From Methanoregula sp. (GTDB lineage Archaea > Halobacteriota > Methanomicrobia > Methanomicrobiales > Methanospirillaceae): a DNA stretch of 64,000 bases. This document shows, piece after piece, positions 1 to 64,000 of this stretch. A program made the position numbers and the translations under genes. How positions within the stretch are numbered: position 1 is the first letter of the stretch; every line of letters begins with the position of its first letter. The stretch is taken from contig NZ_JAQTQD010000004.1 in NCBI RefSeq assembly GCF_028712425.1, forward strand, positions 34,925-98,924, read 5' to 3'. The notes below the pieces were generated by a model. That model was not told the DNA's origin and did not search any database. It saw only the letters and a list, made by a program, of their open reading frames with translations.

Positions 1-190
1 CGAGGTTTGATAACCTCTTGAATCTCGAAGACTTCGTCTTCTCCGTCTCGAGGTTTGATAACCTCTTGAATCTCGAAGACTTCGTCTTCTCCGTCTCGAG
101 GTTTGATAACCTCTTGAATCTCGAAGACTTCGTCTTCTCCGTCTCGAGGTTTGATAACCTCTTGAATCTCGAAGATTTCGTCTTCTCGTG
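1..190. repeat. 48-bp tandem repeat, four copies
   Basis: Four head-to-tail units start at 1, 49, 97 and 145; the first three are identical and the fourth diverges near its end. Each unit carries two perfect hairpins: GAGGTT/AACCTC around a 4-base loop and GAAGAC/GTCTTC around TTC. The unit is 16 codons long, so an open frame runs through it, but I regard that as a by-product of the repeat and not a gene. The array probably continues left of the window. Confidence 0.9.
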
Positions 191-660
191 TCTCACGTTT
201 GAAAACGCTCGACATTTCGCGAAAAAACAGCCATTAATTCCCTCATTTTCACTCACTTTCCTGTCGAAGATTCCCTTGGAATCTTCTTCTCCTCCAGGTC
301 TTAAGACCTGTCGGACACCGGAGAAAAACAGGCAGGTATGGCACAGTTACAGCAGCGGATCGCGGAAGGGATCGGGCAAGAGGTGGGGGGATGTGGGAAA
401 TCTACCTTTTCCCGATCGAGTTTATCAATAGAGAACGAGCGTGTATCGACCGAGATTTGCATCCAGGGGTCGACCAAAACCCCCCATGGTTTGCTCCGGA
501 CTTCCCCCGGTTCGACAAAATAGGCGATCATCCAACAGAAAGGCAATATTTTAACGTTTTTAAGGGCAAAAATGGGGCCGGATTGTCTGAATATCCGCGT
601 ATGGAACGTATTTTCAAATCTGTGTACTGTAATCCGTGAAAAAATGCGAGTATCGGAATG
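150..660. repeat. Dispersed non-coding element, copy I
   Basis: This stretch matches parts of 6826-7376 and 13496-14040. Shared blocks are the hairpin pair with the TCGTGTCTC linker (171-207), the tract following GACATTTCGCGAAAA (about 210-262), the block GGAGAAAAACAGGCAGGTAT (320-339) followed by a GC-rich run, and a right-end block around 612-650 with the near-palindrome TGTGTACTGT. Copy I is the most diverged in the middle and has two extra hairpins inserted (266-310). No convincing protein is encoded. Confidence 0.65.
266..310. repeat. Double hairpin, GAAGATTCC and CAGGTC stems
   Basis: Two adjacent perfect inverted repeats: nine base pairs GAAGATTCC/GGAATCTTC with loop CTT (266-286), then CAGGTC/GACCTG with loop TTAA (295-310). 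The same order of stem types occurs at 50610-50670 with the order reversed, so this belongs to the hairpin-cluster family seen elsewhere in the window. Confidence 0.8.
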
Positions 661-685
661 ACGGTTATTGTTTCAATATCCACAG

Positions 686-1020
686 ATCCGGGGAGAAACC
701 ATGGTATCACATCCTTTCTCTCTCCGGGTTGTATTTTTCAGATTCTTTCATTGCAGCGGATAAGAAACCGGGTTTCCTATTTGCGGGAGACCGGACGTGT
801 TAAGTTTTGACCGACAAATCGTATTTATAATAAACTATAATTTGAACCCGTGGACAGCCGGAGGTTGTCCCAGAACCAGAGAACGGGCCCGCCCCGGATC
901 GAAGTGCGGCTGGACCCGGATCCTGCCCGAATGCACGTGAAGATAGTCTTCTGATTCACTGAAGGTTTCTTTGTGCAAGCGAGCGGAGCCAATGGAAAAA
1001 ATCTAAGGACGTGATCAAAA
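686..1020 (+). promoter_or_regulatory. Duplicated upstream/leader block A
   Basis: Nearly the same sequence precedes the gene at 3985 (block B). An archaeal TATA-like box lies at about 822-832, so a transcript would have a leader of roughly 160 nt or more. Conserved inverted repeats include CCCGT (847-851)/ACGGG (883-887) enclosing GGACA (852-856)/TGTCC (866-870), then GAAGA/TCTTC (939-951). Identity continues to and partly into the signal-peptide codons. This may be a structured 5' leader. I do not recognise a known riboswitch class. Confidence 0.6.
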
Positions 1021-2337
1021 ATGAAACTTGGAAAAATAAACCTCCTGCTGCTGGCGCTGCTGGTAGCGGCGATGGCGATGATACCGTGCGTGAGTGCGAA
1101 TGCTTTGAGTGCTACCGATAGTGAAAAAATATCAGAACTGAACGCTGCTTCCCTCAACCAGAGTAATACTCAATTACCTCGGTTACAATACGTCCAGACC
1201 CAGAAGAAAGCAATAATCAATGGAGAATTCAGGATGAGCGATAGTACGCAGAGCTCGCAGGTTGCCATGAGGGTAGCTGAATCGGCAGTCCCCATTGTGA
1301 CAAATCTTCCATTTGGTGCGATTGTCGAGCATTCCAACAACGGGGTAACAACGGTATTTGATTCTGACGGGATCCAGCTCTTTGCTGTTGACGATGCAAC
1401 TGCACCCCTGACCAATACTGTTGGCGGAGCATTGCCGGCAACATTCGTATTCGAAGTCCCGGATCAATCCCTGATCGTTGACGAAGGCGATATTACCCAT
1501 GTGTTCTTCAATAATAACCGGATAGTATCGATAGTTGGAAAATCCGGCGGGGTACACGAATTCGTTTCGTCATCATTGCAGACCTACAGCCCCCAGACAC
1601 TGTCACCGCAATGGATTGAATACGGTGAAACAGCGCGAATTTCAACGGTTGGACAATTCTCTGCCCGGTGGAATGTCCCAAAAGAACCTGTCCTTGTCTC
1701 CCCCTACTCACCCGGAATTTCTCTTGATGGATCGCAAAGCACTGTCTGGAATGGTCTAGAAGACACCAATGGGACCTACCTCCTTCAGCCGGTTCTTGAA
1801 TGGTATGTACGAAGCAAAGCAAGTGATCCTTATCCCACTGAAGCGAACTGGAGCATCGCATCATGGTGGATTTCTCCCAAAGAGAATAACGGGAATGGAA
1901 TTCACTCAACCCGGAGATACGGAATCCCTTCGACCGGAGAACTGGTTGAATCGGGAGATCTCATCCAGGGAAATCTTTACCACTCGGGAGCAATCTGGAG
2001 TGGCGCGATTACTGACCTGACATTGGGAATCAGTTCGACACTCTTCCTGAATTCATCTCAGTCTTCAGATCTGACCTATCGCAATCTTCAGGCATATACT
2101 GTACTCGAGGGATGGAATACCGTTGCCTTAAACCCGCAATCCTACAACTCCAGTTACCTGCCGGGAAACACAACATTTACTAATATTCTTATCAATGATA
2201 TATATGGGAATTCTGTGATACCGGCATCTATGCCCGGATATGTTAATACGGCGAACTGGAGTCCGACTGCTTACGGTTTATCGGTAACGAATTCATCATG
2301 GCCTGCATCGATTTCACTGAATACCGGCAACAATTAA
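1021..2337 (+). CDS. Secreted protein of unknown function (438 aa)
   Basis: I do not recognise the family with confidence. Residues 1-27 are a Sec signal peptide (basic start, LLLLALLVAAMAM core, cleavage near VSA-NA), so the mature protein lies outside the membrane. The rest is rich in Ser, Thr, Asn, Gly and Trp with many N-glycosylation sequons such as NSS, NGT, NWS and NNT, suggesting a glycosylated beta-rich extracellular protein. The middle (about 215-330) has a Trp-rich stretch with the order QFSARWNVPKEP, LQPVLEWY, NWSIASWW. There is no membrane anchor at the end. The start is fixed by the signal peptide and by the shared leader. An oligo-T tract follows. The signal peptide is closely similar to that of the protein at 3985, which otherwise differs. 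Confidence 0.75.
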   Translation: MKLGKINLLLLALLVAAMAMIPCVSANALSATDSEKISELNAASLNQSNTQLPRLQYVQTQKKAIINGEFRMSDSTQSSQVAMRVAESAVPIVTNLPFGAIVEHSNNGVTTVFDSDGIQLFAVDDATAPLTNTVGGALPATFVFEVPDQSLIVDEGDITHVFFNNNRIVSIVGKSGGVHEFVSSSLQTYSPQTLSPQWIEYGETARISTVGQFSARWNVPKEPVLVSPYSPGISLDGSQSTVWNGLEDTNGTYLLQPVLEWYVRSKASDPYPTEANWSIASWWISPKENNGNGIHSTRRYGIPSTGELVESGDLIQGNLYHSGAIWSGAITDLTLGISSTLFLNSSQSSDLTYRNLQAYTVLEGWNTVALNPQSYNSSYLPGNTTFTNILINDIYGNSVIPASMPGYVNTANWSPTAYGLSVTNSSWPASISLNTGNN

Positions 2338-2340
2338 TCC

Positions 2341-2352
2341 CCTTCTTTTTTT
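2341..2352 (+). terminator. Oligo-T tract after secreted-protein gene
   Basis: A T-rich run directly follows the stop codon at 2337, as in archaeal intrinsic termination. It also sits just before the ribosome binding site of the next gene, so read-through is possible. Confidence 0.35.
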
Positions 2353-2365
2353 GGGAGGAATACCA

Positions 2366-3589
2366 GTGAACGCCCGCCATATTCTGATTATTTCGTTGCT
2401 CATTTTTAGTACCGGGATTGTCGGTGCAGAAGAACCTCATACGGGAAACTGGAGTAATGTCGTCATATCCCCTGAATTCGGGCCACGATATGATTTCGGT
2501 ACCGCAGTATTCCACGACCGCATCTGGGTGATTGGCGGTCATACCCGCAATGGATACTTCTGGGGTTGTTCCGGCAATTCGACCTGCGATATGAATGACA
2601 TCTGGTCATCTCCCGATGGGCAATCATGGGAAAAGGTGACCGATCATGCAGCTTTCAGCCCACGTTCCGGTCATGGTGTACTGGTATTTCATGACCGTCT
2701 CTGGGTCATAGGAGGATCCGGAACGAATGATGTCTGGTCATCTCCCGATGGGGTAACATGGACGCTGGAAACCGGGCATGCCGGGTTCAGTCCGCGCAGC
2801 GATATGGGGGTAGCAGATTTTGACAACCGGCTCTGGGTTATCGGCGGAGGCACATTTGACAATCTGAAAAACGACGTCTGGTCGTCTCCTGATGGGATAA
2901 CATGGACTGAGATCACGAACAGCACGTCATTCAGCCCAAGGTATGGAAAGGGAATTGTGGTATTTAATGACCGGCTCTATTTGGTCGGAGGTACCGGAGA
3001 CAGTACATACACGGATCCCGTCACGGATTATACGTATATCAGCGAAGGTGGATCGAAAGATGTGTGGTCTTCCAAAAACGGATTAAACTGGACATTGGTC
3101 ACAGCAGATGCTCCGTTCAAATACCAGGAATTTACTCCGGTAGTTTCCGCGAACCGGAAGATCTGGGTTATCGGCGGGGGAAACTGGGAAACCCTGGCAA
3201 AACATACAAAATATGCTTCCCCCCACGCATTCAGCGAAGTCTGGTCTTCGCCCGATGGTTATAACTGGACGCTCGAGAATGAAGATCCCGGGTTCAGCCC
3301 ACGCTTTTTGCAGGGAGTTGTCGTGTTCAGGAACGGGATATGGGTTCTCGGTGGTACGGATAATTACCGGATAGCTGGCGACATCTGGAGTATGCCACTG
3401 CCGGGATTGGCTCGGGATATGGAAACCACGCTACCCGTTTCCGGGAATATTTCCCCCATGCAGCCGGTAGCGCTGGCAACAACTGTTCAGAGCGGAATTG
3501 ATCCGATCTCCTGGGATCTTCTGCTTCTTACCGGGGCTGCCGGAGGATATTGCCTTAAAAAGCGGAATCATTATTCGGGTAATGCATGA
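2366..3589 (+). CDS. Secreted Kelch-repeat protein, probably membrane-anchored
   Basis: A beta-propeller protein outside the cell. The start is taken as GTG at 2366, seven bases after GGAGG, giving 407 residues and a clean signal peptide (about 1-21, ending GIVGA). About six repeats follow, each with a pattern like FSPR..GV.VF.DRLWVIGG and then DVWSSPDG..W, which is the Kelch/galactose-oxidase blade signature. Near the C-terminus a hydrophobic stretch (SWDLLLLTGAAGGYCL) is followed by KKRN, which looks like a tail anchor. It follows the 438-aa secreted protein by 28 bp and may be cotranscribed with it. No catalytic residues can be assigned; adhesion or ligand binding is the general expectation. 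Confidence 0.8.
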   Translation: MNARHILIISLLIFSTGIVGAEEPHTGNWSNVVISPEFGPRYDFGTAVFHDRIWVIGGHTRNGYFWGCSGNSTCDMNDIWSSPDGQSWEKVTDHAAFSPRSGHGVLVFHDRLWVIGGSGTNDVWSSPDGVTWTLETGHAGFSPRSDMGVADFDNRLWVIGGGTFDNLKNDVWSSPDGITWTEITNSTSFSPRYGKGIVVFNDRLYLVGGTGDSTYTDPVTDYTYISEGGSKDVWSSKNGLNWTLVTADAPFKYQEFTPVVSANRKIWVIGGGNWETLAKHTKYASPHAFSEVWSSPDGYNWTLENEDPGFSPRFLQGVVVFRNGIWVLGGTDNYRIAGDIWSMPLPGLARDMETTLPVSGNISPMQPVALATTVQSGIDPISWDLLLLTGAAGGYCLKKRNHYSGNA

Positions 3590-3657
3590 AAGCAGGAGCT
3601 GTATTTTCGAAAAGGGTTATACCTTTGGCTGGGCGGCCATCATCCAGATGTCCGCCA

Positions 3658-3984
3658 ATCCGGAGAGACCATGGTATCACATCCTTTCTCTCTCCGGGTT
3701 GTATTTTTCAGATTCTTTCATTGCAGCGGATAAGAAACCTCATTTCCTGTATGCATGTGTCCGAACGTGTTAAGTTTTGACCGACAAATCGTATTTATAA
3801 TAAAATATAATTTGAACCCGTGGACAGCCGGAGGTTGTCCCAGAACCTGAGGACGGGCCCGCCCCGGATCGAAGTGCGGCTGGACCCGAATCTCTCCGAC
3901 GGTACGTGAAGAGTGGCTTCTGATTCTCTGAAGACAATCTTCAGTGCCGGCGAGTGGAGCATAAGAAAATGGAGTTGACGAAAA
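3658..3984 (+). promoter_or_regulatory. Duplicated upstream/leader block B
   Basis: Second copy of the block at 686-1020, with the same TATA-like box (about 3791-3802) and the same nested inverted repeats CCCGT/ACGGG and GGACA/TGTCC. Where the copies differ, some hairpins keep pairing: the stem near 3907-3919 is GAAG/CTTC, and a further stem CTGAAG/CTTCAG (about 3927-3943) is clearer here than in copy A. That pattern favours selection on RNA structure, though two copies are few. Confidence 0.6.
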
Positions 3985-4893
3985 ATGAACATTCCTAAAA
4001 CATGGGTCGTCCTGCTTGCACTTTTACTGGCGGCGATGGCGATGGTACCGATGGTGAGTGCGGGAGGTGGTAATCCTGACGCTGCAGGAAATACATATCT
4101 GGATCTAATCAATCCTGTTTCAAATGGTGATATCAACCTGTTTGATAAAATGGGATTACAAAGACCGGAAATCGAGAAAAATTCGATTCCACTGAAGCGG
4201 TATGATGAATCGAAGGAGATTGTCGAGAGAATAATGGCAATCGGAAAAGTTACGAATGAAGCAAAATCGGTGATAGGATTATACGATTTTGGATCATCTC
4301 AGGTTCTTCTCATTGATAGCGGAGATTCTGTTCTTGCCCTTTCTTACGATGGAAATAAGGTAAAAACAACGAAAATTGTTCCCAAATTGTTAGGAGAAAT
4401 GAAAGAATCCGGGCCTGCAAAACCGGCATCACTCCAGCAAAAAACACTTGGGGACTCAGTTACTACAAATATTCTTACACAACTGTATTCTATCTCAATC
4501 GAGTCTCCTGAATCTTCATCGGCGGTCAAGACAATTTATCAGGTTACTAAAACACGAACTGATGAGTATAAAAATTATTTGGGGGAAATCAGGGCCAGTC
4601 TCACAGTAACGGGAAAATTCTATGTGGATTATGGTATCAGCATTTCTTCAATCATTGATCAATCATCGTATTATGTGAGTTTCCCCTACACGATGTGTTC
4701 GTTTACTCATGCTGGTTCAGGCACGGGGTCAACTGCCGGACAGGTAAATGCTCATCTTAAAACAGGAGCGGCATTTGCAAGGGCTCAGATGGATAATTGG
4801 GTTGGCGAAAATGCATGGATGAATCTAAATCCATGGCAGGGTGGAAGCCAAAGTACCTGGATGTCTGGAAACGGTGATGGATGCACAGGATAA
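3985..4893 (+). CDS. Secreted protein of unknown function (302 aa)
   Basis: The family is not recognised. Residues 1-27 form a Sec signal peptide (LLALLLAAMAMVPMVSA) very like that of the protein at 1021. The mature N-terminal half (about 35-160) is charged and may be a propeptide-like region. The C-terminal part (about 195-302) is rich in Ser, Gly, Trp and Tyr, with a Cys near 233 and one close to the end, and GSGTGSTAG and WQGGSQSTW stretches. It is preceded by the duplicated leader block, which suggests co-regulation with the locus at 1021. An oligo-T tract follows the stop. No enzyme motif is visible. Confidence 0.7.
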   Translation: MNIPKTWVVLLALLLAAMAMVPMVSAGGGNPDAAGNTYLDLINPVSNGDINLFDKMGLQRPEIEKNSIPLKRYDESKEIVERIMAIGKVTNEAKSVIGLYDFGSSQVLLIDSGDSVLALSYDGNKVKTTKIVPKLLGEMKESGPAKPASLQQKTLGDSVTTNILTQLYSISIESPESSSAVKTIYQVTKTRTDEYKNYLGEIRASLTVTGKFYVDYGISISSIIDQSSYYVSFPYTMCSFTHAGSGTGSTAGQVNAHLKTGAAFARAQMDNWVGENAWMNLNPWQGGSQSTWMSGNGDGCTG

Positions 4894-4899
4894 TCCAAA

Positions 4900-4918
4900 T
4901 ATTTTTTTATAATAATTT
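4900..4918 (+). promoter_or_regulatory. Oligo-T terminator overlapping a TATA-like box
   Basis: The run ATATTTTTTTATAATAA serves two plausible roles: T-rich end of the gene stopping at 4893 and TATA box for the small gene at 4946. The latter has AGGAG about 8 bases before its ATG. Confidence 0.4.
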
Positions 4919-4945
4919 TGCAAATACTCTTCAGGAGAATGTATT

Positions 4946-5161
4946 ATGGATAGACAGGCTAAAAAGTATCTCTCGCTTCTGGCATTTGTGCTAATCACAT
5001 TCTATAGTATGATGACCAACTACTGGATCTTGTGGGCGGTGATCACACTCATGATATTTACCGATAATACTCTTGACTCTGTAAAGGAGTGGCTTGATAT
5101 TCGGCAGGACCGGTATCTTGAAGCGATGAAGAATCTGCAAGCCCCCTCAGTAAAAGATTAG
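4946..5161 (+). CDS. Small two-segment membrane protein (71 aa)
   Basis: A short protein with a basic start (MDRQAKKY), two hydrophobic segments at about 8-24 and 27-42, and an amphipathic charged tail (about 46-71). A good ribosome binding site (AGGAG) precedes the ATG. The layout resembles the protein at 5262, and the two look like diverged paralogues side by side. The function is unknown; size and topology fit a membrane-associated accessory peptide. Confidence 0.6.
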   Translation: MDRQAKKYLSLLAFVLITFYSMMTNYWILWAVITLMIFTDNTLDSVKEWLDIRQDRYLEAMKNLQAPSVKD

Positions 5162-5261
5162 GTCAACCTTGAGTCCATCCGGCAATCGATTCTGAAAATC
5201 AGGATTCGATTGAATTCACTGGATGTTGAGAAGAATAGATTGCAAAACGGGATCTAACGCT

Positions 5262-5465
5262 ATGAAGAAAAATCACTTGATCATTTTCACGATCGTCTGC
5301 GGAATCCTCGTAATCTACGGGGCAATCTCATTTCAGTGGGTGATGACCTGTAGCATTATTGCATTTTTTATCCTGTTCCTGATCGCCGATTATCTGATCG
5401 AGACTTTGTCATCGATCCGCCTGAATCTCGAAAAAATCGAGCAACATCTCAATAAAAAAACATGA
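5262..5465 (+). CDS. Small two-segment membrane protein (67 aa)
   Basis: Start taken at the ATG at 5262 (MKKNHLIIF), because the upstream alternative at 5223 adds a polar stretch with no ribosome site. Two hydrophobic segments (about 5-22 and 25-43) are followed by a short helical tail ending near KKT. It resembles the neighbour at 4946 in length, topology and tail. The function is unknown. Confidence 0.55.
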   Translation: MKKNHLIIFTIVCGILVIYGAISFQWVMTCSIIAFFILFLIADYLIETLSSIRLNLEKIEQHLNKKT

Positions 5466-5747
5466 ATGTGATTATTCCCTGACCGGGATACTATCAATGA
5501 GGTACCTCGTTCCTAATAGGTGTTCCTACAGGGTACGACGGAGGGAGGAATCCGGGCCCGAAACGGGCTCCGAATCCTCTCAAAATCAGAAAATTTGTGA
5601 TAGTTTCGCTAAAAAGCGTGACTGTTTCGCGAATTTCTCTGGGATCCCTGTCAATTTTACGACGGTGGAATGACTCCGGAGCACGGGACAATATGGGACA
5701 ATTAGCGCGAAGGATTGCGAAGGGGGGCAGGGTAATCTAGGGGGGGT

Positions 5748-5777
5748 CCGGGACAAGGTCGCCCGGTGGGTTTTTCG
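5748..5777. repeat. 30-bp dispersed motif, copy 1
   Basis: Matches 8634-8664 with three or four differences (core GGACAAGGTCGYCCGGTGGG). Both copies lie in non-coding DNA beside G-rich runs. Role unknown. Confidence 0.7.
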
Positions 5778-6100
5778 TGGGGGTGTTTAATCCGGGCGCG
5801 TATAGGGCCCGGATTCTTCCATCCGGCAGGTTTTACATGTCTCATTCGCGATTTTGCATGTCCTTATTTTTCAGACCGGGTAAGAATGCGCTCTGTTTGC
5901 CGAATTAATACAAATTCTCGTTCTAAAACATGTCTCTTTATGTCTCTTTAGGCAGGCTCTTGGACGGGATGTAGGGCTCTGGCATAGAAAAGCGGGGAAG
6001 TCGTTGGAGGAAGTGCGATGTGAGGATTATCCGGAAAAACAGGGAATCGGAGTCCGTATCATCGATTTTTGGGAGTATTCCAGAATATGGGGATCCCGAC

Positions 6101-6217
6101 GAAGAACCCCTTGCGTTCTTCTGTTGCTCCAGGTCGAAGGATCCTTCGGCTCCTTCTCCTCCTCAAGGTTCGAAGATTTCTGCAGAAATCTTCTCTTCAT
6201 CGAGGTCCTGATGAACC
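6101..6217. repeat. Hairpin cluster
   Basis: Four inverted repeats in a row: GAAGAAC/GTTCTTC (6101-6121), CGAAGGATCCTTCG (6135-6148), GAAGATTTC/GAAATCTTC with loop TGCA (6172-6193), and GAGGT/ACCTC (about 6201-6217). Stem types and spacing match the clusters at 1-310 and 50590-50730. Confidence 0.75.
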
Positions 6218-6521
6218 TCTCTGATTCTATCGAACCTTTCGGATTCTGAAGAACTGTCGCATGACGAACTGGATCCCCGATGTCGGTGTCTGGTATAGTC
6301 CTCACGGAGTGACCTTGTCCCTATTCAGACAAGATTTTTCAGCCGGGGGAGCCACTCCGGGGCGTACACACGTCCCTGTTGATTCGGTGTATGTTCGCCA
6401 GGCACCGGGGGAGTATTGGACGGGGAAGGGGATTATGATATTTTTTTGTGAGTGTATTTGCAACGTCGATACCACGCACTTGCTACCAATATTCATCTTG
6501 TATTTTCCCCATTTTTATAAT

Positions 6522-6780
6522 ATGTTTGAGCTGGTGAGTTTTGTCGGCAGGGGGCGAAACAGGAGACAGGTTCTCAAAGCCCTCTATAAACCAAGCTCGC
6601 CAACAGATCTCTCCCGGCAGACCGGTATTGATCGTTCAACGATCAGCCGCGTGGTCCTGGAACTTACCGGGAAAGGGCTCGTCGAGTGCCTGACCCCGGA
6701 TGAACGGATGGGCCGGTATTACCGGATAACCGAGGCCGGGAAAAAAAGTTCTTGCGGTGGTTGAGGGGAAAGGGGAGTGA
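6522..6780 (+). pseudogene. Winged-helix regulator with a homopolymer frameshift
   Basis: A MarR/ArsR-like winged-helix DNA-binding protein. From the ATG at 6522 it reads MFELVSFVGRGRNRRQVLKA, then a helix-turn-helix (TDLSRQTGIDRSTISRVVLE) and a wing (GRYYRITEAG). In frame it stops at 6762-6764 after SSCGG. If the run of seven A at 6741-6747 were six, the frame would continue KKVLAVVEGKGE and stop at 6778-6780, a normal end for this family. So there is either a one-base insertion or a sequencing error; the DNA-binding part is intact either way. A TATA-like tract (TTTTTATAAT) lies just before the start, so the message may be nearly leaderless. Confidence 0.65.
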
Positions 6781-6825
6781 GGTCTGGATCCTGCCGACCT
6801 GATAGTGAGAATCCCTCAAGAGGGC

Positions 6826-7376
6826 TGTGAGAATCCGGCCACGCTACGGCCCCGGATTTCCCTCTTTTCCGGTTCCAGAGGGAATAATTCGAAGACTCCG
6901 TCTTCTCATGTCTCATGTTTTCAGCATTCGACATCCCGGGAAATGAGGGAATAATTCACGTTTCATTGACCATTTTTACGTCTGAAAACCAGCGGTAAAT
7001 TTTAGCCACATTCTTTTGGCCGATCTCCTGCCGGATGGGGCTCTGGGTGGGGGGATGGAGGGAAATCCACATTTTCAGGGAACGGTCTACGACGGAGATA
7101 TCTCATTTCCCGACGGTGTGCCCCGGATCCATACCCCCTCCCGGTTCATTTCACGTGCCCATGCCCAGAAAAAACAGAGATCGGCCAACCGGGAGGTCCT
7201 ATATTGACATTTTTTCGGGGAAAATGTGCGTCCGGATGGGGGAAATACTCGCGCTACGGGCGTATTTTCAAAACAGTGTACTGTAATTCGCAAAAAAGTG
7301 CGATCCTCCAAAAGTCAGTTTTTCAAAATGGGCTCTGATTTGAAAAAGGAGCGATTTACGGGGAGAAAATTTTTAC
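6826..7376. repeat. Dispersed non-coding element, copy II
   Basis: Extends from the GC-rich inverted repeat near 6830-6862 through the hairpin GAAGAC/GTCTTC (6891-6905) to a right end near 7376. The right half (about 7060-7372) is strongly similar to 13735-14037 of copy III, including long near-identical blocks around 7085-7175 and 7262-7372. It ends about 100 bp before the CoiA-like gene. No protein frame is shared by the copies. Confidence 0.75.
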
Positions 7377-7478
7377 GAGGGTGTGTCGGGGAACTCGTGA
7401 TCGGACGGGCTGTAGGGGGATGTGGATAGGGAGAACCGGGAAAATATCGTTATAGGGTGGAAAACAAATCTGGATCAC

Positions 7479-8621
7479 ATGCCCTTGAAAGCGATTATTG
7501 ACGGGGAAACAATAATCGGTCCTGATCTCTCAAAAGACGAATGGGCAGAGCTGAAGATCCGGCATAAAAAAGGGCTCCCGGTCAGGATGTGCTGCTGTGG
7601 TGCCCCGGGGCATTTGCGGACAATAAAAGGAACTCAGCATTTTTACCATGCGGCTGATACCGGATGTCCCCATGACAACGAATCAAAAGAACACCTGGAG
7701 ATCAAATATCTCATCTACAGGATTTGTCAGGCCGAACAATGGGAGACCTCGGTAGAATTCCCTTCAGCAGATCGTACATGGATCTCCGATGTTTTTGCAC
7801 AGAAGGATGGAAGGAAGATCGTTTTTGAAATCCAGTTGAGTCCTATCCCATCATCAGACCTGCTGACCCGCGATAAGAAATACCGGGATGAAGGGATTGA
7901 GTCGTACTGGCTTTTAAACAACTACCTTGACCGGGCAAAAGAATTCAAGTCATGGTATGACAGCCTTGTTTACCCTGATGATGACCGGAGGAAGGAACGA
8001 ATCCCGTATATCGATCGCTCATTCTTTTTCACCGGGACCGAGAACCACCTTTTCATTGCCAAGAATATCCGGACGGTCGGGCTCCGTGCGAAAAAGCAGA
8101 CGCTCTACACCACCAATAATCCGGAAATTCCGCTTGCAGTCTGGGTGCGGGAAGTCCTGAAAGGAAACTACCAGAAGTATCTCCAGGAAAGCGCCGCGAT
8201 CTTTCAACGAAAACATGAATTGAGATCCCAAGCCTCTCCTGCGTTGCTCCGGTTAAGGGATTTTTATCAGAAGATTATCCGTGATGAAATCTATCAGGAA
8301 AAGGTCAGGAAGTATTACCGGAAAATAGCTGGAACGGAATGGTTGAGGGACGATAGTGTAGTGCAACAAAAATTCCGGGAAATTTCTGATGAAACCGACT
8401 GGCTCAAGCGGGAATATGAAACGATTATGTCTGAAAGTTATGGTTTGTTCTCCTGGAAAAAACTCCCGGGGTACAGTACATCATACCCGGTTTTCCGGCT
8501 TGAATCGGAAGCGAAGATCAAAAAACTGGATGAGTGTGTCCGGATATTCTCGCAATGGGAGCATGCGTTCGATGATGCCCTTAGAAAGCTTGACCGGGAG
8601 ATAACGGCACGGGGGGAGTGA
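7479..8621 (+). CDS. CoiA-like nuclease-family protein
   Basis: Predicted nuclease of the competence protein CoiA-like family. From an ATG at 7479 (380 aa; a GTG at 7422 is possible but has a badly spaced ribosome site) it starts MPLKAIIDGE. A small Cys/His cluster follows (MCCCGAPGH, HFYH, GCPHD), then ESKEHLEIKYLIY and a PD-(D/E)XK-like core: a Glu in TSVEFP, Asp in ISDVFAQ and EIQLS. The C-terminal 200 residues are charged and helical. CoiA itself promotes recombination during bacterial transformation; relatives occur widely and their roles are unclear. It stands alone, just after copy II of the dispersed element, and converges on the VWA gene. Confidence 0.75.
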   Translation: MPLKAIIDGETIIGPDLSKDEWAELKIRHKKGLPVRMCCCGAPGHLRTIKGTQHFYHAADTGCPHDNESKEHLEIKYLIYRICQAEQWETSVEFPSADRTWISDVFAQKDGRKIVFEIQLSPIPSSDLLTRDKKYRDEGIESYWLLNNYLDRAKEFKSWYDSLVYPDDDRRKERIPYIDRSFFFTGTENHLFIAKNIRTVGLRAKKQTLYTTNNPEIPLAVWVREVLKGNYQKYLQESAAIFQRKHELRSQASPALLRLRDFYQKIIRDEIYQEKVRKYYRKIAGTEWLRDDSVVQQKFREISDETDWLKREYETIMSESYGLFSWKKLPGYSTSYPVFRLESEAKIKKLDECVRIFSQWEHAFDDALRKLDREITARGE

Positions 8622-8986
8622 GGGGCGGGGGTGCCGGGGACAAGGTCGTCCGGTGGGTTCTCCGAGAATTTTTGTCGTAAATAGCACAAATTGGCTGGAC
8701 GATCACGAGGCTGCACGAGGCCTTGGCAGGGGCGTTTGAACTAGGAGGCGGTTTTTCGCTGGGCCACAACCGGGGGAGTTTGAAAAACGATGATTGGAGA
8801 ATTATTTTCTTTTGCCACCTGATTTTGTTGGGGCATGATTTGGGTTCATCTGGTTTGATCGATTATCCGCGGCAGATTTGTGACTCGCGTTGTTCGGGTT
8901 CTTTACATTAGCTCGCTGATTTGCTGCCATTGTATTCCACCGGAATGAGTATAGGAAAAAAATGTTTAATACCTTTGTGCAAAAAA
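8622..8986. other. Convergent intergenic region
   Basis: Lies between two genes ending towards each other. Apart from the 30-bp motif at 8634-8664, I see only unstructured sequence. There is no gene here. Confidence 0.5.
8634..8664. repeat. 30-bp dispersed motif, copy 2
   Basis: Partner of 5748-5777, with the same core GGACAAGGTCGYCCGGTGGG, again next to G-rich runs and outside genes. Confidence 0.7.
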
Positions 8987-11104
8987 TTACCGTCCGATTC
9001 GGGGGGATTTGGAACGGTCTTTCTTCTTTGTTTTTTCTGGATTATTTGGTGATGCAATAAACCGGATCATCGTTGCAGGACTATTCCTGATAGACCAGTT
9101 CTGGTCCCTTTGGATGAAATAGGTATAATCAGAAATGGGTGTCAGCCCCCCGGCCGAATGATGGTCAACAATCAGGGAAAAGACTCTGGCTTCCTGGTCT
9201 TCTTTTACTTTTTTCCACTCATTAATGAGAGCCTGATCTGAAATTGCTGAATCACCATCGGTGATGAAAAGTAAATCAGCACCTTTGAAGGCCGGTTGCT
9301 TTAATGATTCCAGACCGGATTTCAATGCGGTATTGAAGTCAGTTCCTCCGCCAAAGGTTCCCTGCAAGAACTTCAGGAATTCTGTTGCCATTTTCTTCTT
9401 TGATGTCAGTTCGATTTCATCGGTAGTGTTCCGTCCGGAAAACAGGATTACCTTGACATCCCGTTCCTGTTTGATCATCTTTTTCGTTAGTGCAAGGATG
9501 ACAGATTTTGCCACGACTTCCGGAGTTCCCTGCATCGAGCCCGATGTATCAACAAGTGCGACAACCGGCCCCTGCTCTTTTTTCTTTGGGGGACCATCTG
9601 TCCAGTTTTTTCCCCGCAGGTTGTAGGTGAGAAGTTTACCTTCCGTAAAATCAGCATACAGTTTTTTCCTGAGGAGCGGGTGATGAAATTTCACCGCTTC
9701 CATAGGCAACATGCGGGAGATATCGTTCGAGCGTGTGATCGAATGGACTTCCGATCGACCCATCGGGGAGATTGATTGCTTTTTTATTCCATATTCCAGT
9801 TCTATCCGCCCGATAAGCCAAAGGATCTCTTTGAGTTCAGCGTTCTTTTCAACAATTTTTGCATATTTTTCCAGGTTGGCGATATATTCCTGTTTCAATG
9901 AGGTTGAATCCAATCCCCATTGATTTGCCGGGAAAAGCTGAGCAAGGAAGTCAATCGTTTCAAGATGCGGGCGAAGTGTCTGAAGCATTTGATTAACCGG
10001 ATCAAAAACTGATTTTTGCATAAGTGCCTGGAGCATCTTTTCGGTGTTCGGCATCTTTGAAAAACTTGAGATATTTTCAGTCCTCGGTGAAGTTGACTTG
10101 GTTTGATCACCGTCTTGATTTTGTTTTTTCTCCTGAATCTGTCGGAGCATTTGTTGAATCATCTCATTCAGTTCGGAGGGACTCATCCGCTGCTCATTAC
10201 CCCCCTCCTCTCCTTGTGACCCCTGCCCCTCTGCGGGTTCACCTCCGGAATCCGATCCATTTTCTATCTCCGAATCTTCCGACCCGGCTTCTTGATTGTG
10301 AGATTCAGGATCCAGTGATTCCGGATTTTCTGAGATCTCTGTATCTTCGGCATCAGATGAATCAGTCAACTGATTACTGTCATCACCTTCAGGAATCTGA
10401 GTTTCTTCCTGACCAGCAGAGGCCAATTCGTTCTCGGCATCATCAACCGCTTTTTTTAATGCATCAATGAGATCATCGATCGCATCAGGATCAATTTCTG
10501 CATCTGTGTTTTCGACTGAATCTATAAGTTCCTGAAGTGAAGACAGGGGTTCTGATACTGAGTTACAAATTTGTTCAATAGATTCAGGAGGGATATCTCC
10601 GTCATGGGACATCCGGTTAATCAGTTCAGATAATTTTTGGAGCAGGTCGATGATCTCCTCATTCATTGAACCTGGGGGATTCTCAATTTCCTTGTTCCAT
10701 TGCTCCTCCGTTTCTTCAAGGAGTTTGGCAAATTGCGCGAGAAGATTCTGCATCTCCTCATCGAGATCGTTGTAGATCCCCTCCCGTATTTTCGGGAAAT
10801 TGTCGATGAGATCGAAGATTTTTGTAATAAACAATTCCGTGATTGGGGCGGCTGCTTCCGGAGATTCTGCAGCCAGTCCTTTAAGGGATTTCCAAAGATC
10901 CGAATGGCGGAGATGGATGAGCAGTGGGTAAAAAACTCCGTATCGCTGGATGAATTTCTTGGAGTCTTTGATCTCGATTGATTCTCCCTCAATCAGTTCT
11001 GCAACGAGGATTGATGCCAGATCCTCACGGACAGTTTGGGGAATATGGCGGGGTTGCGCTATTATTCCGTCGATAAGAATCTTGTTTTTTCGGGAATACT
11101 CCAT
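8987..11104 (-). CDS. VWA-domain protein, ViaA/CoxE-like partner of MoxR ATPase
   Basis: 705 residues, longer than classical ViaA. The N-terminal 230 residues are helical, residues about 230-310 are a very acidic Ser/Glu/Asp-rich linker, and a helical segment follows. The von Willebrand A domain is at about 510-690. Its metal site is complete: DTSGSM near 519, the Thr in GGGTDF near 600 and TDGDS near 625. Such proteins act as metal-dependent adaptors remodelled by MoxR ATPases. It begins 6 bp after the MoxR stop, in one operon with the MoxR and NYN genes. The acidic linker is unusual and might mimic nucleic acid or bind a basic partner. Confidence 0.85.
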   Translation of the reverse strand: MEYSRKNKILIDGIIAQPRHIPQTVREDLASILVAELIEGESIEIKDSKKFIQRYGVFYPLLIHLRHSDLWKSLKGLAAESPEAAAPITELFITKIFDLIDNFPKIREGIYNDLDEEMQNLLAQFAKLLEETEEQWNKEIENPPGSMNEEIIDLLQKLSELINRMSHDGDIPPESIEQICNSVSEPLSSLQELIDSVENTDAEIDPDAIDDLIDALKKAVDDAENELASAGQEETQIPEGDDSNQLTDSSDAEDTEISENPESLDPESHNQEAGSEDSEIENGSDSGGEPAEGQGSQGEEGGNEQRMSPSELNEMIQQMLRQIQEKKQNQDGDQTKSTSPRTENISSFSKMPNTEKMLQALMQKSVFDPVNQMLQTLRPHLETIDFLAQLFPANQWGLDSTSLKQEYIANLEKYAKIVEKNAELKEILWLIGRIELEYGIKKQSISPMGRSEVHSITRSNDISRMLPMEAVKFHHPLLRKKLYADFTEGKLLTYNLRGKNWTDGPPKKKEQGPVVALVDTSGSMQGTPEVVAKSVILALTKKMIKQERDVKVILFSGRNTTDEIELTSKKKMATEFLKFLQGTFGGGTDFNTALKSGLESLKQPAFKGADLLFITDGDSAISDQALINEWKKVKEDQEARVFSLIVDHHSAGGLTPISDYTYFIQRDQNWSIRNSPATMIRFIASPNNPEKTKKKDRSKSPRIGR

Positions 11105-11110
11105 TTTCCT

Positions 11111-12607
11111 TTACCGACCCCGTATTGACAATGTCTTGGACCTTTCGTCAGTAGTCGTTTCCACATCCTTCTGTTGGGTTGATGAAAAATTATTAAAAGA
11201 TCCGCGAACTAAATCCAGACTTTTCTCAAGATTGTATATTTGGTTCAGTTTTTGTTGTTGGACATGTGAGATTTCATCTTTGTCATGAGGAGTGATCCAA
11301 ATATTTGCCTCAAGATTTTTTTTCACCTGATCAAATTTGTCTTTAACCGATCTTCTCTGCCGAATATACTTCTCTTCAAGGGACTGGAATTCTTTTTGAT
11401 AGAGAATTCTTTTATCCGCGTTGATGCCCTCGATTGGGGAATAAGCATGTTCTTTTTTTAACTTTTCAATTATTTTTTCAAAATCTTCACCATCCTGGTA
11501 ATAATTACGATCGAGGGTAAATTTTGTTTTTTTATTGCGGTTATGATAATCTCGGAGTTCGGGGTAATTCTTGAAGTTCCCATTGGGATATCCACTACGA
11601 TCTACATAATAGACAGTTACTGGGAAATTCTCATCGCTGAGTATCTCAGTCTCCGAATCAACGAGGTTTTTAAAAGATTTTACATCATTTTCCAATTTCT
11701 CGGAATCGATACCTCCGGTAACGAGTCTCTGAATGATTAACGTTCTCAGGGCTGCCTTTTGATCCGGCACATCCCAGAGCATATGCTGCAGGAGAATCAG
11801 CATAGTCCGATCGACTTTCTTCCTCCCGTTCGCTGCTGCGGCAACTTTCAGCACATTGACAATCTTCTTCCAGCGTCGGTCAGAAATTCTGATGCTTTCA
11901 GTATCATCAGACTCCTTTCGTTCCAGATCTCTTTTTAGTGAGAGGATGATATCCTGCACTTCTTCAGATAATTCAACGGATTGGGCATGAGCCCGGATTT
12001 TTTTGATCTCTTCAACATTGAGTTTGACCTTTGGAGAGAATTCCCCATTATTACTAAACAGCAGGGATTTGACATTGTCCTCGTTCTGAATATACCGGAC
12101 ATCATACCGGAACAGGAACCGGTCATAGAGTGCTTCCAGGTTCTCATCTTCTTCCGGCAACTCGTTCGATGCACCAAAGACCGTCAGAAGAGGTGTATCG
12201 ATAACCTCTGTTCCATTGTGGAACCGACGCTCATTGAGAATGGTGAGAAGGCTGTTGAGGATCGAACTGTTTGCCTTGAAAATCTCATCAAGGAGTGCGA
12301 TATGCGATGTCGGAAGACAACCATCGGTTTTGCGTTTGAACTCATCCTTCTCAAGGGATTTGATTGAGAGCGGCCCGAAGATCTCTTCCGGGGTTGTAAA
12401 CCGGGTCAGGAGATAATAGAAGAACTGGGCTCCATCGATCGATTTACAGATATTCTGAGCCAGGTATGTTTTTGCCGTCCCTGGAGGCCCAAGATAGAGG
12501 ACATTTTCATTGGCAAGAATCGCGAGGATTGCGCCAAGGATCTCTTCATCACGTTCGATAAAATGCTCTTTGAATTCTGTATGTAATGCCTGAATTTCTT
12601 CTTTCAT
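11111..12607 (-). CDS. MoxR-family AAA+ ATPase, RavA-like
   Basis: A hexameric-type AAA+ remodelling ATPase. The start is set at 12607 (MKEEIQALH, with GGAAGTGAG before it), giving 498 residues, the size of RavA. Walker A is GPPGTAKT (about 40-47), followed by the MoxR-typical TPEEIFGPLSI and Walker B ALLDEIFKAN, then FGASNELPEED. The C-terminal third is helical and charged, as in the RavA accessory region. The downstream VWA gene is its expected partner. An upstream in-frame ATG at 12667 would overlap the NYN gene and lacks a ribosome site. Confidence 0.88.
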   Translation of the reverse strand: MKEEIQALHTEFKEHFIERDEEILGAILAILANENVLYLGPPGTAKTYLAQNICKSIDGAQFFYYLLTRFTTPEEIFGPLSIKSLEKDEFKRKTDGCLPTSHIALLDEIFKANSSILNSLLTILNERRFHNGTEVIDTPLLTVFGASNELPEEDENLEALYDRFLFRYDVRYIQNEDNVKSLLFSNNGEFSPKVKLNVEEIKKIRAHAQSVELSEEVQDIILSLKRDLERKESDDTESIRISDRRWKKIVNVLKVAAAANGRKKVDRTMLILLQHMLWDVPDQKAALRTLIIQRLVTGGIDSEKLENDVKSFKNLVDSETEILSDENFPVTVYYVDRSGYPNGNFKNYPELRDYHNRNKKTKFTLDRNYYQDGEDFEKIIEKLKKEHAYSPIEGINADKRILYQKEFQSLEEKYIRQRRSVKDKFDQVKKNLEANIWITPHDKDEISHVQQQKLNQIYNLEKSLDLVRGSFNNFSSTQQKDVETTTDERSKTLSIRGR

Positions 12608-12638
12608 TAGCTCACTTCCAAAAAAATTTAAAAACGGA

Positions 12639-13439
12639 TTACTTTTTGGATTTCTTTGCCTTTTCACGGATGTAAATTATTTTTCCTGGTTGGTCTTTGG
12701 ATTGTTTTTCATCAATTTCAAATAAATCAAGCGTTTTGATCAGATCATATAATTTCTTAAACCCGTAATTCCGCGCATCAAACTCAGGCATCGTCTTCTG
12801 GAGATTATTGCCGACAAGACCGAGTTCCGCCCATCCTTCATTATCCGATGAATCTTCAACACTGTTCTTTAACTTTGTCAGGAATTTTTTGTCATTTTTG
12901 GCCGGGTTAATTCCGGTGTTCTCGTTCTGGATGGCTGCCGGTGATTCTATTGATTCAGTCGAACGCAGGATTTCCGTGTACGTGAATTTATCACATGCAT
13001 CAACGAAGGGTTTCGGGGTTTTCTTTTCACCGAACCCGTACACGATCAGACCGGACTCACGGATCCGTGATGCGAGACGGGTGAAATCGCTGTCACTGGA
13101 AACGATACAGAAACCATCCAGGTTATTGGCATGAAGCAGATCCATTGCATCGATGATCAATGCGCTATCCGTTGCATTTTTTCCCGAGGAATAATTGAAC
13201 TGCTGGATGGGGACGATTGAATGTGCCAGTAGTACATCCTTCCACGGCTGAAGCTGCGGCGTGGTCCAGTTTCCGTAAATCCTTTTTACCGATGCTATCC
13301 CGTACTTGGCAACTTCTTCAAGAAGATTTTTGATGATACTTGCCTGGGCATTGTCAGCATCGATAAGCACGGCCAGTTTTTTCTGGCGCTCGATAGGCAG
13401 AGAAATGTAATCCATTACTTCAACATTTATTTGAAACAT
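12639..13439 (-). CDS. NYN-domain ribonuclease-like protein with LOTUS/OST-HTH domain
   Basis: A LabA/DUF88-type PIN-like protein of 266 residues. The NYN domain (about 15-165) shows the acidic pocket: LAVLIDADNAQ, ATDSALIIDAMDLL and IVSSDSDFTRLASRIRE. The C-terminal domain (about 190-255) ends with ARNYGFKKLYDLIKTLDLF, the hallmark of LOTUS/OST-HTH domains that bind RNA, including G-rich RNA. So it is probably an RNA-directed nuclease or RNA-binding protein. It is the first gene of the operon with MoxR and VWA (31 bp to the MoxR start). The pairing of an RNA-processing domain with MoxR-VWA is notable. Confidence 0.85.
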   Translation of the reverse strand: MFQINVEVMDYISLPIERQKKLAVLIDADNAQASIIKNLLEEVAKYGIASVKRIYGNWTTPQLQPWKDVLLAHSIVPIQQFNYSSGKNATDSALIIDAMDLLHANNLDGFCIVSSDSDFTRLASRIRESGLIVYGFGEKKTPKPFVDACDKFTYTEILRSTESIESPAAIQNENTGINPAKNDKKFLTKLKNSVEDSSDNEGWAELGLVGNNLQKTMPEFDARNYGFKKLYDLIKTLDLFEIDEKQSKDQPGKIIYIREKAKKSKK

Positions 13440-14181
13440 TATATTCCTGATTATTTGATTGCCGGGGTCACAGTGTTGGGAGGGTTCAGGGGCAATCCAA
13501 TCCGGCCCCGCTACAGCCCCGGATTCCCCACTTTTCCATTCCCGGCAACTAGGACTCGAAGACTATCGTCTTCTCGTGTCTCACGTCAGATGACGTTCGA
13601 CATTTCGCGAAAAAGCAGCCATTAACCCCCCATTTTCTCTCACTTTACCGTCGGAGAAAAACAGGCAGGTATGGCACAGTTTGGGCGGCGGATCGCGGAT
13701 GGGATCGGGCTATGAGCTGGGGGATGTGGGGAAACCCACTTTTTCAGGGAAGGGTCTACGACGGAGATATCTCATTCTCCGACGGAGCACCCCGGATCAA
13801 TACCCTCTCCCGGTTCATTTCACGTGCTCATGCCCAGAAAAAAAGGCGATCGTTGAAATAAAAGGCACCAATTAGGACGTTTTTCGAGGTTGATATGGCC
13901 TTGAATGGGGATACTATCAACGCAATGAGCGTATTTTCAAAACAGTGTGCTGTAATTCGCGAAAAAAAGCGACTTCCAGAAAGTCGGTTTTTCAAAATGG
14001 GCTCTGATTTGAAAAAGGAGCGATTTACGGGGAGATAGGTTTTTGGGAGTTGACGGTCGGAAAAGATCCTCAAAAATGAGGATCTTCGACGAAGATACTG
14101 ACTGGAACTATTCAAACGCGGGATGTTGACAACCCTGGAAGAAAGGCGAAGTATTTTCACAACGGTATCCCACTAAAGAGT
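13440..14181. other. Intergenic region carrying dispersed element copy III
   Basis: Divergent spacer between the NYN gene and the PD-(D/E)XK gene. Nearly all of it is copy III of the dispersed element (13496-14040). The last 140 bp hold an inverted repeat around AGATCCTCAAAAATGAGGATCT (from about 14061) and the start region of the next gene. No gene is seen. Confidence 0.6.
13496..14040. repeat. Dispersed non-coding element, copy III
   Basis: The best-preserved copy. In order it holds a GC-rich inverted repeat (near 13500-13524), hairpin GAAGAC/GTCTTC (13558-13573), linker TCGTGTCTC, hairpin ACGTCA/TGACGT (13583-13596), the block shared with copy I (13600-13740), and the block shared with copy II (about 13735-14037), which includes the near-palindrome ACAGTGTGCTGT. 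It ends about 140 bp before a nuclease gene. Confidence 0.75.
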
Positions 14182-15051
14182 ATGGCAGAGCTGGATCCAT
14201 TTTTTCATAAAATCAATTCCTGGTCCTTCACCAAACACCGGGTCTGGAACCGTTGCCAGCGCCAATATTATTTTGAATACATTGCCCCGTACGTGAAGAC
14301 GAGTCCGGTTGTTCCTCCGGAAAAAATCCGGTGGCTCAAGAATTTCACGTCAAAGTTTGTTATCCAGGGCCAGCTCATTCACGATATCATCGACCAGCAG
14401 ATCCAGTTCCATTGCGAAGAGCGGCCGATGAAACCGGAAGAGGCGATGAAGGCGTTTGTGAAAAAAGTTGCAGCGTTCAAAACTATCTGTGGCGAGACTT
14501 TCACGGAATATCACAATGGCGAGAAGATCTCGGTCTCGTTCTTTTCAGCAATGGAGGAGAACGGGAAAACCTGCCTGCATACGTTCTTTGGCAAGTGGCC
14601 GGAGTACGCGAAACAGGAATGCCTGCGCCACGAGGAGTTCGATCATTTCACCACCGGTAATGTAAGCGTGACAGTCAAGGTGGACTTTGTCGGGAAGATG
14701 CCGGACGGCACACTTATCCTTACGGACTGGAAGACCGGGCGGGACGATGACGAGTACGAGTCGGAACTCCAGATGGCTGCGTATGTTCTCTGGGCACGCA
14801 ATCATTACCTGAAGAGTGCCGATGAGATCGCGACCGAACTCGTATTCCTGAAGACCGGGAGGGTGAAACCGTACTCGTTTTACCCGGAGGAATTGCAGGA
14901 CAAAGAAGAATTGATTCAGGGAGAGTTTGCGGCGATGAATGCATCGTATGAGTACGAGAATTTTCCGGCAAGTCCTTCTGCCCGGGAATGCATGAGTTGT
15001 AAGTTTGCGGAAGTTTGTCCGGATCGCACCCTAAAAAAAGAAGCGAAGTAA
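14182..15051 (+). CDS. PD-(D/E)XK nuclease, RecB/Cas4-like with iron-sulphur cysteines
   Basis: 289 residues. The nuclease core is VKVDFVGKM ... LILTDWKTG ... ELQMAAY, matching the Asp, Asp-x-Lys and Gln-x3-Tyr motifs of RecB-type nucleases. A Cys near the N-terminus (NRCQRQYYF, C25) and three near the C-terminus (C270, C273, C279 in CMSCKFAEVC) match the Cys-x(n)-Cys-x2-Cys-x5-Cys iron-sulphur cluster of AddB and Cas4. It probably trims or resects DNA ends. No cas genes or CRISPR array are nearby, so it is not called Cas4. It converges on the DnaQ-like exonuclease with a 17-bp gap. Confidence 0.85.
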   Translation: MAELDPFFHKINSWSFTKHRVWNRCQRQYYFEYIAPYVKTSPVVPPEKIRWLKNFTSKFVIQGQLIHDIIDQQIQFHCEERPMKPEEAMKAFVKKVAAFKTICGETFTEYHNGEKISVSFFSAMEENGKTCLHTFFGKWPEYAKQECLRHEEFDHFTTGNVSVTVKVDFVGKMPDGTLILTDWKTGRDDDEYESELQMAAYVLWARNHYLKSADEIATELVFLKTGRVKPYSFYPEELQDKEELIQGEFAAMNASYEYENFPASPSARECMSCKFAEVCPDRTLKKEAK

Positions 15052-15068
15052 TCACTCTTCGAATCTGA

Positions 15069-15647
15069 TTATTGGATTATTCCCTGTTTCTTCAATGCGA
15101 AATAACACCGTGCACATGCCTCGACATCAGCCCCGGCATTGTGGCTGTCAGTAAATCCCTCGCCGAACAATTGCATGTGCAGCTCGTTTAAGGTTGGCCA
15201 CTTGTATCCCCGGCCCGACTTTGCCGGCAGTTTACAGAACTCCACAATCTCCCGGGGTTTCATCGTGCAGCACGGTTCCTTTTTCAACAGCCCCGTCTCT
15301 ATTTTGCACCGCGAAAACTCGGTATCAACGATCGGCAGGTCATAATCCAGGTTATGGGCGATGATCCTTGTCGCTTTCATGACATCGGCATTGAACTGTG
15401 GAAGCACTTTATAGAGCGACGTGCCCTCGGCCCGGGCCCGCTCGGTCGTGATGCCATGGATCCGGGCAGCGTCCATGGGGATGGAAAAGTCCGTCGGGTA
15501 AATGATGAAACTGTTCTGACTTTGTCGGGTGCCTTCTTTGTCATATAACGACCAGGCCAGCTGGACGACCCGTGGCCATTTCTTTACCGGATCGATCTCG
15601 AAGTTTTTCGGGAGGCCGGTGGTTTCAGTGTCGAAGAAAAGGAACAT
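15069..15647 (-). CDS. DnaQ-like 3'-5' exonuclease
   Basis: 192 residues with the three Exo motifs of the DEDDh family: FFDTETTG (D6, E8), AHNLDYDLPIVDTE, and SHNAGADVEACA with the catalytic His and Asp. Single-domain members act as proofreading-like or trimming exonucleases on DNA or RNA. It lies between the RecB/Cas4-like gene (convergent) and the TerB operon (divergent), so it shares a promoter region with the latter. It is not obviously part of a replicative polymerase. Confidence 0.88.
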   Translation of the reverse strand: MFLFFDTETTGLPKNFEIDPVKKWPRVVQLAWSLYDKEGTRQSQNSFIIYPTDFSIPMDAARIHGITTERARAEGTSLYKVLPQFNADVMKATRIIAHNLDYDLPIVDTEFSRCKIETGLLKKEPCCTMKPREIVEFCKLPAKSGRGYKWPTLNELHMQLFGEGFTDSHNAGADVEACARCYFALKKQGIIQ

Positions 15648-15804
15648 AATGTCACTTTGTAATAATCATATTTATTTTACTCGACCAATTGACACTTTTT
15701 TTTGAAATCAGATGTACGAGAAAATCTCATTTCTCGGGGGAATTCTCATCCTGCAATTTTTTTCAAATCAATTTTATAGATTCAATACAAAAGGAGAATT
15801 TGTT
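15648..15804. promoter_or_regulatory. Divergent promoter region, exonuclease and TerB operon
   Basis: AT-rich spacer with TATA-like tracts near 15662-15676 and 15753-15775. AAGGAG at 15791-15796 sits correctly before the ATG at 15805 and decides that start over the upstream in-frame ATG at 15712. Confidence 0.45.
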
Positions 15805-18156
15805 ATGGCTGGATTTATTGATTCTGTCCTGAGTTTATTCGGGAAGCGGCCTAATTCGTCATTACAACCCAAAGATTCCGGAAGTCTGGAAAAGACATCC
15901 ACAGGAATCATTTCTGAAGAGGATCAGAGCGATATTGAACAAATTGATCTCATCTCGGTTTCTCCAAATATTACTCAATTCGATCATCCTGATGATAATT
16001 ATCATTCAATTACAGTTCATGGGCGCTCAATCTTCGATCCTCCCGTATCGCATAAAAATTATGCAATGCTAGGGATGACGTGGGTGGGAAATGGTGAGTC
16101 GATCCAAATTCAGGAATTTACTATTCACAATCCATTAACATACTGGTCCAATAATAAACATCCAGATGCGTCCTGTATTTCTACCTCTTTGAAAGTTGAA
16201 AAACCGAAAAATGGGTCCTTATCATCCTTACCCTATTGGCCACAATATCATGTTATCACTCCAATTCAGAGATGGAAATATCTCTCATGGCTCTCTCAAG
16301 GACGAAATACTGATCTTGACGAAATCGGATATGCATTCATCTTTTTTTATGGACTTGAGAGGAGAGCGATTATTGAGAGAAAAGACATTGGATTAATCTT
16401 AGATGAGGTCAATCGTCTTTTGTCGAGATATCCTTCTTCGAATTCATTCAACTCATACCTGAATCAATTCAAAGCATATTTAATTGGTTCGCAACTCAAC
16501 GAATTGAATGATGAGGAAATAAGGAGATTTTTTCCCTCTCTTGATAATCTGGACGAAAGATCAACAAAAATTCTCATCTCATGGTTTTACTCAAATAATC
16601 GATCTCTTCAATGGAAAATATGCTACTCACTCTCAAAAAATTCCCCCGAATTCCAGAGAACTAATATTGCAAAAAAAACTCCCGATTTATTGACGCTGTT
16701 ATTCCGGAAAAAATTCCAACAAAGCTTCCCTGAAGGCATATCACGTATTTGCGAATTTGAACAATTCGTATTAAATTATCGACCCGCAAGTCCATCGCTT
16801 TTAGAAAAAGTTGGTTACACTTCCGGTTCGAATTTTATTGAACCATTATCTTTGTCCATCCCAAATCTCAATTCACAACCTTTTCAAACACTGAAGAAAA
16901 TCTGGAACAATTGCATTGATGAACTAAAACCTGTTGTAAATAAGTTGAATAAAACAGAGGGATCGATCACAAGAGATGTCTTTTGTCTTCTTCCGAATAC
17001 GTTAAAAGAAGATATTCCACATCCGGATTTAATAGCATGGCAAAATTTTCTCGCAACCAAACAATTGGTTGATGGATCGGTTCTCCTTCCTGTTTCAGAT
17101 ATCGCACACTTGATTGGGATTGAGAAACGGAATGTCCTCACAACAAGTCAAAGCAATACGATAACATCTTTGGTCAAGGATTTGGGAGGGATTATCACAC
17201 CGGATCAGACAATCTCCGGTACTCCATATAAGTGGGACGATACTGTCGCAATAATTCCAATCAGGGACAATGAATGGACGATAACGGAGAACTTTCAAAG
17301 TGCAGCATTAGTTTTTGGAATAGCATATGGAATTGCAGCATCGGATGAAGATGTGTCGGAGATTGAGGAAAACTATCTAAATAAATTTGTTTCAGAAAAT
17401 TTTTCATTAAATGTTTTTGAGATCAAATGCCTCAATGCCCTTCAAAGAGTCCTCGAAACACAACCCCCCGTTCTGTCCAAGATTGGTAAGCGACTGAGTA
17501 AACATCTTGATCCGGAGAAAAAAATTGCACTCGCCAATTTCCTTGGAGATATTGTATTGCTTGATAGTAAATTCGTGAAAGGTGAGCAAAAAGCAATAAA
17601 AAGTGTTTTCAAAGCATTAGAGATAGAACCGGCAATTTCCGATGAACTCTTCAAAAAATTCCTTGCAAAACACATTCCTGATGAACCTATCACTGTCCAA
17701 AAGGCCGGTCGTGTCCGCAAGGGTGAGACAATCCCGGCACGAGTTCCAAAACCGGAGTTTACTATTGACCGTGAAAAATTAAAGCAAACTATGGAGGATA
17801 CTCGGGCAGTCCAAAATATTTTATCGGCAGTATTCCAGCAGGAACAGGAAGAGAGCCTAATCGAAATTGAACCGGAAGTAAAAATTCCAGAAAAAACTGA
17901 TATCAAGAAACCGGATATCGATTTGCCATTCCCTCCGGAAACCATACCCTTGCTTGATGTTAAGTATCTCTTTATGCTGCACGATATCATGCAGATCAAT
18001 GAATTAAGCCAAGATGAATTTACCAGTCTTGCTCGAAAACATAACCTGATGCCAAGGGCTGCATTTGATGATATCAATACATGGGCTGATGAGGAATTGG
18101 GCGATTTCCTTCTGGAAGAAAACGAAAGCCGTATCGTGATCAATTACAAGAAATGA
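15805..18156 (+). CDS. TerB-N/TerB-C domain protein
   Basis: 783 residues from the ATG with a strong ribosome site. The N-terminal part (about 50-230) fits TerB-N: a beta-rich section, then the diagnostic PYWPQYHVITPIQRWKYLSW and IGYAFIFFYGLERR. The far C-terminus (about 710-783) fits TerB-C: LDVKYLFMLHDIMQ, LSQDEFTSLARKHNLMP, NTWADEELGDFLLEEN. Between them lie a long helical region and an acidic TerB-like segment (FGIAYGIAASDEDVSEIE). TerB-family proteins are linked by comparative genomics to stress and DNA-processing systems. It is first in an operon with a DUF2791 ATPase and a helicase. The gene is very AT-rich compared with the host genes. Confidence 0.85.
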   Translation: MAGFIDSVLSLFGKRPNSSLQPKDSGSLEKTSTGIISEEDQSDIEQIDLISVSPNITQFDHPDDNYHSITVHGRSIFDPPVSHKNYAMLGMTWVGNGESIQIQEFTIHNPLTYWSNNKHPDASCISTSLKVEKPKNGSLSSLPYWPQYHVITPIQRWKYLSWLSQGRNTDLDEIGYAFIFFYGLERRAIIERKDIGLILDEVNRLLSRYPSSNSFNSYLNQFKAYLIGSQLNELNDEEIRRFFPSLDNLDERSTKILISWFYSNNRSLQWKICYSLSKNSPEFQRTNIAKKTPDLLTLLFRKKFQQSFPEGISRICEFEQFVLNYRPASPSLLEKVGYTSGSNFIEPLSLSIPNLNSQPFQTLKKIWNNCIDELKPVVNKLNKTEGSITRDVFCLLPNTLKEDIPHPDLIAWQNFLATKQLVDGSVLLPVSDIAHLIGIEKRNVLTTSQSNTITSLVKDLGGIITPDQTISGTPYKWDDTVAIIPIRDNEWTITENFQSAALVFGIAYGIAASDEDVSEIEENYLNKFVSENFSLNVFEIKCLNALQRVLETQPPVLSKIGKRLSKHLDPEKKIALANFLGDIVLLDSKFVKGEQKAIKSVFKALEIEPAISDELFKKFLAKHIPDEPITVQKAGRVRKGETIPARVPKPEFTIDREKLKQTMEDTRAVQNILSAVFQQEQEESLIEIEPEVKIPEKTDIKKPDIDLPFPPETIPLLDVKYLFMLHDIMQINELSQDEFTSLARKHNLMPRAAFDDINTWADEELGDFLLEENESRIVINYKK

Positions 18157-18180
18157 TTGTTCGGCGGAGTGTGAGATGAT

Positions 18181-19527
18181 ATGGGGAAACTTAAACCAAG
18201 AGAGCGAGATGCAATAATCCAGTCCCTGAGTACCGGTGTTGTTCCAAGAATCGGGCTTGAGCATATTCAAGTTGGCAGGAAAAACGAAGTCAGTGCAATA
18301 TTATCAGATTTAGAAAAGATTCAGGATGATGGTGCCAGGGTCCGGTTTATTATCGGGCGATATGGATCGGGTAAGAGTTTTTTCCTGAATCTCTGCCGGA
18401 TAGTCGCTCTTGAGAAGAAATTTGTCGTGGCTCAGGCAGACATCAGTCTTGAAAGACGTTTATATTCCTCAGACAACCATGCTCGGGCATTATACACGGA
18501 GCTTGTACATAATTTTGCTGTGAGGGCCAAACCGGAAGGTGGCGCACTTCGTGGTCTGGTTGAGCGATGGATTTCCGATCTTGAACTGCGCTTGAAAAAA
18601 GATGGAAAGAGTAATACAGAAATTCTTCAACAGATTCCCATTGAGTTGAAAGAACTTCAGGATTATGTCAGCGGTTACGATTTCGCAACAGTTCTTGGAA
18701 AATACTTCGAGGGCTATCAGCAAGGTAACGATGCCCTCATGGCGTCCGCCCTTCGTTGGCTTTCAGGAGAATATTCAACGAAGACGGAGGCCCGACAGGA
18801 TCTCGGAGTCAGGACAATCATTGAGGATAATAACATCTACGATTACCTGAAATTATGGGGACGCTTTGTCAGGATGGCGGGTTATTCCGGGCTTCTAGTC
18901 AATCTTGACGAGCTGGCTGTTTTGTCACATCGCCTGAATAATGCACAGGCCCGCAATTCAAATTATGAGACAATTCTCCATATCGTAAATGACTGCAATC
19001 AGGGAAATGTCTCCGGTATAGGATTCATTTTTGCAGGAACTGATGAATGCCTGAAAGATCCCCGCCGTGGACTCGTTAGTTATGGAGCACTTGAAAGCCG
19101 TCTTTCCCAGAAAAGCGATTTCAATGTTGCTGACCTGAAAGATTTCAGCAATCCCGTCATTGAACTTGAAAACCTATCAAAGGAGGATACATACGTCCTT
19201 CTTCATAATATCCGGAATGTGTTCGCATTCGAGGATCCTGCAAAGTATCTTATTCCTGATAAGGGAATTGAGGGGTTCCTTGCACATTGCCAGAATACAC
19301 TTGGCGCAGATTTTTATCTTACACCACGGGACATCATCAGAAGTTACGTCCGGATGCTCTCAATTCTTGAACAGAATCCAGGTACATCTTGGGAAAGCCT
19401 GTTGAACACAACTCCCATCCAAAAAACGCAGGAGCCAGATGAAACCTGTGAAAAACCGGATGTGAATATCCCCAAAAAACCTGTTGAATCAAAACCCGAT
19501 GATGAACTGGTTTCCTTTAAATTGTAA
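18181..19527 (+). CDS. DUF2791 (BrxD-like) ATP-binding protein
   Basis: 448 residues. The start has GGAG upstream and lies 24 bp after the TerB stop. Walker A is IGRYGSGKSFFLN (about 58-70), a Walker B-like LLVNLDELAVL is near 240, and a sensor-like IGFIFAGTDE follows. The opening IIQSLSTGVVPRIGLEHIQVGR is typical of the DUF2791/BrxD family, AAA-type ATPases of BREX type 2 loci and of TerB-associated loci. It probably loads or drives the helicase encoded next. The C-terminal 60 residues are a Pro/Lys/Asp-rich tail. BREX hallmarks such as PglZ, PglX or BrxC are absent here. Confidence 0.85.
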   Translation: MGKLKPRERDAIIQSLSTGVVPRIGLEHIQVGRKNEVSAILSDLEKIQDDGARVRFIIGRYGSGKSFFLNLCRIVALEKKFVVAQADISLERRLYSSDNHARALYTELVHNFAVRAKPEGGALRGLVERWISDLELRLKKDGKSNTEILQQIPIELKELQDYVSGYDFATVLGKYFEGYQQGNDALMASALRWLSGEYSTKTEARQDLGVRTIIEDNNIYDYLKLWGRFVRMAGYSGLLVNLDELAVLSHRLNNAQARNSNYETILHIVNDCNQGNVSGIGFIFAGTDECLKDPRRGLVSYGALESRLSQKSDFNVADLKDFSNPVIELENLSKEDTYVLLHNIRNVFAFEDPAKYLIPDKGIEGFLAHCQNTLGADFYLTPRDIIRSYVRMLSILEQNPGTSWESLLNTTPIQKTQEPDETCEKPDVNIPKKPVESKPDDELVSFKL

Positions 19528-19544
19528 TTTTTTGGAACACTACG

Positions 19545-21710
19545 ATGCAAAAAACCGCATTCTCTTACCTCCATCCAACAATTCAAGAAAAACTCTACAA
19601 GATGTGCTGGACGGAACTGAGGCCAATCCAACAGGATGCTATCCGCTTTCTATTTACAACGGATAAAAACCTGATAATCTCTGCAAGAACTGCTTCCGGA
19701 AAAACTGAAGCTGCATTTCTTCCAATCTTGTCGCAGATTGTAGAGAAGAAAGGGATTGGTATTTCTGCGATCTATGTCGGTCCTCTCAAGGCCCTCATCA
19801 ACGATCAGTTCCAGCGGCTGGAAAGACTCTGTGAATTATCAGATATACCCGTCTTTATGTGGCATGGGGATGTGGGTAGCAGCAGAAAGGCAAAGTTTCT
19901 GAAAAAACCTTCCGGGATTCTTCTTATCACCCCGGAATCCATTGAATCACTTTTCATAAACCATCCCAATGAACTCTCCCGTCTTTTCGGTTCGTTGTCG
20001 TTCATTGTTATCGATGAAATGCATTCATTCATCGGCTCCGAGCGAGGATCGCACCTTAAAAGCCTGCTCTCAAGGATCATTCAAAAAAGTCCCAAAGGAG
20101 TCCGGTTTATTGGCCTCTCGGCAACCTTTGGTGATCCAGAGCGAGTCAAACAGTGGCTCATCCCGAGAAACCCGGATTCAATCGAGATTATTTCCGATCC
20201 CGAGATACATAAAGAGATCAAGTATCTTGTCCGGGGATACGTTTTTGAAAAACCCTCCAAAGAACAGCCTGCACTTGGAGAACCGGAAACATCACCTATC
20301 ATCGAAGATATCCTGAAATTTTTCTATGGAAAAACCGCCTTGATTTTCGTGAACAGTCGGGAACTTCTTGAATTTTATACCGATAGTACACGTAGACATC
20401 TCGAACGAAAAAACCTCCCGGATTATTTCAGGATTCATCATGGATCGCTCTCGAAAAGTGAACGGGAGGAGACAGAGGCGGCCCTGAAATCGGACCAGCC
20501 AACAGCAACATTCTGTTCGAGCACATTGGAGATGGGAATAGATGTCGGGAATGTCTCACGCATCGGACAGATCGGCGCCCCCTGGTCGGTGAATTCGCTG
20601 GCCCAGCGTATCGGCAGGAGCGGGCGCAAGGAGAGTGAGGCACAAATTCTGATTATGTTTATCATCGAGAGGGACACAAAGGAAGATTCGCTCATCGAAC
20701 GGATGCATCCCGAACTTATCAGGGCGGTAGCGATGTCGGAACTCATGCTCTTTGAAAAATGGTGCGAACCGCCCCAGATCGGTTTTTTTCATTTCTCTAC
20801 TTTGATCCAGCAGATCTTGAGTGTTATCAGGGAACATGGCGGATCAACTGCAAAGGATCTTTTCAATACTCTTGTCAAAGAAGGATCTTTCGAGAACGTC
20901 CGACAGGAGGATTTCATTCAGATCTTGCGAAACATGGGATCCGCAGACCTTATTGAACAAGATGATCGGGGGATACTGATACTCGGTCTTGAAGGAGAGA
21001 GGATTGCGAACAATTTTGAATTCTATTCGGCATTCGCAACACCGAAGGAATTCAGTGTTGTCCACAAGGGAGGAAAGATCGGTAGTATCCCGTCTGCTCC
21101 AGATCTCGAAACCCGCGAGTTCCTGATTCTTGCCGGCCGCCGGTGGGAGATCCTCTCGATTGATTTCAAGCGATGCGAGATCCTTGTCGAGCCATCTAAA
21201 GGTGGGAAAGTGCCGAAATATTTTGGAGGGGGCGGGGCCGAGATCCACGAGAGAATCCGTGAAAAAATGAAGGAGATTGTCATATCGGATTCAATTCCTT
21301 CTTATCTCAATTCAGGAGCACAGGAGATGCTTAAGGAAGCCCAACAGGTAGCTAAATCAGTAAATCTCTCAGAGACTTCATTCGTGGTTGACGGTCCTTT
21401 CACGTACTGGTTCACTTGGACCAGTTCGGCAAAACACCGGACGCTTTTCACGCTGGGAAAGGAGTTTGCCGGCTTCCATGTCGAGGATGAGGAGATTGCC
21501 CTTAAGTTTAAAGGAGTCTCGCCATCGCAGATCCTCGAAAAATACAAAGAGATACTTGAATCGTGTCCGACTCCGGATGAGATTGCGGCGAAGTTCCAAG
21601 GTCGTACGAACGAGAAGTATGATCAGTTTGTTCCGGAGGATCTGCAAATTGCGGAGTATGCGAGGAGGTTTATTGATAATAATATCCTGCTTTCCGTTGA
21701 GAAAGGTTAA
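19545..21710 (+). CDS. Lhr-like DEAD/DEAH superfamily II helicase (BrxHI-like)
   Basis: 721 residues, 17 bp after the ATPase gene. Helicase motifs in order: Q-motif region LRPIQQDAIRF, Walker A SARTASGKTEA (about 46-56), GPLKALIND, LITPESIESL, Walker B FIVIDEMH, GLSATF, and motif VI QRIGRSGR. The C-terminal 300 residues resemble the accessory part of Lhr-type helicases. With the ATPase and TerB protein it forms a TerB-DUF2791-helicase set. Its substrate is unknown; unwinding of foreign or stalled DNA is an inference from the family. Confidence 0.87.
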   Translation: MQKTAFSYLHPTIQEKLYKMCWTELRPIQQDAIRFLFTTDKNLIISARTASGKTEAAFLPILSQIVEKKGIGISAIYVGPLKALINDQFQRLERLCELSDIPVFMWHGDVGSSRKAKFLKKPSGILLITPESIESLFINHPNELSRLFGSLSFIVIDEMHSFIGSERGSHLKSLLSRIIQKSPKGVRFIGLSATFGDPERVKQWLIPRNPDSIEIISDPEIHKEIKYLVRGYVFEKPSKEQPALGEPETSPIIEDILKFFYGKTALIFVNSRELLEFYTDSTRRHLERKNLPDYFRIHHGSLSKSEREETEAALKSDQPTATFCSSTLEMGIDVGNVSRIGQIGAPWSVNSLAQRIGRSGRKESEAQILIMFIIERDTKEDSLIERMHPELIRAVAMSELMLFEKWCEPPQIGFFHFSTLIQQILSVIREHGGSTAKDLFNTLVKEGSFENVRQEDFIQILRNMGSADLIEQDDRGILILGLEGERIANNFEFYSAFATPKEFSVVHKGGKIGSIPSAPDLETREFLILAGRRWEILSIDFKRCEILVEPSKGGKVPKYFGGGGAEIHERIREKMKEIVISDSIPSYLNSGAQEMLKEAQQVAKSVNLSETSFVVDGPFTYWFTWTSSAKHRTLFTLGKEFAGFHVEDEEIALKFKGVSPSQILEKYKEILESCPTPDEIAAKFQGRTNEKYDQFVPEDLQIAEYARRFIDNNILLSVEKG

Positions 21711-21886
21711 TCGCAAATCTCTGTTGAGTCTTATAGAAATTTGATTATTATAACAATTATCCAACTTGCATTCGATTTTTGTGCTAATGCAAAGACTCAA
21801 TTTTATAATCGTTGACTCAAACCAGAATTAATATCGCTAAATAAAACAACGTAAGATTATCTAAAATATATTTATGGGGAAAAAGG
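21711..21886 (+). promoter_or_regulatory. AT-rich promoter region of the OLD nuclease gene
   Basis: Contains a TATA-like tract (TAAAATATATTTA, about 21862-21874) and AAAAAGG directly before the ATG at 21887. The TATA is close to the start, so the transcript may be short-leadered or the true box lies slightly upstream. Confidence 0.35.
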
Positions 21887-23710
21887 ATGAGAATTCAAAA
21901 AGTAAAAATCCGCAATTATCGCAGCATCTGTTCTTTGGAGGTTCTATGCGAACCGGAGGTGATTCTTCTTGGACCAAATAACCATGGAAAATCGAACATC
22001 CTTTCTGCTATTGAATTTGCACTTACTCCATCAGCGAAACCTCAAGATGAAGATCTAAATGCTTTTTGCGGAGAAGACTACGAAATTTGGGTTGAACTCA
22101 CTTTTCATGAACTATCGGAACAGGAAAAAAATACATTTAAAAAATATCTCCGAAATGATGGCACGTTCCTCATACGGAAAACTGCAAAGAAATCACAGGA
22201 AGGTAAAATCGAGACCGAATACCGGGGATCAATGTTAGAACCGGAACAATCCTGGCTAAAAGAATCAGAAATAAGGAATTTGGCTTCCCGAGATGCAATT
22301 AATCCAATCCCGCTTCGGGAATATGTCCCTGCAGCTGGACGAATAACTCAGGATATGGTCAAAACAGCACAATCCCAATATATTGAAGAACATCGAGCAG
22401 AGCTTATTTTTCATGAAAATCTCACAACAACCAATTTTTTAGGACCTAAAAATATTGGAGGAGGCAGCCTTCCAGATTTCTATATCATCCCAGCGGTTCG
22501 CGATTTATCTGACGAGACAAGAATAAAAAATACCACAATGTTTGGAAAATTACTTGGGCGAACAATTCAAGAGATGGCCGAACGGGATCCCCAATATCAA
22601 CAATTATGCAATGGAATTGAGCAACTTGTAAAAAGACTTAATCGTTCTGATGCAGATCCTCAGAATAGACCTACGCAAATGGTGGATCTCGAAACACGCT
22701 TATCTGAAGAATTGCGTGATTGGGGTGTTAGTGTGGAAATTGAAGTAATCCCCCCAGAAATTGAAAAAATTTTTGAACTTGGGACAAATTTGAGTTTGGA
22801 TGATGGTGTTAAGACCCTTGCAGAACAAAAAGGCCATGGTCTGCAGAGAGCAGTAATTTTTGCTATCTTTCGAGCATGGGCAAAAACCTTAAGAAGCAAC
22901 ACTCAACCTGATGCGGCCGTCCCTCGCGCATCATCAGATTCACTGATTTTTGCCATCGAAGAACCTGAATTATTTCTTCATCCTCAAGCACAACGAAAAA
23001 TGGCACAAGCATTACAGGAAATTGCAGTTACTCCTCAACATCAAGTTCTGATATGCAGTCATTCAAGTCATTTTGTAGACCTTGAAAAATACCGGAGTAT
23101 TTGTATCATTTCAAAAGAAAATCCAAGGGATGGAACATCTGTTCGACAGTGTTCGAAAGATCTTTTTGAAGGGACAACACATCAAGATCGAAAAAAGAAA
23201 TTTCACGCGGCTCATTGGATAAATCCAGACCGTGGTGAAATGTTCTTTGCAAAGAAAGTCGTTTTTGTTGAGGGTGAGACGGAAAAAGTAATTTTCCCAT
23301 TTTTAGCCGATAAAATGGGCTGTTTTAAACACGACGTCTCAATAATCGACTGCGGGTCAAAACATAACCTACCGATGTATATTGCAATCGCGAATGCATT
23401 TAATCTAAAACATGTTGTCGTTCATGATGAAGATCCCCTTCCTTCAACCATTCCACCCGATTGGAATCCTGATAAAATTCGTGAAAAGACAAAAACATTC
23501 GAACTGAACCATGAGATTGCTACCCAAATTAATCCTGATTTTGGAATTGCGCTTGTAATTACTAAAGATTTTGAACAAGCTGCGGGCATTTCGTTAAATC
23601 AGGTAGATAAGAAAGGTAAAGCACTCGCAGCAGTAGATTTTTTTGGCACTAAAGGGGTAGATGAAATACCAATTGAACTCAAAAGCATCGTGACGGAAAT
23701 ATACTCCTAA
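21887..23710 (+). CDS. OLD-family ATP-dependent nuclease (AAA plus TOPRIM)
   Basis: 607 residues. The ABC-type ATPase has Walker A GPNNHGKSN (about 29-37) and Walker B LIFAIEEPELFLHP (about 355-368), then a His switch region ICSHSSHFVD. A TOPRIM nuclease domain follows (about 450-560) with VFVEGETEK and VVHDEDP, keeping the acidic residues. This is the OLD architecture, as in phage P2 Old and GajA. GajA works with a UvrD-like GajB encoded alongside on the same strand; here the neighbouring UvrD-like gene is on the other strand and is AddA-like, so this is treated as a stand-alone OLD protein. The gene is AT-rich, a sign of separate acquisition. Confidence 0.88.
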   Translation: MRIQKVKIRNYRSICSLEVLCEPEVILLGPNNHGKSNILSAIEFALTPSAKPQDEDLNAFCGEDYEIWVELTFHELSEQEKNTFKKYLRNDGTFLIRKTAKKSQEGKIETEYRGSMLEPEQSWLKESEIRNLASRDAINPIPLREYVPAAGRITQDMVKTAQSQYIEEHRAELIFHENLTTTNFLGPKNIGGGSLPDFYIIPAVRDLSDETRIKNTTMFGKLLGRTIQEMAERDPQYQQLCNGIEQLVKRLNRSDADPQNRPTQMVDLETRLSEELRDWGVSVEIEVIPPEIEKIFELGTNLSLDDGVKTLAEQKGHGLQRAVIFAIFRAWAKTLRSNTQPDAAVPRASSDSLIFAIEEPELFLHPQAQRKMAQALQEIAVTPQHQVLICSHSSHFVDLEKYRSICIISKENPRDGTSVRQCSKDLFEGTTHQDRKKKFHAAHWINPDRGEMFFAKKVVFVEGETEKVIFPFLADKMGCFKHDVSIIDCGSKHNLPMYIAIANAFNLKHVVVHDEDPLPSTIPPDWNPDKIREKTKTFELNHEIATQINPDFGIALVITKDFEQAAGISLNQVDKKGKALAAVDFFGTKGVDEIPIELKSIVTEIYS

Positions 23711-23763
23711 AAAATTGTTTTTTGAAGGTATTAGATAATCAAAAAAAGCGGGAGCCGATCATT

Positions 23764-26700
23764 TCAACTCGCCACAAAATCGCCACTATCAATAAAGTAT
23801 AATCTCCCAGTGACCCTCATATCACAAAGCATCTGTTTTGCCACTTTAATGTAAACATCCATTGATACTGAATAAAAATTTATATTCTTTGAGTGACCCG
23901 AAGCCAAACGTATAGTCTCTGACTTATAATCCACTACCACCCAACTCCCATCCTCCATCTCACACAACCGGTCAATCCTCCCCACCACCGGCTTCCCTTC
24001 AATCGTAACAACAAACGGCACCTCGCAATACGACCGCTTCACCTTCTTCATCAAATCAGAATTGAGAAAAGCAGAACGGATCTCCTCGCATTGCCGGACA
24101 TGCTCCTCCGAATATTCGCCATACTCGCGCAAAACCGTCGCAACATCCCGGCCCCGGAGCACTTCGTGGATGATCGTTCCCTTCGTTGCGCCCTCGACCT
24201 CCGACAGGTATTTTGATTCTACCGTTTTATGGGATTTTTGCAAATGATTCTTTTCTTTCTCTTCGATAGCTGAAACCGATTCTGGTCGAATTCTCTCTCT
24301 CCCTTTCTTCGGTTTTGGTTGTTGCCACGTCCCGGTCTTTCCCGCACATTCCTCCGGCACGACAATCAGTTCCGGCTCCACCCGCCCGGTCTCGGCCGGG
24401 ATCGATCCGGGATCGGAGACGATCGACAACCGGATCGTTCCGGCCCCATCCGGCAGTGCGAGATCAAGCCCACCAGAGGTAATAGCATTCCCGGTCACGC
24501 CAAACGCTGTGAAGATCCATTCGATCCGGGACCGGGCAAGATCGTACGACAACCCGGAATCCTCCGGCATGGTCCCGCTCATGATGAGATGGTCCCGGGC
24601 CCGGGTGAGGGCAACGTAGAGCAGCCGCTTCCGTTCAGCCCGCTCCTTCTGCTTCTGCTGCTCTCGCAATGCAAGGAAGACCGGGCTCTCGGTCATCTCG
24701 AAATTCTCCCGGGGGTTCGGGACCTTTACGCCAACCATCAGCGGGTTGTCTCCGATCAGGATCGGTGAAGTAGTGTTCGGGAAATTCATGCCCATGTCCG
24801 GCACAAAAACAATCGGGAACTCCAGCCCCTTTGCTGCATGCACGGTCATAATGTTGACGGCATTCTCGGCAAGGGCATCGAGATGGGCCTCGCCCTCCCG
24901 TTCATCATCCTCCATCGCGAGCCGGAGATCCGCGGTGAAATCGGCAAGCGAATAATTCCCGGCCTCCTCTCTGGCCCGGGCCATGGCAACCAGCTTCTCG
25001 ATGTTGGCAAGGATCTGTTCGCCGGCCGGGAGCGCTGCATAGATTGGGTATACACCGGACTCCGATAAAATCCGGCGCAGCAGGGACACCAGGCCGGTCC
25101 GGCCGGCATATGTTTGCCAGGAAGCGAGAAGATCGCGGGAACGGGTTGCCGGCCCGGGACCGGTCCGCTCTGCGTATTTCCCGAGCTTGTCCCAGAGCGT
25201 CCGGCCGTTCTCCTGTGCAATATGGAAGAGCTCCGTATCCGGCAGGCCGAAGTACGGGGACCGGAGAATGCCGGCAAGGCTGATATTGTCATGCCGGTAT
25301 TCAAGGAACGAGAGGATGTTCGTAAGATCGTACACTTCCTGACGGTGGTAAAACCCGGTCCCCCCGTGGACATAGAAGGGGATGCCGTACTCGCCCAGCG
25401 CAGAAATATACTGCGGGAGGTTGGTCCGCTGTTCGAGCAGGATCGCGACATCGCCGTACCGGGCCGGGCGCTGGGCAAACGAATGATCCGGTTGTTCCTC
25501 GTACACCGTAAGGGGCTGCGAATGGATAGCGCAGTGGATCCGCCGGGCAACCATCGCAGCTTCGTTCCGTTTGGTTCCGGCAGCATCGCTTCCTTTCGGG
25601 GGCAGAAGGAGTTCAACGGAACCGGTATGATCCGCACGGCTTCCGGATATCCTGACCGGTTCGTACCCGAACTCCCATGGTTTTTCTGCGGATGCAAGGA
25701 GCCGGGAGAAGAGGAAATTCGCAAGGCCGATCACCTCTTTCGTGCTCCGGAAACTGGTATCGAGATCGATCTTCCTTCCCGTGCATGCCGTTGTGATGAT
25801 CTCCTGTGCTTCCTTGAACCGGGTCACATCTGCATCGCGGAAGAGATAGATCGACTGTTTGGGATCCCCGACAATGAAGAGACAATCCGTGGATGGGGAC
25901 GGCGTCCCGATAATGGAGAGGATGATATCGAACTGCGTCAGGTCCGTGTCCTGGAACTCGTCAACAAGGATGTACCGGAACCGGGGCATGAAGTGCGTGG
26001 TGACAAGATCGCGCTGCTCAAGGAAAAGCCGGCGGGCATGGAGGATCAGGTCCGAAAAGTCCAGGCCCCCAAGAGAACCCTTGCCGGTCCCGACCAGCTC
26101 CAGGTACCGGAAGAAAACCAGGGACAGGTCGTGCAGGAACCGGATCGACCCGGTGATCACCGGGTCGGAGGGATCCATCGTCATCCGGAAGAGGGAAATT
26201 TTCTGTTCGAGAATGTCGTTCAGGCACTTGCGTGCACTCCTGAACTCAGCAAGATCATTGCCCCTCCAGTTCTTTTTGCTCCCGATATTCCCGGGTCTCT
26301 TCCGCTCCAGCTCAAGAGCAGCCGAACAGAATTTTTCCGTATCTTCAGGATCAGAAAGCCGGGAAAGGAGGGGCTGGATCTCCCCTAAAAACTGTGCAGC
26401 CTTGTCATCAACACCTGCATACGCGGATGCTAACCCCAGCAGGGTTCGGACGCTGGAAGAGAACGAGGGATTGTTCCGGAGTGCGGCAATCTCATCGTCA
26501 CGGAATTCGCTGACTTCTCTCGTCCAGGTTTTCAGCACATGCGTCTCATCAGTATCAAGAGCCGCAAAGAACTGTGCATAGCGCTCCCGCCGTTCGTACA
26601 TTGTAGAGAGGATCTTCCGGAGGTTGGTCTGGTCCGTGATGGAGAGAACGTGCACGAGTGCCTCATTGACCGGCCCATCCTGCGGGGAATGAATGAGTTC

Positions 26701-27096
26701 GTCGAATGCATGGTTGCGGATACGGGTGGCCTGCTGTTCGTCCAGCACAATAAATCCCGGCTCAAGGCCGGCTTCGATCGGGAATTCCCGGAGCACCTGC
26801 GCACAGAACGAGTGGAACGTCTGGACCGGTGCAATCATGAAATCCTCGGCAGCCTTCTCCCACCGCTGACCTTCGTACCGGAGAATCTCGGCCCGGATCC
26901 GCTCTTTCATCTCGGCTGCGGCCTTATCCGTGAACGTCAGCGCAAGGATCTGGGGTACCGTGACGGGCCGGGTTTTGAGCAGATCGATATATTTCTGCAC
27001 AAGCACGTAGGTCTTACCCGTCCCGGCTCCGGCCGTGACTACCATGCTCCGGTCGTGGGTGGTGATCGCTTCGCCCTGTCGTGGTGTTGCTGCCAT
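23764..27096 (-). CDS. AddA-like UvrD/RecB helicase-nuclease
   Basis: 1110 residues, starting MAATPRQGEAI at 27096 with GGAGGAG before it, directly after the AddB-like stop. A UvrD-type superfamily I helicase: Walker A TAGAGTGKT (about 21-29), ILALTFTDKAAAEMKERI, ILVDEFQDTDLTQ, VGDPKQSIYLFRDAD, MTVHAAKGLEFPIVFVPD, LLYVALTRARDHLI. The C-terminal RecB nuclease domain (about 960-1110) has GTIIHEVLRG, GRIDRLCEMEDGSWVVVDYKSE. It should process double-strand ends with its partner. An upstream in-frame extension to 27291 lies within the AddB-like gene in another frame and is rejected. GC-rich, unlike OLD and the SbcC/D pair. Confidence 0.9.
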   Translation of the reverse strand: MAATPRQGEAITTHDRSMVVTAGAGTGKTYVLVQKYIDLLKTRPVTVPQILALTFTDKAAAEMKERIRAEILRYEGQRWEKAAEDFMIAPVQTFHSFCAQVLREFPIEAGLEPGFIVLDEQQATRIRNHAFDELIHSPQDGPVNEALVHVLSITDQTNLRKILSTMYERRERYAQFFAALDTDETHVLKTWTREVSEFRDDEIAALRNNPSFSSSVRTLLGLASAYAGVDDKAAQFLGEIQPLLSRLSDPEDTEKFCSAALELERKRPGNIGSKKNWRGNDLAEFRSARKCLNDILEQKISLFRMTMDPSDPVITGSIRFLHDLSLVFFRYLELVGTGKGSLGGLDFSDLILHARRLFLEQRDLVTTHFMPRFRYILVDEFQDTDLTQFDIILSIIGTPSPSTDCLFIVGDPKQSIYLFRDADVTRFKEAQEIITTACTGRKIDLDTSFRSTKEVIGLANFLFSRLLASAEKPWEFGYEPVRISGSRADHTGSVELLLPPKGSDAAGTKRNEAAMVARRIHCAIHSQPLTVYEEQPDHSFAQRPARYGDVAILLEQRTNLPQYISALGEYGIPFYVHGGTGFYHRQEVYDLTNILSFLEYRHDNISLAGILRSPYFGLPDTELFHIAQENGRTLWDKLGKYAERTGPGPATRSRDLLASWQTYAGRTGLVSLLRRILSESGVYPIYAALPAGEQILANIEKLVAMARAREEAGNYSLADFTADLRLAMEDDEREGEAHLDALAENAVNIMTVHAAKGLEFPIVFVPDMGMNFPNTTSPILIGDNPLMVGVKVPNPRENFEMTESPVFLALREQQKQKERAERKRLLYVALTRARDHLIMSGTMPEDSGLSYDLARSRIEWIFTAFGVTGNAITSGGLDLALPDGAGTIRLSIVSDPGSIPAETGRVEPELIVVPEECAGKTGTWQQPKPKKGRERIRPESVSAIEEKEKNHLQKSHKTVESKYLSEVEGATKGTIIHEVLRGRDVATVLREYGEYSEEHVRQCEEIRSAFLNSDLMKKVKRSYCEVPFVVTIEGKPVVGRIDRLCEMEDGSWVVVDYKSETIRLASGHSKNINFYSVSMDVYIKVAKQMLCDMRVTGRLYFIDSGDFVAS

Positions 27097-27097
27097 A

Positions 27098-30000
27098 TCA
27101 GGTCTCCTCCCCCGACTGGAATACCCGGTACGGATCGAAGCGGCAGATCTGTCTGAATTCACAATACGTATTCGGGCATTCCTCTTCAGCCGGCAGCGGG
27201 AAGCGGCCGTTCCGGATCCCTTCGATGTAGGCAAAGGCACAGTCACGGGAGTGCTGGATCGTGCCGGAAAAATCTGCAGATGGACGAACACGGGAGATCA
27301 TCAGGTCCTTTGCAGACGGATCCGCGAGCACGAGACTCCGGGTAATCTCGCGCCGTATTTTATAATATCCCCCGCCAACACCGTGATTGCCGGATATCGT
27401 TTCGAATGCTGAAAGATAGAGCGGCAACTGCAGGGCAGTTCCGGCCTCGATCTCTTTTGCTTTGGGATGCTGCAGGCCGGACTTGTAATCATAGATCACG
27501 AACTGCCCATCAGGTGTAAGATCGACCCGATCGATCCGGCCCCGGATGAACATCTTCTGTCCGCCATCCTGCGAAACAAGTTCAACCGGTTCCGGAACAG
27601 ATGACGGATCATCTGATTCACCCGCCTCCATGCCAAAGGAGAATTCAAATCGCGAGGGAATGAGCGGTGAATTTTCTTCACCCGCTTCATTGATTAAAAA
27701 TCTCTCAAAGTATCCGGGCCCGGTATATTTGTCCCCAAGCATCAGGATCCGGGTCGCGTCCCAGAGCGGGCTCTGGAAGGAATACTGTGCCAGTTCTTCC
27801 GATGCGATCTTCAGGATCATTTCCGTGGCATCGTTCAATGAAGCGAGACTGACCTTGTTGTGACCGGCAGAACGCCACTGCCGGTAAAAGGCACTCAGGA
27901 TATCGTGGATGGCAGTTCCGCGATCGCTGGCTGAGAGATTCGGCTCTACTTCCGGTAATTCTTTGAGATTGATCACCCGGCCTAGGAAGTAGGCAAATGG
28001 GCAGTTGGCATAGGTCTCAAGGCTTGTCGGGGAATACACGTGATCCGGCCCATAGTGACCAGCAAGTGCTTCCTGAATTGTCTCATCGCCGGACAGGATG
28101 CCATCATACGATGAATCACACACGCCGGTCCGGTGATACCGTTCCATGTTGACGCGTTCTGCGAGATTGTCAATCCCGAGAGCATCCGGAATCATTTCAA
28201 GTGCTTCGCAAACCTTTGCGTCACGGATCAGGGAACCCGCTTCGATAGCAGCGGTATGACGGGATGCCGATCGTGCGGTGGCGTCTGCATCGGGCCAGGG
28301 AGAATTTCCAATTCTCATCTTTACGCGTTCAAAGAATGCGGAGGTGAGCAGGGGCTTTTCCCCGTCGGCAAGCGGGGCACTGAGGTAAACGGTCTTCTGC
28401 GCAGAGAGAATCGCCGCAAGGAAAAAATACTGTTCCTCCCGGAGGATCTCGGAAAGGGAACGGGTTCCCATGCGGGCATTTTCGAGCGTGTTGGTGAACG
28501 GGAGCCGGGTTGTCAGTCGGGGAAACGTACCTTCAACCAGTCCCCCGATAAAGACAACCGGGAACCTTAGGTGCTGAGATTCGCGAAGGCCAAGCACCGT
28601 AACTCCATCAGAATCTTCAAGCCCGCTCTCATCCGGCTCTTCGGTAATGGAAGTGATATAGCGGGAGAATGCACCGGCAGTGATTACCTCATCATCAGGG
28701 AGCCATGCAGCCTTTTCAAGTGCCTCAAGCCGGGAACAGAACTTCTGATAACTCTGGATCTCCCGGTCCTTTGTCGGTTCATCGGGTGCAGAATACAGGT
28801 GCGGGATATTCCACAATGCCAGGAACGAGCGGAATCCCCGGATATGATCCCGGAGATTTTTCTTTCCTGCCAGAATTTCCAGGTCCGAACGGAAAACCTT
28901 CAATCCTTCCGCAACACGTTCAACGGTCTGAACCGAGATACCCGGGTAGTTCCTGGCTTTTTTCGGATCTCTCAATTCCCGGTGGAGCCATTCCAGCTGC
29001 CGGTCCCACGAAGGGTGGGGCCCGTCAATCCCGGCGTACCGGGATACAAGATCAACTTCAGCGGCATCAAGATGTGCGGTCCCTCCCGGGACAGCAGAGC
29101 GGAAATAAGGGCTGCCCACAACCCGGACAACATCCTCCCGGGAAAATCCTCTTTCGCCGATACCGGCAATCGCTATGAGAAACTGGATGACCGGCGCCTG
29201 GGAAAGCCGGGGGCCGATCCCTGCATTCCAGGGAATCCCAAAATCCGAGAAAACCTCTTCAATAATTCCATAATTCTCCCGGAGATCCGGAAATGCCACG
29301 GCAATAGAAGAAAGAGGAGTCCCGCTGGCATTCAGCCGGTGGATTTCAGCCGCGATTCCATATACTTCGGCATAGCGCGAGGGGAAGGTACGGAGCCGGA
29401 AAAATTCTCTCGCATCCAGGTGTGTGCTGCTGGAAAAGAGACCGGTGATCTGAGATCGTACTGAAGAAGGATCGCATGACGGCGGTTGTCCGGAATTGTG
29501 TCCATCTGGGAGATGACTCCGGAAAATATTCCGATCAAGACCATCGGGAATACTCTGAAAAACCGTTCCGGCATGGTCCCGGATTGCCTCAAAAAGATCC
29601 TGTTCAATCGGCAAAGGTTCATGGAATCCGTAGATGAAAATCGTTCCGAGCAAGGATAGTTCGCAACGGTTTACCTGATTGATTGTCCATTGAACGATCG
29701 TATCGCTGTCAACCAGATCGAGATCTCTCAAGCTATCCCGGTAAAGGGTTATGATCGCATCGAGCTGATCGCTCTTCTCGCTCTGTAAACCGACGAGACA
29801 TTCAGGAAAGGCAACTTTCCTTGTGAAGGTGACGTTCATAAACATCAGGAGATCATCCACAGTTCCTGGGGAAGGATGATTGCGATTTACAAAGAATCGG
29901 ACGTTTTCTCTGTTCTCTTCCAGTAACCGGGAAAGTAATAGTTTGGATTCGCTTTTTGACAGGAGACGTTCGGTTGTCCGGTTCTCTTCAAACAGGATCC

Positions 30001-30238
30001 TGCAGAATCCCTTGAGGGTACAGATACGGGAAGGAATGAACGGAATATTGTTTCTGATCAGGTGATCGGTAACCTCAAGGACAAGTCTCTCCGTGGGCAG
30101 AAGGAGCCATGTTGTGAAGGAATCTTCCTTTGCAGTTGCAACAAAACGATCGATAACCGAATCCAGCTTTTCCCCGGGAAGTCCGTAATCGAACGTGACT
30201 GCCCGATTCTCGGATTCCGGAGAAAATCTTGCTGGCAT
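27098..30238 (-). CDS. AddB-like PD-(D/E)XK nuclease / inactivated helicase
   Basis: 1046 residues. It has the AddB layout: a degenerate superfamily I helicase core, and a C-terminal RecB-type nuclease (about 745-1046) with AIHDILSAFY, RGRIDRVDL, FVIYDYKSG and LQLPLYLSAF. Four Cys, one in TYANCPFAYF and three in CPNTYCEFRQIC, match the AddB iron-sulphur staple. The N-terminus shows no Walker A GxxGxGKT motif, so ATP hydrolysis is doubtful and AddA would be the motor. The stop is one base from the AddA-like start, implying coupled translation. Confidence 0.87.
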   Translation of the reverse strand: MPARFSPESENRAVTFDYGLPGEKLDSVIDRFVATAKEDSFTTWLLLPTERLVLEVTDHLIRNNIPFIPSRICTLKGFCRILFEENRTTERLLSKSESKLLLSRLLEENRENVRFFVNRNHPSPGTVDDLLMFMNVTFTRKVAFPECLVGLQSEKSDQLDAIITLYRDSLRDLDLVDSDTIVQWTINQVNRCELSLLGTIFIYGFHEPLPIEQDLFEAIRDHAGTVFQSIPDGLDRNIFRSHLPDGHNSGQPPSCDPSSVRSQITGLFSSSTHLDAREFFRLRTFPSRYAEVYGIAAEIHRLNASGTPLSSIAVAFPDLRENYGIIEEVFSDFGIPWNAGIGPRLSQAPVIQFLIAIAGIGERGFSREDVVRVVGSPYFRSAVPGGTAHLDAAEVDLVSRYAGIDGPHPSWDRQLEWLHRELRDPKKARNYPGISVQTVERVAEGLKVFRSDLEILAGKKNLRDHIRGFRSFLALWNIPHLYSAPDEPTKDREIQSYQKFCSRLEALEKAAWLPDDEVITAGAFSRYITSITEEPDESGLEDSDGVTVLGLRESQHLRFPVVFIGGLVEGTFPRLTTRLPFTNTLENARMGTRSLSEILREEQYFFLAAILSAQKTVYLSAPLADGEKPLLTSAFFERVKMRIGNSPWPDADATARSASRHTAAIEAGSLIRDAKVCEALEMIPDALGIDNLAERVNMERYHRTGVCDSSYDGILSGDETIQEALAGHYGPDHVYSPTSLETYANCPFAYFLGRVINLKELPEVEPNLSASDRGTAIHDILSAFYRQWRSAGHNKVSLASLNDATEMILKIASEELAQYSFQSPLWDATRILMLGDKYTGPGYFERFLINEAGEENSPLIPSRFEFSFGMEAGESDDPSSVPEPVELVSQDGGQKMFIRGRIDRVDLTPDGQFVIYDYKSGLQHPKAKEIEAGTALQLPLYLSAFETISGNHGVGGGYYKIRREITRSLVLADPSAKDLMISRVRPSADFSGTIQHSRDCAFAYIEGIRNGRFPLPAEEECPNTYCEFRQICRFDPYRVFQSGEET

Positions 30239-30360
30239 GATATGTAATTTTCAACCTGCCGGAAGAAAAAAGATGGGGGATTTTTATTATAAGAATTAAG
30301 ATGTGTGGACGTCTCGATCATCTTAATGATAACAAATTTTATCTCAAAATTTTTTGAATG
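30239..30360 (-). promoter_or_regulatory. Promoter region of the AddB-AddA-like operon
   Basis: AT-rich spacer. On the minus strand CTTATAATAAAAATC (about 30279-30294) is a plausible TATA box, 40-55 bp before the AddB-like start. Confidence 0.4.
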
Positions 30361-33069
30361 TTATGACAATTTACCATCAGATGGAACACTAATTACATGT
30401 CCCTTAATTCCAGTATATGGCGTATCATTACAAGTTGCCACAATTATCTGGCACGAGTTATTTGACACTTCTTGTAGAATTAAACTTAACCGTTTCATTC
30501 GCATGGGATCGGCATTTACCAAACGATCATCGATTACAACGAGGTTACGTTCATTTTTACTCAAGATGACACCTAACGCCAATCTTAAAAGCACGACAAT
30601 TTGTTCATGCGTCCCATAACTCAAACTGTCCAATGGTAATTGTGTACCATATCTGTTACTTTGAATTGCAATTGGTAATAATTCCTCATTAAGCTCCAAG
30701 CCCGCATATGAATCATCGGTCAACATGACAAGGTACCGATTCACTAACTCACTGATCGGTCCAGCAAGCATGGTTGATTGTTCTTTTCTGAGAGCAATTA
30801 CCATATCATGCAATAATTTTATTGAATTTGCTTCGAGTTGGACACTCGCCAGTCTGCGTTTTTTTGTTTCAAGGAGCCCCTCAAGATCTGATATTTGAGA
30901 ATACAAACCCTGTGCAGCTGACTCTTCAATTCGAGCATTACGATCAATAATTTGGTTTTCATTAGTCCTAATTTGCTCTTCGAGAGCTGTGACTTTATGT
31001 TCTCCTTCAGCATACAGTTTTCGAGGAAGAACAACCATTTTTTCATAATCCATTAAAATATGATTAAGATCGCCAGTAGCTGTCGATAAGAGGTTACGGT
31101 TTTTCTCAATAAGAGTGACCAAATTATCACGAGAACCATAATTTTTAAGCGATTCTACATTTTCATTATTTAAACTGTTAATTTCTGAATTGCTGCGCTC
31201 AAATTTACTCCGTTCATCGATTGCATTCTGAATTAATGCTCGGGATTTATCTCTTGATGATTTTTCCATTAATTGTTCTTTTTCTATATCCTCGACCAGC
31301 TGTTTTTTTGTTTTTTCTGTCTGGATAATTTTTTCACGAAGGCCTTTGCCAGACAATTTTTTCCAAGTCGCTGGTGCACTTTCTATAGATTGCGATTCTT
31401 CAGCAATTTCCTGCTCTAAACGTCTGAACTCGTCATCAGAATTCTTACCTTTATTTTCATCGAGAAGGGTATCCAAGTTTTTCTTAAGTTGTTTTACTTC
31501 TCTTTCTAAGTCGATCCTATTCTGATAACGATCAGAAAGATCCTGTTTATTTCTGACATTAAACCGAGAGAAGGTATTTTGGATACTTTTTTGGAATGAT
31601 TGTGATTTCTCGATGATCTCTTCAAGAGACGATCCGCCACCTCTAACATGAATCTTACCTATTTTTTTAATGTCAAATATTGTCGGGGTTAGGACCGAAT
31701 ATTCGTGTTTAACATCGGTATGGGATGCTGTTGGTGTAGATCTAATATCCGAATCCTCGATGTTCAGGTCAAATTTTATACGAATTGCACTCGCTTTTGC
31801 TTCTGCTTCCACTCTCTGAAATTGATCCCAACTTTCTTCAAATTCGTGCCATTCATGTTTTGAGGGCGCAATTAATTCAGTAAGTTTTTTCTTTTTTATT
31901 TTGTATTCTTCATCGGCTTTAGATAATTTTGAAAGGTATTCATGTAAAATTTCTTTTGAGTTTTCCAATCGCGAAAGATTTTCTATTTTATGTAACAACG
32001 ACAACTCATCTTCAATCTTTTTTAACTGGGGTTCAAGATCATTTTTCCACTTTTGATGATATTTTTCTTCGGTATTTTGTTCAATCCTGGAATCAGCTTC
32101 GCATCGTTCTGCAACTTCTTTTGCTTCAGATAATTTCTGATTTAATTCATAAATTATTTTGATACGCCGATCGATCGTTTTTAATTCTTTCTCAAGGCCA
32201 CTTATTTTATTGTTTAATTCCGTTATTTCAGAGTCTTTCACGCGTTTTTGATCTTCAATTCTGTCGGCATTCTCTAATTGTTGTTTTTGACTGGTCAACT
32301 CATGTTGTGCAGTTATCAAGGAATTCTGTTTTTCTTTTTTTATCTCGTAGAATCCCTCAAGTTCTAAACGAAGGTTCTCTACATTGGAAGCCTTTATCCG
32401 AAGATCTTCAAACTCATTTTCTTTCTGACTAATTTCTTCTCTAAGGCTGGCAAGCTCACAACCAGATTTTATTTTCCCACTTTGAGATGTCCAATATCGA
32501 TCATAAAGATCATCAATTGAAGTGCATATCGCATCTTCTTCAGGACGTTTTATAACAAATTCGATTATTCCAGCAAGATCTTGTTTGATCCCATCAGCCC
32601 ACACTTTTTTTGGGAGGGGATCTTCATTCTGCAAATACCACAATGCTTGTGCCAATCCCCGGTGTTCAGGTTGAGATGCTCTGCTGGATGAATTTCCCTT
32701 AAGGATCTTTTGAAGTTCAATATCTGCTTTATCACCCTCGTGATCCAATTCCCAACGACCATTTCGTTCTGAGCTAAGTTCACTGATTGGGGCATGAAGG
32801 AATCGCTTTTTAATTTTTAATCGCTTACCATTATCAATAAAAATTATCTCAGCTTCGGGACCTAGTGAACTATTCAAAGGTTGAATTTTTCTAATTTCTT
32901 CCGCTTTTGATGAAAAACGATCAAACATTACCCTCGCAAGTGCTTCGAATAATGTTGATTTCCCGGCCTCGTTTCTTCCAACAACAAGGTTAAACCCCTT
33001 ATCAAAAGAGAAGGTATGGGGTTCCCTGTATCCTCTCCAATTTTTTAGGGAGATTTGTTCAATGATCAT
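30361..33069 (-). CDS. SbcC/Rad50-like coiled-coil ATPase without zinc hook
   Basis: 902 residues. N-terminal Walker A GRNEAGKST (about 31-39), some 650 residues of coiled coil, then the C-terminal half-site with signature LSYGTHEQIVVLLRLA in place of LSGGE, and Walker B NLVVIDDRLVNAD with Asp-Asp where most ABC enzymes have Asp-Glu. No Cys-x-x-Cys zinc hook is visible in the coiled coil. These traits fit YhaN-type relatives of SbcC better than canonical Rad50. It follows its SbcD partner with a 4-bp ATGA overlap. Very AT-rich. Confidence 0.85.
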   Translation of the reverse strand: MIIEQISLKNWRGYREPHTFSFDKGFNLVVGRNEAGKSTLFEALARVMFDRFSSKAEEIRKIQPLNSSLGPEAEIIFIDNGKRLKIKKRFLHAPISELSSERNGRWELDHEGDKADIELQKILKGNSSSRASQPEHRGLAQALWYLQNEDPLPKKVWADGIKQDLAGIIEFVIKRPEEDAICTSIDDLYDRYWTSQSGKIKSGCELASLREEISQKENEFEDLRIKASNVENLRLELEGFYEIKKEKQNSLITAQHELTSQKQQLENADRIEDQKRVKDSEITELNNKISGLEKELKTIDRRIKIIYELNQKLSEAKEVAERCEADSRIEQNTEEKYHQKWKNDLEPQLKKIEDELSLLHKIENLSRLENSKEILHEYLSKLSKADEEYKIKKKKLTELIAPSKHEWHEFEESWDQFQRVEAEAKASAIRIKFDLNIEDSDIRSTPTASHTDVKHEYSVLTPTIFDIKKIGKIHVRGGGSSLEEIIEKSQSFQKSIQNTFSRFNVRNKQDLSDRYQNRIDLEREVKQLKKNLDTLLDENKGKNSDDEFRRLEQEIAEESQSIESAPATWKKLSGKGLREKIIQTEKTKKQLVEDIEKEQLMEKSSRDKSRALIQNAIDERSKFERSNSEINSLNNENVESLKNYGSRDNLVTLIEKNRNLLSTATGDLNHILMDYEKMVVLPRKLYAEGEHKVTALEEQIRTNENQIIDRNARIEESAAQGLYSQISDLEGLLETKKRRLASVQLEANSIKLLHDMVIALRKEQSTMLAGPISELVNRYLVMLTDDSYAGLELNEELLPIAIQSNRYGTQLPLDSLSYGTHEQIVVLLRLALGVILSKNERNLVVIDDRLVNADPMRMKRLSLILQEVSNNSCQIIVATCNDTPYTGIKGHVISVPSDGKLS

Positions 33070-34196
33070 TTCATCCCCCCCCTCCGAAATGAACGAAGCA
33101 TACTTTTAGCTTTTTGAACTACGGCACGATCTTCTCCCGCAAAGACATTGCAGGGGGGTTGTGGAATCTTCCCCAATAAAATATCAGTTAGTGCTTCATT
33201 CACTCCTTGAACAAGACCTTCAGGCAATTGCGCCTCTAAATCCGGATTAACAGAGATCTCCACTTGTTCCCACTGCAAAAAAAATGCCATCTCATCCAAT
33301 TCATCGCGAAGTGTTTTCAGCTGTTGAAAAACGCGATCATCGTGCTGAATATGAATACGGAGATTGATTCGTATTACTAATGTTGAATATGATCCGAGTG
33401 CCTTTAATTTCTCTTCAAATTTTTCTAAATCTGTAATGTCTTGAATATCCAATGAAAATTTTGCCCAAGTTAATGTGGAACATCTTAATTTTTCGAAATT
33501 TGGGGAAACCTGTGGTGCAGGAATATCCACAATCACAATATTTCCGGAATCGGGTTCATCATAACTTGTCGGTTCGAATGTACCTGGATAGATACTGCGA
33601 CCATATTGAGAAAAGCTATGCCAGTCCCCAAGAGCGAGATAATCCAGACCTTTGTCATCAGCACATTTTATTGATATTGGAAAATTTATTTCCCCGGGTA
33701 AACTGTCCAATGATCCATGAGCTATCCCGATACGAATTTTCTCATCAGTGATGGCTCTTTTCGGTATCCATGATGTTGGGTCAAGACTGCTACGCTTTTG
33801 TTTTACAGGACATGGAAAGATAGCCACATTACTTCCCAAGTCGATCTCCTCCTCAACAGTGAGTAAATGGATATGCGAACCTACTCTCTGCCAGCTAGTA
33901 CGATCCCAGATTCCACCGGGAATATATGGATCATGGTTCCCAGGAAGTATGAATACTGGAATTGGAGCAAATTGATTTAGAATGTCAACAGTTTTTTTTA
34001 CGACAACTTCATCGACGTCTGGGTGTTCAAAAAGATCTCCTGCAATAAGCACAAAACCTACTTTTTTTTGTTGAGCAATATTTACGATTTTTTGAGCGGT
34101 TACATATCGTTTTAACCTGATTTCTTTTGATTTATTTCCTGTATGTACCGCACGCATTCCCATCTGCCAATCTGCGGTATGAAGAAATCTGACCAT
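33066..34196 (-). CDS. SbcD/Mre11-like metallophosphoesterase nuclease
   Basis: 376 residues with calcineurin-type phosphoesterase motifs in order: LHTADWQMG, GDLFEHPD, LPGNHDPY, IAHGSLD, LALGDWHSF. In the first motif Gln stands where many SbcD/Mre11 proteins have His (Asp-x-His), which may alter one metal site or mark a subfamily. The C-terminal 120 residues form the capping and partner-binding region. The gene overlaps the SbcC-like gene, so the pair should form a complex at DNA ends. It diverges from the truncated Rad50-like remnant. Confidence 0.87.
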   Translation of the reverse strand: MVRFLHTADWQMGMRAVHTGNKSKEIRLKRYVTAQKIVNIAQQKKVGFVLIAGDLFEHPDVDEVVVKKTVDILNQFAPIPVFILPGNHDPYIPGGIWDRTSWQRVGSHIHLLTVEEEIDLGSNVAIFPCPVKQKRSSLDPTSWIPKRAITDEKIRIGIAHGSLDSLPGEINFPISIKCADDKGLDYLALGDWHSFSQYGRSIYPGTFEPTSYDEPDSGNIVIVDIPAPQVSPNFEKLRCSTLTWAKFSLDIQDITDLEKFEEKLKALGSYSTLVIRINLRIHIQHDDRVFQQLKTLRDELDEMAFFLQWEQVEISVNPDLEAQLPEGLVQGVNEALTDILLGKIPQPPCNVFAGEDRAVVQKAKSMLRSFRRGGMK

Positions 34197-34201
34197 CCTT
34201 T

Positions 34202-34660
34202 TTGCCCCCAGTAATGACGGTATTATTTTTATTGAATCTTCAATACTTCGATATTCCCTCCAATTCGAAATTTACTATTGGCTTCAATGACCTATCGAGA
34301 ATTTTTGCGAATGTGATCTTCAACCTCCTTGTGCGGGACATTGACAACGATTACCCCATCGAGCGTTTCAGCGGGGGCGAACAGGACGACATCGCAGTCG
34401 CCTTAAGAATCGCCCTCTCGCGGTACCTTGCCGAGCTCCACCAGGTCCACGAGTCAACGTTCCTCATCTTTGATGAGATCTTCGGGAGCCAGGACGAGGA
34501 GCGGAGAGCGAACCTCTTAACTGCACTTCGCACGCAGGAGTCCCGGTTCCCGCAGATTCTCTTGATCTCGCACATCGCCGAGATCCAGGGTGAATTCGCC
34601 AACACGCTTGTTGTCGAGATGGGCACGGACAGCGCGAGCCGGGTGCGGGAAGCGGAATGA
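34202..34660 (+). pseudogene. Truncated C-terminal remnant of a Rad50/SbcC-type ATPase
   Basis: Only the last part of an SMC/Rad50-type ATPase remains. It has signature RFSGGEQDDIAVALRIALSR, Walker B STFLIFDEIFGSQD and D-loop, then LLISHIAEIQGEFANTLVVEM. A normal protein would have hundreds of residues before this, with Walker A and a coiled coil. Real similarity seems to start near 34290, where composition switches from AT-rich to GC-rich; the first 25-30 codons look like chance reading of island DNA. The signature is canonical and unlike the neighbouring SbcC-like protein, so this is a remnant of a different, probably native gene. Confidence 0.82.
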
Positions 34661-34848
34661 TGCCGGCTGGATCCGGATCTCTGCGGTAACCGCCGGACGT
34701 TTTTCCCGCAGAGCCCCGGTCCCACCCCGCCAATAACGGACACCTCCCCGCGAACAGATCGCAAGCGTTTGGGCAAAAAAGAGTGCCTGTTCTATCGGGT
34801 CGTCCTGCATTCCTGTGCGGCGACCGGGCAGGATTACCTTAATGCGCG

Positions 34849-35895
34849 ATGCCATATGACATCTCTATGTTGACCCCGTCACCATCATTCCCTCCCCGCA
34901 TTACGGCTGCTCTCGGCATAGCGTACGGTCTCCTCCCGGTGTTCATCATCGCCTGCATTGCCTGGGAGATCGGCGTATTCATCCCCATCCTCGGCGGGCC
35001 TGTTGCCGCCATCCTCATCGGCCTTGCTGTTGGCCAGATCTTTGGCCAGCGGAAGGAATGGGCAGGCGGAAAGACGTTTGCACAAAAGACAATCCTCCAG
35101 GCATCTATTGTTCTGCTCGGCGCCGGCATGTCCCTCTGGCAGGTTGCAACAATCGGTCTTGCCGGCCTGCCGGTCATGATCGGGACGCTCGTCATCTGCG
35201 TTGCTGCCGGTATCGTTGTCGGCCGGGCCCTCGGAGTCGAGCGTGACACCCGGATCCTTGTCACGTACGGCACGGCCATCTGCGGGGCCTCGGCAATTGC
35301 CACCATGAGCGCCGTCATCGGGGCGGCCGGCCCGGCCATTGCGATCTCGGTCACGGTCATCGTTGTCTACAATGTCCTGGCAGCGGTCCTCTTCCCCATG
35401 CTCGGCCACCTGCTCGGCCTCTCGGAGCCGGCCTTCGGGCTCTGGGCCGGCACCGCAATCAACGACACCTCCTCGGTTGTCGCGGCCGCCACGGTCTATG
35501 GGGTCGTTGCTGCTTCCTACGCCGTTGTGGTGAAACTGACCCGGACACTTGCCATCGTCCCGCTGGCCCTCTTCCAGACCTGGTTCCAGAACCGCGGGCT
35601 GCCCGAAGATGAGCGGAAGAGCACGGCATGGTACCGGCTCATCCCCCTCTTTCTGGTCCTCTTCCTTGTCGCCGTCCTCATCCAGACGGCCGGGCTCATC
35701 CCCCCGGCATGGAACGACACCATACGGTTCCTTGCATTCTTCGGCATCACTGTAGCCATGGCTGCCGTGGGGATGAGCAGTTCGTTTGCTGCCATCCGGA
35801 ATGCCGGCTGGCGGCCGGTAGCGCTCGGTGGGATCCTCTGGGTCCTTGTTGCGGTCAGCAGCCTTCTTTTGCAGGCACTCTTTGGCCTGCTCTGA
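34849..35895 (+). CDS. YeiH/UPF0324-family membrane transporter
   Basis: 348 residues with about ten hydrophobic segments. Family features include GGPVAAILIGLAVGQIFG near the N-terminus, LQASIVLLGAGMSLWQV, YGTAICGASAIATMSAVIGA and the conserved GTAINDTSSVVAAATVYG. UPF0324 proteins are putative sulphate or sulphonate exporters, with weak direct evidence. It follows the Rad50 remnant by 188 bp and is not obviously linked to it. GC-rich, host-like. Confidence 0.85.
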   Translation: MPYDISMLTPSPSFPPRITAALGIAYGLLPVFIIACIAWEIGVFIPILGGPVAAILIGLAVGQIFGQRKEWAGGKTFAQKTILQASIVLLGAGMSLWQVATIGLAGLPVMIGTLVICVAAGIVVGRALGVERDTRILVTYGTAICGASAIATMSAVIGAAGPAIAISVTVIVVYNVLAAVLFPMLGHLLGLSEPAFGLWAGTAINDTSSVVAAATVYGVVAASYAVVVKLTRTLAIVPLALFQTWFQNRGLPEDERKSTAWYRLIPLFLVLFLVAVLIQTAGLIPPAWNDTIRFLAFFGITVAMAAVGMSSSFAAIRNAGWRPVALGGILWVLVAVSSLLLQALFGLL

Positions 35896-35971
35896 ACCGC
35901 GTTTTTCGTAGGGGCGCTGATACTCTGATGTTCCCCGTGTGCCACTATCCGCGTGATCGGCGGTAATATTC

Positions 35972-36196
35972 ATGAACGTTACAATCGACCGGGTGACCTG
36001 CGTGAGCTGCGGGTCCTGCCGGGGCGCATGCCCGGGATTGTTTGAAGAGAACCCGGATGACTCATTCAGCCAGATTACCGGGAAATTCCGCAGCAACGGC
36101 AACATCGCGGAAGGCACTCCCTCAGGTGAGCTCGAAGAATGTGCCCGGGATGCTGCGGAGCTCTGCCCGGTGCAGATCATCAGCATCAGCGATTGA
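35972..36196 (+). CDS. Single-cluster ferredoxin
   Basis: 74 residues. Cys at 10, 13 and 16 (CVSCGSC) and Cys65 in LCPV are the expected ligands of one 4Fe-4S cluster. Cys20 and Cys57 could form the disulphide seen in several single-cluster ferredoxins. It is a soluble electron carrier; the partner cannot be told from the neighbours. Confidence 0.85.
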   Translation: MNVTIDRVTCVSCGSCRGACPGLFEENPDDSFSQITGKFRSNGNIAEGTPSGELEECARDAAELCPVQIISISD

Positions 36197-36301
36197 TTCG
36201 CGACATGGTTTCCGGCTTTGCGGCCCGGTAACCGAAAGATGTGTCCCGGTTTTCTTTCACCAGATTTTTTCAAACGAACGGGAAAAAGGGAAGAAGAGTG
36301 T

Positions 36302-36946
36302 TCAGATCTTCTTGTAGCACAAATACCAGTCTTTGTACTCGTACCCCTCGGTCTCCCGCTTCTCCATCTCTGCGGCAGTCTTTGGGGCCGGGACAACGAC
36401 CTTGTCGCCCGGCTGCCAGTTAGCCGGTGTCGATACCTTGTGTTTGTCGGTTGTCTGGAGTGCTTTTACCAGGCGGATGACCTCCGGCATGAACCGGCCG
36501 TTCTGGAGCGGGTAGTAGATCATGGCCCGCATGATCCCCTTGTCATCGATAAAGAAGACACACCGGACTGCGGCGGTCGATGACTGCCCGGGATGGACCA
36601 TGCCGTATTTTTGCGACACCTTCGTGTTCAGGTCCGCAATGACCGGGAAGGGGATCGAGACGCCCATCTTCTCCCTGATCGCCCGGATCCAGGCAAGGTG
36701 GGCCGAGATGCTGTCGATGGAAAGGCCGAGCAGCTGGACATTGAGGCTTTTTAGTTCATCGTGAATTTCGGCAAAGGCAATGAACTCGGTGGTACAGACC
36801 GGTGTAAAGTCTGCCGGGTGCGAGAAGAGTACCACCCATTTTCCCTTCAGGTCAGAAAGCCTGATCGGGCCCTGGGTTGTTTCCGCTTCAAAGTCCGGCG
36901 CGGGCTCTCCCAAAATGGGGAATGCAACACATGCTTCGTCTGACAT
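36302..36946 (-). CDS. Peroxiredoxin (AhpC/TSA, Prx6-type)
   Basis: 214 residues. The peroxidatic Cys is C51 in HPADFTPVCTTEF, with the conserved Thr and Pro around it and Arg in AAVRCVFFID. A C-terminal extension ends in WYLCYKKI, where C210 could be the resolving Cys, as in archaeal Prx6-like enzymes. It reduces hydrogen peroxide and alkyl hydroperoxides in the cytosol, sensible for a strict anaerobe. Confidence 0.92.
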   Translation of the reverse strand: MSDEACVAFPILGEPAPDFEAETTQGPIRLSDLKGKWVVLFSHPADFTPVCTTEFIAFAEIHDELKSLNVQLLGLSIDSISAHLAWIRAIREKMGVSIPFPVIADLNTKVSQKYGMVHPGQSSTAAVRCVFFIDDKGIMRAMIYYPLQNGRFMPEVIRLVKALQTTDKHKVSTPANWQPGDKVVVPAPKTAAEMEKRETEGYEYKDWYLCYKKI

Positions 36947-37119
36947 TGGTGTTCACCAACTGGTTATTCACAACGGGATGCCTTAAAACCGCTCATTAGT
37001 GCAGGTTTTTTTTGGGAAGGTGGACCATGTGTTGTCGTGCCCGGCCAGGTCCTCCAGTATCCCTGTCGCGTTTTTCGCTGTTGTTCCGCCATGCCTGTGG
37101 GGGTTGGTTTCCTGTGATG

Positions 37120-37651
37120 TTACGCCGTGTCCCGGGCCGGCCCCGTGTACACGCCCGACCCCAGCCACCAGGTATCGTCCACCTTCTTCACGTATCCCAG
37201 TTTTTCCTCGATCGTCTTGTTGCGGGCCGGATTGCTGTACGCGAACCGCACGAAGCCGGAGCCGTTCTTTGCGGCGTTGATGAACTTATACGAATACAGG
37301 TTGCCATATGCATCGCGTTCATTGGTACGGTTCGTTCCGATACGTTCCGGGCTGAACGGGTGGGCAAGGACAACGTCGTCGAAGTCGTACGCATAGATGT
37401 AGAGTTCGCCCCGCACAAAGGAACCGTCCGGGTTGGAGAACTCCAAAAGCGCATCTTCTTTCCCGTGGGCCTGTGCATACCGGACCGCTTCATCGACAAA
37501 TGCGACAAGGGTCTCGTTAAAAATGATGGCAGGCTCCGGGCCGGGGACTGCGGCAGGGATTCCGGCGGGATGGTCCTTGCGTACAGCCGGCAGAAAGGAG
37601 CAGGAGAGCAACAAGGACAGAAAGGACGAGGGCAGGTGACCAGCGGGACAT
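37120..37651 (-). pseudogene. Lipoprotein with a single Cache-like domain, frameshifted
   Basis: From the ATG at 37651 one frame gives a textbook lipoprotein signal (LVALLLLSAGC, lipobox LSAGC), but after CTQGP it turns into an Arg/Pro/Cys-rich stretch and stops near 37517. The next frame supplies AGIPAAVPGPEPAIIFNETL and then a Cache domain: FVDEAVRYAQAHGKEDALLEF, LYIYAYDFD, LGYVKKVDDTWWLGSGVY. A one-base insertion between about 37560 and 37595 would explain this. The whole protein would be an extracellular ligand-binding lipoprotein of about 176 residues. The cause may be a real mutation or a sequencing error. Confidence 0.75.
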
Positions 37652-37931
37652 AATGAAAGGTGTGTTTCCCTTGTAAAAAAAGCGTACGGAAATGCCTGCC
37701 GCCTGGGGCTTTGCATGACGGGCCGGGGATGCCTGCATGCAACCGCAGCGTATCCCGCGCAACCCTGCCGGCTGTCTGCGATGATGGAACAGCTGCCCCA
37801 CTTCCGCAGGTCCCGGTAGTTTAATGTATTGAAGTGTCGAAGGATTATTTAGAGCGGGAAATCAGATAATTTCCTGAAGATGAGGTTGCTCTTCTCGTAT
37901 GACCAAACCCGCGCAGCGATCCGGTGACAAT

Positions 37932-39236
37932 ATGCGGAAGGAACAGGGCAGGCCCGCCCCGGTAGTATATACAGCGGAGGATGTAGAGCGGATCCGGAAA
38001 GAGTACGATGCGAAATTCTCGGAACTGGAGAACAGGATCTTAAAAACCATCAAGAATGCAGTCGGTCCAACAAAACCCACCGAAGGATTACCCCTCCGCA
38101 TGGCAATGCCGCACTCCAGCCTTTCCTGGATCGAGAAGGCTTCGCCCCGGCAACTGATCGATCTGTTAGGATTATCCCTTGCCGAAGGCCAGAAAAGACC
38201 CGATGATGAGAGCCTGTTTATGGCATGGGGCACCCTGTTCTCCAACCTTTTTTTGTCGAGCTCGGATCTCCAGGACGACATCGATACGATCAGCCGGGAA
38301 GACCGCGAGCTGCTGAGCCGGGTGGTCCACGAGGACTGTGCCCGCCGGGGGGGAAAATTTGTCTTCTCTATCCTCCAGAAAGGGGCAGACCTTGACCGGG
38401 CAGCGCTTGTCGTCATCGCCAACCTCAATGACCTCGCCCTGGTCACGCAGGACGGGGAACCGGCTCTCACCCTGCTCATCAGGATCTGCGACAAGAACAC
38501 CCGTCCGCTCCTTATCGAGAAAGCCGGGAAGCGGCTGCTCGCCGGTGTCTGTGACCGGGACGGGATACCGGTCCTCTTTTCCGTCTTTGGCCTTGGCGAC
38601 CTGAGCGTGTACGATATCGAGGCGGTCGAGCGGATATTCACAAAGGAAGAACTCAAAAAAGTGTTCCCGAAGAGTGGCCTTGGGAGGAGCGCTTTCGACG
38701 CCTACAATGAGGTCGCGACACGGATCCGGGAGAGTCTCGCGTTCCAGAGGAAGTCGTTCATGAACGCCCGGGCCGGTGCAGCGGCTGAGACGGGCAACGG
38801 GAAGGGCGGTGAAGATGCGTCTGCTTCCATGAATGGGGATGTGCAGGAAACGGGTGAATCCCAAAAACCGGGCGATACGTCCATCCTTATTCTTATCGTG
38901 GATGACAGCCGCATCCTCCGAAGCCTCTTAATTCAGAACCTGAAGAACCTCGGGTATGAAAACATCATCGAAGCCGGGACCGGTGACGAGGCTGTGGTCG
39001 TGGCCGCGGAAAAACAACCCTATCTTGTCTTCATGGACATCAACATGCCGGGGAAACGGGACGGGATCGCCGCTGCAGCCGAGATCCGGAAGACAACGGA
39101 TGCGCGGGTCATCTTCCTCACCAGCTGTTGTAACAAGGAGACCATTGACCGGGCCCGTGAAATCGATCCGGAAGGGTATATCTTAAAGCCGTTCAGCGAA
39201 CGGAATATCCGTGTTGCCCTGCGATTGCTGAACTGA
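37932..39236 (+). CDS. Protein with uncharacterised N-terminal domain and C-terminal receiver domain
   Basis: 434 residues from the ATG at 37932 (GGTGA five bases before; an upstream ATG at 37899 is possible). The N-terminal 270 residues are a helical domain I do not recognise, starting with a short coiled coil (VERIRKEYDAKFSELENRI). After a Gly/Ala/Ser/Glu linker comes a receiver domain (about 317-434): LILIVDDSRILRS, FMDINMPGKRDG with the phosphoacceptor Asp, FLTSCCN and GYILKPF with the Lys. A cognate kinase could come from the cluster at 51-57 kb, but nothing here proves it. Confidence 0.75.
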   Translation: MRKEQGRPAPVVYTAEDVERIRKEYDAKFSELENRILKTIKNAVGPTKPTEGLPLRMAMPHSSLSWIEKASPRQLIDLLGLSLAEGQKRPDDESLFMAWGTLFSNLFLSSSDLQDDIDTISREDRELLSRVVHEDCARRGGKFVFSILQKGADLDRAALVVIANLNDLALVTQDGEPALTLLIRICDKNTRPLLIEKAGKRLLAGVCDRDGIPVLFSVFGLGDLSVYDIEAVERIFTKEELKKVFPKSGLGRSAFDAYNEVATRIRESLAFQRKSFMNARAGAAAETGNGKGGEDASASMNGDVQETGESQKPGDTSILILIVDDSRILRSLLIQNLKNLGYENIIEAGTGDEAVVVAAEKQPYLVFMDINMPGKRDGIAAAAEIRKTTDARVIFLTSCCNKETIDRAREIDPEGYILKPFSERNIRVALRLLN

Positions 39237-39442
39237 AAACGGCTCCCCGCGTGCGGCCGGTTTCCTGCGGCTGGTGCTGGCGGCTGTGTTTTATTTTTGT
39301 GACGCCGTCATGCCGGGAGCGGCAGTGGCACCTCAAAACCAAAAACAGGAGATCCAATTCTGACGGACGCGTTCATGCAACAGCCCTCTCATTCATGGCA
39401 CTTCCCGCAGGTTTATGGTGCAGTCGTCCCAAAAAGCACCGT

Positions 39443-40303
39443 ATGAACAGGACCAGAAGGATTGCAGGAACCTCGGTTTCCCGCCCGACACGTGAGGGGG
39501 CCGGCGTCCGGCTCCACCGTGCATTCGGGTACAGCGAGATCCCCGCGTATGACCCGTTCCTGATGCTCGACGATTTCCGGGCAGACCGCCCGGACGAGTA
39601 CCTTGCAGGGTTTCCCTGGCACCCGCACCGGGGCATCGAGACGGTGACGTACATGCTTGAGGGACGTGTCGAGCACGGCGACAGCATGGGTCATAAAGGG
39701 GACGTGCCGGCCGGGGGCGTCCAGTGGATGACGGCCGGCTCGGGGATCATCCACCAGGAGATGCCAAAACCGGTGGACGGGAAGATGGGTGGTTTCCAGC
39801 TCTGGGTGAACCTGCCCCGGGAGAGCAAGATGATGGACCCGCGGTACCAGGAACTGCGCGCCGACGAGATCCCGCGTGTCACGCTGCCGGAAGGAGCAGA
39901 GGTCCGGGTTATCTGCGGGTCTGTTGGCGGGGTGACCGGCCCGGTCCGGGACCTGATGGCAGATCCAGAATATCTCGATGTAACGCTGGGGCCGGCGATG
40001 CGGTTTTCCCACCCGGTGAAACCGGGGTACCTGGCGGCAGCGTACGTGTTTTCCGGCTCGGGTTTATTTGCGCCCGATATGACAGAACCGCTCAGAAACC
40101 GAACGATGATACGGTATGATCATGACGGGGACACCATCGATGTCCGTGCCGGGGAAGAAGGCGTGAGGTTTTTGTTCTTTGCCGGAAAGCCCCTCCGCGA
40201 ACCGGTTGCCTGGGGCGGCCCGATCGTGATGAACACGCAGGAGGAACTCCGGCAGGCTTTCGATGAATACGAGCGCGGGACGTTCATAAAAAAAGGGTCC
40301 TGA
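39443..40303 (+). CDS. Pirin-family protein
   Basis: 286 residues from the ATG at 39443, the usual pirin length; the frame is open upstream but that part does not look like protein. The cupin metal site is present: His, His and His in FPWHPHRGIETVTYMLEGRVEH, and Glu in SGIIHQEMPK. The second cupin has the conserved PGYLAAAYVFSG and RFLFFAGKPLREP-like patterns. Some pirins have quercetinase activity; the role in methanogens is unknown. Confidence 0.9.
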   Translation: MNRTRRIAGTSVSRPTREGAGVRLHRAFGYSEIPAYDPFLMLDDFRADRPDEYLAGFPWHPHRGIETVTYMLEGRVEHGDSMGHKGDVPAGGVQWMTAGSGIIHQEMPKPVDGKMGGFQLWVNLPRESKMMDPRYQELRADEIPRVTLPEGAEVRVICGSVGGVTGPVRDLMADPEYLDVTLGPAMRFSHPVKPGYLAAAYVFSGSGLFAPDMTEPLRNRTMIRYDHDGDTIDVRAGEEGVRFLFFAGKPLREPVAWGGPIVMNTQEELRQAFDEYERGTFIKKGS

Positions 40304-40400
40304 GAACCGCATCGTATCGTACCACGCACTCCGGTCTTTCAGTTTCACCCCCTCCCCCACCTCCTTATATCCCATTACATGCCAAACTAGGATTCAACGG

Positions 40401-41417
40401 ATGAAGGACGAGTACGCGGGTGCAGTGAACGAGGCGGCAGGCCGGATCCGGGCAAAGGTCCCTGGCGATCTCATCGGAAAGTTCCGGCAGACCTGCGGTA
40501 TCCGGAACAGTGATTTTGTCTCCTGTACGCTCCGGGCCTGCGGTGAGGTCTGCGCTGTCGACGGTTCCAATGTCACGCTCCTTGAATCCGGCAGCATGGC
40601 GCTCGCGGTCGTACGGGCTGCGCAGGCAACGTTTGTTGGCATGGAGCGAACGAAGCGTTCCGTCACGCCATTGCATTTCTCCCTCATCGGCCCGCAAGAG
40701 GAGAACCAGGACTTTCCCGTGCTCTACGCAGACTGTTTCGGTCACCCGCCGGGAAAGTCGCTGAACAATGAGGACATTGCCCGGGCAGCAGAAGTCCTCC
40801 GGGACACGGTTGAGTTCTGGGTCACGGAGACGATGGCCCGCGGGCTCGGGGAGGGCGCTCTCCTGCTGCGGGACGGGCCCCTGCGGGTATCGCACGAGAG
40901 CCACAATCCGGTGCTCACGAGGATCGTGCTCGCCTGCCGCGACCGGGAGATCAGCCTTGCGGGGATCTCGAAACGGTCGGCAGCGACCTGGGGTGGCGGC
41001 CACCCGCTCCTTCCCGCGGTGGCGGGCCTCGCAAAGGAGTGCGGAGTCCGGGCACCCTGGTGGATCGCAATCGATCCCGCTATCCTCGACCACCAGCCCC
41101 ATGCCCAGTGGCAGCATGGCGCAATGTACGTGGCCTGCCTGCACGGGCACGCGGCAGGGCCGCTCAAGATCGAACTTCCCCGGGACACACGGAACGCAGC
41201 GTCGGTCATGGACCGGCTCGCCGCGTGTTCCGGAGACGGCCGGATCCCGGGGTACCCGTATCCCCTTCTTGACGCCCACCGCACTGTTGTGCTGACAAAG
41301 GAGATTACCGACCAGATCAAAGGCGACCTTCTTTTGAGCCTCACGAACGCCGGTATCGATCGGCAGACCTATGAGATCCTGTTCGGAGATTACCATGATG
41401 CATTTGCGCGATACTGA
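40401..41417 (+). CDS. nurA: NurA 5'-3' nuclease
   Basis: 338 residues. NurA-domain signs are the early AVDGSN with the metal-binding Asp, LLLRDGPL, and AGISKRS with the conserved Lys. NurA works with the HerA translocase, and with Mre11-Rad50, in archaeal end resection. herA follows with a 23-bp overlap. The nearest Rad50-type gene on this side is the truncated remnant at 34.2 kb, so the usual mre11-rad50 neighbours are lost or elsewhere. Confidence 0.88.
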   Translation: MKDEYAGAVNEAAGRIRAKVPGDLIGKFRQTCGIRNSDFVSCTLRACGEVCAVDGSNVTLLESGSMALAVVRAAQATFVGMERTKRSVTPLHFSLIGPQEENQDFPVLYADCFGHPPGKSLNNEDIARAAEVLRDTVEFWVTETMARGLGEGALLLRDGPLRVSHESHNPVLTRIVLACRDREISLAGISKRSAATWGGGHPLLPAVAGLAKECGVRAPWWIAIDPAILDHQPHAQWQHGAMYVACLHGHAAGPLKIELPRDTRNAASVMDRLAACSGDGRIPGYPYPLLDAHRTVVLTKEITDQIKGDLLLSLTNAGIDRQTYEILFGDYHDAFARY

Positions 41418-43017
41418 AACAACCGACCTCTCCAAGTACCGGCTCATCGGCAGGAGCGTGCTCTCCTACCGCTTCATCGCCCCTCATGACGAGACGCTCT
41501 ATATCGGTGACATTAAGAAGATCGTGGACCGGACCAAGGGTGCCACCTTCTTTGCCAAGGTCACTGATCTCTCGCACGACTCCAACTTCACCGACCCGAA
41601 ATGGGACACGCGGGTGTATGCCGAGCAGTTCTACGGGCTTGGGGAGGATGTCTTCATCACCGTCGACGCGGTGCCGCTCGGGTTCGTGGATCGTGACGGG
41701 AAGTTCCACAAGCCCCGTACCATCCCCTCCAAGTTTTCTGTGGTTGAGGACCCGACGGCAGAGGATTTCCGGTTCCTCACCGAACAGATGGGCGAGATCG
41801 AGGTGGGCCTGATGCGGAGCGGGCAGGGCGTGATCCGTGATGTAGCCGTTCGCATCCCGGCAAAAGTGCTCCCGCAGCACATGGGCGTCTTTGCCACTAC
41901 TGGCATGGGCAAGTCCAATTTCATGAAGACCTTCTGTGCCTCCTGCATGAAAGAGCAGAAGTTCGGGCTCCTGATCGTGGACCCGCATGGCGAGTATGTC
42001 AGCGGTGGCAAGTCTTCCACGGGAGATCCGACAAAAGGGCTTGTCCATTACACAAACGGGAAAGACGGGCTTGCCATCTTCACAATCCGGGGCGAGGCGG
42101 ACCGGAAAAAGTACGCCATGAACAGGCTCTGGCTGGAGTATGACGATTTCCGGATCAGCGACCTCTCCATCCTGTACGACCTCACCTCCGCCCAGTACGA
42201 TATCATCGAGGCTTTCTCCCGGGTCAGCGGGAACGAGGCGATCCGGTTCTTCGAGCAGGTTGATCCGGAGATCTTCCCCATCAAGGACCCTCTTGCGGCC
42301 GGCGTACAGGAAGGGAGCCTCGCGTGGCTGATCCGGAACTCCATGGCAGGCCCGGTCCGGGTCATCCAGCGCCATATCGAGAACATCACCAAGTCCAACA
42401 GCGCATTCTTCCGGCAGAGCGGGTCGTCCATCGGCGAGATCATCAAAAATCTCCACAACAACCGGGTGGTTTTGATCGATATCCCGGACATGGGCGAGCG
42501 GAGCGAACTCTTTGTCCTCTCCATCATCACCCGGATGATCATGGAAAAGCACCGCAGCGAGGCCCGGGGCTTTGGTATTGATGAGAAACAGGAGGCAAGC
42601 CACCAGGTGCTCATCACTATCGAGGAGGCGCAGCGGGTGCTTGCCGCGGGCGGTGCTTCCACCCAGATGTTCCGCGAGTGTGCCATGGAAGGCCGGAAGT
42701 TCGGCGTGGGGCTTTGTGTCATCACCCAGCAGCCAAAGAATGTGGACGCAAAAGTGCTCGCCCAGATCAACACGTTCGTTGTTATGGGTCTTGGAGACCG
42801 GGGCGACCGCGAGATCATCATGGGAAGTGCCAAGCAGGACTTAAGCAAGATGGAGATCGAGATCCAGACTCTCGACCGGGGCGAGGCGATCATCTCCACT
42901 ATTGGCATCCCGTTCCCGGTCAGCACCCGGATCCACCGGTACGAGGACTACATCGCGACACTCAATGCAGTAAAGAAGAAGGATGCCCGCGAGGGGCTCA
43001 CGACCGGTTTCTCGTAA
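41395..43017 (+). CDS. herA: HerA hexameric DNA translocase
   Basis: 540 residues from the ATG at 41395 (GGAG seven bases upstream), overlapping the nurA end. The N-terminal HAS-barrel is followed by an FtsK/HerA-type ATPase: Walker A FATTGMGKSNFMKT (about 168-181), VDPHGEY, Walker B LITIEEAQRVLA, and an arginine-finger region GVGLCVITQQPKNVD. It pumps DNA to NurA during end resection. The start at 41371 is rejected as too deep in nurA and lacking a ribosome site. Confidence 0.92.
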   Translation: MMHLRDTETTDLSKYRLIGRSVLSYRFIAPHDETLYIGDIKKIVDRTKGATFFAKVTDLSHDSNFTDPKWDTRVYAEQFYGLGEDVFITVDAVPLGFVDRDGKFHKPRTIPSKFSVVEDPTAEDFRFLTEQMGEIEVGLMRSGQGVIRDVAVRIPAKVLPQHMGVFATTGMGKSNFMKTFCASCMKEQKFGLLIVDPHGEYVSGGKSSTGDPTKGLVHYTNGKDGLAIFTIRGEADRKKYAMNRLWLEYDDFRISDLSILYDLTSAQYDIIEAFSRVSGNEAIRFFEQVDPEIFPIKDPLAAGVQEGSLAWLIRNSMAGPVRVIQRHIENITKSNSAFFRQSGSSIGEIIKNLHNNRVVLIDIPDMGERSELFVLSIITRMIMEKHRSEARGFGIDEKQEASHQVLITIEEAQRVLAAGGASTQMFRECAMEGRKFGVGLCVITQQPKNVDAKVLAQINTFVVMGLGDRGDREIIMGSAKQDLSKMEIEIQTLDRGEAIISTIGIPFPVSTRIHRYEDYIATLNAVKKKDAREGLTTGFS

Positions 43018-43277
43018 GGTTACCTGCTCCGTGTAAAAGCCGGGTTACCCGGCGGGCAGTTTGATTTAGACTTCGCGGTCAAAGCCGATCTTTCTCCCTG
43101 AACCCGTGGTGGAAAAAACACCTGCGGAGAATGCGTACCGGAAGGTTCCGGGAGGCTCCCGTCCGCAGTCCTCATCGGGGACTGGCAGATAATGTCCCGT
43201 TGTTCTTTTGTTAAATGCGAAAAAATGATTGGACCGGCCTCAGGGAGCCGACACATCCAGGTCCGGGCACCGATGGT

Positions 43278-43862
43278 TCAGGAGACCCGGCTCAGCGCAC
43301 CGGTGCCAAGGTCATAGTAGAGGCCGTGGACTGCCACCCGGTTCTCTGCAACTGCCTTTTTTAAGAGCGGGTACGTGAACAGGTGCTCGATCTGGAGCCG
43401 TATATTCTCCTGCTCGATCATCCGGTACCGTTTCTCCTGCTCGGCGGGGGTGTGCGGCATTTCGATCTTCGAGTCAACCCGGTCTTTTGCCTCGCGGGCA
43501 TTGTTCAGCCAGAGCGGGATATACGCATCCGTGCTCTCTTTGTCGAGCGCCCGGATTGCCCCGCAGTTCGAGTGCCCGCAGATCACGACGTCTTTTACCT
43601 TCAGGTGCATGACCGCGTATTCGAGCACGGTTGCAAAGTTCCAGTCATGGACCGGCACAATGTTGCCGATGTTCCGCTGGATGAAGAGTTCGCCGGCCCG
43701 GGCCTGCGTGATGTGCCCGGTCTGGAGCCGGGAGTCCGAGCATCCGATCCAGAGAGTCTCCGGGTGCTGGCTGCCAACCAGTTCCTTGTAGTAATCGATA
43801 TTCGGGGTGAAATCCGATTCCCGAAACCTGAGGTTCCCTAGTAATAATTTATCAATCGCCAT
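43278..43862 (-). CDS. Beta-class carbonic anhydrase
   Basis: 194 residues from the ATG at 43862 (GAGGTG seven bases before). Zinc ligands are C41 (CSDSR, with the D43-R45 dyad), H97 and C100 (GHSNCGA). The enzyme interconverts carbon dioxide and bicarbonate. In methanogens it may aid CO2 supply for methanogenesis or anaplerosis. The same ribosome-site motif TCAGAGGTGTGT also precedes the fdhC-like gene. Confidence 0.92.
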   Translation of the reverse strand: MAIDKLLLGNLRFRESDFTPNIDYYKELVGSQHPETLWIGCSDSRLQTGHITQARAGELFIQRNIGNIVPVHDWNFATVLEYAVMHLKVKDVVICGHSNCGAIRALDKESTDAYIPLWLNNAREAKDRVDSKIEMPHTPAEQEKRYRMIEQENIRLQIEHLFTYPLLKKAVAENRVAVHGLYYDLGTGALSRVS

Positions 43863-44209
43863 ACACACACCTCTGACAGTGTACATAGACCGGCGCACGC
43901 ACCGGCGTATGATGTATTGATACTTGTCCGGAGCAGAAAAGAAGGTTACGGTCCGATGAGATCCGAAGGGGTGAATCACGAGAACGCAGGGACAGATGGA
44001 CCATCAATCCCGCGCGTTTTAATCGATAGCTGGAGGGGTGAAGAGTCCTGTGGCGTTTGAACTGCTGAGATCCGAAGGGGCTGGCAATCATTTTCCTGAA
44101 CCGGGTTTCCGGATCTCATGGATCCTGCGAACATCACCATTATTGTGGATGACTGGCAACATGTAAAGAACAACCGGCAGCCAAGGATGCCCAAAAAGAG
44201 TCCCAGACC
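43863..44209. other. Divergent intergenic region with a direct repeat
   Basis: Holds two copies of TGAGATCCGAAGGGG (43957-43971 and 44066-44080), 109 bp apart, between the carbonic anhydrase and GNAT genes. No gene is seen. The spacing would fit a pair of operator-like sites, but this is a guess. Confidence 0.4.
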
Positions 44210-44857
44210 ATGCCAACGATCACCGCACCGGGAAAGTCCGATCGCTACAACGAAGACTTAACTCTCCTCACGCTCTATTCGCTTGCCGGCGAGGAGAGCA
44301 GCGGCTTTCATGCCATCCACCCGCATTTCATCCGTCACCTCGGGCAGGTCATCTTCTCGGAGAAGACAACGCCCTCTGCGGGACGGATGGTCGAGGCTGT
44401 CACGGTCCGGGAACTCACGCCGGCAGAGATGGTCCGGGCCGAACGGGAGCTCTGGATCCACTATCACCAGCAGAAGGCTGACCCGTCGCACGACCGGCTC
44501 TTCGCGGTCTTCTCGGGCCAGCGGATTATCGGTGTGGCCCGGTGCTCGCGGCACGAGGACGGCCTTGAGGTGGATGCGGTCTATGTCCTGGAGGAGTACC
44601 GGCTGCGGGGGTTTGCCCGCTCGGTCATGATCCTCCTCATCGAGGAATGCGGGAGGAACGAGACGCTGTACATGCATTCCAAGACAGAACTGGTCAACTT
44701 CTATGGCAGTCTCGGGTTCCGGCTCATCCCGGAAGTGGAACTCCCGACAAGCATCCGCGACCGGTTCGATTTCGTTTTCGGGGACCTTGACAGCATCCAG
44801 GTCACACCCATGCGGAGGGAGCCGGGAAAGCCTGATGCGGTATCCGGGACACCCTGA
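44210..44857 (+). CDS. GNAT-family N-acetyltransferase
   Basis: 215 residues. A variable N-terminal 60 residues precede a GNAT domain: ELWIHYHQQKADPSHDRLFAV, VARCSRHEDGLEVDAVYVL, acetyl-CoA loop YRLRGFARSVM, and LVNFYGSLGFRLIPE. This domain is clearly related to the GNAT domain fused to the histidine kinase at 51351, sharing IARC-like, HPDGLEVD-like and C-terminal PMRR segments. The substrate is unknown. Confidence 0.85.
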   Translation: MPTITAPGKSDRYNEDLTLLTLYSLAGEESSGFHAIHPHFIRHLGQVIFSEKTTPSAGRMVEAVTVRELTPAEMVRAERELWIHYHQQKADPSHDRLFAVFSGQRIIGVARCSRHEDGLEVDAVYVLEEYRLRGFARSVMILLIEECGRNETLYMHSKTELVNFYGSLGFRLIPEVELPTSIRDRFDFVFGDLDSIQVTPMRREPGKPDAVSGTP

Positions 44858-44913
44858 AAATTATCGTTCGTTTAATCAAGTCTTGTTTTCAGGGGAACGG
44901 CTTGCCTTTTCTG

Positions 44914-45921
44914 TCACGCCTTCTGGATGATGAACTGGCCTTTCCTCAGGTGGGTGACATCCTCAACGGTCTCCATCGCGCCGGTTACCGTTCCCGTGGT
45001 ATCCCGGATCAGCGACGCTGTAACGCGGAGCCATCTCCCCCCGCCATGCATATCCGGGAAGAAGTCCGTGCACTCTACTCTGCCGTCCGTCCCGTCACCT
45101 GGCGCACCCATGCCGCTGAACTGGCGGGCGATCATTTCCACATTGCCATCAACCACCAGGTCAATCAGGCACACCCGGGGCAGGGAGTAGAACGCTTTCC
45201 AGTGGTCGCTTGTCCCCACGACATCCTCAGCCTTGATCCCGGTGAGGATCTCCAGGGCCCGGTCCCAGTATACGACCTTGTGGTTCTTGTCGATGAAGAA
45301 CCGGGGAGTTGTCGGGATCTGGAAGAGCGTACGGAGGAGCCGGTCGCGCTCCTCGGATGCGCGGCGGGCGATCGTGCGTTCGGTGGTGTCCTCCAGGATA
45401 AGAGTTATTCCAAAGGACCCGTTCTCCAGGGTTGTCGGGATGAACCTTCCCTCAAAATACACCTCTCTGCCGTTATGGGAGACGGTGATCTCCTTTTTCC
45501 ACAGGGGCCCGCCGGCAAGGAGAGCGACTATCTCGCGCTCGTCCTCGGGAGAGAGCAGGGGAAACGGGAGGGCGCTGAGCCGGGTATTGAGGACTGCTTC
45601 TCTTGTCACACCGGCAAACATACAGAATGAACTGCTGGCCTGGATGATCCGGAGATCGTTGTCAAGGACGATGATGAGTTCCTTTGCATGGTTTAAGAGG
45701 TCCGAGACCGGGACGCGGTGTGAGAGGGTATAGAGTTTGGCATTTCCAACATGGCGGACGTCAAGCTGCCCGGCAGTTGTCATGACCTCGGCATACTTTG
45801 CCACGGAATTACGGCTCATGTTCACGGCAGCGGAGATCTCCTTGATACTCATGCCAAGGGGATGATCTTTCAACACGGCGCGGATCCGTGCGGCTTCATC
45901 TGTACTCTGAATGTCTCCCAT
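44914..45921 (-). CDS. HTH-PAS sensory transcription regulator
   Basis: 335 residues from the ATG at 45921 (GGGGAC before it; a GTG at 45939 is possible). The N-terminal winged helix (about 5-65: IKEISAAVNMSRNSVAKYAE, TLSHRVP) precedes two PAS domains (about 72-190 and 200-320) with FCMFAGVTREAVL and DRALEILTGIKAEDVVG. No kinase or receiver domain follows, so it looks like a one-component regulator, a type frequent in Methanomicrobiales. The ligand is unknown. Confidence 0.82.
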   Translation of the reverse strand: MGDIQSTDEAARIRAVLKDHPLGMSIKEISAAVNMSRNSVAKYAEVMTTAGQLDVRHVGNAKLYTLSHRVPVSDLLNHAKELIIVLDNDLRIIQASSSFCMFAGVTREAVLNTRLSALPFPLLSPEDEREIVALLAGGPLWKKEITVSHNGREVYFEGRFIPTTLENGSFGITLILEDTTERTIARRASEERDRLLRTLFQIPTTPRFFIDKNHKVVYWDRALEILTGIKAEDVVGTSDHWKAFYSLPRVCLIDLVVDGNVEMIARQFSGMGAPGDGTDGRVECTDFFPDMHGGGRWLRVTASLIRDTTGTVTGAMETVEDVTHLRKGQFIIQKA

Positions 45922-46187
45922 CAAATCTGTCCCCTGCACAGATCGGCTGCTATTGTGAAAGATATGTAATAACGCTTATTTAGTGGCTGTGATATACATA
46001 GATATCGTGCATAGTGTTTGTGCACTAGCGCACAGCATACCGGTCAGATGGGCAGTACCTGCCTTTTTCATGGATGATATACACACCTCTGAACCATATC
46101 ACCAGGTACCAGGACTGATCCCATCACTCTTTCTCACCATTTCATTTTCCCTGAAATAATCCGGATGCGGAATTATCCGTCTGCCTC

Positions 46188-47018
46188 TCACTCCCCGACA
46201 AGGCGTCGCGCAAAGAGGCAGAGCCTGTCAAGGCTCACCTGAATCTCGGTTTCTGTGCAGCGAAGAGCGACTACGTAGAGCAGGACCAGGGCGTTATCCA
46301 GCTGGAGACTGTACGCCCTTTCCTTGTCCGTAGAGTCAGGAAGGGGGAAGAAAAGCAGGTGCTGTTCTTCTGCGGAAAAGACCGGGTACTCACCGGGAAC
46401 GGATTCTTTTTCACCCATGCGGCCTGCCTGGAAGGAGATGATCGCAAAAGCCTGTGCCAACAGGTGGGGAGCAGTCCCGGCTGCAACCTCCGGCACCGTT
46501 GAAGCGAGCCTGCCGGACTCATCATATTCCCCCTCTGAAAACCGGATAAAGATCCTGGCAGCCGCAAGCGCGAGCGCGGGAGAGACCGCGGGCATTTCCG
46601 CAAGAATGCGGGCCTGGTACTTTCCCAGCGGCTCATCGGAAGATAATGCCGCAGGTCTGCCCATCCCGGCACTGAAACGACGTTTCAGCCTGAAAAGGAG
46701 GACCGTCAGTCCTGCAGCATAGAGAAGCTGGAGTACAGCCCCAGCCGCAGCCTCGATGGGGGTGGCCAGAAAAACGATGCCGTAAATCGGGGTCGAGAGC
46801 GCAACGATATCCTTCCGCGGCCGGATCCAGGCAAGGTATGCAAGGATGAACGAACTGATCGTGCAGCCGATCGAGACGTACTGGAAATCAACTGGGTATC
46901 CCGCGCTCCAGAAGAGTATCCCGACACCCGTCACGCCAAATGCGATGATCGGCACGGCCGCTTCGAAATATCGTCCTGCACCCTGGGAGGGAGCCCCTTC
47001 AGAATCTGTCGTAGACAT
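46188..47018 (-). CDS. Membrane protein of unknown function
   Basis: 276 residues from the ATG at 47018, preceded by GGGGAA. After a polar start come about four hydrophobic segments (20-130), then a cytosolic helical domain of about 150 residues ending LCLFARRLVGE. It is the last of three close minus-strand genes: fdhC-like, OB-fold membrane protein, this one. Neighbourhood suggests a link to formate transport or envelope function, but no motif confirms it. Confidence 0.65.
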   Translation of the reverse strand: MSTTDSEGAPSQGAGRYFEAAVPIIAFGVTGVGILFWSAGYPVDFQYVSIGCTISSFILAYLAWIRPRKDIVALSTPIYGIVFLATPIEAAAGAVLQLLYAAGLTVLLFRLKRRFSAGMGRPAALSSDEPLGKYQARILAEMPAVSPALALAAARIFIRFSEGEYDESGRLASTVPEVAAGTAPHLLAQAFAIISFQAGRMGEKESVPGEYPVFSAEEQHLLFFPLPDSTDKERAYSLQLDNALVLLYVVALRCTETEIQVSLDRLCLFARRLVGE

Positions 47019-47056
47019 GGAAAATTCCCCTGGCTGCCTGACAATCCCGGATTTTT

Positions 47057-47569
47057 CTAATTCCCCGGTTTCTTTCCCGTCTTCCTGATGGAGACACAAT
47101 TAATGATGGGATCACCGGTGACGATATACCGCCGGATGACCTGGCCGAGGACCTCGACGATATCATTGACCTTGATATCTTCTTCAGGATTCGTGAACAT
47201 CTTGACCGGAATTGCACCGGTCCGGTCGGCAACAGAATACTGCGGACGGTTCAGGAACTGGAAGCGGGCGTGTTCAACAACACCTTCGATCCGGACGATC
47301 TTGCCGATCATGCTCTCGTTGATCAGTCTCACGCGGACGGTTTTTGCCTGCCGTTCATACTCCGGCCTCAGATCAGCATATTGCCGCTGGCTCATGTAGT
47401 TGAGAGCAACGGGAAGGATGATCAGCATAAAAAGGACCGGAACAAGCCAGATCAGGTGTGACCTGACTGCCGGACTGTATATTGAGGCGATTATTACGAG
47501 TATAGTAAAGATTACAAAGACCGCAATTGCGAGAATTGAGACCTTTACATCAACATTTCCGATCTTCAT
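47057..47569 (-). CDS. Membrane protein with OB-fold domain
   Basis: 170 residues. Two hydrophobic segments (about 10-30 and 38-58) are followed by a soluble domain (about 75-165) with the alternating beta pattern of an OB fold: GKIVRIEGVVEHARF, GAIPVKMF, DIVEVLGQVIRRYI. Such domains bind nucleic acid or oligosaccharide, or serve as protein adaptors. It lies 23 bp after the fdhC-like gene. Confidence 0.65.
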   Translation of the reverse strand: MKIGNVDVKVSILAIAVFVIFTILVIIASIYSPAVRSHLIWLVPVLFMLIILPVALNYMSQRQYADLRPEYERQAKTVRVRLINESMIGKIVRIEGVVEHARFQFLNRPQYSVADRTGAIPVKMFTNPEEDIKVNDIVEVLGQVIRRYIVTGDPIINCVSIRKTGKKPGN

Positions 47570-47592
47570 CGAAAAATGTTATGATTAAGGAT

Positions 47593-48471
47593 CTACTTCA
47601 GCGCTGCGATCTCTTTCCGGAATGCGACCCAGTAGATCACACCAACGAAGAGCAGGCCTCCGACGATGTTACCGAGCGTAACCGGTATGACGTTCGCAGT
47701 CCACATCGTGACCCAGTTGACACTTGCAACGATCTTGGTGGGATCTGTAACAAAACCCTGCGCGAAGATACCCGCGGGGATAAAGTACATGTTCGCGACC
47801 GAGTGTTCGAATCCGCTGGAAACGAAGGCCATGATCGGGAACCAGATACCGAAGAACTTGCCGACCGCGTCATCTGCACAGATACCGAGCAGGATGGCGA
47901 GGTTGACGAGCCAGTTGCACGCAATGCCCTTGAGGAACGCAGACCAGAAGCCCATAAGGCCGACATATGCGGTCTTGGCCTTGGCAATCGCAATGGCGCG
48001 TGTACCAAAGGCTGTCAGGGTACCGACACCTGCTGCATCGAAGCTGACGAACGGCCCGTTTGCCATGATGTAGGCAAAGACAACCGATCCGATGAAGTTC
48101 CCGATGTATACCCAGAGCCACAGGTTCAGGACCTGGGTCCAGGTGACCTTGTGGACGAACGCGGCCATCGGGGCGAGCATTGCGTCGCCCGTGAAGAGCT
48201 CAGCACCGGTAAGCACGGTGATAATAAGCCCAACAGGGAACACAGCACCCAGGATTAACTGGGCAAAACCGGCACTTGCCGTGCCGAATGCAAGCGCTGG
48301 ATCGCTTGCCTGAATACCGGTTGAACAGACCGTCGCAAGAGCAGCACCCATGGCGATGTATGCACCGGACATGAATCCACGGAGGACCATGTTCCAGGCC
48401 GGCAGGCCAACTTTGTACTTCCCGGCATCTCCGGCCTTGGCCGTGATAGCTACCGGTGGATGAAACACCAT
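47593..48471 (-). CDS. fdhC: Formate/nitrite transporter family channel, FdhC-like
   Basis: 292 residues from the ATG at 48471 with GAGGTG upstream. A FocA/FdhC pentameric channel with six membrane helices: start MVFHPPVAITAKAG, GAYIAMGAALA, LTGAELFTGD, CNWLVNLAILL and SGFEHSVANMYFIP. In formate-using methanogens FdhC imports formate for formate dehydrogenase. No fdhAB genes are in the window; the two downstream small membrane proteins are probably cotranscribed. Confidence 0.9.
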   Translation of the reverse strand: MVFHPPVAITAKAGDAGKYKVGLPAWNMVLRGFMSGAYIAMGAALATVCSTGIQASDPALAFGTASAGFAQLILGAVFPVGLIITVLTGAELFTGDAMLAPMAAFVHKVTWTQVLNLWLWVYIGNFIGSVVFAYIMANGPFVSFDAAGVGTLTAFGTRAIAIAKAKTAYVGLMGFWSAFLKGIACNWLVNLAILLGICADDAVGKFFGIWFPIMAFVSSGFEHSVANMYFIPAGIFAQGFVTDPTKIVASVNWVTMWTANVIPVTLGNIVGGLLFVGVIYWVAFRKEIAALK

Positions 48472-48925
48472 TTTTTTACACACCTCTGAATCAATCACCT
48501 ATACCAGCAACTGACATTACGGGTCTCGTATAGGTTAAACAGAATCTCGGGTATGTTGTTATTAATAATTTTCGAATCGTTCGCCGTCCGGACAGGGCTC
48601 AGGCAACAGTAATAGTCCTGCAATGTCCGCCGTGGATAGAGAAGAAAAAGGTTTTTCTCGGTATTTTCGTTCAGTAATTCACTTTTGATGGTCTTTTCTC
48701 GGTTATAACGGGAACATGTGGAGGCTTAATCTGGATAGTTTTTTGTTTGCGCGCCCAGAAGCCGGAAAGACATAAACTGGGACGAGCAAACAGGTACAGC
48801 GCCAAGCATTGCTGCTTTTCACTGCATCCGTGCAGTCACTTTTCGTTGGGACCGGGTGTTACAGTAATAAGGTTCAAACAGGAAAAAGGAGAAGACTACT
48901 GCAATACAGGGCTCCATACGGTACC
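48472..48925. promoter_or_regulatory. Divergent promoter region, fdhC and deacetylase-family gene
   Basis: On the minus strand an AT-rich tract AAAATTATTAATAAC (about 48561-48576) is a plausible TATA box for fdhC, about 95 bp before its start, giving a leader near 65 nt. The rest of the stretch holds no gene that I can support. Confidence 0.45.
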
Positions 48926-49969
48926 ATGAAGTGCTCAGCGATAACCGGGGATATCTTTGCCAACCATGACTGCAAAGGGCACAAGGAATGCCATGACCGG
49001 CTGGTCAGCATCCTTGAACGCCTGCCAAAAGGTCTCTTTATCTACCCCCCGGTTCCCGCTACCTTTGAGGAACTTCAGCGGGTGCATGTTCCCGGGTACC
49101 TCACCTGGCTTGAGCGGCAGTGCGTGAAACACGTTGACTTCTGTACGCTCGACGAGTACATCTACACCGGCGGGTATTTCGAGAACAACCAGATCAAGCA
49201 GGGATACCTTGACCAGAACACGTACATCAATCCCTGTTCCTATGAAGTGGCCACCTACGCGGTCGGGTCCGCCATTGCTGCCGTGGACCGGTCGTTTGAC
49301 GGGGAGTGCTGTTTTGCTCTCGTACGCCCCCCGGGCCATCACGCAGAGGCGGACCGGGCAATGGGGTTCTGCCTCCTGAATAACGCCGCGGTGGCTGCCG
49401 CCCATGCGCTGCAGCAGGTCGACCGCGTTGCGATCATCGACTGGGATGCCCACCACGGCAACGGAACACAGAATATTTTTTACTCCAGCAACAGGGTGCT
49501 CTACTGTTCAACCCACGAGATGGACAATTTTCCTCATACCGGGACCTTACAGGAGATCGGCAGTAACGAAGGCATGGGCTTCAATGTCAATGCCCCCCTT
49601 GTCCACAAGTCCGGTATCGCCGATTATTACGCGGTCTTCACGGAAGTGATCCTCCCGGCTGTGGAGCGCTTCCGTCCCGACCTTGTCATCGTGTCCGCGG
49701 GACAGGACACCCTGTCCGATGATCCGCAGGAGTGCATGCTCCTTAAGCCCGCAGATATCGGGACGCTCGCAGCGCTGGTCCGTGACGGGAGGGATTGTCC
49801 CCTGGCGTTCGTGCTCGAAGGGGGTTACGGCCCGTCCCAGCCTGAAGCGATCCGCTCGGTATTCGACACACTGGGATCGACAAATCCGGCCCGGGTCCCG
49901 GAGGAGCCGGTCAAAAAAGCCAACCGGAAGACCATCGATCTCTTAAAAAAGCTCCATAACCTCCCGTGA
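48926..49969 (+). CDS. Histone deacetylase / acetylpolyamine amidohydrolase family protein
   Basis: 347 residues from the ATG at 48926. Active-site motifs are RPPGHHAEADRAMGFC (paired His), IIDWDAHHGNGTQ (Asp and His for zinc), SAGQDTLSDDP (second zinc Asp) and VLEGGYG. Archaeal and bacterial members hydrolyse acetylated lysine, polyamines or similar amides. The real substrate is unknown. The frame extends upstream but that part is not protein-like. Confidence 0.9.
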   Translation: MKCSAITGDIFANHDCKGHKECHDRLVSILERLPKGLFIYPPVPATFEELQRVHVPGYLTWLERQCVKHVDFCTLDEYIYTGGYFENNQIKQGYLDQNTYINPCSYEVATYAVGSAIAAVDRSFDGECCFALVRPPGHHAEADRAMGFCLLNNAAVAAAHALQQVDRVAIIDWDAHHGNGTQNIFYSSNRVLYCSTHEMDNFPHTGTLQEIGSNEGMGFNVNAPLVHKSGIADYYAVFTEVILPAVERFRPDLVIVSAGQDTLSDDPQECMLLKPADIGTLAALVRDGRDCPLAFVLEGGYGPSQPEAIRSVFDTLGSTNPARVPEEPVKKANRKTIDLLKKLHNLP

Positions 49970-50069
49970 ACGAGTTGGGACGGGCAGATCGTGGATGCAA
50001 CTGTCACATGAGGAACACGAAAAGCAAATCCCGGCAAAAAACCGTTAAACAGATGAAGGGAACGGGACA

Positions 50070-50528
50070 ATGAAAACTATGGACCGGAAAATCCTGATCC
50101 TGGCCGGTGCCGGGATAATCCTCACGATTGTCGCATCCTACATCAGTATCTACGCTGGCGGCGTTGTCCTTGTCCTTGTTGCAGTTATTGCCATGTCTCT
50201 CTTCATCATGCAGGATACAAAGAACCTGCCCGACATTGTCGTTGAACTGAAGGATGATGCAAAGGGGATCATCATCCGGAATTCCGGCAATGCCGATGCC
50301 GTAAACGTCCACGTCTCGCTTGTCCCGGTCAATATTGAGTATTGCATCCAGGCACTTGCCGCCGACCAGGTCAACGAGTACCCGCTGGAGGCGATGCTTC
50401 CGGAGGCAAAGGCTGTTGCAAGCTTCGAGAACGTGATGGGGGGCGCCTTCTTACGGACCTATGATCTCTCGGCACGGGGTTCGTACGATCCCCTTAAACC
50501 AATGATCCCTCTCTTCCGTCACAAGTAA
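50070..50528 (+). CDS. Small membrane protein with extracellular beta domain
   Basis: 152 residues, with a ribosome site in GGGAACGGGAC before the ATG. Two hydrophobic segments near the N-terminus (about 8-27 and 29-46) precede a 100-residue beta-rich domain (KGIIIRNSGNADAVNVHVSL) reminiscent of CARDB-like domains. Function unknown. Confidence 0.65.
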   Translation: MKTMDRKILILAGAGIILTIVASYISIYAGGVVLVLVAVIAMSLFIMQDTKNLPDIVVELKDDAKGIIIRNSGNADAVNVHVSLVPVNIEYCIQALAADQVNEYPLEAMLPEAKAVASFENVMGGAFLRTYDLSARGSYDPLKPMIPLFRHK

Positions 50529-50544
50529 CAGGGACGTCCCGCAT

Positions 50545-50560
50545 TCATTTTTTTTAATTA
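50545..50560 (+). terminator. Oligo-T tract
   Basis: A run of eight T (CATTTTTTTTAATT) about 20 bp after the stop at 50528, as expected for archaeal termination. Confidence 0.5.
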
Positions 50561-50589
50561 TGCTCCTCTGTAGAATCTCTCCTTCCAGA

Positions 50590-50745
50590 TGATTGACCCC
50601 CCTTGCGCCTCCGACAGGTCATCAGACCTGGAGGATGAGAAGATTTCCCTTTGGGAAATCTTCGAACTTCCCCTGACTCGAAGAACCTTGCAGGTTCTTC
50701 TCGTGTCTCATCTCTGATGAGATTCAACACCCCCCAAAGGGGGCG
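50590..50745. repeat. Hairpin cluster
   Basis: In order: CAGGTC/GACCTG (about 50612-50630), GAAGATTTCC with its ten-base complement (about 50639-50663), GAAGAACC/GGTTCTTC (50680-50700), linker TCGTGTCT, CTCATC/GATGAG (50707-50721), and a C5/G5 hairpin (about 50731-50745). The linkers match copies I and III of the dispersed element while the stems differ yet stay complementary. Confidence 0.8.
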
Positions 50746-50855
50746 GGGGGGCAGGCGATGCCTCTGTATTACCTGAAATGGATACTTTTACAAAGCGTTG
50801 TCTCGTATAAGAAATTGATGCCGCCGCGGGGTGCCCTTCGGGAAGGTAATCGTCG

Positions 50856-51171
50856 CATCAGCGAGGATTAGCTGGAGAAGGCATCAGCCTTCGACTTTGG
50901 CAGCGGCCGTTCATCTCAACCGGGGGTATGGGGGCATCAGCGAGGATTACCTGGAGAAGGCATCAGCCTTCGACTTTGGCGGCGGCCGTTCATCTCAACC
51001 TGGGGTATGGGGGCATCAGCGAGGATTACCTGGAGAAGGCATCAGCCTTCGACTATGGCGGCGGCCGTTCATCTCAACCGGGGGTATAGGGGCATCAGCG
51101 AGGATTACCTGGAGAAGGCATCAGCCTTCGACTTTGGCAGCGGCCGTTCATCTCAACCTGGGGTATGGGGG
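50856..51171. repeat. 79-bp tandem repeat, four copies
   Basis: Units start at 50856, 50935, 51014 and 51093 and are more than 90 percent alike, followed by a partial CATCAGC. Each has a perfect hairpin GAAGGC/GCCTTC with loop ATCA. As 79 is not a multiple of three, no frame is conserved, so it is non-coding. There are no unique spacers, so it is not CRISPR. Confidence 0.92.
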
Positions 51172-51350
51172 CATCAGCCCCCATCATTACTTCAAAGATT
51201 TTCCACAGAGCAAAAAAAACTGGGGAATCAAGGAGGCTTGTCCTCTTAGGCTGGCTCTTGGTCTGAGGAGAGTGGGTGTCACACTCGTACTTCAGTCGAG
51301 TATGTTGAGGGAAGGATTTTTTCAGAGCTTTTAATTATATTTCTCTGCGG
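51172..51350. other. Intergenic remainder
   Basis: Holds CACACTCGTACTTCAGTCGA followed by GTATG and a T-run near 51319-51324. This could serve as the end of the tandem-repeat region or of the kinase gene on the minus strand. No gene is supported. Confidence 0.3.
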
Positions 51351-53237
51351 TCAGAGCCCGGCCTTCCGCCGCATGGGGAGAACCTCGGCCCCCTCCAGAT
51401 TGCCGGCAGCCCACGTGTATCGTTCGCGGATCGCCGGGGGAAGCAGGGTTTCCGGTATGGGCTCAAAGCCGTAATGGTGGTAGAATCCTTCAAGATGGCG
51501 GACTGCGTACATGAAGAGGTCGTCATTATGGCAGGCCTCCACCAGCGCGCCAACGACAATGCGGGAGTATCCCTTCTTCCGGAATGAGGCCGGTGTAAAG
51601 ACGCCGTCCACCTCAAGCCCGTCCGGGTGCCGCCGGCAGCGGGCAATGGAGACCAGTTCACCGGACTGGTATACGCCGAAAATACGGTCCACCGCGGGAT
51701 CGCCGCTGGTGTCATGGTACTCCTTCCAGATTTCATCGGCAAGAGAGAATTCGCCTGCGAGCAATTCCCGTCCCACCGGGCCCCCCTTCTCATCGGGAGA
51801 TGTGTACCGCTGGGGCACCGCAATCCTGGTGACAGCGTTTTCTATCCGGTACCCTTCGGGGGGGACCAGGATCTCAAACCGTGCACCTTTGCGGTACTCC
51901 CCCGTCTCGCGAAGGGTCATGCCGGTCAGGGATACAATCTCTGCGGCGAGGAAAAGCCCCCTGCCGTAACTGTCCTCCCGCTGCACGAACAGGGCGTCTT
52001 TCTGATGCTCCGGAATGCCCGTCCCATCGTCCTCGATGATGATGGCGCAGCCCTCAGGCCGGACCTGGTACGTGATGACGATCTTTGTTGCATGCGTTGA
52101 CTCCTGGAGCGAGTTGTGGAGAATGTGGTAGAAGACCGTGGGCAGGTGCGGGTCCGAGAAGGCACAGAGCCGGTCGGTCCATGCATGGAATGTCACGTTC
52201 CTGAACTCAAGGCGATCGGCGGCTGTGGCAATTGCATTCTGCACAGCGATCCATGATGGGGGAGTACCACCGATATCGCGGAACTCGCGGGAGATATCGA
52301 TCTGCCGTGTTATCCCGTCAGCAGCAACCTTCAGGTCTCCAATGTACGCGATGATCTCGGGATCCGAGAACTTCATGACGCCAAACCGGAGCTGGCCGTA
52401 GAGGACAGCAAGTTTCCGGGAGATATCGTGCCTCAGGATGCCGGCAAGCGTGTTGAGGCGGTGGCTGGTCTTCTCCAGCGCGGATGCGGTCATGACCCGG
52501 TCGGTAATATCCCGGATGGATTCGATGGCACCGGCAATGTTCCCGTTTGCATCCAGGAGCGGTGAGGCGGAGAAGCGGAGGTGCATGCCCCGGTCGCCCT
52601 GCATCTGCGGGAGAAATATCTCTGAGATCAGTGTCCCGGATTCGTTTCTTACCTGGGGATATTTTTTCGGGATGTCGCTTCCGTCACCGATGATCAGACC
52701 AGCAAGCATCGGGCGGCGATCGCCATAAAACGCAAGCGCGTACTCGTGATTGCCGCGGTTGAGCATCGAGGCTTTCAGCCGCCCTGTCATAAGCTCCAGT
52801 GCACGGTTCCAGGCAATGATCTTCCCCTCCTTGTCGATGGCAAAGGTAGCATCGGGCAAAAACTCGATGATGTCCTGGAGCTGCTTTTCAGACTGTGCCA
52901 GGTTCCACGACAGGAGCGAGACAACACACCCGACAAGCACGAGGATCGCGCATCGCGTGATGGTGGCGAGGCCGAGCACGAGATCGAGCGGGGCAAAGAG
53001 AATTACCTGCAGGGCAAAGAGAGCTGCGACCAGGAGGGAGAAAGAAAGGCCCCGACGGGGATACCAGTAGGAGGCAAGGATGATGGGGAAGTAGAGCAGG
53101 TGGGAGAGGACTGCCGTGAGCCCGGCAAGGATACCAAAGAGGTTTACGGCAAGGGTGCATGCAGTGACTGTCGAGAGCAGGAGGATACGGTTTTTCTGGG
53201 TGGGATGGGAGATAACGGACAGGTAGGGGATGTTCAT
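51351..53237 (-). CDS. Membrane PAS histidine kinase fused to a GNAT acetyltransferase domain
   Basis: 628 residues. Four to five membrane helices (about 15-110) precede a PAS domain (about 118-240: LPDATFAIDKEGKIIAWNRA), a dimerisation segment with likely phospho-His (LAGILRHDISRKL), and an ATPase domain (about 350-470) with HNSLQ, IIEDDGTGIPE and GRGLFLAAEI. Then comes a GNAT domain (about 490-628): FRKKGYSRIVVGALVEA, GFYHHYGFEPIPE, LPMRRKAGL. A kinase-GNAT fusion is unusual. The GNAT part is a paralogue of the stand-alone enzyme at 44210. It is the last gene of the chemosensory cluster, 94 bp after the REC-kinase gene. Confidence 0.85.
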   Translation of the reverse strand: MNIPYLSVISHPTQKNRILLLSTVTACTLAVNLFGILAGLTAVLSHLLYFPIILASYWYPRRGLSFSLLVAALFALQVILFAPLDLVLGLATITRCAILVLVGCVVSLLSWNLAQSEKQLQDIIEFLPDATFAIDKEGKIIAWNRALELMTGRLKASMLNRGNHEYALAFYGDRRPMLAGLIIGDGSDIPKKYPQVRNESGTLISEIFLPQMQGDRGMHLRFSASPLLDANGNIAGAIESIRDITDRVMTASALEKTSHRLNTLAGILRHDISRKLAVLYGQLRFGVMKFSDPEIIAYIGDLKVAADGITRQIDISREFRDIGGTPPSWIAVQNAIATAADRLEFRNVTFHAWTDRLCAFSDPHLPTVFYHILHNSLQESTHATKIVITYQVRPEGCAIIIEDDGTGIPEHQKDALFVQREDSYGRGLFLAAEIVSLTGMTLRETGEYRKGARFEILVPPEGYRIENAVTRIAVPQRYTSPDEKGGPVGRELLAGEFSLADEIWKEYHDTSGDPAVDRIFGVYQSGELVSIARCRRHPDGLEVDGVFTPASFRKKGYSRIVVGALVEACHNDDLFMYAVRHLEGFYHHYGFEPIPETLLPPAIRERYTWAAGNLEGAEVLPMRRKAGL

Positions 53238-53331
53238 GGCAGGGCGTCCTTGACACTCAACTCAGATGCTGGTTCAGATGCAAACGGGCAGACAGGTTTT
53301 TTTCTTGCGGATGCAGCCCCCGTGGGAGGGA

Positions 53332-54654
53332 TTACGCGGATGCGGGATCATGGTTGCGGATGGCTTGTTCCGGGCAGCGGATCTCGAAGCGGGCCCCGGA
53401 GCCGCTGGTCCCGGTCTCGTGCAGGGTGATCCCGGTGATGGCCAGGATCTCCCGGGCCAGAAAGAGACCAAGACCCATGGTCATACCGTGTTCGTAGGTG
53501 AATATCGACTCCTTTCTCCCGTCAGGGATCCCGATGCCATCGTCCTCGCAGACTATTGTTGACCCGGCAGGGGTGTTTTCCAGGCTGACACGGAGCATCG
53601 TCACATTCTCACCATATTTCACCGAATTCTCCATCAGGTTGGAGAATACCTTGCCGATGAGTGGATCGGCATAAATCTTGGTTCCGGCGGGAATTTCGTT
53701 TCTGACCTTCAGGTTACCGGGGACTTTCTCTTCGGCTGCGGCATCGACAAGGGAACGGACATCCTGCCACTGGGGTGACTTGACCCCGACTTTCTGGTAG
53801 TCCCCGGTGAATTTTATGGAGTTGAGGGTACGGGTCCCGATCTGGGCTGCGGCGGAGACATATTCCCATGCCTTTGGTGCGTCGGTATCTTTCAGCCTGA
53901 GTGCATATTCGAGGGATTCGTTCTGGGTTGTGAGCTGGTTTACCACGTCATGCCGGGTGATGCTTGCCATCAGGTTCAGTTTCTTGTTGGCCTCATCGAG
54001 CGCTTTTTCCACCCTCCTCCGCTCGCTGTTCTCCGATTCAAGCCGGGCATTTGACTGCCTCATGTCATCGACGGCACCATGGAGTTGTTCGTTCATGGCA
54101 TTGAGCTGCTCCCGTGCCTCCTCGAGTTCGGTGTTCCTTCGGACCGCGACTTCGTACGTTGAGAGCAGGATCCGGATGATCCGGAGCCTGCTTGCCGTGA
54201 TCCGGTGGGTCTTTCCTGCAAGGGAGATGTCGAGGGGGGACGGGACTCCTTCCGGATCCGGCTGGTCGATCGCTTCAAGGATGCCGGTAATTCGGGCCCG
54301 GATATAGTCCGGGTCATAGGGTTTGACAATGAAATCATCAGCCCCACATTCGAGGCCGCGGATCACGTCAGCAGGATCGAAGAGCTGGGAGACAAGGATG
54401 ACCGGGATATCGCGGGTCTTGTCATCCTGCCTGATTCTTGTGCAGAGTTCATACCCGTCCATCTCGGGCATAACGATATCCGAGAGGATCATGGTGGGGA
54501 GGAAGCTTGTGACACTCTCAAGTGCGTCCCTGCCATTCTCGGCCAGCAGGACGCGATAGCCCTCAGTTTCAAGGATGTGGCGGAGGTATTCCGCCTGGGT
54601 GCGGCTGTCTTCCACGATCAGGATCTTTACGATTTTTTTGGCAATCTGTTCCAT
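53332..54654 (-). CDS. Hybrid response regulator-histidine kinase
   Basis: 440 residues. The N-terminal receiver (about 9-128) has ILIVEDSRTQAEYLRHIL, MILSDIVMPEMDGYEL with the phosphoacceptor Asp, and ADDFIVKPYD. A coiled coil (about 175-235) leads to a His box (LMASITRHDVVNQL) and an ATPase domain with NLMENSVKYG, CEDDGIGIPD and MGLGLFLAREI. There is no membrane segment, so it is cytosolic. It lies 18 bp after the CheA-like gene and may take phosphate from it. Confidence 0.88.
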   Translation of the reverse strand: MEQIAKKIVKILIVEDSRTQAEYLRHILETEGYRVLLAENGRDALESVTSFLPTMILSDIVMPEMDGYELCTRIRQDDKTRDIPVILVSQLFDPADVIRGLECGADDFIVKPYDPDYIRARITGILEAIDQPDPEGVPSPLDISLAGKTHRITASRLRIIRILLSTYEVAVRRNTELEEAREQLNAMNEQLHGAVDDMRQSNARLESENSERRRVEKALDEANKKLNLMASITRHDVVNQLTTQNESLEYALRLKDTDAPKAWEYVSAAAQIGTRTLNSIKFTGDYQKVGVKSPQWQDVRSLVDAAAEEKVPGNLKVRNEIPAGTKIYADPLIGKVFSNLMENSVKYGENVTMLRVSLENTPAGSTIVCEDDGIGIPDGRKESIFTYEHGMTMGLGLFLAREILAITGITLHETGTSGSGARFEIRCPEQAIRNHDPASA

Positions 54655-54672
54655 GATTCAGCGTCCTGCTCC

Positions 54673-57045
54673 TCAACGACCCTGCGGCCTTTTTGTCCTG
54701 ATCAGGTTCCTGACAACGGCAAGCAGGGCGCTTCTCTCAAAACTGCTTTTGACAATATATGCATCCGCTCCGACAGCCATCCCGTGGTTCTGGTCTTCTG
54801 CCGAGTCCAGCGAGGTTACGAGAACGACCGGAAGGGAGTGGAGTTTTGGATCGCTCCGTATCTTCTCGGTAAGTACAAATCCGTTCATGCGGGGCATGTC
54901 AACATCCGATACGACAATATCGACCTGATGCTCTTTAAGAATTGCGAAAGCCACCATTCCGTCAGTGGCTGTCATCACCCGGTACCCCTCGCGCTCCAGG
55001 AGCATCTGGAGGAACGCCCGCGAGGTCACGGAGTCTTCGACAACAAGGACAACTGGTGCGGGAGCGCCTTTTTGCACCGGCGCTGCCCCGCGGGTGCTGA
55101 TCCTGAGCGATTCCTGGATCAGTTCAGGAGGATCGAGCACAAGCGCAAGCGTCCCGTCGCCAAGGATCGCCGCTCCGGCAATCCGGCGTATCCTCCTGAG
55201 CTGGCTCCCGAGCGGCCGGACAACAATCTCCTGGACATGCACGATCTCGTCCACCTGGCACGCGACCTGGCCGGCACCGTATGCGATAACGATAAGGGAG
55301 ACCGGGGCATCTTTCCCATGTGGCAGGCTGGATGGCGGTACATCAAGGATATCGGATAGTTTGACAATGCCGATAGTCTGGTCGTCAACCCTGATGTACT
55401 GGCGTCTGCCCCGGGTGAAGATGGTATCGGGCTTTATCCGTAAGACCTGCCGAACCTGCTGCATGGGGATGACATAGACCTGGCTTCCGGACCGGACCAC
55501 AACGCCGCGGAAGGTCACAAGGCGGACCGGGACACGCAGGGTGGTGGTTGTACCCTTCCCGTGCTCGGACGCGATGGTTACATACCCGCCAAGACGGGTG
55601 ATGGTATCTTCCACAATGGCAAGACCAAGACCCCTTCCGGAGACTTCCGTAATAATGGGGCTGGTCGAGAAGCCGGACCGGAAGATCAGCCAGATCGCTT
55701 CGGCATCGGTAAGCCGTGCATCTTCCTGTTCCGTGATAAGACCGATCCTGACTGCTGCTTTTCTGATCTCGCTCCCGTCGATACCCTTTCCGTCATCGGA
55801 TACCTCGATGTCAACTTTCCCCCCGGAGACAAGTACAACGCGGATACGGACCGTTCCCCGTATGGATTTATTGTGCGGGGCCCGTAAATCCGGGTATTCG
55901 ATCCCGTGGTCGATACTGTTGTAGATCAGGTGCATCAGGGGATCCTTGAGGCTGTCAAGGATACGACGGTCTACCTCAATCTCCCCGCCTTCGATCACCA
56001 GCTCAACCTGCTTTCCGGTAGTGCGGGAATACTCCCTCACTAGGCCATGGAACGGAGCAAGAACGCTTGAAACCGGCAGGAGGACGGCATCATGGATGAG
56101 TTCGGAGATCTCCGATGTGCTGGCTTCGAGTGCAGCCCGATCCCGGTCTGTTGCGCGAATAAATTCCGCAAGATCATGCTGGAGGTAGGTGACGAACTCG
56201 CGGTCATAGTCCAAAAACTCCACCAGCCGCTGGAGCGGCAGGACGAGATCTGCCGGAAGGTCCGCCTTTCCGGACCCATATGATCGCTCGCGGATACGAT
56301 GGATATCCGAGGATATGGCGGCCTGGTTCCATCGCCAGATGGTGAAGCGTGCCAGCCATTCCTCGAGTTCCCGCATGCGGTGCGTTATAAAAAGGCGCGT
56401 TGTGAGAAGATCGTCAGAACCCGCGATGAGCCGGTCAAGTTTGTGTGCTGCAATGCGCACCGTTGCACCGTCCCTCTCTGGTCTGCCTGTGGTCGAGAGG
56501 AGCGCAGGAGGTTTCCGGATATCACCACGATCCCTCTCCAGTAAGGAGGATTTTGCTCCCGGCTTACCCTCAGGGGATTTTGCAGTGATAATCTCCTGAG
56601 GTTTTCCCCGTTCCTGTTTCCCATGAGTCCCGGAACTATCAGGAGATGATTCTTTCCGGGAAAGGGACCTGAGTGAAGAAACAATATCCGTTACCGGGGT
56701 AACGGGTTGCCCACCTCCATCCAGGAGGCACTGGATCACCCTCACTGCCTGGTGGAAGATATCGAAATCATCTGCATCAGGGACATAGGTCCCTTTTTTC
56801 ATGCGGGAGAAGATGTTCTCCAGGTTCTGGCAGACGGATTCGATCTCCTTCTGCCCCACAGCCCGTGCCGCACCCTTGAGGCTGTGGGTTGTCCGGTAAA
56901 TCCGCTCGACCGTTGCACTATCCGGTACGGGGAGTGTTTTCTCCAGCTCGAGGAGTATTGCGACGATGACGTCCAGGTGTTCCCGTGCTTCCTCGCGGAA
57001 CGTGGCAAGGAGTTTTTTCGTGAATTCAGCATCCGTTCCTTTCAT
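54673..57045 (-). CDS. CheA-type histidine kinase with fused receiver domain
   Basis: 790 residues. The Hpt domain (about 1-110) has the phospho-His H54 in YRTTHSLKGAARAVG. A linker with basic and polar residues precedes the dimerisation and ATPase part (N box LIYNSIDHGIEY, VSDDGKGIDG, GRGLGLAIVEDTI). A CheW-like domain (about 510-640) and a C-terminal receiver (about 665-785: VVLVVEDSVTSRAFL, VVSDVDMPRMNGF) follow. CheA-REC fusions are common in alternative chemosensory systems not aimed at flagellar motors. The gene starts 12 bp after the MCP stop, so signalling from that receptor is likely. Confidence 0.92.
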   Translation of the reverse strand: MKGTDAEFTKKLLATFREEAREHLDVIVAILLELEKTLPVPDSATVERIYRTTHSLKGAARAVGQKEIESVCQNLENIFSRMKKGTYVPDADDFDIFHQAVRVIQCLLDGGGQPVTPVTDIVSSLRSLSRKESSPDSSGTHGKQERGKPQEIITAKSPEGKPGAKSSLLERDRGDIRKPPALLSTTGRPERDGATVRIAAHKLDRLIAGSDDLLTTRLFITHRMRELEEWLARFTIWRWNQAAISSDIHRIRERSYGSGKADLPADLVLPLQRLVEFLDYDREFVTYLQHDLAEFIRATDRDRAALEASTSEISELIHDAVLLPVSSVLAPFHGLVREYSRTTGKQVELVIEGGEIEVDRRILDSLKDPLMHLIYNSIDHGIEYPDLRAPHNKSIRGTVRIRVVLVSGGKVDIEVSDDGKGIDGSEIRKAAVRIGLITEQEDARLTDAEAIWLIFRSGFSTSPIITEVSGRGLGLAIVEDTITRLGGYVTIASEHGKGTTTTLRVPVRLVTFRGVVVRSGSQVYVIPMQQVRQVLRIKPDTIFTRGRRQYIRVDDQTIGIVKLSDILDVPPSSLPHGKDAPVSLIVIAYGAGQVACQVDEIVHVQEIVVRPLGSQLRRIRRIAGAAILGDGTLALVLDPPELIQESLRISTRGAAPVQKGAPAPVVLVVEDSVTSRAFLQMLLEREGYRVMTATDGMVAFAILKEHQVDIVVSDVDMPRMNGFVLTEKIRSDPKLHSLPVVLVTSLDSAEDQNHGMAVGADAYIVKSSFERSALLAVVRNLIRTKRPQGR

Positions 57046-57057
57046 GGAAGGTGCACT

Positions 57058-59445
57058 TCAGACATGGTACTGGACGGTGAGTTTCTTTAACCGGAGACCC
57101 AGCTCGTGGAGGTCTTCTGCCGTTTTCTCTGCTTTCCGGGTGATCTCGAGGTTCTTCTGGGCTGCGTCCCGGATCTTCTCCATGGCAAGGGATATCTGAT
57201 CCATGCCGGTTGCCTGTTCATGGATGGATGAGGCGATATCAATGGCCTGCCGTGACGATTCGGCGGTCGATCGCGTGAGGACCTCGATTGCCTCCCGGGC
57301 ATCGCTTGTGAGCCGGACTGCATCGGCTACGGATTTTGTGCCCCGTTCGGTTGATATCACCGTCGACGAAACGCCCCGCTGGATATCTGTTAAGATGGTA
57401 CGGATATTTGATGTCGCCTGCTTCGATTGCTCTGCAAGATTATGGATTTCGTGGGCAACCACGGCAAAACCTTTCCCGAGTTCTCCGGCCTTGGCCGCTT
57501 CAATCGATGCGTTGACGGCAAGCAGGTTGGACTGCTCCGAGATGTCCGTCACGGTTGCGATGATCTCACCGATTGCCTGGCTCTGCTCGGAGAGCTTGAT
57601 GACGTTCATTCCAACCATATCCATCTGGCGCTGGATCTGGTTCATACCGTCAAGAATCTCCTGTACCGATTTCTGGCCGTCACCGGAAACCTTCAGGGCG
57701 TTCATTGCCTTCTCGGAGACCTCCTTTGTCTTCTGGTTCATCAGGTCGGTCTTGGTCCGCACGCTCTCGACCGTATCGGAGGTCTCGTTCACCGTAGATG
57801 CAGTCTGTGAACTGGTCGAGGAGAGCTGGGTCGTCACGGTCAGCAGTTCACTCGAAGCCGAGGAGAGAACGGAGATACCCTCGTACAGCTCTTCGTTGAT
57901 CAGTTTCATGAGCCGCTGGAGTTCAATACCGATGGTATTGAGGGCATCGCGGTATGCAACGAATTCACCGGCAACCGGGATCTTCTCATCAAACCGGGCC
58001 GTGAAGTCACCGGATGCATAGAAGCGGGCAAGGCGCATGGCTTCGTTGACCGGCTCCGTGATCGTCTCAAGCGTCTTGTTGAAACCGGCAATGATCATCC
58101 GGTACCCCCCGCGGAATGCCTTCTCGTCACCGCGGACAGAGAGGTCGCCCGCCCGGGCTGCATCGGTCAGCTTGATCGTCTCCTTGTGCAGGTGGTCCAG
58201 GGAATCGACCATCATCCTGAGGGCCGGCCGGATCTCATCGCGGTCATCCACCGGTTCAGAGAACTGTTCGATATATTCCCCGTTTGCGATTTTCTTGATG
58301 TCGCCGACAACGTTTGTCTGGAGATCATCGGCAAACTCATCCATGGTTGCAGACATCATGCCGATCTCGTCCTTGCGTCTCAGGTTCAGCCGGGCCGAGA
58401 GGTGGCCGTTCCTGAGCTCCCGGATCATCAGGACAACCTGCTGGAGGGGTTCGGAGATGGATTTCCCAAAGAGGACCGCGACAGCCGCACCGCTGCCCAT
58501 GGATGCGAGGACCAGGGCGAAGATGGTGTTCCGGATGGTGTCGATCGGGCCGCTGAAGTCAGCAAGTTCCGCCCGGGAGACAATGTACCAGTCCAGGGGT
58601 TCATAATACGTGTAAGCATCGATGACCTGCGTCCCGTCCACATCGTGAGGAATAGCCCCTTCTTTTTTTACCAGCATCTCCTGGACATACGCCCTGTCCG
58701 CCCAGTTCTGGGCTTCGGCATTCGGGTGAACGAGAACGGTTCCGGTACTGTCGATCACGTACATGTATCCGTGCTCCCCGACAACCGTGTCACGGATACT
58801 TTTCTTGACCACATCAAGTGTCTGACCGGCTTCGGTTCCTACGAAAAGGACACCGATGATCTTTCCACCCGGGTCCTTGATCGGCTCATATGCAGTAACG
58901 TAGTCCTTGCCAAACAGGTCCCTCCTGCCATAGTAGGTCTCGCCCTTTTCTACCGCAACCTCATAGACATTATCAGTCAGGTGAGTCCCTACGGCACGCT
59001 GGCCATTGTAGTCCAGCACATTGGTCGAGATGCGCGCTGCATAACTGTTATTATACACCTGGAAGACAGTCGCGGCACCGCCCACCATCGACTGGACCTT
59101 GTCAACGATCTCGAAGTTGTCATTCACGACATATTGCGTGCCGTCATTGCTGACAAGCGTCATCTGGTCGTTGATGATCTGCGGGGTGCCTTTCGCGTAA
59201 AAATTCTGCTTTGCAACATTCAGGTCGCTGTTGACCTTGTTGCGCGTGAGCTTGTACACATCGTTAGTCCAGCCTTTCATGTCCTGGACCTGTGTCTCCA
59301 GGAGCGACTGCGTCTGTTCGCTGATGACACTGCTCGATGTCGTGTAGGCAACAACACCCAGGAGCAGCGTCGGTATGATGGCGAGGAACAGGCAGATGAC
59401 CAGGATCTTTGTCCCGACTTTCATGTTTGAGAAGAATTCAAGCAT
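57058..59445 (-). CDS. Methyl-accepting chemotaxis protein with Cache sensor
   Basis: 795 residues from the ATG at 59445 (GGAG eight bases before). A membrane helix (about 10-32) is followed by an extracellular Cache 3/Cache 2-type sensor (about 35-290) with [20 protein letters not shown] and [11 protein letters not shown] second helix (about 310-335), two HAMP-like segments and the signalling domain follow, with hairpin tip [20 protein letters not shown]. It binds small molecules outside the cell and signals to the CheA and CheW proteins beside it. Confidence 0.93.
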
Positions 59446-59584
59446 AAATTTGTCTCCGGAACGTTCCAGGAATTCCCTGATTGTATATCCTGACCGCATG
59501 TTGCATAAACGTAGTGATTCTCACTTACCTGATGTGACCGGATAATCCAGCGATTAGCCGCAGCGGTCTTTTAAGGAAATGATG

Positions 59585-60610
59585 TCATGCTTCGTCTATG
59601 ATCATTGACGGATCGGAAAAGAGCGCGCGGGTGTCAATAACAACAAGGGGACCCTCGGTCACTCCCTTTACATACCTGTCCGCAGAGATGGGGACGTCGG
59701 GATGTTCCGTTGAGATGTGGTCCAGTTCGATGGTGCCGATACCGGTGATGTGGTCTGCCAGGATCCCGAACGTCAGCGTCCTGTCGGTCAGGACGATCAC
59801 GCGGTTCAGGTCGGTGAGCCCTGTCTCTGGAATGGCAAGCAGGACGCGGAGGTCGACAAGGGAGATGATCTCGCCCCGCACAACGCAGATGCCGGAGATG
59901 AAAGCCGGTGTTCCGGGGACCATCGTGATCTCTCCTGTCAGGATAACCTCCCGGATATTCTGCATCTCAATTGCATACTCGCGGTACGCGAGACGGAACT
60001 TGAGGACTTCAACGGTGTTCGTTTCGGTCAAAGGTTCTTCCGGGCGGGCTATCTTTGCTGCACGTTCGGCCAGCACCGCATTGATGCGCTCACCCTCTTC
60101 ATCAGGTCCTGCCAGGGTCTTCCTGCCGTTGCCCTGTCCGGTTATGTCGCGGGACGGGACCTGATTGTCATCGGCGCTGTCGGCCACAATCCCCCCGGAT
60201 GCGATCAGCCCGGGAAGATCATAAATGACCAGGAGCCCTTCAGCGGTTTTTAAAACACCGGAACCTTCAGGAAACGCCTGCCTTGGCATCCCCTTTGCGT
60301 CCCGGGGAAGCGGGATCTCGTGGACGCCGGATGTTGTATCGACCCAGAGTGCCAGATCCTGGCTTCCTGCCCGGGCAATGATGAGCATATCCGTCAGCCC
60401 GGGACCCGCATCATTCAGCCCGAACAGGCTCCTCATTGAGACTACGGGGAGAGTCCTTCCATGGAGATTGAAGGTTCCCGCATTCCAGGGCGGGCTGTTC
60501 GCCTTTCTCTTCTTCGGCCTGACCATCCGGATGACCCGGACGATCTCCTCCAGGGGGATAGCACCGCTGACAGGTCCGACAGAAAACAGGAGGAGCTGGG
60601 CCATGGTCAT
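59585..60610 (-). CDS. Double CheW-domain coupling protein
   Basis: 341 residues from the ATG at 60610. Two CheW domains in tandem (about 3-130 and 200-330): LLLFSVGPVSGAIPLEEIVR, then FRLAYREYAIEMQNIREVIL, each with the SLVDLR- or PVVSMRSLFG-type strand. A linker of about 60 charged residues separates them. It couples receptors to CheA; two domains may bridge arrays. It lies between the archaellin gene and the MCP gene. Confidence 0.9.
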   Translation of the reverse strand: MTMAQLLLFSVGPVSGAIPLEEIVRVIRMVRPKKRKANSPPWNAGTFNLHGRTLPVVSMRSLFGLNDAGPGLTDMLIIARAGSQDLALWVDTTSGVHEIPLPRDAKGMPRQAFPEGSGVLKTAEGLLVIYDLPGLIASGGIVADSADDNQVPSRDITGQGNGRKTLAGPDEEGERINAVLAERAAKIARPEEPLTETNTVEVLKFRLAYREYAIEMQNIREVILTGEITMVPGTPAFISGICVVRGEIISLVDLRVLLAIPETGLTDLNRVIVLTDRTLTFGILADHITGIGTIELDHISTEHPDVPISADRYVKGVTEGPLVVIDTRALFSDPSMIIDEA

Positions 60611-60690
60611 CACGCAATGATCCAGCATTGGCACTGCTGGCTAAAAAGAATGATGGATTATCCGCGTCAGGGAGAGGGTGTAATAAGAGA

Positions 60691-61305
60691 TTAGTAGAGG
60701 GGTTGTATCCGTGAGAGTGCTCCGGGAATCCTCTTTGAGAAGGATGAGACAGCCCCCACGGCAGGCTGCAGGTTGAAGGTAATCCTCTGGTTGATGCGGG
60801 CTGTCGAGGGCATCCCGATGGTGAGGATCCAGATCTCGTTTGGTTCGATCAGGTTATTGGTTGTTCCCACGTCATTGATTTTCTGGGAAACACACCACTG
60901 GATATCGTTGTCTGTTGCAGCATTGGTTTCCAGGATGGTGCCGCAGCCGGAGGGAGTCAGGTTGATACTTGCATTCCGACCGCTCCCGGTGTCAGAGTAG
61001 GAGATGACCATCTGGTTGAGGTCCATCGGTGTTCCCCCGGCCATGAGCATGATGCTTGCGTTGATGTAGGTGAGGCGCTCGGGCCTTTCTCCCAGTGCAA
61101 CTCCCATGACATTACCGCTAATGTCTACGCTTGAGCTGGCCTGGGCGACACCGGTATGTACCGTTGCCTGTGCGGTCTGGGTTGTATAGAAACCTGCCCC
61201 GAGAACAACATAGGAGAAGACGGCCGCAACGACGACGAAGGCAATGAGGACAATTGCAGCCTCAAGGCCGGTAAATGCATTTTCAAGGTACCGGGGCAGT
61301 TTCAT
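60691..61305 (-). CDS. Archaellin-like class III signal-peptide protein
   Basis: 204 residues from the ATG at 61305 (AAGGTG before it). A short basic leader MKLPRYLENA precedes FTGLEAAIVLIAFVVVAAVF, the class III motif cut by the prepilin-type peptidase FlaK/PibD, as in archaellins. The body is beta-rich with Thr/Ser and N-glycosylation sequons (NAS, NLT). It is a filament subunit of the archaellum. Only one copy and no fla operon genes are here; it heads the chemosensory cluster, 80 bp before the CheW gene. Confidence 0.88.
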   Translation of the reverse strand: MKLPRYLENAFTGLEAAIVLIAFVVVAAVFSYVVLGAGFYTTQTAQATVHTGVAQASSSVDISGNVMGVALGERPERLTYINASIMLMAGGTPMDLNQMVISYSDTGSGRNASINLTPSGCGTILETNAATDNDIQWCVSQKINDVGTTNNLIEPNEIWILTIGMPSTARINQRITFNLQPAVGAVSSFSKRIPGALSRIQPLY

Positions 61306-61718
61306 CAATTCACCTTAATTCCCCGCGTTTGTTGATGGGGTGTGGTAGGCACCGTCAACTTTGATATGATTATATATAATACTCATCATCCGATCTCTGC
61401 TTTTTTCCGGTGGTGCATTGTGGTGCAGTTATTCGAAAAAACCGCGTAAAAACGGGCTAATGAAAAAATGAATTTATCGCAAAAAGATAATGCGAACGTA
61501 ATGAAACGTGCACCACTTCGTATCAGGATGCCCCGCGCATACTGAAAACTATTGCCCATATGAATGCAATGCATTGACGAAAAGATCCGATAAAAAAATT
61601 GAAAGAGTATCCGGGGCTGATGGGGCGCCTGGATCTTGTTTAATCCAGCGGTGATAGTGAAACAACAACTGCCCTGGTGGTCATCCTGTCTCCCACCATG
61701 CAGCACGGGAAGCTGCTT
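61306..61718. promoter_or_regulatory. Archaellin promoter region and flanking spacer
   Basis: On the minus strand ATTATATATAATC (61368-61380) is a strong TATA box about 65 bp before the archaellin start, implying a leader of roughly 35-40 nt. The remaining 330 bp up to the zinc-ribbon gene is AT-rich and without a supported gene. Confidence 0.65.
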
Positions 61719-61964
61719 TCAACTGCTCCTTTTACCCTGTTCCCCTGTTTCAAGGGGAGTGGCATCATACGGGCAGTATCGTTCATTACCGGAAGTCTCC
61801 CAGCCACAGGCAGGACAGCGCCGGATGGATTTTTTCCTGCCAAGGAACGGGAGAAGCGGGACAAAGAGGAAGAGGAAGAAGAAAGGAAGTCCCCAGTACC
61901 ACATCAGGAACGTGACTGCAAGCGATCCGATCAGGAGAATGAGACTTGCCTTCCATGCATTCAT
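61719..61964 (-). CDS. Small zinc-ribbon membrane protein
   Basis: 81 residues from the ATG at 61964. Two hydrophobic stretches (about 6-22 and 24-39) precede a zinc ribbon with CPACGWETSGNERYCPYDAT (two Cys pairs). It starts 14 bp after the mfnF stop, so it is probably cotranscribed. Function unknown. Confidence 0.7.
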   Translation of the reverse strand: MNAWKASLILLIGSLAVTFLMWYWGLPFFFLFLFVPLLPFLGRKKSIRRCPACGWETSGNERYCPYDATPLETGEQGKRSS

Positions 61965-61978
61965 GCTCTGCCGGCCTC

Positions 61979-62920
61979 TCAATTACTTGGTGTTTTGTCC
62001 CTGAGTGCTCTCTCCCGTACCGCGAATGCCGGCAGTGCATCAGCCACTGCCCCCAGTTCGCGGTTCAGGTCCCGTCCCCCAAGTTCCCGGGAAAAGAGCT
62101 TTGCGCCGATACCGGCAACGAGAATCACCTGTGAACCATGGCTTCCTGCACAGGCCCGGACAGCATCGCAGACAGCCGTTTTCTGCCGCTCATGTGCCTG
62201 ACGCGCAATCTCCAGTGCGCCCTCATCACCAATCTCGTCAAGATCTGCGCAGACTGCGCGTGCCAGTCTCCTGAGACAAGCGGTCCGGGTTTTCTCCTTA
62301 TGGTCTGGTGTGTCACAGGTATATTCATCAGGAGTAATATGCCCCAGCACGAGATGGGCATCGGCGCTTGATGCAAAATACTCTGAACTGATCGGCGTAT
62401 GAATCCCTTTGAGGTCCACGGATTGCAGGATGGCTGCAATGTTGGTTCGCAGCATTCCGGTATAGAGCAGGAAACCCTTCTGGAGCCGGTTCAGGTCAGT
62501 GAGCCCGAGCAGCCCTTCGAAGTCCCCGAGCGGGATGATGTCCGCTGTTGTGCTGCCGATGTCCAGAAGAATCGCACCAGGATACCGTTCCCTGAGATAA
62601 TCAGCCGATGCAAGCCAGTTCGCCGCCGCAAGCTGCGGGACCGGCCCTTCGTGGAATCTTGCATCTGTACCATAGAACCGGGCGCCCGGGAATGCTTTCT
62701 GCACTTCTCCGGCAATAAAGGAGATACCCTGCAGTTTATTCTCAAAGCAGTCTGCAAGCTCCCCGCTCATAACAACTGCCGCACTGTTTTCCCCGTGCTT
62801 CACGTAGGTTTTGAGCGTTTCAGCTATCGGCGCTTTTTCCCAGAGAGGACAGTAATGAATGTGGACGCCAGACGCATCCACCACCTTCAGGTTGGCCCCG
62901 CCAACATCGATGCCAATCAT
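61979..62920 (-). CDS. mfnF: Methanofuran biosynthesis protein MfnF-like (ASKHA/hydantoinase-like fold)
   Basis: 313 residues. The start IGIDVGGANLKVVD and ILLDIGSTTADIIPL are phosphate-binding motifs of the ASKHA/hydantoinase-like superfamily, formerly annotated as H4MPT-linked C1 transfer pathway protein. The characterised Methanocaldococcus homologue condenses gamma-glutamyltyramine with the aminomethylfuran diphosphate to make the methanofuran core. The ATGA overlap with mfnD, whose product supplies gamma-glutamyltyramine, strongly supports the assignment. Confidence 0.85.
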   Translation of the reverse strand: MIGIDVGGANLKVVDASGVHIHYCPLWEKAPIAETLKTYVKHGENSAAVVMSGELADCFENKLQGISFIAGEVQKAFPGARFYGTDARFHEGPVPQLAAANWLASADYLRERYPGAILLDIGSTTADIIPLGDFEGLLGLTDLNRLQKGFLLYTGMLRTNIAAILQSVDLKGIHTPISSEYFASSADAHLVLGHITPDEYTCDTPDHKEKTRTACLRRLARAVCADLDEIGDEGALEIARQAHERQKTAVCDAVRACAGSHGSQVILVAGIGAKLFSRELGGRDLNRELGAVADALPAFAVRERALRDKTPSN

Positions 62921-63804
62921 AGCCTGGTAACCTTCCCGTTGCAGTCGAACCTGGCCCGGCCGCCGAAATGCACTGCATCGGGGCCGTTTCCTTTCGATGC
63001 AGACACGAGGATTTCGGCAATTTCCTCTTTCATGCAGGCCGCAATCCCGACAATGCTCGTCGTGATCCGTGGATTGACATCAACGACCCATACCTTGTCC
63101 GCAACAATAACGTCAACGCCGCAGTATCCCTGGCAGCCGAGAACAGTCGCCGCCTTTACCGCGGTGTCAATGATCTCCTTTTCCCGGTCGGGGTGGACCG
63201 GTGTCTCCCCGCCAAGGTACTGGAATGTGCCGTCGGGACCGACTGTGATCTCCTGCCGGTTGACGGCAAGGACGACCGGCGGTTTTCCCGAATAGTATGC
63301 GCAGGCATCGCCAATCACCCGGTTGATGACCATGCTGACCGAATAGTTTTCCCCCAGGATAAACTCCTGCGAAAACTCCCCTTCCCCAGGAGATCCCGTT
63401 GAAAGCCTGACTCCCTGCGAACCGCACCCTTTGATGGGTTTGATCACGTGTTTTCCGGAACCCGGAACCGCAGGAACCGGCACGCCATTCTCTGCAAGGA
63501 TCTTCCCGGTCGATTCTTTATTTGCGCAGAGCGCTGCGGCCATGAACCCGCACCCGAGGTTATGGATTGCCTGCTCCAGCAGGAACGTGTATTTCGAGAG
63601 CAGGTGATCGGGAGCAATGACAAGGCCCATGTCACAGGTTGGAGCAAGGCACGCAATCTCATCCGCGAAGGCACCCGGGCCGGGAAGGACAACCTCATGC
63701 CCGCAGCGCTCAAAACTCGACTTCAGTACCGCGACCATTGCTGCACCTTCGTTGGCGAGAGCAGGTTCGTGGGCAATTGTATATTCGGCAAGGAGGACCT
63801 TCAT
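62917..63804 (-). CDS. mfnD: Tyramine-L-glutamate ligase MfnD (ATP-grasp)
   Basis: 295 residues. An ATP-grasp enzyme: HVIKPIKGCGSQGVRL is the ATP-binding loop, then EFILGENYSVSMVI, and the metal-binding VDVIVADKVWVVDVNPRITT with the conserved Asp and Asn. It joins tyramine to glutamate to form gamma-glutamyltyramine for methanofuran. It overlaps mfnF and diverges from surE. Confidence 0.9.
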   Translation of the reverse strand: MKVLLAEYTIAHEPALANEGAAMVAVLKSSFERCGHEVVLPGPGAFADEIACLAPTCDMGLVIAPDHLLSKYTFLLEQAIHNLGCGFMAAALCANKESTGKILAENGVPVPAVPGSGKHVIKPIKGCGSQGVRLSTGSPGEGEFSQEFILGENYSVSMVINRVIGDACAYYSGKPPVVLAVNRQEITVGPDGTFQYLGGETPVHPDREKEIIDTAVKAATVLGCQGYCGVDVIVADKVWVVDVNPRITTSIVGIAACMKEEIAEILVSASKGNGPDAVHFGGRARFDCNGKVTRL

Positions 63805-63887
63805 CCCTCAATTCTTTGCGCTGCAATGAAATTACCCTATCCAATCGGTGAGGTATTTCTGCTTTGCCGGAAAAGTGAATGAATGCG

Positions 63888-64000
63888 ATGAAACCCTCGA
63901 TCCTGCTGACCAATGATGACGGCGTGAGCTCAATCGGGCTCTGGGCCGCCTACGAAGCTCTCCGACCCATTGCGGATGTCACCGTGGTGGCACCCGCCAC
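63888..64000 (+). CDS. surE: SurE 5'-nucleotidase, partial
   Basis: Start of a SurE family protein cut by the window end. The ATG at 63888 gives MKPSILLTNDDGVSSIGLWA, with the NDDG metal-binding motif. SurE dephosphorylates nucleoside monophosphates. A nearby ATG at 63883 stops at once and is not the start. Confidence 0.93.
   Translation, partial: MKPSILLTNDDGVSSIGLWAAYEALRPIADVTVVAPA

What the first reader, a model, noticed from the sequence alone, without database searches (positions are those of the whole stretch)
7479..34660. A 27-kb DNA-processing island with four or five independent end-processing modules
Sequence: thirteen intact genes in a row are all nucleases, helicases or ATPases (CoiA-like, VWA, MoxR, NYN-LOTUS, RecB/Cas4-like, DnaQ-like, TerB-N/C, DUF2791, Lhr-like, OLD, AddA-like, AddB-like, SbcC/SbcD), with no metabolic gene between them. 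Composition shifts from gene to gene, AT-rich for TerB, OLD and SbcC/D and GC-rich for AddA/B, which suggests separate acquisitions. Knowledge: OLD, DUF2791/BrxHI-type helicases and TerB systems are tied to antiviral or DNA-processing functions. Inference: this is a defence hotspot.
Basis: partly seen in the sequence, partly recalled or inferred. Interest (0 to 1): 0.85.

Follow-up and report, generated by a model that had tools for sequence, protein, structure and literature searches.

The report
AddAB replaced Mre11-Rad50 beside defence genes
In this methane-producing archaeon the usual archaeal machine for trimming broken DNA ends appears to have been replaced, at its own chromosomal site, by a bacterial-type one (AddAB) with a swappable helper, right beside a slot where related genomes keep different antiviral systems.

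Summary
The genes are real, but the 27 kb is not one island of independent modules. It has two parts.

(1) The right half (23764-34657) lies where related Methanoregula genomes keep the archaeal end-resection operon Mre11-Rad50-NurA-HerA. Here Mre11 and Rad50 are gone. In their place stand SbcD-like, SbcC-like, AddB and AddA genes in a row, and the last 113 codons of rad50 remain beside them. NurA and HerA survive 6 kb away. Of 59 good family genomes, 22 have AddB, 27 a non-truncated Rad50 hit, one both, 11 neither. In the Methanoregulaceae AddB clade, 22 of 22 loci with upstream DNA carry exactly one helper of three types, interleaved on the AddB tree.

(2) The left half is a defence slot: Shango plus an OLD nuclease here; SIR2-HerA, DRT, Lamassu or candidate systems in relatives; Gabija beside one intact Mre11-Rad50 operon.

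'Defence hotspot' holds for the left half. AddAB has the composition of the genome and alternates with Mre11-Rad50. Displacement is well supported; that AddAB plus helper does the lost machine's job is inferred. I found no paper describing it in the open-licence library searched.

The parts
14182..15051 (+). PD-(D/E)XK (Cas4/RecB-like) nuclease; recurrent neighbour of the locus
   Evidence: PF12705 1.2e-22; homologues near AddA in G081, G086, G057, G007 and near Mre11 in G144
15069..15647 (-). DEDDh exonuclease; recurrent neighbour of the locus
   Evidence: PDLC01247 9.9e-24; homologues near AddA in G081, G086, G057
15712..18156 (+). SngA of Shango (TerB_N, TerB, TerB_C)
   Evidence: PDLC03958 2.9e-58
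18181..19527 (+). SngB of Shango (BrxC/D-like ATPase)
   Evidence: PDLC03959 4.7e-160; Walker A GRYGSGKS
19545..21710 (+). SngC of Shango (DEAD/H helicase)
   Evidence: PDLC03960 2.4e-237
21887..23710 (+). OLD-family nuclease (ATPase plus TOPRIM)
   Evidence: PDLC02358 Old 2.3e-70; PF13175 and PF20469
23764..27096 (-). AddA-type helicase-nuclease, 1110 aa from ATG 27096
   Evidence: TIGR02785 9.1e-105; Walker A AGAGTGKT and a DYK nuclease motif; start
27098..30238 (-). AddB-type subunit with C-terminal nuclease domain and conserved cysteines
   Evidence: PF12705 1.4e-39, TIGR02773 2.2e-26; invariant D-Y-K and three invariant Cys in 10 archaeal sequences
30361..33069 (-). Helper part 1: hookless SbcC/Rad50-like ATPase, 902 aa
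   Evidence: PF13175 2.2e-13, PF13514 2.5e-6; Walker A, SYGTHEQ signature, no CXXC hook
33066..34196 (-). Helper part 2: SbcD/Mre11-like phosphoesterase, 376 aa
   Evidence: PF00149 9.8e-11; Mre11-like metal motifs with two substitutions
34319..34657 (+). Fossil: last 113 codons of canonical archaeal rad50
   Evidence: 93% aa identity to full-length Rad50 of G017 at this site; sharp homology start at about 34318; ORF 34202-34660
40401..41417 (+). NurA nuclease, retained
   Evidence: 44% identity to G021 NurA over residues 4-343; that NurA has PF09376
41371..43017 (+). HerA translocase, retained
   Evidence: PF01935 2.3e-22
46188..48498 (-). Right-flank anchor genes (46188, 47057 and the formate/nitrite transporter 47593)
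   Evidence: Anchor 47593 found in 36 of 40 genomes, own included; PF01226; synteny
8987..13439 (-). VWA, MoxR and NYN-OST-HTH genes, left of the nuclease pair; role not resolved
   Evidence: Pfam; no PADLOC model for MoxR or NYN, one weak ZorA match for VWA

Best explanation
The right half of the block is the chromosomal home of the double-strand-break end-resection machine. The ancestral operon there was Mre11-Rad50-NurA-HerA. In the window's lineage Mre11-Rad50 has been displaced by an AddAB-type helicase-nuclease together with one helper module, here a hookless SbcC/SbcD (SbcEF/YhaN-YhaO-like) pair. The last 113 rad50 codons remain at the junction and NurA-HerA remain about 6 kb away. In this AddAB clade each locus that could be checked has one helper of three types, and helpers have been exchanged repeatedly. 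The left half is a separate defence slot whose content turns over (Shango and OLD here). Shown: locus identity, alternation of the two machines, fossil, helper rule, helper exchange, cargo turnover. Inferred: AddAB unwinds and trims ends to give 3' tails for the archaeal recombinase RadA, while the helper nuclease opens blocked or hairpin ends, which was Mre11-Rad50's job; both may also degrade foreign linear DNA, which would suit a position next to antiviral systems.
For: Same anchor genes flank either operon. G021 has Mre11-Rad50-NurA-HerA at the site. The window has a rad50 tail and no Mre11 hit in its genome at E 1e-10. Of 108 family genomes: 5 both AddB and non-tail Rad50, 35 AddB only, 44 Rad50 only, 24 neither (p 9e-8); of the 59 good ones 1, 21, 26, 11 (p 4.5e-7). 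Rad50 or HerA tails beside AddAB also in G013, G081, G086, G001, G003, G007 and, in another genus, G125/L156. Exactly one helper in 22 of 22 clade loci with upstream DNA, labels interleaved on the AddB tree. Defence models in 9 of 14 AddAB-type slots scanned, none in 10 right-flank control genes.
Against: Five genomes have both AddB and Rad50: G007, G010, G170 and G171 are 64-82% complete and G018 has distant Mre11/Rad50 elsewhere. In other families of the order AddB and Rad50 coexist (L178). 24 of 108 genomes show neither. p values ignore relatedness. G017 and G004 carry a Rad50 or HerA tail although an intact copy is present, so a tail alone does not prove displacement. The window's tail shows no decay, which is odd for an old fossil. 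Five of 14 slots gave no clear defence hit. AddA and AddB score below the NCBIfam cut-offs for the bacterial equivalogs. No activity has been measured.
Confidence: 0.74

Rival explanations
1. One reading: one 27-kb defence island of four or five independently acquired end-processing modules, AddAB and SbcCD included as antiviral cargo.
For: Defence cargo is adjacent; composition changes along the block and SbcC/SbcD are AT-rich; AddAB is patchy in the family (40 of 108).
Against: AddAB has genome-like GC and alternates with the core operon Mre11-Rad50-NurA-HerA at one locus; helper, AddB and AddA travel as one unit; AddB is an order-wide archaeal family separated from the 16 bacterial rows on the tree.
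Confidence: 0.1
2. Loss without replacement: Mre11-Rad50 decayed for its own reasons and AddAB, useful as a DNA-degrading enzyme, happened to settle in the same hotspot; the function lost is not carried out by AddAB.
For: 24 of 108 genomes show neither machine, 11 of the 59 good ones; outside this family both machines can coexist.
Against: Of 32 good genomes without a non-truncated Rad50 hit, 21 have AddB; AddB in this clade comes with a helper, two of the three helper types being Mre11-Rad50-like, while 30 of 30 loci of the distant AddB rows with at least 1.5 kb upstream DNA show none of these helpers.
Confidence: 0.13
3. OLD and AddA together are a Gabija-like pair (GajA plus UvrD-like GajB).
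For: PADLOC GajA and GajB models hit both.
Against: The two genes converge instead of forming an operon. The best PADLOC model for the OLD gene is Old (2.3e-70), and AddA matches the AddA model better (9.1e-105; best GajB 1e-49) and lies beside AddB throughout the clade. A genuine Gabija pair beside Mre11 in G114 scores 1.3e-239 and 1.1e-182.
Confidence: 0.03

Closest known systems
AddAB helicase-nuclease of Bacillota and Alphaproteobacteria
   Same: UvrD-type helicase with C-terminal nuclease (AddA) beside AddB with a second nuclease domain and conserved cysteines.
   Different: Archaeal branch, separated from the 16 bacterial rows of the tree and below NCBIfam cut-offs; comes with a helper upstream. 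The B. subtilis addBA-sbcDC gene order is recalled, not looked up; it is the nearest bacterial arrangement I know of.
Mre11-Rad50-NurA-HerA operon of archaea
   Same: Occupies the same chromosomal site in relatives; presumed same task (passages in PMC9960219; PMC7690668).
   Different: Different proteins; in the window only NurA and HerA remain, with a rad50 tail.
SbcEF (YhaN/YhaO) of Bacillota
   Same: Rad50-like ATPase without a CXXC hook and with a GTxEQ-type signature, paired with an Mre11-like phosphoesterase; weak AAA_27 match. SbcEF is listed as a break-repair component in PMC6452273 (passages).
   Different: Resemblance to YhaN is partly recalled; no direct comparison with YhaN/YhaO was run. 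Here the pair leads an AddBA unit.
Shango
   Same: All three proteins in order; TerB-like, ATPase and helicase parts as in PMC10250203 (passages).
   Different: None found at this level; host is an archaeon.
Core defence hotspots of Pseudomonas aeruginosa
   Same: Fixed chromosomal site with exchangeable defence cargo, Shango among it (PMC10250203, passages).
   Different: Here the fixed neighbour is the end-resection operon, which itself varies.

Membership tests
Shango | Adjacent SngA, SngB and SngC (TerB-like protein, ATPase, DEAD/DEAH helicase) | tested here: met
   PDLC03958, 03959, 03960 at 2.9e-58, 4.7e-160, 2.4e-237, same strand and in order
Shango | Anti-phage activity | not testable with these tools
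   no experiment
AddAB | UvrD-type helicase plus C-terminal PD-(D/E)XK nuclease in AddA | tested here: met
   PF00580 1.2e-53, PF12705 1.2e-4 just above its cut-off; Walker A and DYK motifs
AddAB | AddB with C-terminal nuclease and iron-sulphur cysteines, adjacent to AddA | tested here: met
   PF12705 1.4e-39; three invariant Cys of four listed; one base between the genes
AddAB | Score above NCBIfam equivalog cut-offs for bacterial AddA and AddB | tested here: not met
   AddA 351.7 vs 707.65, AddB 91.8 vs 903.7 bits; hence 'AddAB-type', not the bacterial equivalog
AddAB | ATP-dependent helicase-nuclease activity and recombinase loading | not testable with these tools
   no experiment
SbcEF (YhaN/YhaO) | Rad50-like ATPase without zinc hook beside an Mre11-like phosphoesterase | tested here: met
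   no CXXC in 902 aa; PF00149 neighbour with four-base overlap
SbcEF (YhaN/YhaO) | Direct sequence relationship to YhaN and YhaO | not tested
   only the PF13514 match 2.5e-6
Mre11-Rad50 (canonical archaeal) | Orthology of 30361-34196 to the Mre11-Rad50 of relatives | tested here: not met
   The canonical Rad50 query hit only the tail in this genome at 1e-20 and Mre11 nothing at 1e-10
OLD nuclease | N-terminal ATPase with C-terminal OLD-type TOPRIM | tested here: met
   PF13175 1.3e-38, PF20469 1.8e-17
RavA-ViaA | MoxR AAA+ ATPase beside a VWA protein, at NCBIfam cut-offs for RavA and ViaA | tested here: not met
   Similarity clear (2e-71, 4.3e-37) but 241.5 vs cut-off 681 and 128.4 vs 500 bits
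PD-(D/E)XK fold (helper c7 of relatives) | PD...(D/E)XK motif in an alpha/beta core | tested here: inconclusive
   invariant PDN...FDAK in 8 sequences; models at pLDDT 64 and 62; best structural matches McrC, Tk-TIP26, BspD6I at Z 5.9 or less, none at E 1e-3

The most novel reading that the evidence does not exclude
Methanoregulaceae run a plug-in double-strand-break machine: one core engine (AddAB) that must be paired with one exchangeable coiled-coil end-opening nuclease out of three designs. The whole machine can be swapped with Mre11-Rad50-NurA-HerA at the same locus. Turnover of engine, helper and neighbouring defence cargo is driven by the same pressure, viral inhibitors of end processing, so the repair locus itself behaves as a defence hotspot.
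Probability: 0.3. Interest if true: 0.82.

Novelty: new variant of a known kind. Interest (0 to 1): 0.64.

Why it matters
A review calls Mre11-Rad50 universally conserved (PMC7690668, passages), and NurA and HerA are essential in Saccharolobus islandicus (PMC12977600, passages). Here is an archaeal family in which a non-truncated Rad50 was not found in 32 of 59 good genomes, 21 of which have AddB, with gene fossils at several junctions and an intermediate state in the window (AddAB in, Mre11-Rad50 out, NurA-HerA kept). This is a natural experiment on whether a bacterial-type resection engine can feed the archaeal recombinase RadA, on what such an engine needs as a helper, and on why defence systems gather beside it. 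The slot beyond addA or mre11 is also a practical place to look for new archaeal defence systems.

Tried and rejected
Site-specific integration into the rad50 3' end was considered because the homology of four tails starts within 25 bases and G017 has an intact rad50 plus a tail. The DNA between them encodes an ABC-transporter ATPase and permease and two other proteins, none of which I recognised as an integrase when reading the four sequences (no family search was run on them). Common descent of one junction spread by recombination fits better but is not proven.

The fragment at 34202-34660 as a remnant of the hooked SbcC of relatives was rejected: about 30-36% identity to it against 79-93% to canonical Rad50 in the nine nearest genus-mates.

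NYN-OST-HTH/MoxR/VWA as a conserved three-gene defence system: of seven close MoxR loci (L068-L074) five show an adjacent VWA match (L068, L070-L073) and one an adjacent NYN gene (L068) (flanks of at most 1.5 kb). PADLOC gives no MoxR or NYN model. Left open.

Rad50 tails in G183 and G184 were not counted as fossils because they lie at contig ends (G184; G183: its match starts at base 1 of the contig).

A PDB profile search with helper c7 gave only coiled-coil-type matches, best E 0.0096. Foldseek gave nothing at E 1e-3. YeiH as a right-flank anchor failed, being found in 2 of 40 genomes, own included.

Paper searches for AddAB in methanogens or loss of Mre11-Rad50 there found nothing on the point; one search listed 10 of 94 papers, and the library is open-licence PubMed Central only, so this is weak evidence of absence.

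AddAB-type loci with a defence-model hit at 1e-20 or better: 9 of 14 (G000; G003 by homology to the window's Shango; G086; G081; G001; G018 candidate system; G006 accessory genes only; G013 candidate system; G057, a protein cut by the end of the fetched stretch). None in G007, G016, G041, G075, G216. Mre11-type: G114 yes, G144 no; G011 was not scanned..

Of 37 archaeal rows labelled 'none' in the tree, seven (L169, L172, L179, L185, L190, L195, L196) have under 1.5 kb upstream DNA, so 30 are real negatives.


Full report
What the sequence holds. Three are one known system: 15712-18156, 18181-19527 and 19545-21710 match SngA, SngB and SngC of Shango (2.9e-58, 4.7e-160, 2.4e-237). 21887-23710 is an OLD nuclease. 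23764-27096, 27098-30238, 30361-33069 and 33066-34196 are AddA, AddB, a Rad50/SMC-like ATPase and an Mre11-like phosphoesterase on one strand. The last two overlap by four bases, 122 bases separate SbcC from AddB, and AddA starts one base after the AddB stop. GC is 0.56 and 0.53 for AddA and AddB and about 0.57 on the right flank; most of the other block genes are AT-richer. No tRNA and no Rfam hit at gathering score was found in the window.

Which locus this is. The window lies in a 2.67-Mb genome on contig C18. A formate/nitrite transporter at 47593-48498 is a conserved anchor, found in 36 of 40 genomes, own included. In G021 the genes between this anchor and the variable left side include Mre11, Rad50, NurA (PF09376) and HerA (PF01935) in a row. 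In the window NurA (40401-41417) and HerA (41371-43017) are still there, Rad50 is a tail, and Mre11 gave no hit in the whole genome at E 1e-10. In G014, 87% identical to the window over a 9.3-kb test stretch, a rad50 open over 601 codons from the contig start is followed after about 57 bases by DNA that matches window 35973-36200, so part of the right-hand neighbourhood is older than the truncation.

Alternation of two machines. In the family, 108 genomes were searched for Rad50, AddB, NurA and Mre11. AddB matches in 40, Rad50 in 52, of which three are the tails in G000, G013 and G081. AddB and non-tail Rad50 occur together in five: G007 (64% complete), G010 (82% complete, with two full-length anchor copies, perhaps a mixed bin), G018 (Mre11 and Rad50 at 50% and 35% identity, elsewhere), G170 (73% complete, 4% contamination) and G171 (78% complete, distant AddB). 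35 have AddB only, 44 Rad50 only, 24 neither (p 9e-8). Among the 59 genomes at least 90% complete the numbers are 1 both, 21 AddB only, 26 Rad50 only, 11 neither (p 4.5e-7). Within the genus (39 genomes) they are 3, 10, 18 and 8 (p 0.015). These tests treat genomes as independent, which they are not. In other families of the order the two coexist more often: in the 16 genomes of other families in the relatives sample, several have both.

Fossils. Rad50 tails lie beside the AddAB unit in the window, G013 and G081, with homology starting at rad50 base 2097, 2083 and 2107. G086 keeps a 30-residue tail and NurA in two pieces. C-terminal HerA tails lie beside AddAB in G001, G003, G007 (at a contig end) and, in another genus, G125/L156. 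Against a simple story, G017 has a Rad50 tail as well as an intact Rad50, and G004 a HerA tail as well as an intact HerA. The window's tail shows no sign of decay (0 private amino acids, 8 private third-position changes in 112 codons), unlike G081 (6 private amino acids) and G013 (two TGA). Recent truncation, re-import or a kept use are all possible.

The helper rule. Beside AddB, on its upstream side, 22 of 22 loci of the Methanoregulaceae AddB clade whose upstream DNA is held carry exactly one helper: hooked SbcD-SbcC in 12, a protein called c7 here in 8, and the hookless pair in 2, the window and L156. In L158 and L162 only SbcC is visible before the contig ends. Four more clade loci are cut at that side and were not counted. 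In three (L147, L154, L160) the helper is divergent rather than in line. Outside the clade, 30 of 30 archaeal loci with at least 1.5 kb upstream DNA show none of the three helpers (seven more are too short to tell); G043, in another family, has the hookless pair in the same order. On the AddB tree (76 rows, 1068 columns, quick method, with some long branches) the labels interleave: WINDOW with G086, L156 with L157 and L147 with L153 are sisters across helper types with support 99-100. In nine relatives compared, the helper has lower GC than its AddAB in nine of nine. c7 is a long coiled coil followed by a domain with an invariant PDN...FDAK motif. Low-confidence models (pLDDT 64 and 62) match PD-(D/E)XK proteins best but weakly (Z at most 5.9). 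If right, all three helpers are coiled-coil nucleases, two of them of the Mre11-Rad50 kind. The window's SbcC has no zinc hook and an SYGTHEQ signature, which resembles the YhaN (SbcE) group (resemblance partly recalled). Its SbcD keeps most Mre11 metal motifs, with Q for H in motif I and D for H in motif V.

The defence slot. Beyond the 3' end of addA the content differs: Shango and OLD in the window; Shango in G003; SIR2-HerA in G086 and DRT in G081; Lamassu in G001; a candidate system in G018; accessory genes in G006; a candidate system in G013 and an RT-nitrilase-type protein in G057. In G114, which has the Mre11 operon, a Gabija pair sits beside mre11. A DEDDh exonuclease and a PD-(D/E)XK nuclease recur near the slot in G081, G086, G057 and the window. 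Ten right-flank genes of the window gave no PADLOC hit. Five of 14 AddAB-type loci scanned gave no clear hit.

Mechanism. AddA has an intact Walker A and a DYK nuclease motif. AddB has an invariant D-Y-K and three invariant cysteines across ten archaeal sequences. From the known work of AddAB (established knowledge) it should unwind and trim ends and leave 3' tails; in archaea these would go to RadA. The helper would open ends that AddAB cannot enter, which is the role of Mre11-Rad50. These steps are inferred. The window looks like an intermediate: AddAB and helper in, Mre11-Rad50 out, NurA-HerA not lost as in G086, where NurA is in pieces and no locus HerA was found. AddAB of the window and G086 is 82.6% identical where the test stretch of the flank is 93%, and AddB protein is 72% where AddA is 89%, which points to import of the allele with its helper by recombination.

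Literature. Passages, not whole papers, were read: archaeal resection by Mre11-Rad50 and NurA-HerA, with AddAB described for bacteria (PMC9960219; PMC12977600; PMC7690668); 88% of bacterial genomes in one survey with RecBCD, AddAB or AdnAB and only 16 genomes with both RecBCD and AddAB (PMC6452273); swaps of herA and mre11 families on the way to haloarchaea (PMC7599335); Shango and core defence hotspots (PMC10250203). None of the papers listed by the searches appeared, from its listing or the passages seen, to describe AddAB or this replacement in Methanomicrobiales.

Verdict. The defence-hotspot reading holds for the left half. The more interesting fact is the displacement of the archaeal end-resection machine at its own locus by AddAB with an exchangeable helper.

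Noticed in passing
L029:8414-9256 (contig C18, left of the window) versus window 13681-15051: A second copy of the PD-(D/E)XK nuclease (92% identity), with homologues of the two short ORFs that precede it in the window, about 54 kb away on the same contig.
   Followed up: no
L033/L154, downstream of intact AddA in G001: Three further pieces of an AddA-like gene (60-73% to the window's AddA) lie downstream of the intact addA, looking like a broken second copy, before the Lamassu genes.
   Followed up: no
window 34202-34660: The rad50 tail is an open frame with no private amino-acid change against ten intact relatives and one decaying tail, unlike the tails of G081 and G013; whether it is expressed is unknown.
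   Followed up: partly
L056-L057 (G017) and L063 (G004): An intact Rad50 (G017) or HerA (G004) is accompanied by a separate C-terminal tail of the same gene further along.
   Followed up: partly
L178 (Methanoculleus sp.): A distant-clade AddAB has Mre11-Rad50 about 6 kb upstream on the opposite strand, so the two machines coexist side by side there.
   Followed up: no
window 34849-40303: A YeiH-type transporter, a response-regulator protein and a pirin lie between the rad50 tail and NurA; the response regulator is also between them in G086.
   Followed up: partly
window 8987-13439: VWA, MoxR and NYN-OST-HTH genes lie head to tail (RavA-ViaA-like with an RNase-type partner); close MoxR homologues in 7 of 150 order genomes besides the window at E below 1e-59 and at least 47% identity, one of them (L068) with the NYN gene beside it.
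   Followed up: partly
family genomes G129, G175, G023, G192, G005: Short N-terminal Mre11 fragments (39 to 108 residues), some with stops or at contig ends, suggest further erosion at the other end of the operon.
   Followed up: no
window 6261-6764: HTH protein with weak similarity to Csa3/CARF regulators; no CRISPR array search was made.
   Followed up: no

Follow-up and report, generated by a model that had tools for sequence, protein, structure and literature searches.

A 64,000-nucleotide stretch of a Methanoregula sp. contig (the window) carries a short gene that encodes only the C-terminal end of Rad50, next to a divergent pair of SbcC/SbcD-like genes. This arrangement raises the question of what became of the native mre11-rad50 genes, whose product has been termed universally conserved in a review (PMC7690668), and of what now stands in their place. 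The original prediction was that an incoming AT-rich island had deleted most of a native rad50 and had brought or kept a divergent SbcC/D pair at the site. Our analysis makes it highly probable that the short gene is the right-hand scar of an in-situ exchange, in which a module composed of AddAB and a companion replaced mre11 and all of rad50 except its last 113 codons. The features discussed below are, in window coordinates:

23764 to 27291, minus strand: addA-like gene (UvrD/RecB-type helicase-nuclease); the true start is probably at about 27096 (MAATPRQ...)
27098 to 30238, minus strand: addB-like gene, 1046 aa, with a C-terminal PD-(D/E)XK nuclease domain flanked by cysteines; identity to sister genome G033 falls abruptly at about 28000
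30361 to 33069, minus strand: yhaN-like gene (SbcC/Rad50-type ATPase with coiled coil), 902 aa; signature LSYGTHEQ; AT-rich; nearest relative, at 60%, in genome G136
33066 to 34196, minus strand: yhaO-like gene (SbcD/Mre11-type metallophosphoesterase), 376 aa
34197 to 34317, no strand: junction, intergenic from the yhaO start to the stump, devoid of Rad50 homology; contains the yhaO upstream region and the ORF start at 34202
34318 to 34660, plus strand: rad50 3' stump, residues ~700-812 of native Methanoregula Rad50 (812 residues), with signature and Walker B
35972 to 36196, plus strand: ferredoxin gene, the conserved right-hand neighbour of rad50 in the nearest relative (locus L021)
40401 to 41417, plus strand: nurA, apparently intact, retained despite the loss of mre11-rad50
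41371 to 43017, plus strand: herA, intact, 87-91% identity to relatives

A 3' remnant of the native rad50 gene

The ORF at 34202-34660 (plus strand) contains SMC_N and SbcC_Walker_B matches in a Pfam search, and its best protein match is Methanoregula Rad50 (98% amino-acid identity over 114 residues, E 2e-69), which bears out its prediction as a truncated Rad50-type remnant. The ORF exists at the predicted position, but Rad50 homology begins only at 34318/34319, and nearly all DNA alignments with about 30 relatives start at ~34318. The translation from 34319, FNLLVRDIDNDYPIERFSGGEQDD..., aligns with residues 700-812 of Methanoregula Rad50, i.e. its last 113 residues; the initial 39 codons of the ORF bear no relation to Rad50 and lie upstream of the divergently oriented yhaO gene. 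The GC content per 50 bp rises from 0.38 through 0.44 to 0.60 across 34250-34400, so that the AT-to-GC switch expected at about 34290-34320 is real but gradual, lying between 34300 and 34350. The RFSGGEQDD signature is present as originally described and, together with FLIFDE, lies within 34318-34660, as in the C-terminal half of an archaeal Rad50. The stump is devoid of Walker A, hook and Mre11-binding coil, and neither the Walker A N-terminal half nor the coiled coil with its zinc hook was found in the stump or elsewhere in the genome; because these parts are absent, the stump is a remnant and not a Rad50.

With L021 as reference, 18 synonymous and no more than 3 non-synonymous changes fall on the stump branch. 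Relaxed selection is therefore not yet visible, and a long neutral history of the stump is excluded; the pattern would fit a recent truncation, refreshment by recombination from intact alleles, or selection. Recent truncation is favoured because the stumps of other genomes are shortened, broken or absent. The length of the rad50 stump varies among relatives (113, ~110 and 30 residues, the last being all that G033 retains), and the start points differ by ~15 bp between genomes. The same short gene is thus not a stable feature of relatives, given these lengths, a second copy in G017 that is frame-broken, and a stump in G013 that is interrupted by an assembly gap. By itself, the stump most likely has no function.

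Loss of mre11-rad50 and retention of nurA-herA

A search of the genome (97% complete, 56 contigs) for an intact rad50, as the original prediction had proposed, returned the stump alone with a Rad50 query and nothing with a Mre11 query; hence, no intact rad50 or mre11 was found. The window itself sits inside a contig of 164,890 bases. In most relatives mre11-rad50 is intact at this same spot, often followed directly by nurA-herA. The anticipated complete pair was therefore present, but not beside a UPF0324 gene in any relative fetched: in L021 the ferredoxin gene directly follows rad50, and of all the loci fetched, only the one in this genome has the UPF0324 gene, here between stump and ferredoxin gene. 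The nurA-herA genes lie about 6 kb to the right of the stump, as predicted, at 40401-43017, and appear intact. HerA generally tracks Mre11, and the window genome belongs to the small group that has HerA without Mre11. HerA-NurA is essential in Saccharolobus islandicus (PMC12977600). A 22-bp element resembling a core promoter is common to the mre11 and nurA upstream regions.

The module next to the stump

Starting from the stump, the neighbouring genes are yhaO, yhaN, addB and addA, all transcribed away from it. The AddA-like protein combines an SF1 helicase core with a C-terminal RecB-type nuclease (UvrD-helicase, UvrD_C and a weak PDDEXK_1 match), and the AddB-like protein a degenerate helicase fold with a nuclease (PDDEXK_1, E 1e-39; weak ADDB_N). 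Both match the addA_Gpos (E 9e-105) and addB_Gpos (E 2e-26) models below the equivalog cut-offs. The 902-residue YhaN ORF contains Walker A (GRNEAGKST), LSYGTHEQ and VVIDD and matches AAA_15, AAA_29 and AAA_27, as an SbcC/YhaN-type protein does; its signature is indeed distinct from that of the stump, as originally noted. YhaO shows the SbcD/Mre11-type motifs (Metallophos, E 1e-10), with DWQ instead of DxH as motif I and GDWH as motif V, and these substitutions render its nuclease activity uncertain. The pair does not belong to canonical SbcCD as defined by TIGR00618/TIGR00619, since YhaO scores 35.9 against an sbcd cut-off of 77.65 and YhaN gave no sbcc match.

What stood in place of rad50 is thus wider than the SbcC/D-like pair originally proposed: native rad50 is truncated, the YhaN/YhaO pair now occupies the site and no intact copy exists elsewhere in the assembly, but the replacement comprises the four genes AddA-AddB-YhaN-YhaO. 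Nor does an incoming island describe its origin, because AT-richness and the lack of relatives in the other Methanoregula genomes examined are confined to yhaN/yhaO, whereas addA and the final third of addB are native, with 92-97% nucleotide identity to G033. AddAB is genus-typical, and its addA and addB 3' parts are not recent cargo.

A match of YhaNO to plasmids or viruses was sought as a clue to its origin and none was found. The module was also considered as a catalogued anti-phage system and rejected: PADLOC gave only generic ATPase/helicase cross-matches, and none for AddB, YhaO or the coiled-coil companion described below. Directly left of the module, at 15712-21710, lies a complete set of Shango defence genes (SngA, SngB, SngC), and an OLD-family ATPase with a TOPRIM domain (Old/GajA-like) is encoded at 21887-23710, between Shango and addA. 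SngA, SngB and SngC likewise lie left of addA in G003 (L144).

Recurrence of the displacement with exchangeable companions

In other Methanoregulaceae, addAB is accompanied by YhaNO, SbcCD or a coiled-coil protein, in the same position and orientation as in the window. The start codon of the companion lies ~80-125 bp from the stump and the module reads away from it. The distribution of companions and stumps is as follows:

YhaNO companion: G136
SbcCD companion: G013, G007, G197, G069 and G087; in a divergent arrangement in G001 and G016
Coiled-coil companion of ~496 residues: G033, G093, G006, G003, G018, G061 and G010
rad50 stump at the module: the window (YhaNO); G013/L108 (SbcCD); G093/L142 and G033/L110 (coiled-coil companion)
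herA stump at the module: G007/L118 (SbcCD); G003/L144 (coiled-coil companion); G136/L151 (YhaNO)

Other module loci lack a rad50 stump. In L144, L151, L152, L154, L117 and L109, the module is followed by the genes that come after herA in intact loci, and the position of the module therefore reflects displacement in place and not insertion elsewhere. On the left, the module and mre11 have no flanking sequence in common. The single island event of the original prediction does not survive this comparison, since the same displacement recurs across the family, where both the companion and the stump (rad50 or herA) vary.

Beyond this genome and G136, the 902-residue form of YhaN was found in only a few further Methanomicrobiales. 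The coiled-coil companion carries an invariant KPDN...VxFDAKSPK stretch resembling a PD-(D/E)XK nuclease core. It forms a family of ~500 residues (L110:9839-11326 and the A2 members) beside addB in seven Methanoregulaceae genomes, and also occurs in genus g13 of family f6. Its identification as RmuC was rejected, as no Pfam or NCBIfam match and no useful structure match by sequence were obtained; in a single-sequence AlphaFold model the C-terminal half was too poor for use. The protein is a candidate new end-processing factor.

Other loci show further variation. In G018 (L116), AddAB and the coiled-coil companion occupy the native locus, and a Mre11-Rad50 pair of divergent sequence (47%/33% identical) is encoded far away from it; this pair is foreign and was gained after the native one had been lost. 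In the single-contig genome G033, nurA is broken (L110:5536-6043), AddAB is present instead, and no native-type herA was found.

AddB and Mre11 across genomes

Among 75 Methanoregulaceae genomes, 3 encode both AddB and Mre11, 25 AddB only, 31 Mre11 only and 16 neither (Fisher p 2.8e-6, in a test that ignores relatedness of genomes); at 90% completeness or more, the respective counts are 1/21/24/10 (Fisher p 9e-7, with the same limitation). Because these tests ignore relatedness, a seryl-tRNA synthetase (SerRS) tree of 22 genomes was built. On this phylogeny, based on one marker gene and mostly on metagenome-assembled genomes, the occupant of the locus switches 8-9 times, 5-6 of which are forced by well-supported branches. 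Six independent pairs differ in AddB; Mre11 is opposite in five of them and changes in the same direction in none (sign test p 0.06, the minimum that 5 informative pairs allow). On AddB trees of 19 tips, the companion switches at least 8-9 times. An association between companion type and a matching AddB N-terminal lineage was discarded, as companions are scattered on both the N- and C-terminal AddB trees.

In a second family (f2), 0 genomes carry both AddB and Mre11. In the Methanoculleus family, Mre11 is also present in 28 of the 29 AddB carriers; this coexistence implies that AddAB alone does not render Mre11-Rad50 dispensable, and that the exclusion is a feature of some lineages only and not order-wide. 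Ten Methanoregulaceae genomes of at least 90% completeness have neither AddB nor Mre11, so that loss is possible without the AddAB module; one of them, G014, still has rad50, and mre11 is therefore missing from its assembly. Only an mre11 5' stump is present in G023 and G194 (L113, L155), where AddB was not found among the genomes searched, and likewise in G005 (L114).

Recombination traces at the locus

Comparison of the window with G033 at the DNA level revealed a mosaic. From 92-97% in addA and the last third of addB, identity falls abruptly to ~60% at about 28000, a recombination breakpoint inside addB; the companions show no relationship to each other, and identity returns to 96% in the rad50 3' end (34576-34667). 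This drop within AddB is extreme among all AddB pairs and the only strong mosaic. The N-terminal part of the G033 AddB is the odd one, with 51-57% identity to all others, and the tract was therefore probably replaced in the G033 lineage.

G025, which the SerRS tree places as sister to the pair formed by the window genome and G033, has intact mre11-rad50, and yet just upstream of mre11 lie two 3' fragments of addA (residues 1024-1125 and 1065-1125), together with a piece of the DNA that follows addA. These addA stumps and the sister position suggest a back-replacement, in which mre11-rad50 may have returned to a locus that once held addAB.

Partial gene copies are found at several other loci. 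G017 (L022:7375-7705) carries its frame-broken second rad50 3' copy ~4 kb behind intact rad50, after an ABC-transporter gene block, with a start within ~15 bp of the window break point. In G034 (L156:6356-8226), intact herA is followed by two partial copies of its 3' part; such serial gene ends suggest that the 3' end of the operon was exchanged repeatedly. Partial mre11 5' ends occur in G023, G027, G005 and G194. The region around the locus is a recombination hot spot. Integrase-type insertion at the rad50 3' end, with the stump as a displaced attachment site, is disfavoured, as no intact rad50 lies on another border and the stump starts differ by ~15 bp.

Alternative explanations

The defence genes directly left of addA (Shango SngABC and the OLD-family gene) and the AT-richness of yhaNO would agree with a one-off deletion, in which an AT-rich defence island grew to the right and happened to remove rad50, with YhaNO and AddAB as cargo unrelated to Mre11-Rad50 function; the coexistence of AddB and Mre11 in other families points the same way. 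We consider this unlikely, because in at least 6 other genomes, with different left flanks and companions, this module likewise borders on stumps of these genes, and it replaces the same operon in genomes that have no defence island. Furthermore, AddB and Mre11 largely exclude each other in the family with 5-9 independent changes, and addA and the 3' part of addB are lineage-typical.

It is very unlikely that the short ORF encodes a functional free C-terminal ATPase half of Rad50, for instance a regulator or inhibitor, kept by selection. Its open frame, the 98% identity to the Rad50 of a relative and the strongly synonymous substitutions are what selection would leave, and the 84 coding bases common to G033 differ synonymously only; a recent truncation, however, yields the same substitution pattern. 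Rad50 halves, as those of ABC-type ATPases, need the N-terminal Walker A half in order to work, and the stump lacks it; the homologous part of the stump also contains no start codon. Moreover, G033 retains only 30 residues, the frame of the second G017 copy is broken, and a rad50 stump is missing altogether from other module loci. An assembly chimera that wrongly joined the rad50 end to a foreign segment, conceivable in a 56-contig draft, is extremely improbable: the junction lies inside the 164,890-base contig, no further rad50 or mre11 sequence exists in the assembly, and the same type of junction is found in independent assemblies, including that of single-contig G033.

A model for the exchange

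The in-situ exchange by an AddAB-companion module accommodates these observations as follows. In Methanoregulaceae, the locus of mre11-rad50(-nurA-herA) would have been taken over by a bacterial-type end-processing module. From their sequences, AddAB would assume the resection of broken ends, and YhaNO (elsewhere SbcCD or the coiled-coil companion) the trimming of blocked or hairpin ends, which would allow the cell to survive without Mre11-Rad50. Homologous recombination may drive the exchange, acting through sequence that both versions of the locus possess: addA/addB at one border, and the 3' end of rad50 or herA, or else downstream genes, at the other. We further propose, tentatively, that the locus could be a reversible exchange site, where Mre11-Rad50(-NurA-HerA) and the AddAB module swap by homologous recombination using the stumps of earlier occupants (rad50, herA and addA 3' ends) as homology arms, and where the coiled-coil PD-(D/E)XK-like companion might act as an unrecognised substitute for Mre11-Rad50/SbcCD.

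Close relatives within a family of mesophilic methanogens differ in their end-processing system, with at least 5-9 in-place exchanges recorded as scars, and this bears on the replaceability of a repair machine often called universally conserved. No published report of AddAB, or of Mre11-Rad50 loss, in methanogens was found in the open-access papers searched.

Comparison with known systems

The stump corresponds to the 3' end of rad50 in the archaeal mre11-rad50-nurA-herA operon, which is complete at this place in intact relatives; unlike that operon, the window lacks mre11 and most of rad50, and nurA-herA remain 6 kb away. In Bacillus subtilis, addB-addA-sbcD-sbcC form a putative operon (PMC1533848). 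The module resembles it in encoding AddA and AddB together with an SbcC/D-type pair, and several related Methanoregulaceae modules contain true SbcC/SbcD; it differs in its archaeal host, its location at the rad50 locus, the presence of YhaN/YhaO in the window, and addA/addB scores below the bacterial family cut-offs. The window pair shares with YhaN/YhaO-type (AAA_27) pairs the AAA_27 and metallophosphoesterase matches, the gene overlap and the SbcC/D-like architecture, but is coupled to AddAB. Finally, the replacement of a resident set of genes by a foreign set of like function at the same place, with scars left behind, resembles non-orthologous (xenologous) in-situ gene displacement. Here, in contrast, the displacement has recurred many times in one family, apparently in both directions and with exchangeable companions.
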